DNA of 25,459 bases, taken from the IMG/VR virus record IMGVR_UViG_3300035034_000612, positions 1-25,459 of that record, one strand, 5' to 3'. Positions within the stretch are counted from its first letter, which is position 1. The number at the start of each line of letters is the position of its first letter. Both the position numbers and the translations under genes were made by a program. This DNA comes from a virus. This document shows positions 1-25,459 of this stretch, piece by piece. Below the pieces are notes generated by a model, which was not told where the DNA came from, did no database searches, and worked only from the letters and a program-made list of their open reading frames with translations.

Positions 1-152
1 AAGTCAATCACGCGCCCAAGGCTGTCTAAGCCGTCTGCCACGCAAGTAAAGTGGACCCGGTAGTTGTGCCCGTGCAAGTGCTGGCACTTGCTCTCGTGCC
101 CTGTAACGCGGTGTCCTGCGCAGATGTCGTGATAGCGGTGTACTTTGTGCAT
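1..152 (-). CDS. queD: QueD-like 6-carboxytetrahydropterin synthase (N-terminal part, runs off left edge)
   Basis: Only the first 50 codons are inside the window; the gene continues past base 1. The translation begins MHKVHRYHD and contains the T-fold zinc ligands of the QueD/PTPS family: a His at residue 14 in CAGHR, and the HLHGHNY motif at residues 25-31, with Cys23 just before it as the expected catalytic cysteine. QueD makes 6-carboxy-5,6,7,8-tetrahydropterin from dihydroneopterin triphosphate, the step before QueE in preQ0 synthesis. The start ATG lies 4 bp after the stop of gat-queC, with an AGGAATAAGG stretch upstream. This spacing and the neighbours support a queE-gatqueC-queD operon. 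Truncation here is only the window edge. Confidence 0.9.
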   Translation of the reverse strand, partial: MHKVHRYHDICAGHRVTGHESKCQHLHGHNYRVHFTCVADGLDSLGRVID

Positions 153-156
153 GGCC

Positions 157-1563
157 TTATTCCTCGTATGAGATTACTTCGTCGAGATAGTTAATACGGA
201 ACGCAGTCTTGCGCATAAAGCAGGGCCCACACTTGCCGCAGTGCAAGCCCCCGTTCTTATAGCAGCTCCAGGTCAGGTGCAGGGGAGCGCCGTTCTTGTA
301 TCCAAGCGCCACAATCTCATGCTTCATCATATCACCAACAGGCATGAGCACTTGGACCCGCTTGCCATCCCCGACAGCGTATGGCAGCAGTTCATTAAAG
401 CGACGAACGAACTCAGGTTCATTATCAGGGTAGGCACCTGCTTCTTCCAGGTTGTTGCCAAGCACAATGTATTGAAAGCCGCCTGACTCAGCAAGTGCTG
501 TGGCCACACTGAGCATCACCAGGTTCCGCGCCGGGACCCATTCATGCGCGAACTCAGCTCCCGCCTCCCCGCCAGCGATGTCACTGTCCTTATCAAAGAG
601 CCGGGAGTCCTCAGCATTGTAGATCGCCATTGGGAACACTGTTACAGGCACACCCATCGCCTCCCCGATTGCCTGCACGGCTTCAACTTCATGCTCCTCC
701 GCTCTACAGCCATAGGTGAAATGCACAAGCGAGACATCGTATCCGTCTTTCACACACTGCGCGGCCGCAACTGTGCTGTCCAGACCCCCGCTAGCAATGA
801 CCAGCGCCTTAGGCTTTTCAGTGAGCGTTTCGCGAAGCGTGTTCTTCTCCACGTTCAGGTTCCCGTTTATGTAGCGGAACGAGGCTGTGCTGTACGGCTC
901 CAGGGCGATCGGTGTCAGCTCCTTAGGAAAGTATTCCTTCGCGCTTGCAAAGAATACACCGCGCTGTGTGACCGCGTACCAGACGGGGCGATAGTTGCAC
1001 GCCACCATCATGTGTTCAGGGAAGTGCGAGTTCGTTGCCAGGATCGCGTAGCTGCCAACAACCCCCTCCTTGATCGTGTCGTGGAAGGTGCTGTACGCAT
1101 CCAGCGGCCCGTCGAATAGCTGGGGCTGGCCCACAAGGAGCTCTACAATGGCTGCACTGTCGATCGTTGTCTGGAGCTCGTAAGTGCGCAGGTCATGGTC
1201 GTTCGCCACTGTGCCGTTGTGTACAATCGCCCAGTCGTCGAGCTTGTACGGCTGCTGATCTTCAGCCCGCTTGCTGCGCACGAACTCTGTGGTTGGCTCT
1301 GCACGAAAGTTGGCGATCACGCTTGCCCCATCAAGCAGGGCGCCAACGTCAGGTGCCTGGATCTCTGCTTCGTGAAACTTGCGTGGAAACTTGTAGCAAT
1401 CCGAAGCTCGCGATTCGAGGATGTTGAAATGCGTATGCACCCCATATCCGTCACGACCGCGTGCATGGCTTGCCTTCATAATGTGGAGCAGCGTGCTCTT
1501 GGCATGTGCTGCGTCCAGAATGGTGTTGGTACGGGGCAACAAGGCCCCAACGATTGCGCACAT
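157..1563 (-). CDS. queC: Gat-QueC: class II glutamine amidotransferase fused to 7-cyano-7-deazaguanine synthase
   Basis: 468 aa in two domains. Residues 1-235 are a class II (Ntn) amidotransferase: Cys2 follows the start Met (MCAIVG), then RGRDGYG (35-41), ANFRAEPTT (84-92) and HNGTV (115-119). Residues 250-468 are QueC: PP-loop SGGLDST (258-264), VPARN (343-347), and zinc ligands Cys434, Cys442, Cys445, Cys448. QueC converts CDG to preQ0 with ATP and ammonia. The fusion is known from Crenarchaeota, where it helps form archaeosine from preQ0 in tRNA, and from 9g-like phages whose DNA carries archaeosine-type deoxynucleosides. Both sets of key residues look intact, so it may do preQ0 synthesis, amidation, or both. 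Its start overlaps the queE stop by one base (TAATG), which implies translational coupling. Confidence 0.93.
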   Translation of the reverse strand: MCAIVGALLPRTNTILDAAHAKSTLLHIMKASHARGRDGYGVHTHFNILESRASDCYKFPRKFHEAEIQAPDVGALLDGASVIANFRAEPTTEFVRSKRAEDQQPYKLDDWAIVHNGTVANDHDLRTYELQTTIDSAAIVELLVGQPQLFDGPLDAYSTFHDTIKEGVVGSYAILATNSHFPEHMMVACNYRPVWYAVTQRGVFFASAKEYFPKELTPIALEPYSTASFRYINGNLNVEKNTLRETLTEKPKALVIASGGLDSTVAAAQCVKDGYDVSLVHFTYGCRAEEHEVEAVQAIGEAMGVPVTVFPMAIYNAEDSRLFDKDSDIAGGEAGAEFAHEWVPARNLVMLSVATALAESGGFQYIVLGNNLEEAGAYPDNEPEFVRRFNELLPYAVGDGKRVQVLMPVGDMMKHEIVALGYKNGAPLHLTWSCYKNGGLHCGKCGPCFMRKTAFRINYLDEVISYEE

Positions 1564-2249
1564 TATTCAACTCCCAATAGCTTATGAATTTGCAGCTGAA
1601 GGATGTACCCGTGCTTCATGCAGCTATCAAGAACCGCTTTCGTATTGCGATGGTTCTGGGCGATGTTGTACGAGTCCATTGGCTGGAGATACACTGGCAA
1701 AGTATTCCCGATCGGAGGACGTGCCACAAGCGGCCTGGCACTGTGGTCAAGAGCAAGGATAGGCAAGCCGTCCTCGGCTACGCTGTCGGCGTGCATCACG
1801 TATTTGAAAGCATTGGCGCGACACTGCATCTGCCCATTGATCTTCCCTGCCTTAGGACTGCACACGACAACCACATTGTCGCTTAGGCCAGGGCTGGGAG
1901 GCAGCGTGCCGTTCGTTTCGATCTGCACATCGTAACCGCAATCGTTGAGCCCGTTCGCGAGTGGTGTAATGTTCTGCCGGAAAGGCTCACCCCCTGTAAT
2001 GACCACAAGTGCGCCAGGCTCCATCAGCGCCATAACTTCGGCACCTATGAAACCTATTTTGCGAGCTTCTCTGTTTGAAGTGTAATCGGTATCGCATCCG
2101 GGACACTGCAAGTTACAGCCAGCAAGGCGGATGAATACGGCTCGGTGACCTGTAAAGGGACCTTCGCCTTGTATGGTGGGGAATATGCCAACGATGTCCA
2201 GGGACAGTCCATCGCTCTGTATTTTCTTTTCAATCGGTTGGGTGTTCAT
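1563..2249 (-). CDS. queE: QueE, radical SAM 7-carboxy-7-deazaguanine synthase
   Basis: 228 aa. It converts 6-carboxytetrahydropterin to CDG, the ring contraction that forms the 7-deazaguanine core. The radical SAM motif is the CxxxCxxC form, Cys45, Cys49 and Cys52, in CNLQCPGCD. TGGEP (85-89) is the usual SAM-binding stretch, TIQGEGPF (25-32) is the substrate-side N-terminal motif, and the C-terminus LQIHKLLGVE matches the QueE ending. Length is typical of the family. The ATG is preceded by GGAGG at good spacing. It is the first of the three pathway genes in transcription order; the gap to the upstream gene is 97 bp and holds a hairpin. Confidence 0.95.
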   Translation of the reverse strand: MNTQPIEKKIQSDGLSLDIVGIFPTIQGEGPFTGHRAVFIRLAGCNLQCPGCDTDYTSNREARKIGFIGAEVMALMEPGALVVITGGEPFRQNITPLANGLNDCGYDVQIETNGTLPPSPGLSDNVVVVCSPKAGKINGQMQCRANAFKYVMHADSVAEDGLPILALDHSARPLVARPPIGNTLPVYLQPMDSYNIAQNHRNTKAVLDSCMKHGYILQLQIHKLLGVE

Positions 2250-2299
2250 TGAACCTCCGGGAAGTAAACGGCTCGCGCCGATGGGTTACGGAGTCCAGC

Positions 2300-2332
2300 T
2301 AGGCCAGACCCCGTAATTGTAACAGGGGCCTA
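2300..2332 (-). other. Imperfect hairpin upstream of queE
   Basis: TAGGCC (2300-2305) pairs with GGCCTA (2327-2332), with nested CC/GG pairs inside. It lies in the 97-bp gap between the coiled-coil gene and queE. No T-run follows on either strand, so it is not a clear terminator; an RNA-processing or attenuation element is possible. No convincing promoter was found in this gap. Confidence 0.3.
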
Positions 2333-2346
2333 TGCCAACGGCTAGA

Positions 2347-2943
2347 TTATTCAGCGGGCGCTGTTTCTTCAGCCGTTTCTTCTTTCGGCAGCGTCACGCG
2401 ACCAGTAACGCCGTTGAACTTGCGCCACCTGGCGTACTCAGCCTTGGTGTTGCCTTCGTTGAGGTCTTCCTTGCTTGCACGCTCCAGCAGTTCCTTGATG
2501 GGTGCAGGCTGTCCAAGTTCCTTGGAGATCTCGTCTGCAATTTCCCAAGTCCGGCCACACTTCGTGTTCGGCTTCGGACGACGGATACCGTTCTGCTCGG
2601 GCATACGGTTAGCTTCACGCGCGGCTTCTTTGCGCTTGGCTTCTTCAGCTTTCGCTTCCTTGGCAGCTTCCTTGGCAGCTTCGCGCTCTGCCTTCTCAGC
2701 TTCCTTGGCAGCTTTCTTCGCGGCACGCTCTTCTTCGCGGGCTGCTGCTTTGTGTTCCTTCTCGACAGCCGCGTTGGCTTTCTTCAGGGAACTTTGTGCT
2801 GTGCGCAATTCAGCCTTCTTGGCCTTGACTGCTTCCTTGTCAACCTCGTCGGCACCTTCCAGGGCGGAAACTTCGGCGCTCAGGTTTTCGGTAGCCGCTT
2901 CGGCTTCAACAGCAGCTTCTTTCAGGGTCTCGATCTTGTCCAT
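2347..2943 (-). CDS. Coiled-coil protein with shared C-terminal domain (paralogue A)
   Basis: 198 aa from the ATG at 2943, chosen because GGAG sits 7 nt upstream; a longer frame upstream has no such site. Residues 1-110 are almost only Ala, Glu, Lys and Arg and should form a long charged helix or coiled coil. Residues 114-182 are a compact domain beginning QNGIRRP and ending ARWRKFNGVTGR. The same domain ends the proteins at 3842-4414 and, more distantly, those at 3040-3774 and 17871-18533. The last 16 residues are an acidic Thr/Glu tail. I do not recognise a function; a DNA- or protein-binding adaptor is a guess. It has its own promoter at 3008-3036. Confidence 0.85.
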   Translation of the reverse strand: MDKIETLKEAAVEAEAATENLSAEVSALEGADEVDKEAVKAKKAELRTAQSSLKKANAAVEKEHKAAAREEERAAKKAAKEAEKAEREAAKEAAKEAKAEEAKRKEAAREANRMPEQNGIRRPKPNTKCGRTWEIADEISKELGQPAPIKELLERASKEDLNEGNTKAEYARWRKFNGVTGRVTLPKEETAEETAPAE

Positions 2944-2980
2944 GGTGGATCTCCAAATTGTTGGATATACTTTATTTAAT

Positions 2981-2998
2981 TTCACGCAGTAACGTGAA
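2981..2998. promoter_or_regulatory. TTCACG inverted repeat just downstream of the promoter
   Basis: TTCACG (2981-2986) and CGTGAA (2993-2998) form a perfect 6-bp inverted repeat with a 6-nt spacer, about 10-30 bp past the predicted -10 of paralogue A. A third TTCACG occurs at 3023-3028 inside the promoter spacer. The arrangement suits a repressor operator or a 5' leader hairpin. Confidence 0.4.
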
Positions 2999-3007
2999 CG
3001 GACTGCT

Positions 3008-3036
3008 AATTTAACAGCGTCCCTTCACGATTGCAA
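3008..3036 (-). promoter_or_regulatory. Sigma70-like promoter for paralogue A
   Basis: On the minus strand TTGCAA (3031-3036), a 17-bp spacer, then TAAATT (3008-3013). It lies immediately after the stop of the upstream gene and reads toward the ATG at 2943. Confidence 0.5.
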
Positions 3037-3039
3037 CTA

Positions 3040-3774
3040 TTAAAACGGGGCTCGAGTTTTGTGCCATGCGCCTAGTTCCGAACTGGAGCTTGCACGCTTT
3101 ATGGCCTCATCCTTTTCTAGCGTGTCCATGACCTGCTTGCGGATCAAAAGCACCTCCGACTTGTCAGTAGGCTTCCCCGCTTCCTCCCAGGCCTTATCCG
3201 CTGTGGACCATATGATTGCCTTAGCTGTGCCTCGCTTAGGCCCAGCAGCAGGTTTCGCCGGATGCTGTGTACCGGGGTTTGGCCGATCGTTGCCTGTGCC
3301 CGAGCTACGCGGCCGCACTTTTCTCGTTAGCGCTGGCAGCTCACCTGCAATAGCTTTCCGCTCCTCTTCTTCGTTCTGTTTTGCACGACGGCACGCTTGC
3401 TCAAAGAGATCAGGTTTCTGTGCTGGCCGCTTGGCCCCCTTAACATAGATCCACACCTGTTCATCGTCCAGGACCTGCTCTGCTTGTCGCTCCGCTTCAA
3501 CGGCGTCAATATCAGACTCGCTTGTGCGTGTGGCAGCATCAAAGACTACCTGGAGAAGCTGCTGGCGCTTGAGCTTCGTTTCTGCCCCTGTCATGTTGCG
3601 GTATAACATCGCAAGCTCCATGTCCGTGAACTGGCGAAAACCAGTAGCATCGTCAAGACCAAAGATTGCGTAGCCTTTGTGATGCGCTTCTATCCAGGCG
3701 ACGTCAGCAAGCACAAAGAGGTTCTGGTGCTTGTGCAGCAGCGCCATTCGCTCGAGTTCAATCAGTACATACAT
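3040..3774 (-). CDS. Unknown protein with shared C-terminal domain (paralogue C)
   Basis: 244 aa from the ATG at 3774; GGAG lies 7 nt upstream in a leader (TTTGGAGATCC) that is also found before the gene starting at 2943. The N-terminus (MYVLIELERMALLHKH, with VLADVAWIEA following) is a small alpha/beta-looking domain of about 65 residues. Residues 66-150 are charged and helical, and 150-178 are a Pro/Gly/Arg-rich linker. Residues 178-241 are the shared domain, closest to the one in the rightward gene at 17871: both have GT/GS, PTD, a helix with MD-x-LE, IKR, SELG or TELG, and W-x-K near the end. No catalytic motif seen. Function unknown. Confidence 0.85.
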   Translation of the reverse strand: MYVLIELERMALLHKHQNLFVLADVAWIEAHHKGYAIFGLDDATGFRQFTDMELAMLYRNMTGAETKLKRQQLLQVVFDAATRTSESDIDAVEAERQAEQVLDDEQVWIYVKGAKRPAQKPDLFEQACRRAKQNEEEERKAIAGELPALTRKVRPRSSGTGNDRPNPGTQHPAKPAAGPKRGTAKAIIWSTADKAWEEAGKPTDKSEVLLIRKQVMDTLEKDEAIKRASSSSELGAWHKTRAPF

Positions 3775-3794
3775 ATCGGATCTCCAAACGAGTT

Positions 3795-3813
3795 GGCGGG
3801 CACGTGGCCCGCC
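3795..3813 (-). other. Strong GC hairpin between paralogues B and C
   Basis: GGCGGGC (3795-3801), loop ACGTG, GCCCGCC (3807-3813): a perfect 7-bp GC stem. No T-run follows in the minus direction, so it is either a weak terminator or an RNA-stabilising hairpin. A second small hairpin (GAGCC/GGCTC, 3830-3843) overlaps the stop codon of the preceding gene. Confidence 0.45.
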
Positions 3814-3841
3814 GTATCTCTTGTCGAGTGAGCCCGGAGGC

Positions 3842-4414
3842 TCATTTGCTTGCGTTTTGACGACCGACAATGCCGTGGAACTTGCGCCATTGGTACATCT
3901 CAATGACTGCGTTGTTTGCGTTCCAACCCTTATCAGCAGCAGCTTCTTTCAGCAGCTTCGGCATTGGCATAACACCCTTCTCATTCAGTGCGTCACAGAA
4001 GTCCCAAATGGCGCGACACTTGCCACCAGCGCTCGGACGCTGCACACCGTTGAACTCTGGGCGATCTTTTTCAATCTTGATGCCAGTTCCCTTAGTTGGC
4101 AGCTCGCATGGCTCACCGAACTCTTCACCGCAACCCAGGCACAGCCACTCATGTGTGATTGGCTCAATTTCACTTTGGTTCTTGTGAGCGTCCAGCATGT
4201 TTTCGAAGTCCTGCAGACCGTTGCTCAGGTGGATGTTACAGTGTGGGCAGTAAGCGTGGCCACATGTTGCAATCAACTCCGCGTCGTCTTCGTTTACTGC
4301 TACTTCCCAAGACCAGCGACCTTCTTCGTTCTGGATAAAGTTCAGCTCGTCGATGTTCAGTTCGTTGCGCTTGGCGCCTTTCTTTGCTGCTGCTTTAGTT
4401 GAGTATGTTTTCAT
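3842..4414 (-). CDS. Zinc-ribbon protein with shared C-terminal domain (paralogue B)
   Basis: 190 aa from the ATG at 4414, which has GGAG 8 nt upstream; a longer in-frame reading would cover its own promoter and is rejected. Residues 1-48 are Lys-rich and then acidic. Two CxxC pairs, Cys56/Cys59 (CPHC) and Cys92/Cys95 (CLGC), with extra Cys51 and Cys103, look like a zinc ribbon. Residues 121-185 are the shared domain: FNGVQRP, KCRAIWDFCDAL, GWNANNA and MYQWRKFHGIVGR. It is closest to the C-terminus of the protein at 2347-2943. The zinc ribbon suggests nucleic-acid or protein contact. Function unknown. It has its own promoter, whose leader matches that of the divergent gene at 17871. Confidence 0.88.
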   Translation of the reverse strand: MKTYSTKAAAKKGAKRNELNIDELNFIQNEEGRWSWEVAVNEDDAELIATCGHAYCPHCNIHLSNGLQDFENMLDAHKNQSEIEPITHEWLCLGCGEEFGEPCELPTKGTGIKIEKDRPEFNGVQRPSAGGKCRAIWDFCDALNEKGVMPMPKLLKEAAADKGWNANNAVIEMYQWRKFHGIVGRQNASK

Positions 4415-4472
4415 GTTGCGTCTCCGTTGCTTTGGTTGTTTGTTGTGTTGCTGTTTTGCTACACATGAAACA

Positions 4473-4500
4473 AGTATAAACACATCCAACGTAGATGCAA
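4473..4500 (-). promoter_or_regulatory. TTGCATC-family promoter for the zinc-ribbon gene
   Basis: On the minus strand TTGCAT (4495-4500), 16-bp spacer, TATACT (4473-4478), preceded by an AT-rich stretch and TTTGTGAAA. The same arrangement (TTTGCGAAA, 4 nt, TTGCATC) occurs at two rightward promoters near 17802 and 18582. It lies in the 115-bp gap after the helicase gene. Confidence 0.7.
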
Positions 4501-4529
4501 ATGATTTCACAAAATAAATCCAAAATAAT

Positions 4530-6341
4530 TTAGAAAGGTATGTCGTCCTCGAACTCGTCAACGAACTCGTTGTCATCTATCTTGCTGTTATTGAAGGGAA
4601 TTGGCTTGTGTGTCTCAGTGGTAGGCACCAGCAGCTCGTCCGCCTCTTCTTTCCCAAAATGCGTCCCGTCATGGCAGTAAGCCATGATTTCTAGATATTT
4701 TTTATTGGTCCAGACGCGAAGGCTAGTAGTAGGGGACAGCAAAGACGATTGCTCTATCCCTTCCGCTGTGCTGGCGGGGAACGGACGTTCAGTGCGTGCC
4801 TTCCACCACTGCTGTGCTTTGCGCTGCGCGAACCCCTCGTGCTCGAAACAAACATAGTCAGTGAACATGTGGAACCCACAATAGTAGGACACCTTCATCA
4901 TTGGAGGCTTGTCCATCTTTGTGTGTTCCGCGTAGGTAATGTGCTCAACCTTAAACTCCTCGACGACAGGCAGGTCCCCTTTGATCAGCTCGTCTGTGCT
5001 GGCCCCCTGTTTCAGCTTGGTCTGGAAGTTGAACTCGTTGCCACAATGTGGGCACGTCCGACAGCTTGCATGGACCCAGATATCACATACCTTGTTCTCG
5101 GCTGTGATACCCTCACACAGTTTAATGGGCGCATCACCAGTCTTCTTCCCCTTCTTGGGAGGGAGCACAGGATCGTTGATGGGGCCAAGCCGTTTAGTGT
5201 TGCCGCCAAAATCCAGCACCATACAGTTCTGCTTCTGGCTGTGTGCGATGGAAGCGAGTCTCCCCTGCACATTGTCTAGGTCAAACCCATCCGCGTATAC
5301 AGGTCGGGTGCCGCGGCCTAGCATCTGGACCCATAGCCCTGGACTGCTAGTTGGCCGCAGCATTAGGATCAGGTCGATGGGAGGGTGGTCGAACCCTGTG
5401 GTCAAGACGTTGTTGTTCACAAGGGCTCGCAGTTCGCCACGCTTGAACTGTGCTATGGCTTCGTCGCGCTCCCCGTCACTCATCTTGTATTCTTTGTTCC
5501 CACTGTGGACCGCCTTAGCTGGCACGCCCATGGCGTTCAGAACCTCTGCTGTGTGTATAGCGTGCTCCACACCAGCAGTGAATACCAGCCAGCTGTGTCG
5601 CTCTGTGCCTACCTCAATGGCTTCCTTGACAGCGGCTTCTGTGATCTCGCTCTTGTCAACTGCGTTCTGAAGCTCCTTGGCAACGAACTCCCCTGCCCGC
5701 TTGTGTACGCCATCCACGTTGAGCATGAGCTCGGTTCGCTTCGGGACCAGCGGGCACAGGTAGCCCTCCTCGATGAGCTTGTTGAACTCCTCCAGGGTTG
5801 TGAGGTCGTAGCACACATCCGTGAACAGACCTCCGTCCTCGATTATCTCGCCATGCCCCAGCCGGTAGGGTGTAGCAGTTAAGCCAATGACTTTCAGGTT
5901 CGGGTTGTACTCTTTCAGAGCTGTTATGAACTTCTGATACATGGTGGTGTCGGTGGGGCTGACCAAGTGGGCCTCGTCAATCACGAGGAGGTCAATGTGC
6001 CCAAACTCCTGCGCACGCTTTGCCACTGAACCGATGCCAGCGAAGGTGATATTGTTGTAGAGGTCCTTCCTTCCCAGGCCGGAGCTGTAGATGCCGGAAG
6101 GGGCTGTTGGCCATATGATCTGGAGCTTGTCGTAGTTCTGCTGAATCAATTCTTTCACGTGGGTGAGGATCATGACTCGCTGGTTCGGGAATGCGTCAAA
6201 CACTGTACGCACGAACCCACCGATCACAAGCGACTTGCCTGTGCCGGTAGGCATAGCGACAATCGGGTTCCCCGTCTTGCCGCTTTTGAAGTAGTCCCAA
6301 ATCGCTGTCACGCCATCCCACTGGTACGGACGGAACTTCAT
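4530..6341 (-). CDS. SF2 DEAD/DEAH-box helicase with zinc cluster and SSB-type C-terminal tip
   Basis: 603 aa. Helicase motifs in order: Walker A MPTGTGKS (30-37), DEAH (122-125), TATP (155-158), TTGFDHP (314-320) and QMLGRGTRP (339-347). A Cys cluster (Cys409, Cys419, Cys427, Cys430, Cys433) in the accessory region looks like a zinc finger. The organisation matches phage SF2 helicases of the RadD/UvsW-like kind that remodel forks or recombination intermediates. The protein ends DEFEDDIPF, which is essentially the acidic tip of bacterial SSB (DDDIPF), preceded by an acidic, Asn-rich stretch. This would let it bind host proteins that read the SSB tip. The J-domain gene upstream ends 5 bp before this start, so the two are coupled. 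Confidence 0.93.
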   Translation of the reverse strand: MKFRPYQWDGVTAIWDYFKSGKTGNPIVAMPTGTGKSLVIGGFVRTVFDAFPNQRVMILTHVKELIQQNYDKLQIIWPTAPSGIYSSGLGRKDLYNNITFAGIGSVAKRAQEFGHIDLLVIDEAHLVSPTDTTMYQKFITALKEYNPNLKVIGLTATPYRLGHGEIIEDGGLFTDVCYDLTTLEEFNKLIEEGYLCPLVPKRTELMLNVDGVHKRAGEFVAKELQNAVDKSEITEAAVKEAIEVGTERHSWLVFTAGVEHAIHTAEVLNAMGVPAKAVHSGNKEYKMSDGERDEAIAQFKRGELRALVNNNVLTTGFDHPPIDLILMLRPTSSPGLWVQMLGRGTRPVYADGFDLDNVQGRLASIAHSQKQNCMVLDFGGNTKRLGPINDPVLPPKKGKKTGDAPIKLCEGITAENKVCDIWVHASCRTCPHCGNEFNFQTKLKQGASTDELIKGDLPVVEEFKVEHITYAEHTKMDKPPMMKVSYYCGFHMFTDYVCFEHEGFAQRKAQQWWKARTERPFPASTAEGIEQSSLLSPTTSLRVWTNKKYLEIMAYCHDGTHFGKEEADELLVPTTETHKPIPFNNSKIDDNEFVDEFEDDIPF

Positions 6342-6346
6342 ATTCT

Positions 6347-6961
6347 CTATCCTACATAGGGGTCGGTTTCATTCCAAGGCGATGACGTAACGGGGCCCGG
6401 AGTCGTTCCAGTATAACGGAACTCGTCCAGCAACTCTAGAGCTCTACCCATAACCTTTTCACCCTGCTTTGCTTGCTCCAGCTTATGGGTGAGGGACTCG
6501 AGGTGCCCGGTCAACATTCCGACCAGGTTGTCGTTGGCAGCAGTGTGGTCAATGAGGTACGAAAGGCGCTGCTTTGCAACATCCGTTTCACGCTTCTCTT
6601 TTATGCACTGCCGCAACGAGTTCTGGACGATCTTGCGAGTCTCTGAAATGTAGTCCTTGGCAACAAACCCTTGAGTAGACGCTAGGTTGAGAAACACCTC
6701 CGAGATCATACCGTTGGCATGATCATCAATGGAAGGCGGCTTGTGCTGGCTGTCCTCACCGGTCCGGTCGTAGTGCTCCCGCTTGCTTTCATCCTTGAGC
6801 ACTGCGTAGGCGTGCTGGATGCGCTGGAACTGTGCCTTCGCTTTCGGATTGTCTGGGTGCTTATCGGGGTGGCACTTGCCCGCCTGCTGCTTGAACTGCT
6901 TCTTGATTTCTGCCTGGCTTGCACCCTTAGAGACGCCCAGGTCTTTGTACAGGTCCGGCAT
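6347..6961 (-). CDS. J-domain (DnaJ-like) protein
   Basis: 204 aa. Residues 3-66 are a J domain: LYKDLGVSKGAS, the HPD tripeptide at 31-33, and a last helix ending EHYDR. The HPD loop stimulates ATP hydrolysis by Hsp70 (host DnaK). There is no Gly/Phe region, no zinc domain and no canonical substrate-binding domain. Residues 80-185 are a helical C-terminal part unlike host DnaJ. Its stop is 5 bp from the helicase start, and its own start overlaps the nuclease stop by one base (TGATG). The sandwich between nuclease and helicase suggests that it recruits DnaK to assemble or disassemble a replication/recombination complex. Confidence 0.9.
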   Translation of the reverse strand: MPDLYKDLGVSKGASQAEIKKQFKQQAGKCHPDKHPDNPKAKAQFQRIQHAYAVLKDESKREHYDRTGEDSQHKPPSIDDHANGMISEVFLNLASTQGFVAKDYISETRKIVQNSLRQCIKEKRETDVAKQRLSYLIDHTAANDNLVGMLTGHLESLTHKLEQAKQGEKVMGRALELLDEFRYTGTTPGPVTSSPWNETDPYVG

Positions 6962-7869
6962 CAGAACTTCCTTCTATACTTGTCGCACGCTGCGAACTGC
7001 TGTTCCTTGGTGATCACGCCGTACATATCACTCTCGAAATTGGCGCACTTCCAAGTCCCATCCTCCAGCGGCTTTGAATGTTGGCATGTGCGGCAATTGA
7101 CCGCTGGTGCTGCTTTCAGATGGCATACGGGCCTGTCGTCGCACCACTTGCACTTGTACCAACCTGGAGACTCGCTAATCCTGTTCGGTTCCGTTTCCAT
7201 CCAAACGAGGTTAATACCCCGGTCGATATACTGGTCAGCTGTCTCGGCATCAAATGGTATCAGCTCTGCGTATAGCTTGTCGTTATTCTTGTTGACGACC
7301 ATGTACAGCCCAACGGCCAAGCCCATCTTTCTCATGTACACTTGCATCTGTACATAATGTTCAAACTTGGCGTCCTTGACACCCTTCTTTTCTACTTCGA
7401 TAAAAGGCTTGTCGGCGCTTGTTTTGAACTCGCACAGTGCAGGGACCCCAGGCTCCAGGTCCGGGATGTTGACCACAATACCGTCACCGCTCCCGCCAAA
7501 GTGTCCTCCAGCATCGGAGATCTTGAATTGCTTGCCGTTCTCGTCCTGCTGGATCACTTCCGCGCCTATGGTAAGTAGCATGGCGATGAAGCGTGCTTCC
7601 TCAAGGTGCCCCCTGTTGAAGAGCCTCAGCAGACGTCCGTCATGTTTCTGCTGTGTAGCCCAGCGAAAGCCGTACCAGATTTTTCTTGCACAGTCACCGC
7701 CTACACCAGAGGCGCCTAAGTGCGTGCGGAATGGGAATTCGTCAGTGCGATATGCGTCGTCCATGTGTGGGATAACACGTCCCAACCAGCCACGGAAAGC
7801 AGCGCCCTGATCCGCTCGTATTGCGTCCTCTATAGCGAGGACCGTTTTGCTTGCCAAATAGATAGGCAT
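6961..7869 (-). CDS. Cas4/RecB-like PD-(D/E)XK exonuclease with predicted 4Fe-4S cluster
   Basis: 302 aa. Nuclease motifs: His88 in RGHLEE, Asp129 in GSGDG, Glu147 and Lys149 in CEFKTS, and Gln174/Tyr178 in QMQVYM. One cysteine near the N-terminus (Cys60, GGDCARK) plus three toward the C-terminus (Cys240, Cys243, Cys249, CKWCDDRPVC) is the arrangement that binds 4Fe-4S in Cas4 and AddB. Four more Cys follow (259-295). Family members resect DNA ends for recombination. It lies just downstream of the terminator that follows the SSB-like gene, and is coupled to the J-domain gene. No cas1 or cas2 is nearby, so a CRISPR role is unlikely. Confidence 0.9.
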   Translation of the reverse strand: MPIYLASKTVLAIEDAIRADQGAAFRGWLGRVIPHMDDAYRTDEFPFRTHLGASGVGGDCARKIWYGFRWATQQKHDGRLLRLFNRGHLEEARFIAMLLTIGAEVIQQDENGKQFKISDAGGHFGGSGDGIVVNIPDLEPGVPALCEFKTSADKPFIEVEKKGVKDAKFEHYVQMQVYMRKMGLAVGLYMVVNKNNDKLYAELIPFDAETADQYIDRGINLVWMETEPNRISESPGWYKCKWCDDRPVCHLKAAPAVNCRTCQHSKPLEDGTWKCANFESDMYGVITKEQQFAACDKYRRKF

Positions 7870-7887
7870 GGGTCACCTATTGCGTCG

Positions 7888-7916
7888 AAAAAATAGCCCG
7901 CCGGATGGCGGGCTAT
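7888..7916 (-). terminator. Rho-independent terminator after the ssDNA-binding protein gene
   Basis: A perfect 10-bp stem (7893-7902 with 7907-7916, TAGCCCGCC/GGCGGGCTA core), GGAT loop, followed on the minus strand by six T residues. It lies 14 bp past the stop of the ssDNA-binding gene, so it separates the SSB/Sak4 unit from the nuclease-DnaJ-helicase unit. Confidence 0.92.
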
Positions 7917-7929
7917 AGTGGAGACCGTT

Positions 7930-8724
7930 TTACTGGCCTTGAGCCCATGGAGGCATACCGTTGCCCGCGTTATTCTGCGGCTGGTTGTTCGGCTGCTGTT
8001 GGGGCTGCTGTTGGGGCTGCTGCTGGGGCTGTTCCTGTGCAGGCTGCGTCCCGTTCTGCTGCTGCCAAGGCTGCTGCGGCTGTCCCTGCGGTTGTGAACC
8101 CTGCTGCGGCTGCTGCTCGGGCTGTTGCGAAGGCTGCTGCTGCCATGGCTGCTGTGCTCCACCCTGCTGGGCCGGCTGGGATTGCTGTGCGGATTGCTGT
8201 GCGGGTTGCTGCCATGGCTGCTGTCCTGCGCCTTGTGGAGGAGTTGTGTTGCCCGGCTGTGTACCAGCACCAGCGAAGCCCTGCGGAGGAGCACCAGCAC
8301 CAGCTGCGGGCGCATCACCAGTAGACTCATTGATGTTCTTGAAACCACTGAGGTCGTTGCTTGCATCGTAACCACCGCTGGCGGGACGTACCTTTGCCTT
8401 AACCTTCAGTGGAACACCGTGAAGCTGTTGGCTGTCCTGGAGCTGCATTACGTTAGTGGCGTGGCAGATTGCAGACAGCTCACCATAGGCGATTTCCTGT
8501 GCGACCGGGTTGTTGTTGCGCAAGTTCAAACGAGCGAACAGTTTCCGGTTGGCGTACTGACCGTCCATAACTGAGAACCGAAGTTCCAGGTAGGTGCCAG
8601 CGCCGTCCTTCGTAGGCTTCATTTCGGACTGGTCGATCTGCACGTTGTACCATCCCTCCGGAACCGGATCCGGCGTCCCTGCATTCGGGGCGACTTGGGA
8701 TGCGTCAAAGTTAAGTTGAGCCAT
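7930..8724 (-). CDS. DUF669-type phage ssDNA-binding protein with long Gln/Pro tail
   Basis: 264 aa from the ATG at 8724, with GGAG 7 nt upstream; a TTG six bases earlier is less likely. Residues 1-132 form the globular part, with PVPEGWYNVQI, GTYLELRFSV, GRKLFARLNLRN-like and SGFKNINES stretches typical of the DUF669 family, often found beside Sak4-type recombinases. Residues 133-264 are disordered, rich in Gln, Pro, Ala and Gly, with three QQPWQQ copies and a PQQQ run. The end is MPPWAQGQ, so the acidic tip found on most bacterial SSBs is missing. Its start lies 2 bp after the Sak4-like stop. Confidence 0.88.
   Translation of the reverse strand: MAQLNFDASQVAPNAGTPDPVPEGWYNVQIDQSEMKPTKDGAGTYLELRFSVMDGQYANRKLFARLNLRNNNPVAQEIAYGELSAICHATNVMQLQDSQQLHGVPLKVKAKVRPASGGYDASNDLSGFKNINESTGDAPAAGAGAPPQGFAGAGTQPGNTTPPQGAGQQPWQQPAQQSAQQSQPAQQGGAQQPWQQQPSQQPEQQPQQGSQPQGQPQQPWQQQNGTQPAQEQPQQQPQQQPQQQPNNQPQNNAGNGMPPWAQGQ
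7991..8026. repeat. 12-bp tandem repeat (three units) in the SSB tail
   Basis: GGCTGCTGTTGG at 7991-8002 and 8003-8014, then GGCTGCTGCTGG at 8015-8026, encoding PQQQ units on the minus strand. This is coding low complexity, probably length-variable between relatives. Confidence 0.85.
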
Positions 8725-8726
8725 GT

Positions 8727-9452
8727 TCAATCTCCTAGGATTTTGTTAAACACATTGGTCAGAAAAGGGGCTTCAAGGTTATCCAACGATCCTGACCGAT
8801 CTTTGGCCTCGTATTGCAAATCGGGCTGAGTCTGTAGAAACCTATAGCTCTCGCCCTGTGGCGTCTTGTTTACTCCAAGACGGAACACCTCGTCGAAGTA
8901 ATACGGCAGCTTCGAGCCCAGCTTAGAGCCAGGCATTGAAGGCCCATACTTGACCACACCCGACTGCTCGTCTTTGTTTGGCTCCATCTTTGCAGCCATG
9001 TAGACGTGCTTACCCGGGAGGTCACGGAACAACCGTATGGTCGTTTCCATCTTCTCTATTAGTTCGCCATACGCCTGGCGGGGATCTTTTACCTGGCGCT
9101 TGGCATTGTTAAGGACTACCTCTGCAATCTCGGAAAGCGAGTCCAGGCATATAGTCTGGAAAGGCCTTGCCTCAGCACTCTGGACGCACCAGTTATAGGC
9201 GTCAGTGAGATCGTCAACAGTAGCGATCTGGATCACGGGCACGTTGTAAGTGACCGCCTGGTTCCCTACGCCAAACAAGCGCTCCAGGTTCTTCTTGCGA
9301 AGCGATAGCAATCCAGCTTCCGCTGACAGTACAAGTGGACTAGGTGCTGTGGCACAAAGGACAGTCTTGCCCATGCCAGAGCCGCTGTAGATCAGCGTCT
9401 TCACCCCTGCCGCTTGCGAGGCTTGTTCCGAGGTTGTAAAGTGCAAAGGCAT
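8727..9452 (-). CDS. Sak4-like RecA-fold ATPase (single-strand annealing recombinase family)
   Basis: 241 aa. Walker A GSGMGKT (24-30) and Walker B TICLDS (100-105), with the compact RecA core and lack of extra domains typical of phage Sak4/AAA_24 proteins. Sak4 proteins promote homology-directed recombination and depend on the SSB encoded next to them, which fits the DUF669 gene that follows after 2 bp. The C-terminal region has GSKLGSKLPYYFDEVFRLG, usual for this family. The ATG has a strong AGGAGG. It may have its own promoter at 9483-9511. Confidence is high for the ATPase family and good for Sak4. Confidence 0.87.
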   Translation of the reverse strand: MPLHFTTSEQASQAAGVKTLIYSGSGMGKTVLCATAPSPLVLSAEAGLLSLRKKNLERLFGVGNQAVTYNVPVIQIATVDDLTDAYNWCVQSAEARPFQTICLDSLSEIAEVVLNNAKRQVKDPRQAYGELIEKMETTIRLFRDLPGKHVYMAAKMEPNKDEQSGVVKYGPSMPGSKLGSKLPYYFDEVFRLGVNKTPQGESYRFLQTQPDLQYEAKDRSGSLDNLEAPFLTNVFNKILGD

Positions 9453-9482
9453 TGGCGCCCTCCTGTTGTTAGTGCTCAGTTA

Positions 9483-9511
9483 ATGCTACAGATCGCACTC
9501 GCTAAACACAA
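9483..9511 (-). promoter_or_regulatory. Possible promoter for the Sak4/SSB unit
   Basis: On the minus strand TTGTGT (9506-9511), 17-bp spacer, TAGCAT (9483-9488), in the 73-bp gap between ligase and Sak4-like gene. The -10 is a weak match. Confidence 0.35.
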
Positions 9512-9525
9512 GATATTTCTATGGT

Positions 9526-10470
9526 TTAGCTCATGTCAACAGGATCGCGGAACCCCTGGAATGTAGGGAACCTTGGCTTGTCTTTAATGCCAACCGGGAA
9601 GAACTGATACTTCGCTATAAGTCCCACGATCTCTTCCGTGTGCTCAAAGTAGTAGCGTCGGTCTGCGTGCGTCATTTTGCCTGGGCTAACCTCAATGAGA
9701 TCCCCTCTGTAAATGATCGTCCGCTTGTTCCATACGACGTCTTCCAGAGCACGCCCAACAATCGTTCCGACCATGCCGTTTGGCACCATCCCGTCAGCAA
9801 CTGTACTCCGCTCGGCGTAGCCATGCGGGTTGTGCTTGAGCTCGTTCTGGTTGGACTTGCCTTCAACGACAGCAGTAATCTCGATCTCAGCGTCGAGGAA
9901 GCGCTTTACTCGCAGGAAATAACCTTCGTTGGCAGTGCTGCGGCCAAACTTGTATATGCCCTCGGGCTCCCTCAGTATCACTCCCTCGTAACCCTGCGTG
10001 ATCCAGCGGAGCTCAAGGTCGTTGAGGTGCTCCCGGCAGTAAACCATCTCAGCAGGAACGATCCACAACCTGGAAGCTACGCTCGGGTCGCTTGCGATCA
10101 GCTGTGTCACATGGCTTATGAGTTGCTGGTAGCGAGTGACGTATGGCAGGTGGTCGTTCATCCCCTCTACCACATAGTCAAACAGACACCAGTTGGTCTC
10201 AACCTCGCCTTTGATAGTTCCGAGGGCACTTGTGGTCTCATTGCAGATCCCATAACCGAACACGCGATCGCAAACCATCTCCCCGTCTAAACCATTAAAA
10301 CGGGAGTCGCTGTAGAACGCTGTGTTCAGCTTGTTCTTGAACTGCTTCCCACTACGACCGACTAGACGTTCATCGACGTTAAGCGCTCGCACACCGTCGA
10401 TCTTGGGCATTGCTACAAGAGGGAACTTGAGCTTGCTTACTTCTGCATCACAGGCCAATATCGGTTTCAT
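9526..10470 (-). CDS. ATP-dependent DNA ligase
   Basis: 314 aa, a minimal phage ligase. The nucleotidyl-acceptor motif KxDG is KIDG with Lys23 (MPKIDGVRA), Arg28 follows, then LDGEMV (61-66) as motif III, GYEGVILREP as motif IV and FLRVKRF as motif V. The C-terminal third (about 225-314, VGTIVGRALED, IEVSPGKM) is the OB fold. It seals nicks during replication, recombination and repair. Its ATG overlaps the ThyX stop (ATGA), so it is translated with thyX. No N-terminal DNA-binding domain is present. Confidence 0.94.
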   Translation of the reverse strand: MKPILACDAEVSKLKFPLVAMPKIDGVRALNVDERLVGRSGKQFKNKLNTAFYSDSRFNGLDGEMVCDRVFGYGICNETTSALGTIKGEVETNWCLFDYVVEGMNDHLPYVTRYQQLISHVTQLIASDPSVASRLWIVPAEMVYCREHLNDLELRWITQGYEGVILREPEGIYKFGRSTANEGYFLRVKRFLDAEIEITAVVEGKSNQNELKHNPHGYAERSTVADGMVPNGMVGTIVGRALEDVVWNKRTIIYRGDLIEVSPGKMTHADRRYYFEHTEEIVGLIAKYQFFPVGIKDKPRFPTFQGFRDPVDMS

Positions 10471-11210
10471 CCGTTCCTCCGGTACTCATCAAAGAGTGCC
10501 ATACTGTGTGGCAAGTGTTTTCGCAGCATACCCAGGATGGCTTCAGCATACTTCTGAGCCTCGATCTGCGCATGGCTGTCCCGCCGCAGTGCCAGGAAGT
10601 GCATAATGTTGTGAAGGTCCTGTTTCCAGAGCCAATGGGTGTAGTGGTTCAGGTGGAGGAACATGCGAGCGTGCTCCGGTGCAACACGCTCGCGAATGGC
10701 TGCGGTGTACTGGAAATAACTCTGCTGGCAGTGTGCGTCAAGGCGATGCTTAAACTCATCCTGAATGCCCTGAGCTAGCCCTTCGGCTTGCCCCTGCTTC
10801 TTATCTTTAGCAGCCGCACCAACGATCTCAGGTATGTACCACTCTTCAGGGAGCGTAATGTAACGCCCACTGACCTCGTTGATGGTGGCTGTACGATGGC
10901 GCACAAACTGCCGGGCGACAAAGATAGGCATCTTCATTTCTATCCAGCACTCGATCATCTCGAATGGTGTTGTGTGCCAGTGCCTCATAAGGTACTTGGC
11001 AAGCCTGTGGTCATCTTCTTCAGACCTGCCACTGTCCATGTTCTCAAAGGACATGCGAGCACTGTTGGCCGGATCCACATCGCTAGCATCAAACAGCTCC
11101 TCGGGGCGCCGTGTAGGCCCAGACAAATTGCGCAGGGCTACAAACCCATGGTCCAGCACGTCAATGGCGACTACGCCTTTTCCTGTGTAATTCGGTTTCG
11201 GATCACTCAT
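10467..11210 (-). CDS. thyX: ThyX, FAD-dependent thymidylate synthase
   Basis: 247 aa from the ATG at 11210; a TTG five codons upstream is possible but weaker. ThyX makes dTMP from dUMP using FAD and methylene-tetrahydrofolate. The signature RHRTATINEVSGRY (104-117) matches the ThyX motif RHRxxSxNExSxRY, with Ala in place of the first Ser. HWHTTPFE (77-84) and HYTHWLWKQDLHNIMHFL are other conserved ThyX stretches. Length is typical. The start overlaps the AAA+ gene by 8 bp and the end overlaps the ligase by 4 bp. It lets the phage make thymidylate independently of host ThyA. Confidence 0.96.
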   Translation of the reverse strand: MSDPKPNYTGKGVVAIDVLDHGFVALRNLSGPTRRPEELFDASDVDPANSARMSFENMDSGRSEEDDHRLAKYLMRHWHTTPFEMIECWIEMKMPIFVARQFVRHRTATINEVSGRYITLPEEWYIPEIVGAAAKDKKQGQAEGLAQGIQDEFKHRLDAHCQQSYFQYTAAIRERVAPEHARMFLHLNHYTHWLWKQDLHNIMHFLALRRDSHAQIEAQKYAEAILGMLRKHLPHSMALFDEYRRNG

Positions 11211-12030
11211 GTTTGTTTGCCTCAAATGAAAGTGTCTTTTGGAATGAGGACTGCTGTACTTCTTCGTCCTCGAGCTTGCCGTTGTTGATGAAGTAGCGGT
11301 TCAGCAACGTGTTCAGAATACGAATGCCGAGCGTGTTTTGCTCGTGCAGCCTCTCAACGACTTGCATGATGTCCCTGACCACAATATCCCGCTCCACTCC
11401 AGGGAACAGCTTCAGGTACATTGTGAGCAAGCGGCTGTTCAGGAGCGTGTGGTACATGGACTCCAGCGACAGCTTCTTCAGGTTGTAGATCAACCCTACG
11501 CGACCCAGGAACTCGGTCTTAATACCGAAGTCGCGCAAGCGGTCCAGGTTGAGGTTTTCCTCGCCATTGAACGCACCAGCAAAGATGAACAGCACCTTGT
11601 CAACAGCGACGTCTACATACTTGCCATAATCCCCGTAGACGCTGGTCGACTTGCTTTCCAGCAGCTTCAGGAATTCGTTTTGCACGCCGTTGGTGGTTTC
11701 GTGCGCCAGGTGGCTGTTGCTGTTGCCCGAGATGAATAGCTTATCGAACTCGTCTACGAATATGATCGTGAGCTGGTTGCCCTTCTGTGCTAGCGGGGAC
11801 AATGCTTTGGACAAGCTGTTGCCGGACGTGCCCTCTTTGGTTAGCTGGGCCGCGTTAAGCTCCATAAAGTCCAATTCGTGCTCGTCTGCCAGGTGCTGTG
11901 CGATATGGGACTTGCCGCTGCCGCTAGGGCCTGTGAGCAGAAAGTGTGGGCGTATAGCGCCCTCGGATGTGCGATAGATTTGCAACACACGGTTCAGCTG
12001 GTCCAATACTTCTTGCTGTTCTTTAATCAT
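11203..12030 (-). CDS. ClpX-like AAA+ ATPase
   Basis: 275 aa from the ATG at 12030 (GGGAG 7 nt upstream; it overlaps the RNase H stop by 8 bp). Walker A GPSGSGKS (34-41), Walker B IIFVDEFDKL (89-98), a sensor-1-like FIFAGAF, and TEFLGRVGLI, which mirrors the ClpX PEFIGR arginine-finger box. The N-terminal zinc domain of ClpX is absent and I see no IGF loop for ClpP docking, so it probably remodels rather than feeds a protease. Placed between RNase H and ThyX, it may act on replication proteins, for example as a loader or remodeller. That role is inference. Confidence 0.85.
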   Translation of the reverse strand: MIKEQQEVLDQLNRVLQIYRTSEGAIRPHFLLTGPSGSGKSHIAQHLADEHELDFMELNAAQLTKEGTSGNSLSKALSPLAQKGNQLTIIFVDEFDKLFISGNSNSHLAHETTNGVQNEFLKLLESKSTSVYGDYGKYVDVAVDKVLFIFAGAFNGEENLNLDRLRDFGIKTEFLGRVGLIYNLKKLSLESMYHTLLNSRLLTMYLKLFPGVERDIVVRDIMQVVERLHEQNTLGIRILNTLLNRYFINNGKLEDEEVQQSSFQKTLSFEANKHE

Positions 12031-12508
12031 TGAGGAACTCCCGGATTTTTGCCATGCGGTGCTTGTCACGCGCCTTTCGCATGTTGCGGCGTGCTTTGCG
12101 GTCGCAGATGTTGTTTACAACGAACCTGGCGTCATCGCTTTTGGTGTGTCCCTTCACGTGCTTCAATCGCATGTGAAGTTCGTTAGAGGATACGAAATTC
12201 TCATACCATAACACCAGTTCTTTCTCTTGATCTGTAATGCTACTCCGGCGCCCATTAAAGGCGTCAATTGCGGGCTGGCAGTCGGTCTGTAAAAGCACTG
12301 AATCTTTCTTCTCTACCAACCCACGTTTGACCGCTACACTGAGGGCATTTAGAAGGGCCATCATCTCGGCCACAATGTTGTTCCCAACATGCGATTCCAA
12401 GACTCCGTCCCCTCCTTGCTTGCCCCGTTGTGAAGCGATCCAAAAACCATAGCCCGCCTTGTCTGTTTCTGGGCAATACGAGGCATCAGCTATGATTGTG
12501 ACCCACAT
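12023..12508 (-). CDS. rnhA: Ribonuclease HI
   Basis: 161 aa. The four acidic residues of the RNase H active site are visible: Asp8 (IIADAS), Glu48 (AEMMALLNAL), Asp76 (LLQTD) and Asp136 (NNICDRKAR), with the His121 loop in VKGHT. It degrades RNA in RNA-DNA hybrids, so it would remove primers. Residues 137-161 are a basic tail. The gene starts 1 bp after the upstream stop and overlaps the AAA+ start by 8 bp. Confidence 0.93.
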   Translation of the reverse strand: MWVTIIADASYCPETDKAGYGFWIASQRGKQGGDGVLESHVGNNIVAEMMALLNALSVAVKRGLVEKKDSVLLQTDCQPAIDAFNGRRSSITDQEKELVLWYENFVSSNELHMRLKHVKGHTKSDDARFVVNNICDRKARRNMRKARDKHRMAKIREFLND

Positions 12509-12509
12509 C

Positions 12510-12929
12510 TTACTTCCCCTTCCTTTTCGGAAGCACGATCTCCAAAGATGGGGACCCGGGCTTAACGATTAGGCACTGGTCAAAGAGCTTGTGTTGCTCC
12601 TCAGTTAGGTGCCGGTATTCCTTTATCACGAGGCTTGGCTTGTACTGCACAAGCGAGTCAGGGTTGATCTTGTTTTCCCGGAGCTTGTCTTTCAGAGCGT
12701 CCAGTGCGCCAGGATCGACGTTGCGGTCCAGCTTGTACTGTGCCTTCAGCATATAGCCGTCAGCGAGCTCATAGTTGTTTGTCCCCTCTTTTGGGTCAGG
12801 GAACGCACCGTCAAAGATCTTCTTGCGCAACACCATTTCTTTGGCACGCAACTTCTTGAGCTCCTGGCTCATTTCGTACCACGCGGAAAGGTCTGCCTGG
12901 GTCACTTTGTTCTCGGGAATTTCAGTCAT
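12510..12929 (-). CDS. Conserved-looking phage protein of unknown function (139 aa)
   Basis: 139 aa. Residues 10-40 are helical and charged (LSAWYEMSQELKKLRAKEMVLRK begins this part), followed by a small alpha/beta-looking region and a long basic end (PKRKGK). No catalytic motif, Cys cluster or membrane segment. The ATG overlaps the upstream stop (ATGA), and the stop is 1 bp before RNase HI. The tight placement among replication genes supports a replication role, but I do not recognise the family. Confidence 0.85.
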   Translation of the reverse strand: MTEIPENKVTQADLSAWYEMSQELKKLRAKEMVLRKKIFDGAFPDPKEGTNNYELADGYMLKAQYKLDRNVDPGALDALKDKLRENKINPDSLVQYKPSLVIKEYRHLTEEQHKLFDQCLIVKPGSPSLEIVLPKRKGK

Positions 12930-13168
12930 GTTAGTTCCTTGTCTGTTCGGGGGTTGTCAAGGGCTTCCTGGAAGGCGCTACAAGTGTCTGGCGTCATAGC
13001 CGTCAACTCGCATGACCCGTCAGGACGTACTGCAATAGAAATCCCGCCCATATCCTCACACTCGACCACCTTACGAAGTGGGAGCGTAACTGAACCCCCT
13101 TGCTGCTCCAGTATGCGGTAGAGTGCTTGGATCATAAGGGTCTGTCGTGCCTGCTCTTCCAGGTTCAT
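12926..13168 (-). CDS. Small unknown protein (80 aa)
   Basis: 80 aa from the ATG at 13168, one base after the MazG-like stop; an upstream in-frame extension overlaps MazG and is rejected. The sequence starts MNLEEQARQTLMIQ, a helix, then a beta-rich part (GGSVTLPLRKVVE, ISIAVRPDG, CELTA). It ends with an acidic/Thr-rich tail. No known motif. Overlaps with both neighbours place it in the leftward replication operon. Confidence 0.8.
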   Translation of the reverse strand: MNLEEQARQTLMIQALYRILEQQGGSVTLPLRKVVECEDMGGISIAVRPDGSCELTAMTPDTCSAFQEALDNPRTDKELT

Positions 13169-13169
13169 A

Positions 13170-13700
13170 TTACACCTTATCCGCGCGAGCTTTGGCAGCG
13201 TCGTCCGAGTAGTTGAAGCCCTCGTACCGCTTGCCCAGCTTGTTGATATTATGCTCCAGCGCTTGCTCACGTGTGAGCTCAGCCAGTGCGTAGAAGCCGT
13301 CCAAGTAAGTGCGGAAGCGCTGCATCTCGATCCGCAACTGTGGCAACTTCTTCTCATCGTTGTACACCACCAGCTTCTTCACAACGTCCAACATCTCGGC
13401 CGCTTGTGTAAGCACAGGAACGAACGGGTCGTCCTCAAGTGTGTTCAAGTCAATCACACTGTGGACTAGCACCATATCAACACCCTGGCACAGTCCTTCA
13501 AAGTAGAACTCAATGTCGCCAAGCTCTTCCAGTGCGTTGTCCCGGTCATCAGCTTCGATTGCGCCCAGCAGTTCACCAACCTCGCCGCTCACGCCAACTG
13601 CCATGTGCAGTAAGTGAGCTCCCATAGGCGTCATCTTAGCGAGAATGTCCTCCCCTGTCTTAGCAAGAGTCTTTACCATCTCTGGATGTGTAATGCTCAT
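13170..13700 (-). CDS. MazG-like nucleoside triphosphate pyrophosphohydrolase
   Basis: 176 aa from the ATG at 13700 (AGAGG upstream). Residues 40-43 (EVGE) and 59-62 (ELGD) form the all-alpha NTP-PPase metal site ExxE...ExxD, with helices around them. Such enzymes hydrolyse (d)NTPs to monophosphates, cleaning or reshaping nucleotide pools, for instance removing host-type dGTP or damaged nucleotides. The C-terminal half (65-176) is helical and longer than minimal MazG. It is the first gene after the promoter at 13746-13774. Substrate cannot be told from sequence. Confidence 0.85.
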   Translation of the reverse strand: MSITHPEMVKTLAKTGEDILAKMTPMGAHLLHMAVGVSGEVGELLGAIEADDRDNALEELGDIEFYFEGLCQGVDMVLVHSVIDLNTLEDDPFVPVLTQAAEMLDVVKKLVVYNDEKKLPQLRIEMQRFRTYLDGFYALAELTREQALEHNINKLGKRYEGFNYSDDAAKARADKV

Positions 13701-13745
13701 ATCTGAACCTCTTGTATGTGTTGCGTTATTGCAAGCACAGAGCAC

Positions 13746-13774
13746 ACTATAAGTGAGCGCCATGCGTATGTAAA
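13746..13774 (-). promoter_or_regulatory. Promoter for the MazG-led gene block
   Basis: On the minus strand TTTACA (13769-13774), exactly 17 bp, TATAGT (13746-13751). Each box differs by one base from the sigma70 consensus. The -10 continues as TATAGTGTG, as at 16553. Located between primase stop and MazG start. Confidence 0.75.
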
Positions 13775-13794
13775 TGGCAACGCCTGATAACTTG

Positions 13795-16284
13795 CTACTC
13801 GACCTCGAGGACTCGGAAACACCGTCCATGGTAGTTGTACATCTCAACCGCTTTGCCCTTGTCAACTTCCATGATCTGCCCGTTGTCAACGGCTGCTCGC
13901 AGCGTATCGTCCAGGGCCTTAGTTGCCCCCATCCGATGATTCTTAAACGCAGTGAGCTGTGATGTGCGACCTTGTAGGTAGCTGCGAGGGACAATGCCGT
14001 CCAAGAGCATCTGCTTCTTGACCTTGCGGAGGGCTTTGCTTTCCCCTTTCAGGAAGTCCAATAGTAGTGAGTTGAGCTTCTTCATACGAGCACTGTCATG
14101 GCCGCCAATCTCACCACTTTGCACTTTGGCTCGCATGGAGTACACATCACGCTTGACTAATGTGAGCGCCCATGCTGTGTGGCCTGTATTGATACATGGG
14201 TTGATGTGGTTGTCCGCTGCTGCTAACACACCCGCAACTCGGATGGCCTTTAGGTGCGCCCGGTTCCACATCTGCCGCAGTGCTTCCTCCGAACCCGCTT
14301 CATGTATCTCCTGATCACACAGCTTGTCAAACTCGTCCAGCATTGCCTCAGCTTCGGGGTCCATACGCACCTGGATCACGTTGGAGTGCAACACTCCGGA
14401 TACGTGTGAACCAATGCCCGCAAGAGTTGCAGATATGTCACTTGGCAAGTCGTGCAGCTGGCTCCCGTTTTTGGCCGGTCGGTCCCCGTTATATTCAATG
14501 ATGTTGAAGCGCGATAAGAAGCCATCCGCCATCATCGTGTCGGTTAATGCGTCGTAGAACGTCCCAGGCGTTGTCTCACCAATCATGGTGTAGGCTACAG
14601 CGTTGACAGTCTCTACGTTCTGATCCTTGTTTGAGTAGCTTAGGCCACCCGCAACAGACGCGACACCCGACTTCTGATACAGGTTGGTCATTGCCGCCCG
14701 TAGCCCCTGCATCTGCGTATCGCGACCATCCGCCATGCGTGCGAGCTTGTGTCCCCACTCCCCGCTGATGTTGACCATCGAGGACTTGGAGCCAAGCGCC
14801 TTAACTAATGCGGGCGCGGACACGTAATCCTGGAACTCAATGTAGGGGCTTATCGCGGGACCGCAGGGCGAGCGTAGAATGTGGCCAATACCACTGTGCA
14901 TTGCCTCTTTCCCTATAGCACTTCTGGCCACGAGCACGATGTACAAGTTGAGTCCTGTCTGACCCACGTTGTATGCCTTGCCTGTAATGCCGGCCATAAG
15001 GCCCAACGCTGCTACAATAGCAACTTCTTTCACTGGCCGAGGCGCATTGCGATAGATGAATCCAGCTATGGCCCCAACGAGCCCAGGGGGCCACTCAAGC
15101 CCTTCCACTTCAGGCGGCTTAAAGTCCACATGGTTGTCGGGCGCTACAGTATGCACAGTCTGGTCGGTCGTCTGAACCATGTGCTTCACAGCAGGGTCCA
15201 CATCCATGTCACTTGGTGGCATGTAGGGGGCGGGTGGTTGTTCTGGTGCGGGTGGTTGTTCTGGCGCTGGGTGGTGTACCATGTGCGCCACCTTGCTGCG
15301 GTCCAAGTTGGCGAGCAGTCCTTGGGCGAGCATTGCCCCGTTCTCTACGCCCGCCTGTGCCTTGGCCTGTCGCGCTCGTATGATCTCAAGCGTCCTGTTC
15401 AGGTAGACATCGTTCTTGACTGCCTTGTCACGCTGCCCGAGCACAGTAGCACGGAACAAGCGCCTGCACTGTTCGTTCGACTTGCTGTAGAAAGTGAACA
15501 TGGACATGAGCGCCAAGTCCGCTTCCGATTGGCTCGGGAACTGGTAGTCCTGCCACCTTCCATAGCAGAGCCCCTCGAACTTGTCCTTGTTACTAGCAGA
15601 CCGCGCCCGTTGCCATATCTCGGTGTCAGTAAGCTCCTCGCCTACTTCCTCAAGCTGGATCTGTGCTTCGGCTAGCCCCAGCTCACGGGTCAGGGATTGC
15701 AGCAGCATGGCCCCATCGTTGATCGGGAACTGACCTGTCCCCTGCACAACCGGGATCGCGACGCTGTTGATAATGTGGTAAACAAAGTCTGATACAGGCT
15801 TCCCCGTACAGACGATAAAGCGCTCACGGGAGTAGACTTCAATCCCCTTGCCGCGGCGGCCTTTACCAATGTCCCCGTTGACCCACACATGCAGACCTTT
15901 CCCTGAGGAACTGAGCTCGGTATAGCTCTCCGCGAACTGTGTGATACCCCGATAGAAGTCTAGCTCGACTTGCGAGGTCCATTTCTCTTTGGGGTACGCT
16001 TCCCCTGTTTTCGCATCCCGGCTTTCAATGTCCTTGACATCCATGTCGATACATGTATAGGGATCCTCCGCTGTTATGATGTACCCGATGCCCCAGCCGT
16101 AGGCCAGTGCATAGTTACAAGCGGTTTCGAAATCCAACCATGGGCCTGTTACGGGGCTGGCATGGTATGGGCCATTAGGGCCTGCGAGGTAAGGTGCTTT
16201 ATCAGGGCCAGCCAAACACCACTGGTCCCTCCGTTGCATCTCAACTGGCAAGCGCCACCAATCAGCGCAAGCCAGTATCGTCAT
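13795..16284 (-). CDS. Bifunctional Prim-Pol primase / helicase-like replication protein
   Basis: 829 aa. Residues 1-200 are an archaeo-eukaryotic-type Prim-Pol: the metal pair Asp80/Asp82 in TCIDMDVKD, SSGKGLHVW (126-134), and GKGIEVYSRERF (146-157). Residues 220-330 are helical (PriCT-like position). Residues 339-357 are a Pro/Glu linker with APEQPP repeats. Residues 400-640 look like a DUF3987-type ATPase, with a degenerate P-loop ARSAIGKE (453-460) and DGFLSRF (587-593) as the likely arginine-finger box. Residues 640-829 are helical. It would prime and unwind at phage forks. The P-loop has Ala-Ile in place of Gly-x and Glu in place of Ser/Thr, which is odd. Its start overlaps the HTH gene by 4 bp. 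Confidence 0.9.
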   Translation of the reverse strand: MTILACADWWRLPVEMQRRDQWCLAGPDKAPYLAGPNGPYHASPVTGPWLDFETACNYALAYGWGIGYIITAEDPYTCIDMDVKDIESRDAKTGEAYPKEKWTSQVELDFYRGITQFAESYTELSSSGKGLHVWVNGDIGKGRRGKGIEVYSRERFIVCTGKPVSDFVYHIINSVAIPVVQGTGQFPINDGAMLLQSLTRELGLAEAQIQLEEVGEELTDTEIWQRARSASNKDKFEGLCYGRWQDYQFPSQSEADLALMSMFTFYSKSNEQCRRLFRATVLGQRDKAVKNDVYLNRTLEIIRARQAKAQAGVENGAMLAQGLLANLDRSKVAHMVHHPAPEQPPAPEQPPAPYMPPSDMDVDPAVKHMVQTTDQTVHTVAPDNHVDFKPPEVEGLEWPPGLVGAIAGFIYRNAPRPVKEVAIVAALGLMAGITGKAYNVGQTGLNLYIVLVARSAIGKEAMHSGIGHILRSPCGPAISPYIEFQDYVSAPALVKALGSKSSMVNISGEWGHKLARMADGRDTQMQGLRAAMTNLYQKSGVASVAGGLSYSNKDQNVETVNAVAYTMIGETTPGTFYDALTDTMMADGFLSRFNIIEYNGDRPAKNGSQLHDLPSDISATLAGIGSHVSGVLHSNVIQVRMDPEAEAMLDEFDKLCDQEIHEAGSEEALRQMWNRAHLKAIRVAGVLAAADNHINPCINTGHTAWALTLVKRDVYSMRAKVQSGEIGGHDSARMKKLNSLLLDFLKGESKALRKVKKQMLLDGIVPRSYLQGRTSQLTAFKNHRMGATKALDDTLRAAVDNGQIMEVDKGKAVEMYNYHGRCFRVLEVE
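15230..15264. repeat. 18-bp tandem repeat in the primase linker
   Basis: GCGGGTGGTTGTTCTGG occurs at 15230-15246 and again at 15248-15264. It codes for the Pro/Glu-rich linker between the two primase domains. Confidence 0.85.
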
Positions 16285-16520
16285 GCAAGCTCCCCGCGAT
16301 GGGAAGCAAGTGAGATCCTCCAGGCTTCAATGTAGGGCTTGGCAGCTTCGCGCTCCCATATGAAAGCACGCACGCCTGGCACACATACCGGATCGGGCAA
16401 ACGGCCCCGGATGCGTGCCCTTGCTAGTAGGGATCTATTGATGCTCAGCTCCTTCTGGATCTCCGAACTGGTAATGTACAGCTCGTCGAAACGCTCCTGG
16501 GCACTGTTGCTTTTAGACAT
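16281..16520 (-). CDS. Small HTH DNA-binding protein (AlpA/excisionase-like)
   Basis: 79 aa. ITSSEIQKELSINRSLLARARIRG (starting residue 16) reads as a helix-turn-helix, and the following RLPDPVCVPGVRAFIWERE has the wing-like pattern of AlpA/excisionase-type regulators. It is co-transcribed with the primase (ATGA overlap) from a promoter at 16553-16581. It could bind the origin or regulate the operon. Excisionase function is not supported, since no integrase is seen. Confidence 0.7.
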   Translation of the reverse strand: MSKSNSAQERFDELYITSSEIQKELSINRSLLARARIRGRLPDPVCVPGVRAFIWEREAAKPYIEAWRISLASHRGELA

Positions 16521-16552
16521 ACCGATGTTCCTGTGTGTTATTGGGAGCCCAC

Positions 16553-16581
16553 ACTATAGCGAGAGGGCGTAGTTATCGCAA
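16553..16581 (-). promoter_or_regulatory. Promoter for the HTH-primase unit
   Basis: On the minus strand TTGCGA (16576-16581), 17-bp spacer, TATAGT (16553-16558), continuing TATAGTGTG. Downstream it shares CAATAAC with the MazG promoter region. Confidence 0.7.
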
Positions 16582-16591
16582 CCAGTGGCGC

Positions 16592-17356
16592 TTAAAAGTC
16601 ATCCTTCAATGGCTTCGATATGCTCTTGGCTTGGGCATGGGCTTCGAGCTGTTGCTCAACCTCATCATCAAGCTGCTGGAGACGAGCCCTGTATGCCCCC
16701 TCTATACGTGTGAGCTCTGCTTCCCGCCAGGCGACAGCTTCCCTCCGTTTTAACTTCCGGTCCTTGCAGAGCTGCATGTACTTGTTCCAGGCATCCGATA
16801 CCCGCTCCCGGTGCTCACGACACGCCTCAAGCCAGTTCCGATGAGCGTTGTTGCGGCCCTTTTCTTTCTTCTCCTTCCTGGGGCGCCCCTGCGGTCGCTT
16901 GGGTGCAGTCTTGGCCACATACATGTCATAGGAAATGCACTCGCTCTGGTTCGCGTAGCTCGTGGCAAGGAACTCCTCGAACCTCGGATCGTGGTAATCC
17001 CATGGAAGGTCCTTTCCGAAGACTGCTGTGTAGCGATCCGGGAACGCGAGCATCATTGCCATGATACGGCAGTTCAACTGGTCAGCTGCTTTATGTACGT
17101 CCTCCGGTGGGGTCATATCAAAGTAGAAATCCCCATCCTCGCCTACCATGACCTTGGTGACGAGCCCTTTATCAACAGCCCACTCAAGCCTGGTTATGGA
17201 ACCGGGCTCGTGATGCACCATATCAAAGAAGATGTCTGTGACTTGGTCCCCTATCATTAGAGGAACGGATTCCCCCTGCTCGGTGCGATAGTAGTCGGAA
17301 CTGACATAGTCGGTACGACCTGCGATTTCACTTCTGGCTTCTAGTTGTGTAAGCAT
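16592..17356 (-). CDS. Unknown protein with AT-hook-like segment and coiled coil (254 aa)
   Basis: 254 aa, first gene of the leftward block, with an AGGAG site before the ATG. Residues 1-150 are mixed alpha/beta with no known motif. KRPQGRPRKEKKEKGR (153-168) resembles an AT-hook (GRP core flanked by basic residues). Residues 170-250 are strongly helical and charged (EACREHRERV, LQQLDDEVEQQLEAHAQ). The protein ends KPLKDDF. A DNA-binding role is plausible given the basic segment and its position beside the putative origin, but no family is recognised. Confidence 0.85.
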   Translation of the reverse strand: MLTQLEARSEIAGRTDYVSSDYYRTEQGESVPLMIGDQVTDIFFDMVHHEPGSITRLEWAVDKGLVTKVMVGEDGDFYFDMTPPEDVHKAADQLNCRIMAMMLAFPDRYTAVFGKDLPWDYHDPRFEEFLATSYANQSECISYDMYVAKTAPKRPQGRPRKEKKEKGRNNAHRNWLEACREHRERVSDAWNKYMQLCKDRKLKRREAVAWREAELTRIEGAYRARLQQLDDEVEQQLEAHAQAKSISKPLKDDF

Positions 17357-17386
17357 GACTCACTCCTGTTGTGAACTGGAATGCGT

Positions 17387-17415
17387 ACTATATAGCAGAA
17401 ACACGCCATACGCTA
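17387..17415 (-). promoter_or_regulatory. Leftward promoter of the divergent region
   Basis: On the minus strand TATAGT (17387-17392) with an extended -10 context (TGCTATATAGT) 31 bp upstream of the ATG at 17356. The -35 at 17 bp is poor (TAGCGT). Same -10 as at 13746 and 16553. Confidence 0.55.
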
Positions 17416-17420
17416 GATAC

Positions 17421-17434
17421 CCGGGGCCCCCCGG
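17421..17434. repeat. GC palindrome in the divergent region (left copy)
   Basis: CCGGGG (17421-17426), CC, CCCCGG (17429-17434). It contains GGGGCCCCCC, also found in the larger palindrome at 17518-17550. Confidence 0.7.
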
Positions 17435-17517
17435 CCCGAGCCCATGTGTTTGCCCCCTGCGACTCATAGAGCTATTGTCTGTATGGCCTAGCAACGGAAT
17501 AATAAAACACTACTATG

Positions 17518-17550
17518 TTGGTGGGAAGGGGGGCCCCCCACCCCTACCAA
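17518..17550. repeat. Long GC-centred inverted repeat in the divergent region
   Basis: The centre is a perfect 12-bp palindrome, GGGGGG (17528-17533) followed by CCCCCC (17534-17539). The ends TTGGT (17518-17522) and ACCAA (17546-17550) pair, and the parts between are nearly complementary G/C runs. It could extrude as a cruciform or block a fork or polymerase. Confidence 0.75.
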
Positions 17551-17587
17551 TACACACTTAAAAACAAAGAACGATCGTAAGATGCAA

Positions 17588-17643
17588 TAGTATAATAGTG
17601 TAGTAGTGTGTGTGGTGTTATGTTGTTGCTGTGCGTGCTGTAG
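17588..17643 (+). other. G/T-rich strand-asymmetric tract
   Basis: Only three of 56 bases are C. It starts with a perfect TATAAT (17591-17596) and near-repeats TAATAGTG/TAGTAGTG (17593-17608). Such tracts mark easily melted or strand-specific origin DNA. No good -35 lies before the TATAAT. Confidence 0.5.
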
Positions 17644-17693
17644 CTCATGTCGGGGTCATCTAACGTATGTCTCTATGAGCTGTACGCAGCCAA

Positions 17694-17721
17694 GGGCGAG
17701 GGGGACGAGGGGGTGGGAGGG
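17694..17721 (+). other. G-quadruplex-type G-run cluster
   Basis: Five G-runs of 3, 5, 5, 3 and 3 (17694-17696, 17700-17704, 17709-17713, 17715-17717, 17719-17721) with loops of 1 to 4 nt on the plus strand. It lies between the G/T tract and the rightward promoter. With the rest of 17357-17870 no gene is seen; this 514-bp stretch is regulatory or origin DNA. Confidence 0.6.
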
Positions 17722-17801
17722 TCCATACCATGCCCATAACATTCTGAAGCGTCGGAGCGTCTACGAACTGAAATTATTTTTCATTTTCTTTGCGAAAGTC
17801 G

Positions 17802-17830
17802 TTGCATCCATTTCAGATGCGTCATAATGT
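17802..17830 (+). promoter_or_regulatory. TTGCATC-family rightward promoter
   Basis: TTGCAT (17802-17807), 17-bp spacer, TAATGT (17825-17830), with an AT-rich stretch (17770-17790) and TTTGCGAAAG upstream. GCATC/GATGC half-sites flank the spacer and could be an operator. A tandem GAAGCGTC/GGAGCGTC lies at 17746-17761. Confidence 0.75.
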
Positions 17831-17870
17831 GTGTACATACTAAAGCAAAACAGCAAAAAGGCGACGCAAC

Positions 17871-18533
17871 ATGGACTACACCACAGCATTCGAAGACAGC
17901 AAGATGATGGGAGAGCGCAACGACTGCGCAGTGAAGGCCGCTGCAATCGCAACGGGCACTGATTACGCTACTGTCAACACGATGTTCGCTCAGCTGGGTC
18001 GTAAGAAGGGTCGCGGTAGCGATCAGAACTGGACACCTATCGTCATTGACAAACTTGGATATGATTTAAAGGACGTAACATCCTCAGCCCGCCGTAAAGG
18101 GGCTCTTACAGTGCGCTCAGCCGAGCGGGTCCTTGGATCCGGTGTTTATCTAGTTCGTGTCGCAGGCCACATCCTGTGTGTCAAGAACGGCCACGTACAA
18201 GATTGGACAGCGGGCAGGCAACACCGCGTTAAGCAGATCTACAAGGTCATGGGTCGCAATGCACAGACGCAAGCCGAAGCGCCTGTACAGCAGCCTACAG
18301 CACCGCGCAAGCTACAAGTCAAGGTCGGTCCTGCACAGCCTAAGCAAGGCAGCGTCAGAGACACGATTCATAATGTGGCCAACAGCATGTGGATCGCTAA
18401 CGATCGCCCAACTGACATCGCAGTCCTGCGCAAGCTCCGCGCTCGGATGATGGACTTCCTTGAGCTGACACACGGCATCAAGCGTACCACAGCAAGCACT
18501 GAGCTGGGCCAGTGGCAGAAAGGGATCCTCTAA
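17871..18533 (+). CDS. Papain-like cysteine peptidase-type domain fused to the shared C-terminal domain (paralogue D)
   Basis: 220 aa. Residues 14-127 look like a compact papain-like or C39-like fold: Cys19 at a helix start in ERNDCAVKAAAIA, His100 in VAGHILCV, and Asp111 in QDW, with GVYLVRV between, giving a plausible Cys-His-Asp triad. Residues 128-158 are a Gln/Pro linker. Residues 160-220 are the domain also ending the protein at 3040-3774 (GSVRD, RPTD, MMDFLEL, GIKR, TELGQWQK). It is the first rightward gene after the divergent promoter, so it is likely made early. Protease, amidase or an inactive binding fold are all possible; no substrate can be inferred. The ATG is preceded by an AAGGCGACGCAAC leader. 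Confidence 0.87.
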   Translation: MDYTTAFEDSKMMGERNDCAVKAAAIATGTDYATVNTMFAQLGRKKGRGSDQNWTPIVIDKLGYDLKDVTSSARRKGALTVRSAERVLGSGVYLVRVAGHILCVKNGHVQDWTAGRQHRVKQIYKVMGRNAQTQAEAPVQQPTAPRKLQVKVGPAQPKQGSVRDTIHNVANSMWIANDRPTDIAVLRKLRARMMDFLELTHGIKRTTASTELGQWQKGIL

Positions 18534-18542
18534 GGTCCCTCT

Positions 18543-18571
18543 GACGCCCTACGGGGCGTCAATTTATTTTT
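18543..18571 (+). terminator. Terminator after paralogue D
   Basis: GACGCCC (18543-18549), loop TACG, GGGCGTC (18554-18560), followed by AATTTATTTTT. Its T-rich tail is also the AT-rich upstream part of the next promoter. Confidence 0.85.
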
Positions 18572-18581
18572 GCGAAAGTGC

Positions 18582-18609
18582 TTGCATCCAGGTGTAGGTG
18601 TGCTAACTT
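18582..18609 (+). promoter_or_regulatory. TTGCATC-family promoter with dyad over the -10
   Basis: TTGCAT (18582-18587), 16-bp spacer, TAACTT (18604-18609), with TTTGCGAAAG upstream as at 17802. A perfect 9-bp inverted repeat, TGTAGGTGT (18593-18601) and ACACCTACA (18610-18618), is centred on the -10 box, the expected geometry of a repressor operator. Confidence 0.75.
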
Positions 18610-18642
18610 ACACCTACATTAACGCAAAAGAAGGAAAACGAA

Positions 18643-18831
18643 ATGGCCAAGTTCACTGAAGCACGTGCAATCAACCTCGGCAAGCTCGCAGCCCGTGACG
18701 GACTTGGCATGATGGGCTTGGCCCGCTTGCTTGCGGAGAAGGGCTGCCCAGATGAGTTTGAAAACGCCGCAGTCCGTGCAATGGGTCAGGAACGTGACCG
18801 CATGGACAGCGCCAAACGTAACTTCGCTTAA
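18643..18831 (+). CDS. Small unknown protein (62 aa)
   Basis: 62 aa, start ATG preceded by AAGAAGGA. It is helical: KFTEARAINLGKLAARDG, then MMGLARLLAEKG, then a charged C-terminal helix. It is the first gene behind the dyad-bearing promoter at 18582. No motif is recognised; a small early phage protein. Confidence 0.78.
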   Translation: MAKFTEARAINLGKLAARDGLGMMGLARLLAEKGCPDEFENAAVRAMGQERDRMDSAKRNFA

Positions 18832-18835
18832 TAGC

Positions 18836-18855
18836 TCCCTGGAGGGATAGACATG
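18836..18855 (+). promoter_or_regulatory. Duplicated leader with Shine-Dalgarno hairpin (copy 1)
   Basis: TCCCTGGAGGGATAGACATG, identical to 19039-19058. TCCC pairs with GGGA around TGGA, so part of the GGAGG site lies in a small stem. This could tune translation of the 49-aa gene. Confidence 0.6.
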
Positions 18856-19002
18856 AAGACTGCACTTTTTATGGTACCGAATCCGATGTTCCCAAAGAGC
18901 CGCATGATGTCTTTCGAGACACGCCGCCAGGTGAAGGACGTCGCTGAAGCTGAAGCGATCGCGCTTCGCATGGGCTGGGAATTTAACGGCTTCGATAAGT
19001 AA
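18853..19002 (+). CDS. Small unknown protein (49 aa)
   Basis: 49 aa: begins MKTALFMVPNPMFPKSRMMSF, ends with GWEFNGFDK. GGAGG lies 7 nt upstream of the ATG in the duplicated leader. The middle (VKDVAEAEAIALRMGWEF) reads as a helix followed by a strand, a common shape for tiny phage proteins. Function unknown. Confidence 0.7.
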   Translation: MKTALFMVPNPMFPKSRMMSFETRRQVKDVAEAEAIALRMGWEFNGFDK

Positions 19003-19013
19003 CACCAACCCCC

Positions 19014-19031
19014 GGCCTCTCTCTGGAGGCC
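19014..19031 (+). other. Hairpin between two small genes
   Basis: GGCCTC (19014-19019), loop TCTCTG, GAGGCC (19026-19031). No T-run follows, so a terminator is unlikely; RNA stability or processing is possible. Confidence 0.4.
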
Positions 19032-19038
19032 TCTAACG

Positions 19039-19058
19039 TCCCTGGAGGGATAGACATG
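19039..19058 (+). promoter_or_regulatory. Duplicated leader with Shine-Dalgarno hairpin (copy 2)
   Basis: Exact 20-nt copy of 18836-18855, ending in the ATG of the 69-aa gene. The two downstream proteins do not look alike, so the leader itself was copied or conserved. Confidence 0.6.
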
Positions 19059-19265
19059 CAAGCAGAAATCGAAATGACCCGAAGCGACTCGCAGGAGACA
19101 TTCATCGGGCGCCTGAAGCGCAAGCCCAGCGCCGGGTATTGGGTGCTGTCACTGCACGGCAACGGACAGGACTTCAAGTCCGAAGCGGATGCTCAATACG
19201 CTGTCGATGACTTCAAAGGAAACCTCCCTAGCACGCACAAGGTGACGAAGGTCTCCTTCTACTAG
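19056..19265 (+). CDS. Small unknown protein (69 aa)
   Basis: 69 aa, starts MQAEIEMTRSDSQET. It has alternating strand-like parts (FIGRLKRK, GYWVLSLHG, KVTKVSFY) and a helix (SEADAQYAVDDFKG), so it is a small alpha/beta fold. The start is set by GGAGG in the duplicated leader. A terminator follows at 19296. Function unknown. Confidence 0.8.
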   Translation: MQAEIEMTRSDSQETFIGRLKRKPSAGYWVLSLHGNGQDFKSEADAQYAVDDFKGNLPSTHKVTKVSFY

Positions 19266-19295
19266 CTCTGTCGATGTTGCGTCGTCAACCCTTGG

Positions 19296-19320
19296 CCCGC
19301 CTCCTGGCGGGTCTTTTTTT
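19296..19320 (+). terminator. Rho-independent terminator
   Basis: CCCGCC (19296-19301), loop TCCT, GGCGGG (19306-19311), then TCTTTTTTT. It ends the 18643-19265 unit and directly adjoins the next promoter. Confidence 0.92.
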
Positions 19321-19341
19321 GAATTATTTTGCTTTACCCTA

Positions 19342-19370
19342 TTGTAGAAGCGTCAGAAGCGTCTTATATT
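19342..19370 (+). promoter_or_regulatory. Rightward promoter with GAAGCGTC direct repeat
   Basis: TTGTAG (19342-19347), 17-bp spacer, TATATT (19365-19370). Two GAAGCGTC copies (19347-19354 and 19356-19363) fill the spacer, which would suit a regulator binding between the boxes. Confidence 0.7.
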
Positions 19371-19407
19371 TGCTACACAGTAAACAAACGGACCGAGGGA
19401 GGTTCAC

Positions 19408-19491
19408 ATGGTTGCTCTTATTCTTATCGCTTGTGTCATTTCCGGCCTGGGTATCGCCTGCGGTCTGTTCGGTATCTCAATCTTCGCCTAA
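19408..19491 (+). CDS. 27-residue membrane peptide
   Basis: A 27-aa peptide, MVALILIACVISGLG followed by IACGLFGISIFA, almost entirely hydrophobic with Gly and Cys, so one transmembrane helix. GGGAGG lies 6 nt upstream of the ATG and the next gene starts 9 bp after its stop behind its own AGGAGG. It is the first gene of the promoter at 19342. Function unknown. Confidence 0.65.
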   Translation: MVALILIACVISGLGIACGLFGISIFA

Positions 19492-19500
19492 GGAGGCATC

Positions 19501-19788
19501 ATGAAAAAGTACACAGCACAAGTCGCCAAACCCTGTAACCTGCACAGCGCAAGCCCGCAGGCTCAGCAGTGGGACGAGAAGATTGAAATGCGCGTTGTGG
19601 TCAGCTCGGAGGGTGTTGTGTGGGTGCGTATGGAGCAGCATTATGCTGGCGTCAACGTGCCGCGTGCATCAGGTGGGTTTTGGTACAAGCACCCAATCGC
19701 TGGCCGCAAGGTGGCAGTAGATAAGTGGCTCGCTGAGCAGGGCGCAGTCGAAGCACAGTTTAAAGGCGGACCGAGGGGTGTAGTATAA
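19501..19788 (+). CDS. Unknown protein (95 aa)
   Basis: 95 aa with a strong AGGAGG before the ATG. It contains an alternating strand pattern (KIEMRVVVSSEGVVWVRMEQHY) and several aromatics (GGFWYKHP), then a helix (VDKWLAEQGAVEAQF). It has a single Cys and no known motif. It follows the 27-aa membrane peptide in the same unit. Function unknown. Confidence 0.8.
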   Translation: MKKYTAQVAKPCNLHSASPQAQQWDEKIEMRVVVSSEGVVWVRMEQHYAGVNVPRASGGFWYKHPIAGRKVAVDKWLAEQGAVEAQFKGGPRGVV

Positions 19789-19905
19789 GCCCTGAAGAGT
19801 TGAAAGTAGCCTTCGCTTCCTCAAAGACTGGTAGTTGTGATCCGCACTGGATCGGGGGTATTATGCAAGGGGGCAATCCCGCCTCCTTCTTGTTGGAGAA
19901 AGACC

Positions 19906-20349
19906 ATGCGATATCTATTTCTACTGGTTGCGCTGCTGCTCGCTGTGCCGAGCTACGCCGCCGAAGCTACATCTACCCTGAGTTGGGTAGCTCCTGAAAC
20001 TCGTGTTGACGGCACGCCAATGGCTAGCTCCGAAATAGCCGAGTTCCGCGTCTACTATGGTGTGGACATAACTGAGCCCCTGTCCAGGAGCTCGACGATG
20101 CAATCGGTTAGCGCGGATACTGCGGAGCGTGTTGTGACGCTTGACCTCACACCCCGACCGGACCAGGAGTATGTGGTGTCGTTTGCTGTGACCACAGTGG
20201 ATACGGATGGGAGGGAATCGATGCTGTCTGACACAGTGTCGAAGAGCTTTCTCATCACCTCCACCGCCTTTCCTGGAGCGCCTACGCAACTGGATTTCAC
20301 GCTTAATTGCGGGGATGCGTGCGAGGTTCTAGAAGTTAGTATAGAGTAG
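19906..20349 (+). CDS. Secreted fibronectin type III-like protein
   Basis: 147 aa from the ATG at 19906 (GGAG upstream); an in-frame earlier ATG would bury the signal. Residues 1-18 are a signal peptide: Met-Arg, hydrophobic LFLLVALLLAV, cleavage after SYA. The rest reads as one FN3-like beta sandwich: STLSWVAPETRVDG, EFRVYYGVD, QEYVVSFAVTTVDTDGRES. It ends with a Cys pair (Cys136, Cys139 region, NCGDACE) that could form a disulfide. There is no lipobox, so it is exported rather than a lipoprotein. Superinfection exclusion or surface binding is a guess. Confidence 0.82.
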   Translation: MRYLFLLVALLLAVPSYAAEATSTLSWVAPETRVDGTPMASSEIAEFRVYYGVDITEPLSRSSTMQSVSADTAERVVTLDLTPRPDQEYVVSFAVTTVDTDGRESMLSDTVSKSFLITSTAFPGAPTQLDFTLNCGDACEVLEVSIE

Positions 20350-20359
20350 GCACATCTAT

Positions 20360-20383
20360 CCCAGCGTCAATGGTGGCGCTGGG
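20360..20383 (+). other. Hairpin before the glycosylase gene
   Basis: CCCAGCG (20360-20366) pairs with CGCTGGG (20377-20383), ending 5 nt before the GGAG of the next gene. No T-run; perhaps a weak terminator or translation control. Confidence 0.45.
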
Positions 20384-20398
20384 TACTTGGAGAACGAT

Positions 20399-20908
20399 AT
20401 GAGATTATGGATGGCACCGCTTGAGCTTATGTGCAGCAAGCACCTTCGCGGAGAGCACGTAGAGACACACATGTTCGTCGGTAGTATCAACAAAGGTACG
20501 TCGATGGCGGGCTTCATTGCAGACGGCCTGCTACATGTGGCAAGCATCCAAGAACGCCACGATGCTATTGCCCAGGAAATGGTAGACAGGGGCGGGAACC
20601 ACGAGAGCCCGCTTGTGTTCGACGGTAGCGACTACCCAGGCGACGCAAATGTGATAGACGTACATGCAAATATCATGGAACTGGCACGCCGCTGCCCCGA
20701 CTGTTACGACCGCATACACGAAGCGGGTTATGAGCTGCCTTTTGTACGCGGCGGCGACAAGGTCGTTAAGTGGCTTGAGGGCGAATGGTATGTGCAGATG
20801 ACAGGGGAGCTCCTGCCTGGCGCATATCCGAAGCGGGACAAAGCGCTGAACGCACTTGAGAAGATGCGCCGTGCAATGACACTGAAGCGGCAGGGGAGAG
20901 CGAAATGA
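20399..20908 (+). CDS. Pyrimidine dimer DNA glycosylase-like protein (T4 endonuclease V family)
   Basis: 169 aa from the ATG at 20399 with GGAG 6 nt upstream. The N-terminus MRLWMAPLELMCSKHLRGEH, then VETHMF, matches the DenV-type glycosylase/AP-lyase pattern: His15, Glu19 and Glu22 line up by eye with T4 His16, Glu20 and Glu23, the last being catalytic. HDAIAQEM and RGGNHESPL are further family-like stretches. In T4 the nucleophile is the amine of Thr2; here the matching position would be Met1, which is normally kept before Arg. It would repair UV dimers. The C-terminal half (95-169) is extra. The end overlaps the next gene by 4 bp. Confidence 0.65.
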   Translation: MRLWMAPLELMCSKHLRGEHVETHMFVGSINKGTSMAGFIADGLLHVASIQERHDAIAQEMVDRGGNHESPLVFDGSDYPGDANVIDVHANIMELARRCPDCYDRIHEAGYELPFVRGGDKVVKWLEGEWYVQMTGELLPGAYPKRDKALNALEKMRRAMTLKRQGRAK

Positions 20909-21069
20909 AGACTCCGCGTATGCAACTAAAGCTCCGTGAAGCGATCGACTTTAAGAAGGCCCAAGGTTTCGAAGTTACAAGCCGGGATCCTGTTGTCCTT
21001 ATGGCTCGGGGTGCTGTTAAAATCCGCCTGGAACTACTCAACGACACAGTGGTGGTGAAAAGTGGTTGA
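20905..21069 (+). CDS. Small unknown protein (54 aa)
   Basis: 54 aa: starts MKTPRMQLKLREAIDF, then KKAQGFEVTSRD, PVVLMARGAVKIRLELL and a final strand. The ATG overlaps the glycosylase stop (ATGA), with a GGGGAG site upstream. It is a small alpha/beta protein with a basic N-terminus. Function unknown. Confidence 0.75.
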   Translation: MKTPRMQLKLREAIDFKKAQGFEVTSRDPVVLMARGAVKIRLELLNDTVVVKSG

Positions 21070-21592
21070 CTTTATGGTAATCGGGCTCCCTCGCTCGGGC
21101 ACAACGTGGGCAGCTAACTGGCTCACGACGGATGCGGTATTCTGTGCCCATGACCCCTTATATGCACACCACTATGAGGACTGGAATAAGTCGATTGGCT
21201 TGCACGCATACCGCAACGGCTTTGTCAAGGCGGGTGTTAGCTGCACTGGCATCTGGCGCTGGTCGGATTGGGTGAACGAGCAGGACTGTCCGAAGGTTAT
21301 TCTGCATCGGGACTTCGACGATGTGCAGGACAGCTTGACTGAGCTTGGGCTTCCGAGGTTGGACGACGATGCGCCTTATCAATTGGCGCAGTGCGTTGGG
21401 CTCCATGCCCCCTTTGAAGATCTATTCGATTCAACTGCCGCTGCTGCTATATGGGCCCACCTTACTGATAGCGAGTTCAACGAGTTCCGTCACAGTGCGT
21501 TGATCGACTACAGTATGCAGCCGAAGTTTGAATCCCTTGCCCCTGACCTTGCTGTAACACGTAGGCTCTATGACGAATTATCTAGCATCTAG
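21062..21592 (+). CDS. Sulfotransferase-like protein
   Basis: 176 aa from GTG at 21062 (an in-frame ATG at 21074 would remove the first four residues). The 5'-phosphosulfate loop GLPRSGTTW (8-16) is canonical for PAPS-dependent sulfotransferases, and VILHRDFDDVQDSL (79-92) matches the 3'-phosphate-binding motif, with Arg83 and Ser91. Both cofactor motifs are therefore present. The protein is shorter than typical cytosolic sulfotransferases (about 250-300 aa), so acceptor-binding parts are reduced. Substrate unknown. It overlaps the preceding gene by 8 bp. Confidence 0.75.
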   Translation: MVDFMVIGLPRSGTTWAANWLTTDAVFCAHDPLYAHHYEDWNKSIGLHAYRNGFVKAGVSCTGIWRWSDWVNEQDCPKVILHRDFDDVQDSLTELGLPRLDDDAPYQLAQCVGLHAPFEDLFDSTAAAAIWAHLTDSEFNEFRHSALIDYSMQPKFESLAPDLAVTRRLYDELSSI

Positions 21593-21611
21593 TGGAAGGG
21601 AGTGCAACACT

Positions 21612-21860
21612 ATGGGTAAGCATATTCTAATCCTGGGTGCTACAGCAGCAGGGCTCTCTAAAATAGTAAGTGATGCTGGTTTCGTAGTTGTCGAAGAGGA
21701 TATGATACGGGAGTCCGCGGCCATAGAGCGCCAGCTTGAGAAAATGCGAGTGCGGGAGTTTGAAGAAATCCAAGAGCTGTGCTGTGACCCCCGTATGGCA
21801 GGGAACGGCAAGCGTAACAAGTCAGATCGAAAGCGCAACAAAGCGCAGAGGTGGCGGTAA
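21612..21860 (+). CDS. Small unknown protein (82 aa)
   Basis: 82 aa from the ATG at 21612 (GGGAG upstream). The N-terminus MGKHILILGATAAGLSKIV resembles a Rossmann-type glycine-rich strand-turn-helix, but the rest (charged helix to residue 57, then a basic tail with KRNKSDRKRNKAQ) is too short for a dinucleotide-binding enzyme. The stop overlaps the next ATG (TAATG). Function unknown. Confidence 0.75.
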   Translation: MGKHILILGATAAGLSKIVSDAGFVVVEEDMIRESAAIERQLEKMRVREFEEIQELCCDPRMAGNGKRNKSDRKRNKAQRWR

Positions 21861-22102
21861 TGGAACAGACATATCTATGGAACTGCGTAGTCAACATGAC
21901 CCTCGCTTCCTACATGCACGCCCAGCCTAAGGCGGACACGCAAGTGAAGCGGATGGCCAAGCGCTACATGCGACGGGCACCTAGCGATGATAAGCTCGCT
22001 CGTCGGACACTGCGTAATGTGGTCAAGACGGGGCAGCCATGTCTCCTCGTGCAAATCGCCTACGATGAAATAACAGGGGGCTCTGATGTCGGTGTATCTT
22101 AA
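21860..22102 (+). CDS. Small unknown protein (80 aa)
   Basis: 80 aa from the ATG at 21860, preceded by GGTGG. Mostly helical and basic (VKRMAKRYMRRAP, LARRTLRNVVKTG), ending with a strand (CLLVQIAYDEI). It overlaps the next gene by 17 bp. No known motif. Confidence 0.75.
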   Translation: MEQTYLWNCVVNMTLASYMHAQPKADTQVKRMAKRYMRRAPSDDKLARRTLRNVVKTGQPCLLVQIAYDEITGGSDVGVS

Positions 22103-22310
22103 GATAGATGATTGCTGCCAGTGCCCACACCGAGGGCACAAGGGCGGCTTCGGGGCGGTGGCGTATGTCCCTACATGCACAGCGGCGAACCGCGATCTCC
22201 CCTACAGCGTCAGCTGTGCGGCCGCAGGCCGTAGCGTTATCCCAACCGCACAGCAGGAACCCGGAATCCCAATCTGGTGCCCACTACGCAAGCAAGAGGA
22301 AGAGGAATGA
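22086..22310 (+). CDS. Small Cys-rich, probably zinc-binding protein (74 aa)
   Basis: 74 aa with Cys10, Cys11, Cys13 (DCCQCPHRGH), Cys31, Cys44 and Cys65 (WCPL). The CxxC-type clusters suggest one zinc site. GGGGG lies upstream of the ATG. The C-terminus is an acidic Glu run. It overlaps both neighbours (ATGA with the next). Small zinc proteins of this kind are common in phage early regions; no function known. Confidence 0.8.
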   Translation: MSVYLKIDDCCQCPHRGHKGGFGAVAYVPTCTAANRDLPYSVSCAAAGRSVIPTAQQEPGIPIWCPLRKQEEEE

Positions 22311-22471
22311 AAATAAAAGTCCAAAAGGTTAAGTCCGCGAGCACTATGCAGGACTGTATTGACCGTCGCCACACCTTTAAGATCACTGGTCCGTCTGCAC
22401 GTACAGGGGAGCGGGTAACGGTTATCTTTGAGGGTACACGGGAAGAAGCTGCAAAGGTGGAATTGAAATGA
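22307..22471 (+). CDS. Small unknown protein (54 aa)
   Basis: 54 aa starting MKIKVQKVKSASTMQD at 22307, inside the stop of the Cys-rich gene. Strands (HTFKITGP, RVTVIFEG) are followed by a short helix (TREEAAKVEL). GAGGAAGAGG upstream. Its stop overlaps the next ATG. Function unknown. Confidence 0.75.
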   Translation: MKIKVQKVKSASTMQDCIDRRHTFKITGPSARTGERVTVIFEGTREEAAKVELK

Positions 22472-22755
22472 ACTTACTTAGACCGTTTGCACAGCTCTTT
22501 GAAGAATTGAAGCAACGTAGGCGCAAGCGCAAGTTCCTGAAGTATGAGATTCGTAAGGCTACGGGACGCGAGTTTGCGATGTCTGAATACTTTCAGGGTA
22601 ATGCTTCAATCCTGGAATTGGAAGCCTGTGTTGCTACAGCAATGGCGTTCAACAATGATGACGCTTTTGATGATGGTATTAAGCAAGCAATTGCAAAGAT
22701 GAGGAAGTTGCATTTGCCCAACGTTGTAGATGATAGCTATGGGAGAGTTAAGTAA
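22468..22755 (+). CDS. Small helical unknown protein (95 aa)
   Basis: 95 aa beginning MNLLRPFAQLFEELKQRRRKRK. It is helical throughout, basic at the N-terminus and acidic in the middle (NNDDAFDDG). The DNA from here to about 23290 is richer in A and T than its neighbours. TAATG overlap with the next gene. Function unknown. Confidence 0.78.
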   Translation: MNLLRPFAQLFEELKQRRRKRKFLKYEIRKATGREFAMSEYFQGNASILELEACVATAMAFNNDDAFDDGIKQAIAKMRKLHLPNVVDDSYGRVK

Positions 22756-23294
22756 TGCGTAAAGGTCCAATGACATCACAAGTAATGGTTGATATAATTA
22801 ACGAACGTGCTCGCCAGGATTCGAAGTGGGGAGGACAACCAAGCGATGACAAGCATACACCGGAGGAGTGGGTTAGTTTAATTTGTGATTATGCAGGTTG
22901 GTCGCGGGTACTGTCTGGGATGGGCAACTATGACAAGTATAGGAAGAGAATGGTACAGGTTGCAGCCCTTGCAGTGGCCGCAGTACAATCCCTTGATAGA
23001 CACCTTAGTAATTTAGAGGACGCTAGTGGGCTTGAGTTGTGTGTGGATGAGGGTTGTCCTCAATTTGGATCAGAACACATTTGCAACAACCTAAAATTCG
23101 TCAGTACTGTTTGCAAGCTGGAAGCAAGGGTTGGTGAGCTTGAGGATTTAATTAGGTACGCCCAGGTCAGTTCCGGTGTTTGCATGTGCGGAGCTAATAT
23201 GGAGGACCATAACGAAGCAATGGGACACAGTCCGGTTGACATTTGGGATAATGCACGGGATAACATTCTAGGTTTAGGAGAAAACAATGGATAA
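22755..23294 (+). CDS. Phage protein with ERxRQ-KWG start (179 aa)
   Basis: 179 aa. The N-terminal half (INERARQDSKWGG, DDKHTPEEWVSLICDYAGW, YDKYRKRMVQVAALAVAAVQSLDR) is a helical module I have seen in many phage proteins, sometimes near MazG-like nucleotide enzymes, but without a visible ExxE/ExxD metal pair. Residues 95-179 carry several Cys (ELCVDEGCPQFG, CMCG), perhaps zinc-binding. Function unknown. It overlaps the next gene by 8 bp. Confidence 0.8.
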   Translation: MRKGPMTSQVMVDIINERARQDSKWGGQPSDDKHTPEEWVSLICDYAGWSRVLSGMGNYDKYRKRMVQVAALAVAAVQSLDRHLSNLEDASGLELCVDEGCPQFGSEHICNNLKFVSTVCKLEARVGELEDLIRYAQVSSGVCMCGANMEDHNEAMGHSPVDIWDNARDNILGLGENNG

Positions 23295-23685
23295 GTTAAA
23301 CGAGCACCAGTTCGACTTCAGCTTGCCTATGTACCCTAACCAAACCATAGGCGACAAGGGTATGCAGTGCGAGATGACAATGGACGGGCGCAAGCTGGAG
23401 GGCGTGACCTCGCTCTTCCTGAAGGCTGGCGCTGACGGGTTCACTAATGTGGCGATTGAGTTTGAGGCCAGCTGCGCAGTGCAGTTCGTTGGGCACCTGG
23501 ACGCGAGCATTGTGCAGCATAACGGTCTTGACGGTGAGCTATTGCTTGCTGACATCTATAACGATGCGCTCGAGGATGTACAGTCCCGGCACGACCCTGA
23601 TGAGTTCCATGATGGGTACGAGCAGAAAGCTGAGTTTGTATTGAAGGTGATCACTCTTGCTATGGAGCGTTTTCGCCCCTCGTAA
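23287..23685 (+). CDS. Unknown acidic protein (132 aa)
   Basis: 132 aa with GGAG before the ATG. Beta-rich N-terminal part (HQFDFSLPMYP, GMQCEMTMDG, LFLKAGADGFTNVAIEFEA, CAVQFVGH), followed by acidic helices (LADIYNDALEDVQSRHDPDEFHDG). No recognised motif. It is the last clear gene before a 300-bp stretch with only micro-ORFs. Confidence 0.82.
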   Translation: MDKLNEHQFDFSLPMYPNQTIGDKGMQCEMTMDGRKLEGVTSLFLKAGADGFTNVAIEFEASCAVQFVGHLDASIVQHNGLDGELLLADIYNDALEDVQSRHDPDEFHDGYEQKAEFVLKVITLAMERFRPS

Positions 23686-23998
23686 ATTATCGTCTATTAG
23701 AGTTGCGATACGAAGGGTTTTTGTGTTGCAATGCACACATCAGCCAGCGGAAGCACAGTAAGGCGATCCAGGAAACGATCGCAGACCTGTGAGGTCGCTG
23801 GACACCCGCGCCGTGACGGGGATGACAATACATATATCGCGGACGATGAGCCTCCCCCGAGGACAGGGCTGCTCGGAGCGCTGACACAAGAAGCACCCGA
23901 GACGATAACATGCTCAAAAGATGCGAAGGCGCCCGCCTTGCTCGGGCGGTTGTACGTGACTGCAATGAATCCGCTGGTCACGCAGCGGAGGACCGGAG
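23686..23998 (+). other. Region with structured repeats and possible micro-ORFs, no firm gene
   Basis: No reading frame here has a convincing ribosome site. Two adjacent hairpins are visible: GCGATC/GATCGC, then GACCT/AGGTC (about 23763-23797). Short frames that read like protein are: one ending SKAIQETIADL at about 23791; one from a GTG overlapping that stop, ending QGCSER; and one at 23910-24002 starting MLKRCEG, which overlaps the TTG gene that follows. These may be a chain of micro-ORFs or a small RNA. Confidence 0.35.
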
Positions 23999-24127
23999 TT
24001 GAAGTTGAGCGTGTTTGACGGGCGGCCTGCCATGTGGTTGGGCCGCTCGCCTACTAACCCCATGAGGAACCCGTATGAGAAAGCATGGCCACTATTTCAA
24101 GCCGGTGCAGCATTTAACAGAAATTGA
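23999..24127 (+). CDS. Likely overlooked TTG-start micro-ORF (42 aa)
   Basis: 42 aa from TTG at 23999, with GGAGG placed 7 nt upstream and the TTG overlapping a preceding TGA. The peptide (…VFDGRPAMWLGRSPTNP, RNPYEKAWPLFQAG) has low-chance composition with aromatics and Pro, and looks like a real small phage protein. It overlaps the gene at 24075 in another frame by 53 bp. A GTG five codons in is an alternative start. No function known. Confidence 0.5.
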   Translation: MKLSVFDGRPAMWLGRSPTNPMRNPYEKAWPLFQAGAAFNRN

Positions 24128-24335
24128 TGTGTATCGAACCTGTGATCTATTCCGGGTCGATGATTCGAGCGGGGCAACCCAGCACGCAATCAAGAAGCTC
24201 TTGCTGCCTGGTGGTCGAGGGAATAAGGAGCGCCTGGTGGATCTTAAAGAGGCCAGGGACACTATTGACCGCCGAATAGAAATGCTCTGCGAAGATGCAG
24301 CAGCACAGTTGGCCAGTGACAACCAGGAGGTCTAG
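24075..24335 (+). CDS. Conserved small phage protein (86 aa, HYFKPV-type)
   Basis: 86 aa: HGHYFKPVQHLTEIDVYRTCDLF, then QHAIKKLLLPGGRGNKERLVDLKEARDTIDRR. I recognise this as a pattern common in diverse phages: HYFK-V-LT-IDVYR, then QHAVKKLL with GGRG. No biochemical role is established to my knowledge. The ATG has GAGGA 6 nt upstream. It precedes two membrane proteins. Confidence 0.85.
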   Translation: MRKHGHYFKPVQHLTEIDVYRTCDLFRVDDSSGATQHAIKKLLLPGGRGNKERLVDLKEARDTIDRRIEMLCEDAAAQLASDNQEV

Positions 24336-24336
24336 G

Positions 24337-24570
24337 ATGGAAGCATTCCAAGAGCTACTCGGTTCCGTTGCTTTCTTTGCGCTATTTGGCGCGATGCTTT
24401 CCATCGTGCTTGGCTGCTACTATGAGTCCAAGGAAAAGCAGCACCTTATTCCTCACGGTGTTGAGTTTTGGGATCGACTCGCCAAGTACACTTTCACCGC
24501 TGTGCTTGCCTTTGGAATTTCAATTATTCTATGGATGCTTATTGCCATAATCAATTGGGCTGTGTCATGA
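24337..24570 (+). CDS. Small membrane protein with two transmembrane helices (77 aa)
   Basis: 77 aa from the ATG at 24337 behind AGGAGG. Helices at about 8-29 and 52-75, with a charged loop (ESKEKQHLIPHGVEFWDR) between. Size and topology would suit a holin, but the early location and lack of an adjacent endolysin argue against it. It overlaps the next membrane gene (ATGA). Function unknown. Confidence 0.8.
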   Translation: MEAFQELLGSVAFFALFGAMLSIVLGCYYESKEKQHLIPHGVEFWDRLAKYTFTAVLAFGISIILWMLIAIINWAVS

Positions 24571-24836
24571 GCGGACAAACGAAAGCCGGCAGCCTCGTAG
24601 AAGCATGTGTCAACACTCTCACTGGACTCATCTTTTCCTTTGCAATACAGAAGACCCTCAACTACGCATACAATGTCGAAATGACTAACACAGTGGCCGC
24701 TCATTTTGTGTTCTGGTTTACTGTGGCATCAGTGTTGAGAAGTTACATCATTCGCCGTCTTTGGAATGCCCGCTGGTGGCGCAAATTCATGAAGTATATT
24801 CCAGGGCTAAAGCATGACAATCAACGTCAGAACTAA
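24567..24836 (+). CDS. DUF7220-like small membrane protein (89 aa)
   Basis: 89 aa: SLVEACVNTLTGLIFSFAIQ as one membrane segment, a short polar loop, HFVFWFTVASVLRSYIIRRLWN as the second, and a basic tail. The pattern (SLVEA-N...G, then the S-RSY-RR-FN end) resembles the DUF7220 family found in phages. Function unknown. It overlaps the upstream gene by 4 bp and the nuclease gene by 23 bp. Confidence 0.8.
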   Translation: MSGQTKAGSLVEACVNTLTGLIFSFAIQKTLNYAYNVEMTNTVAAHFVFWFTVASVLRSYIIRRLWNARWWRKFMKYIPGLKHDNQRQN

Positions 24837-25269
24837 GGGGCAGGAAGGGGAGCGGGAGATCGCTAAAATCCTCAACCTGATCATTGCTGATGTGCGAGCC
24901 GCTTACAAGCTGCCTCAGTACGCAACCAACGACGAGCTGTTTCAGCGCAACCAGAACCAGAGTGCTGTAGGGGGCGCGGATCTATCGAACCCCATGAACC
25001 TCGAAATTGAGATTAAGCGTCAAGAGCAACTGTCTGTGAACACGTGGTGGAAGCAGTGCGTGACGTCCGCAGGACGTACAGGCGGTCTTGCAATACTGGT
25101 ATTCAGGCAGAACCGCAAGTCCTGGCGGGTTTGCTTGGAAGGAGAGCTTCCGCTCCAGCCAGCTGGTACAGGGACCCACAGCTCCATCGGACCTTGCCGA
25201 GTGGAAGTGGATCTGGATACGTTCAAAGCATGGTTCAAGGCCTACTATACTAAGTGGCTGAACCATTAA
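24814..25269 (+). CDS. PD-(D/E)XK nuclease, Holliday-junction resolvase-like
   Basis: 151 aa. GQEGEREIAKIL (9-20) supplies the first-helix Glu13; Asp56 in GGADLS and Glu66-Ile-Lys68 in EIEIKRQE form the PD-(D/E)XK active site; a helix (WWKQCVTSA) and strand (LAILVFR) follow. The size and N-terminal pattern resemble archaeal Hjc-type resolvases and related phage enzymes. It would cut branched DNA during recombination or before packaging. The start overlaps the membrane protein by 23 bp. A VRR-NUC-type nuclease is an alternative reading. Confidence 0.8.
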   Translation: MTINVRTKGQEGEREIAKILNLIIADVRAAYKLPQYATNDELFQRNQNQSAVGGADLSNPMNLEIEIKRQEQLSVNTWWKQCVTSAGRTGGLAILVFRQNRKSWRVCLEGELPLQPAGTGTHSSIGPCRVEVDLDTFKAWFKAYYTKWLNH

Positions 25270-25277
25270 CGCACAGC

Positions 25278-25291
25278 GCCCACGGATGGGC
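25278..25291 (+). other. Small hairpin after the nuclease gene
   Basis: GCCCA (25278-25282), loop CGGA, TGGGC (25287-25291), without a T-run. At best a weak terminator. Nothing else is seen in the 139 bp before the next gene. Confidence 0.35.
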
Positions 25292-25408
25292 ATACAGTGT
25301 GGCCAAACTACGAAAGAAAACGAACAGCTTGCCTCCCCTCGAGCTCATGCCTTACTCTTAGCCATATCATTATCACAGATCGGTGGCGATCACTAGGAGT
25401 AACTGGGC

Positions 25409-25459
25409 ATGGGTCCATCAGCCGCGAGTGCTTACATTGACAAGAATCTTGTCGAAAAA
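25409..25459 (+). CDS. Start of a gene cut by the right edge
   Basis: 17 codons, MGPSAASAYIDKNLVEK, from the ATG at 25409, with AGGAG 9 nt upstream; open to the window end. Too little to name. Its place after the early region would suit a packaging gene, but that is a guess. Confidence 0.6.
   Translation, partial: MGPSAASAYIDKNLVEK

Follow-up and report, generated by a model that had tools for sequence, protein, structure and literature searches.

Can proteins of dissimilar build in one phage genome carry the same functional part, and what would such a part do for them? This question is raised by IMGVR_UViG_3300035034_000612, a 25.5-kb contig from a virus of bacteria (the whole contig is the window in what follows), in which four proteins with different N-termini end in similar sequences. 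The four ORFs proposed in the earlier note are real, with 17871..18533 on the plus strand and the other three on the minus strand, and for the ORF at 2347..2943 the second in-frame ATG as the start agrees with the orthologues. The features that bear on the question are listed below, with the C-terminal modules divided into an A type and a B type.

157..1563, minus strand: Gat-QueC-like protein, QueC domain at 196-810
1563..2249, minus strand: QueE-like radical SAM protein, downstream neighbour of the module cluster
2347..2943, minus strand: protein with a Lys/Ala/Glu-rich helical N-terminus and a C-terminal module (A type), directly before queE
2386..2607, minus strand: its module, A type, 74 aa modelled, predicted helices at residues 16-31, 37-46 and 51-64 (pLDDT 97)
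3040..3774, minus strand: protein with a predicted alpha/beta N-domain, a low-confidence linker and a C-terminal module (B type)
3043..3252, minus strand: its module, B type, with a longer predicted helix 2, at about residues 178-244 of the protein
3842..4414, minus strand: protein with a zinc-ribbon-like segment of two CxxC pairs and a C-terminal module (A type)
3848..4063, minus strand: its module, A type
4530..6341, minus strand: DNA helicase, next to the three module genes on their upstream side
17871..18533, plus strand: protein with a putative papain-like N-domain and a C-terminal module (B type)
17871..18260, plus strand: the putative papain-like domain, with Cys19, His100 and Asp111 invariant; stand-alone in other phages
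18327..18530, plus strand: its module, B type

The window holds exactly four module copies. Its gene order, running from the helicase through the three module genes and queE to the Gat-QueC gene, is the same as in Alteromonas phage R7M (Queuovirinae), where ORF50-52 likewise lie as a block of three between helicase and queE and every protein of the block has the module. The window contig stops just past Gat-QueC, whereas R7M continues with queD, folE and dpdA; R7M has three module copies, and the papain-linked fourth was not found there. The helicase also stands upstream of the module cluster in R7M, 9g, CAjan, RHEph04 and ART. In the divergent region that separates the two gene blocks of the window, G/C runs at 17423-17544 occur as inverted repeats (GGGGCCCCCCGGCCC ... 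GGGAAGGGGGGCCCC).

Homology of the four C-termini

Both pairs of similar C-termini described in the earlier note are significant by BLASTP: the A-type tails of the 2347 and 3842 proteins match at E=1e-13 (38% identity over 68 aa), and the B-type tails of the 3040 and 17871 proteins at E=4e-12 (33% identity over 96 aa). In addition, one B-type protein used as the query against the window returned its B-type partner at E=3e-10. The A and B types gave no significant match when compared as single sequences (E=0.07). As profiles, the A type (28 sequences) and the B type (15 sequences) were aligned by hhalign at E=6.6e-6 with probability 85, and the A type scored 44 (probability 95.5) against a profile of 44 B modules, while 100 column shuffles reached a maximum of 19 and the reversed profile 9. 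The orthologues of the 3040 protein, found on five other contigs, are sequence intermediates (4e-26 to the A type and 1.6e-9 to the B type), and HMM iteration that starts with A-type sequences only also picks up the B type. The four tails are homologous and make up a module about 65 residues long.

Predicted fold

AlphaFold gave three helices for the A module, as listed above, and three for the B module of the 3040 protein (residues 184-198, 205-223 and 227-241). In both models the conserved Trp residues take the sixth position in helix 1 and the eleventh in helix 3, and the main difference is that helix 2 is longer in the B type. When the A model was searched against viral models with Foldseek, a 237-aa R7M protein was matched with probability 0.99 and TM 0.59; 237 aa is the length of the product of R7M ORF51, a B-type protein encoded by a gene of the 3040 type. 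The view of the earlier note that all four tails belong to one family is borne out by these helices, which match in register, and by the R7M structural match, the profile match between the two pairs and the intermediates. Of the two outcomes by which the earlier note would have been refuted, a structural mismatch between the pairs and the lack of a profile match, neither came about.

Matches to known structures were weak. Foldseek of the module models found no match with E<1 to the PDB, and nothing significant came from a PDB sequence search with the A and B module profiles. Many winged-helix/HTH DNA-binding proteins are among the better-scoring PDB neighbours of both models, all with weak and tied Z scores; they include the manganese uptake regulator/Fur, LexA, Rok, KorA and the KAT6A WH for the A model (best Z 5.3), and the BsaWI N-domain, the MCM C-terminal domain, Fur/PerR and KorA for the B model (best Z 7.2). 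A PNPase segment is also among the scoring structures, and three-helix arrangements recur in proteins that do not bind DNA. Judged from these models, the module looks like a three-helix domain of the helix-turn-helix kind.

Distribution and N-terminal partners

By tblastn, the A module occurs in 150 phage records and the B module in 59, and in 23 records with the module, whole-record searches counted 2 to 4 copies apiece. The 232 distinct module ORFs contain one module apiece, mostly at or near the C-terminus, with a median tail of 6 aa behind it. The N-termini differ within the window, as had been claimed (a Lys/Ala/Glu-rich helix, a predicted alpha/beta domain, CxxC pairs and a papain-like triad), and in other phages the module was likewise found on unrelated N-terminal partners. 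Across the set, the partners comprise Lys/Ala/Glu-rich helices, an alpha/beta domain, CxxC zinc-ribbon-like segments, the papain-like domain (this window only) and short motifs that read like SAP/Rho-N, with no Pfam support. A CxxC...CxxC pattern is present in 22 of the 232 ORFs; the 3842 protein has two such knuckles, CPHC and CLGC, and its best E against the Pfam zinc ribbons (0.11-0.2) falls short of the cut-off. Searches with Pfam and NCBIfam on the four window proteins, and with Pfam on eight diverse partners, returned nothing over cut-off. The module falls in PHROGs 11298, 18634, 21588, 17772, 7864, 22313 and 28664, all of unknown function, which are seven separate whole-protein families in which the shared domain is not named; neither Pfam, nor PHROGs, nor the open-licence literature searched gave a name for it.

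Several arrangements outside the window extend this picture. In some Vibrio and Rhizobium phages (L049 1387-1956, L054 1336-2025 and L043 1384-1986), the Lys/Ala/Glu-rich stretch follows the module, which gives the reverse domain order with both parts kept. In Brevundimonas diminuta 3F5N (L103, 5539-6246, plus strand), the module is fused to a segment resembling a PD-(D/E)XK nuclease, again with no Pfam support, and the fusion gene lies near ParB-methyltransferase-like and transposase-like genes. Further bacterial loci (L105, L106 and L110, at about base 6000) have module genes near a large gene that resembles the primase/DUF3987-type protein encoded at 13795-16284 of the window; as L106 and L110 also carry a tyrosine-recombinase-like integrase gene, these have the appearance of integrated elements in which a tail of this type is also in use.

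The N-domain of the 17871 protein reads like a papain-like hydrolase domain. Its Cys19-His100-Asp111 triad, in the papain order of Cys, His and Asp/Asn, is invariant in 26 sequences, and phrog_3754 and the stand-alone proteins of phages ACP17 and P26059A are homologous to it and have the same Cys-His-Asp triad; Pfam gave no match for this N-domain. The module was found on the relatives of the papain-like domain in 0 of 44 viral loci, so the fusion, seen so far only in this window, looks like a recent plug-in. Around the 17871 gene, a 27-nt element with the core GCGAAAGTNNTTGCATCCA lies on the plus strand at 17784-17810 and 18564-18590, before the 17871 gene and the 18643 gene, respectively; two exact copies are present, against 0.08 expected with three mismatches allowed, and the element looks like a shared early promoter. 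A perfect 20-nt direct repeat (TCCCTGGAGGGATAGACATG) is found further on, at 18836-18855 and 19039-19058, and its second copy overlaps the start of the 19056 gene at its start codon.

Likeness to KfrA_N and probable DNA binding

Among the four families compared, KfrA_N (PF11740), the experimentally studied DNA-binding domain of plasmid KfrA proteins, is the closest to the module, with an hhalign score of 31 (prob 84) against a profile built in this analysis from eight sequences, and with 25-27 for each half alone; since KfrA_N was chosen after weak Pfam hits had been inspected, the comparison is partly post hoc and is support rather than proof. Shuffles scored 16 or less, and the HTH profiles of IclR, LysR and GntR 10-21. 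The alignment spans all helices; helix 1, the 'G..PT' turn and the Trp at the end coincide in it. No window protein exceeded the Pfam gathering cut-off for KfrA_N, and among 44 modules one matched, at E=0.028 only.

For comparison, the HTH of KfrA of RA3 was mapped to N29-R52; Trp51 and Arg52 end its recognition helix, and alanine at either position abolishes repression (PMC7783346). As on that helix, Trp-Arg/Lys stands at the close of module helix 3, and the 2347 protein resembles KfrA in joining a domain of the DNA-binding type to a long alpha-helical part. Unlike KfrA, in which the domain is N-terminal and is followed by a coiled-coil tail, most of the 232 distinct ORFs have the module at or near the C-terminus. 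The turn sequence also differs from that of KfrA_N, the partners are in part non-helical, and the setting is phage, not plasmid. With matches below the Pfam cut-off and the opposite domain order, the module proteins are not filed here as KfrA proteins; the tail itself probably acts in the manner of KfrA_N.

Basic residues at module positions 10, 62, 63 and 70 are 87-99% conserved. Net charge gave no sign of DNA binding, the module value of +3.8 being within the ORF background (mean +2.0, sd 5.6), and a search beside the four module genes revealed no shared operator-like repeat, the sole shared element being the RBS-like GGATCTCCAAA before two of the four. The HTH-like model, the KfrA_N profile and the conserved basic positions make it probable that the module binds DNA. 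Of the earlier reading, which had left open docking or DNA binding, the plug-in C-terminal module stands, with DNA binding as its best-supported role.

Linkage to 7-deazaguanine genes

The module is closely associated with genes for 7-deazaguanine synthesis. Directly before queE, 91 of 92 distinct loci carry the module in a gene of the 2347 type, a figure that is valid for this family only, as the query was built mainly from it; of 41 records with the module, 40 encode QueC, among them Rhizobium, Synechococcus, Microcystis, Stenotrophomonas and Achromobacter phages. Both counts would suit a direct part for the module proteins in the 7-deazaguanine system, either guiding DpdA or reading the modified base so as to separate phage from host DNA. 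This explanation appears improbable to us, because QueC-positive phages of other lineages (Dp-1, nt-1 and CP220) gave no module match, nine bacterial loci have the module without queE beside it, and DpdA and Gat-QueC of 9g alone, without module proteins, introduce dG+ into plasmids carried by E. coli at levels reaching 18% of G (PMC6884629). With these observations, the linkage falls short of showing that the module proteins take part in base insertion, and shared descent of one helicase-module-que block could account for it. A search with PF01702 (TGT) matched no phage DpdA protein, even annotated ones, and is therefore uninformative on DpdA.

The link between 7-deazaguanine genes and the module is strong in one direction only, and it is compatible with common ancestry of the block as well as with a function on the modified genome. 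The earlier note had the module bring its proteins to one target, possibly the modified genome or a host factor; a common target, and the modified genome as that target, are hypotheses.

A proposed reused tail and its alternatives

The explanation that we consider rather likely is a reused DNA-binding tail that holds different N-terminal parts on DNA. The tail of about 65 residues would be a three-helix, HTH-like DNA-binding domain that distantly resembles KfrA_N, with helix 3 and its nearly invariant Trp-Arg/Lys-Lys as the recognition helix and, in the A type, a basic Arg/Lys-Arg-Pro stretch ahead of helix 1. Several proteins of the replication and base-modification region would have acquired a copy of this tail at the C-terminus in the phage lineage, and the copies would anchor different N-terminal parts to DNA, probably that of the phage itself. 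The Lys/Ala/Glu-rich helix may self-assemble, as KfrA tails do, and the other tethered parts would be the alpha/beta domain, the zinc-ribbon-like segment and, in this phage, the papain-like hydrolase domain. We infer DNA binding, phage DNA as the target and the tethering itself from the lines of evidence given above, and the module copies may bind different sites.

Three other explanations have to be weighed against a tail that tethers proteins to DNA. The four proteins could be separate sequence-specific transcription regulators, each with an ordinary HTH and its own operators and with no common address. The HTH-like fold would agree with this, KfrA itself is an autoregulator (PMC7783346), and some homologues have been labelled 'transcriptional activator' by their depositors, although no supporting test for that label was found. 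A papain-like triad, a zinc-ribbon-like segment and a nuclease-looking domain are unusual partners for regulators, and the Trp-Arg-Lys at the end of helix 3 is nearly constant among A types; we regard separate regulators as possible but doubtful. Less plausible still, and in our judgement unlikely, is a protein-docking module by which the four proteins are recruited to one partner, be it a host factor or a replication protein such as the adjacent helicase. The position of the module cluster between helicase and queE in several lineages speaks for docking, and the invariant Trp, the conserved N-G and the G-x-x-G-R could form a surface for protein contact, but the fold and the KfrA_N profile match favour DNA, and the integrative elements with the module have neither helicase nor queE near the module gene.

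A tag for packaging into the virion or for ejection, which would load early-acting proteins into the capsid, is the least credible of the three and seems to us very improbable. Its C-terminal position and the variety of cargo would fit, yet mass spectrometry of R7M virions identified 14 proteins, namely 13 predicted structural proteins and one hypothetical protein, ORF28 (PMC8265664); R7M ORF50-52 are not that hypothetical protein, and nothing marks them as structural.

A more far-reaching form of DNA tethering can also be imagined, in which the paralogous HTH tails are DNA 'address tags' that post enzymes and scaffold proteins on the phage's own 7-deazaguanine-modified genome, perhaps with that modification as the mark that sets it apart from host DNA. 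We give this form little credence; if it were true, a papain-like hydrolase would be among the proteins posted on the modified genome.

Phages of a large group, with 9g, Seurat and CAjan among its studied members, carry 2 to 4 copies of the module per genome, and yet it has had no name. With a name for the domain, a range of hypothetical proteins that keep recurring would come down to one testable question, namely what DNA the tail binds, and a named domain would provide a handle on how the replication region is organized in phages with modified bases.

Follow-up and report, generated by a model that had tools for sequence, protein, structure and literature searches.

A RadD-like helicase of a Queuovirinae-type phage ends in an SSB-like C-terminal tip that appears to change carrier among related phages

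Bacterial genome maintenance has its central docking hub in the C-terminal tip of the single-strand DNA-binding protein (SSB-Ct), which SSB-interacting proteins bind in a basic-hydrophobic pocket. In a virus record of 25,459 nucleotides (25.5 kb, hereafter the window), whose closest named relatives are Queuovirinae, a helicase gene ends with a peptide of this kind, and the question is why a helicase should carry such a tip and which proteins would read it. The translation of the gene closes with KIDDNEFVDEFEDDIPF-stop, i.e. VDEFEDDIPF-stop, which confirms the ending DEFEDDIPF-stop given in an earlier note on this DNA; the tip peptide is NEFVDEFEDDIPF, with Phe as the last residue, and the ending EDDIPF corresponds to the tip of Escherichia coli SSB. 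As in the SSB-Ct of E. coli (MDFDDDIPF), an acidic run and IPF end a disordered tail, and Pro and Phe are invariant; however, the E. coli tip sits on a ssDNA-binding protein and that of the phage on a helicase.

Table 1. Positions of the features considered in this work, in the window unless a locus is named
Feature	Position	Strand	Basis
RadD-like SF2 helicase, 603 aa (phrog_16)	4530..6341	-	ORF translation, domain and profile matches
Helicase stop TAA	4530-4532	-	translation
SSB-Ct-like tip DDIPF, extreme C-terminus of helicase	4533..4547	-	translation; 65/86 viral homologues
Disordered tail, residues 582-603, ending in tip	4533..4598	-	AlphaFold2 pLDDT <50; linker sequence unconserved
Four-cysteine (zinc-ribbon-like) region C409 C419 C430 C433	5043..5117	-	4/4 Cys invariant, alignment A5
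J-domain (DnaJ-like) protein, between exonuclease and helicase	6347..6961	-	DnaJ PF00226 E=1.7e-23
Cas4-domain exonuclease	6961..7869	-	phrog_1990 E=4e-108
DUF669 single-strand DNA-binding protein, tip-less	7930..8730	-	PF05037 E=6e-13; phrog_6015
Sak4-like ssDNA annealing protein, candidate phage reader	8727..9452	-	phrog_124 E=2.5e-58
Cys4 protein phrog_23504, PF end, overlaps helicase stop	L047 7673-7870; L039 7665-7856; L536 4637-4837; others
phrog_947 clamps ending DDIPF, helicase tip-less	L080 7565-8773; L084 4706-5887; L086 7754-9010; L170 8351-9493

The protein that bears the tip has ResIII/Helicase_C domains and matches phrog_16 (E=1.3e-94). Its nearest curated family is RadD (NCBIfam NF053632, an equivalog), with a score of 251.7 bits against a curated cut-off of 720 bits, and it is therefore taken as RadD-like and not as a RadD orthologue. 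E. coli RadD was also the closest protein in a sequence search of the PDB (E=6e-51), and the best Foldseek matches of the predicted fold were all RadD (6jde, 8h5y, 7r7j; E ~1e-33), spanning the motor and the C-terminal region over ~620 columns with a TM of only ~0.5. No OB-fold or DUF669 ssDNA-binding domain was found on the tip carrier, which is an SF2 helicase by domain, phrog and fold. The SF2 motor, the four-cysteine region and the overall fold are common to the phage protein and E. coli RadD (YejH), for which a zinc ribbon is reported (PMC9049331). By sequence and predicted fold, the protein is thus a RadD-like SF2 helicase of a Queuovirinae-type phage.

E. coli RadD reads the SSB tip, whereas the phage helicase bears it. 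In the E. coli protein SSB-Ct is bound at Arg21, Arg49 and Arg145 and stimulates RadD (PMC10238739), and by analogy the phage tip could dock in the RadD-type pocket of its own helicase, in cis or between subunits, and regulate the ATPase. Nonetheless, the positions of Arg21 and Arg49 are variable in the phage family, and the equivalent of Arg145 is K/R in tip-bearing and tip-less helicases alike, so that no difference in the pocket is linked to the tip; the tail, moreover, is modelled as disordered, although a model of the monomer tests this only weakly. Given that two of the three pocket arginines are unconserved and that nothing in the pocket changes with the tip, self-docking was rejected as very unlikely. 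Among the chromosomal RadD-type homologues sampled (L125-L166), none of 42 ends in the tip.

The AlphaFold2 model shows a confident core followed by a tail of ~22 residues (582-603) predicted to be disordered (pLDDT <50), which is about as long as the minimal SSB linker of 11-20 residues (PMC10164576). When the tip was defined as [DE]x(0-2)[IVLF]PF at the extreme C-terminus, it was found to end 65 of 86 complete viral helicase homologues, collected from named phages and viral contigs. All 58 distinct tails keep the terminal P and F; in SSB-Ct, binding is reduced or eliminated when these residues are lost or altered (PMC10164576). Position -3 is I, V or L, positions -4 to -6 are mostly Asp, and positions -9 to -30 are unconserved (entropy ~3.3-3.9 bits). 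For instance, the helicase ends with DFDDDIPF in JenP1, a phage of E. coli K-12, with LDDDIPF in Xanthomonas DoCa3 and with GEDDLPF in Acinetobacter HD01; degenerate DYVPF tips were also observed (Seuratvirus; Hafnia yong3, E. coli CAjan). As a control, the same ending was present on only 3 of 2,492 other ORFs of at least 100 aa in the same loci, all three belonging to one sliding-clamp family in loci where the helicase is tip-less. A census of viral ORFs ending in DDDIPF returned mostly ssDNA-binding families, with 3 phrog_16 helicases among 104 and one clamp-like sequence (L240) judged by eye.

Five-residue matches arise by chance in large protein sets, and the ending might in principle be such a coincidence or an unrelated C-terminal feature. 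This reading is hardly credible and was excluded by the conservation in 65 homologues with free linkers and by the frequency in the control; the single tip site of most genomes (see below) also speaks against it. The earlier note had suggested testing whether the terminal DDIPF is conserved among homologues, and in most of them the tip is kept. The alignments and the model show what is expected of a conserved docking motif at the C-terminal end of a flexible tether, and the helicase end is almost certainly a selected SSB-Ct-like docking tip. In another system a non-OB-fold protein likewise has an SSB-like C-terminus, whose motif is dispensable for radioresistance, whereas the motif of the phage helicase is clearly conserved.

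The helicase belongs to one gene cluster that also encodes the DnaJ-domain protein, the Cas4-domain exonuclease, the DUF669 protein and Sak4; a J-domain protein occupies the same place in Alteromonas phage R7M. The DUF669 protein ends with GNGMPPWAQGQ, and the remark that the ssDNA-binding protein of the phage lacks a tip (MPPWAQGQ) was correct. None of 66 DUF669 relatives in viral loci has an SSB-like tip; most of them end near PPW or APW, which is possibly a docking signal of its own, comparable to the NDYPPF of phage HK620. The PPW/APW motif is often repeated in the linker. A tip on DUF669 does exist elsewhere, given that in two phages of Gram-positive bacteria, Streptococcus phage DT1 and Listeria phage B025, the DUF669-type protein adjoining the helicase ends with EIDLPF and ESNLPF, respectively.

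In a separate part of the window, four proteins (2347-2985, 3040-3903, 3842-4402 and 17871-18533) have a similar C-terminal stretch, with the variants YQWRKFHGIVGR, YARWRKFNGVTGR, SSELGAWHK and STELGQWQK, and two of them match the same unknown phrogs (11298, 18634, 21588 and 17772). In R7M, neighbouring genes are annotated as transcriptional activators.

Phage HK620 has the same type of module (DUF669 and Sak4), in which a partner is likewise recruited through an SSB-like tail: its DUF669 SSB ends with NDYPPF, and it binds and stimulates the adjacent phage Sak4 only when the final six residues are present (PMC5928155). In HK620 the tail belongs to DUF669 and has a phage-encoded protein as its known reader, whereas in the window DUF669 ends with PPW and the helicase bears the tip. 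Because the HK620 tail is read by a phage protein, the helicase tip could also be read by one, e.g. the Sak4 of the same cluster or the Cas4-domain exonuclease, and assemble the phage's own recombination complex. This is the alternative with most precedent, and we regard it as possible but unlikely: the tail of HK620 has moved away from the host consensus while the helicase tips keep DDIPF, the window DUF669 retains a PPW that could serve Sak4, no Cas4-type exonuclease was detected next to several of the tip-bearing helicases, and in Planctomycetota-type genomes the helicase tips tend to follow the SSB tip of the host, as described below.

The helicases that lack the tip were informative about its carrier. 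All 21 tip-less viral helicases were inspected for tips elsewhere, and for most of them the tip was found on a neighbouring protein. In 14 of the 21 loci there is a frame of 66-96 residues that ends with the tip used in the search, carries the motif CxxC...C...PP...C and has a C-terminal PF; the same small four-cysteine protein, hereafter Cys4, has PF ends without an acid in two more (L055 and L078). With few exceptions the Cys4 frame overlaps the stop codon of the helicase gene, and every aligned Cys4 protein falls in phrog_23504, a family of unknown function. Following a tip-less helicase, it was found in Vibrio 1.117.O, Stenotrophomonas Bhz54, Variovorax VPv64, Escherichia phage swi3 and a Synechococcus phage, and L176 was also seen to carry it when its sequence was read. 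Some of the Cys4 tips are weakly acidic or acid-free (SAVPF, PGAPF, FHIPF). A fold search with the Cys4 protein gave no match; its cysteine pattern is similar to that at the C-terminus of the adjoining Cas4-domain exonuclease.

In other relatives (L080, L084, L086 and also Septimatrevirus BUCT-PX-5) the tip-bearing protein is a sliding clamp of phrog_947; L111 was considered as a further clamp and rejected on reading its sequence. Iggyvirus PBPA162 lies inside the tip-bearing clade of the helicase tree and has lost the helicase tip; its Cys4 protein is located between queE and queC. No tip was found on the helicase or elsewhere in the record of L083, nor in that of L010, whose helicase is closely related to that of the window but has an apparently broken end (7500-8100). 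In tip-bearing loci no second tip ORF was found, and none of those fetched has a Cys4 protein. The genome of L069 (G033, C1:31775-31789) has two carriers: its helicase ends in a tip, and so does a Cys4 protein encoded apart from it, with the ending DPLDDIPF.

The sites were also counted with the pattern GANVTNCCNTTYTRR in 48 whole phage records, some of them fragments. The pattern was present in 40 of these records, and exactly once in 37, while the reversed pattern used as a control gave 5 hits in total across the 48. Second tip sites in G017 and G022 were set aside, the ORFs concerned having only 18 and 23 codons.

Given that relatives place the tip on the Cys4 protein, on a sliding clamp or on DUF669, sequence comparison indicates that it switches carrier recurrently rather than having moved once. 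The earlier note had proposed that the signal was moved from SSB to a helicase; the tip is indeed on the helicase and absent from the window DUF669, while the single move gives way to recurrent switching over several carriers. Homologues without a tip, which the note considered as a refutation, do exist (21 of 86), and most of their genomes have the tip on a neighbour. We lean slightly towards a general account in which the coating of ssDNA was split from the recruitment of partners in a large group of phages, with about one host-matched tip per genome on an interchangeable carrier (the RadD-like helicase, the Cys4 partner of the overlapping gene, or the sliding clamp) and a coating protein that lost the tip or never had it.

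The relation between helicase tips and host SSB tips was analyzed in 50 helicases from 36 genomes, mainly Planctomycetota-type but including one Rhodoblastus and a few members of neighbouring phyla. In 39 of the 50, helicase and host SSB share the residue at position -3, a number reached by none of 100,000 host shuffles. In hosts whose SSB has a V tip all 16 helicases have V, and, among genomes with a readable SSB end (that of G056 was not read), helicases with EPPF occur only in hosts with an EPPF SSB. However, the hosts of related helicases are themselves related, and the host match is clumped on the helicase tree, with three supported independent pairs in favour and none against (sign test p=0.25). 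The tendency of the helicase tip to match the host SSB tip is suggestive and no stronger, since the tree yields only these three supported independent comparisons. The Planctomycetes chromosome of L112 (G041) has four helicase copies, all with I-type tips like its own SSB. Chromosomal copies of this kind may belong to prophages; that of L112 is adjoined by DUF669 and a Sak4-like gene.

A tip that matches that of the host could also act as a decoy that titrates the readers away from host SSB and weakens host repair or defence. An identical motif would compete with SSB-Ct, and a small stand-alone tip protein would suit this purpose. SSB is abundant in cells, and a low-copy helicase would be a poor competitor; in addition, the carriers are replication-recombination enzymes or, judging by gene overlap, their partners, which fits placement at the phage DNA rather than abundance. 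We consider a decoy role improbable.

A host reader is favoured by how strictly DDIPF is kept and by the agreement with host SSB tips in Planctomycetota-type genomes, and the helicase tail probably carries at its end a working SSB-Ct docking tip that recruits host SSB-tip readers to the recombination-replication complex of the phage. Upon infection, the tip-less DUF669 protein would coat the phage ssDNA, and the helicase, as part of a module with Sak4, DUF669, the Cas4 exonuclease and the RadD-like motor, would present the tip. This would draw at least one host reader to the phage DNA, the candidates being PriA, RecQ, RecG, RecO, ExoI, RNase HI and the chi subunit. Related phages would retain the signal, usually once per genome, on the Cys4 protein, whose gene overlaps that of the helicase, or on the sliding clamp. 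We infer from these data the binding itself, the identity of the reader and recruitment over a decoy role. Against recruitment stand the weak or acid-free tips of some Cys4 proteins, the two carriers in G033, the failure to find any in L083 and the degenerate tips of Seuratvirus. Recruitment of host enzymes through the helicase tip had already been put forward in the earlier note; the conserved and exposed motif, its consensus and the host match agree with that proposal, which had missed the RadD-like nature of the carrier and the existence of other carriers.

A few searches of the open-licence literature returned no report of carrier switching, of about one tip site per genome or of the Cys4 protein. 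In the part of that literature covered, no report of DDDIPF on a non-SSB phage protein was found, and a search for DDIPF together with phage gave only unrelated drug-interaction work.

If the proposed recruitment is true, the docking-hub function of SSB would be detachable from ssDNA binding, by means of about one tip per genome on carriers other than SSB. The tip would then point to the host enzymes on which these phages depend, and a function would be suggested for the widespread small family phrog_23504.
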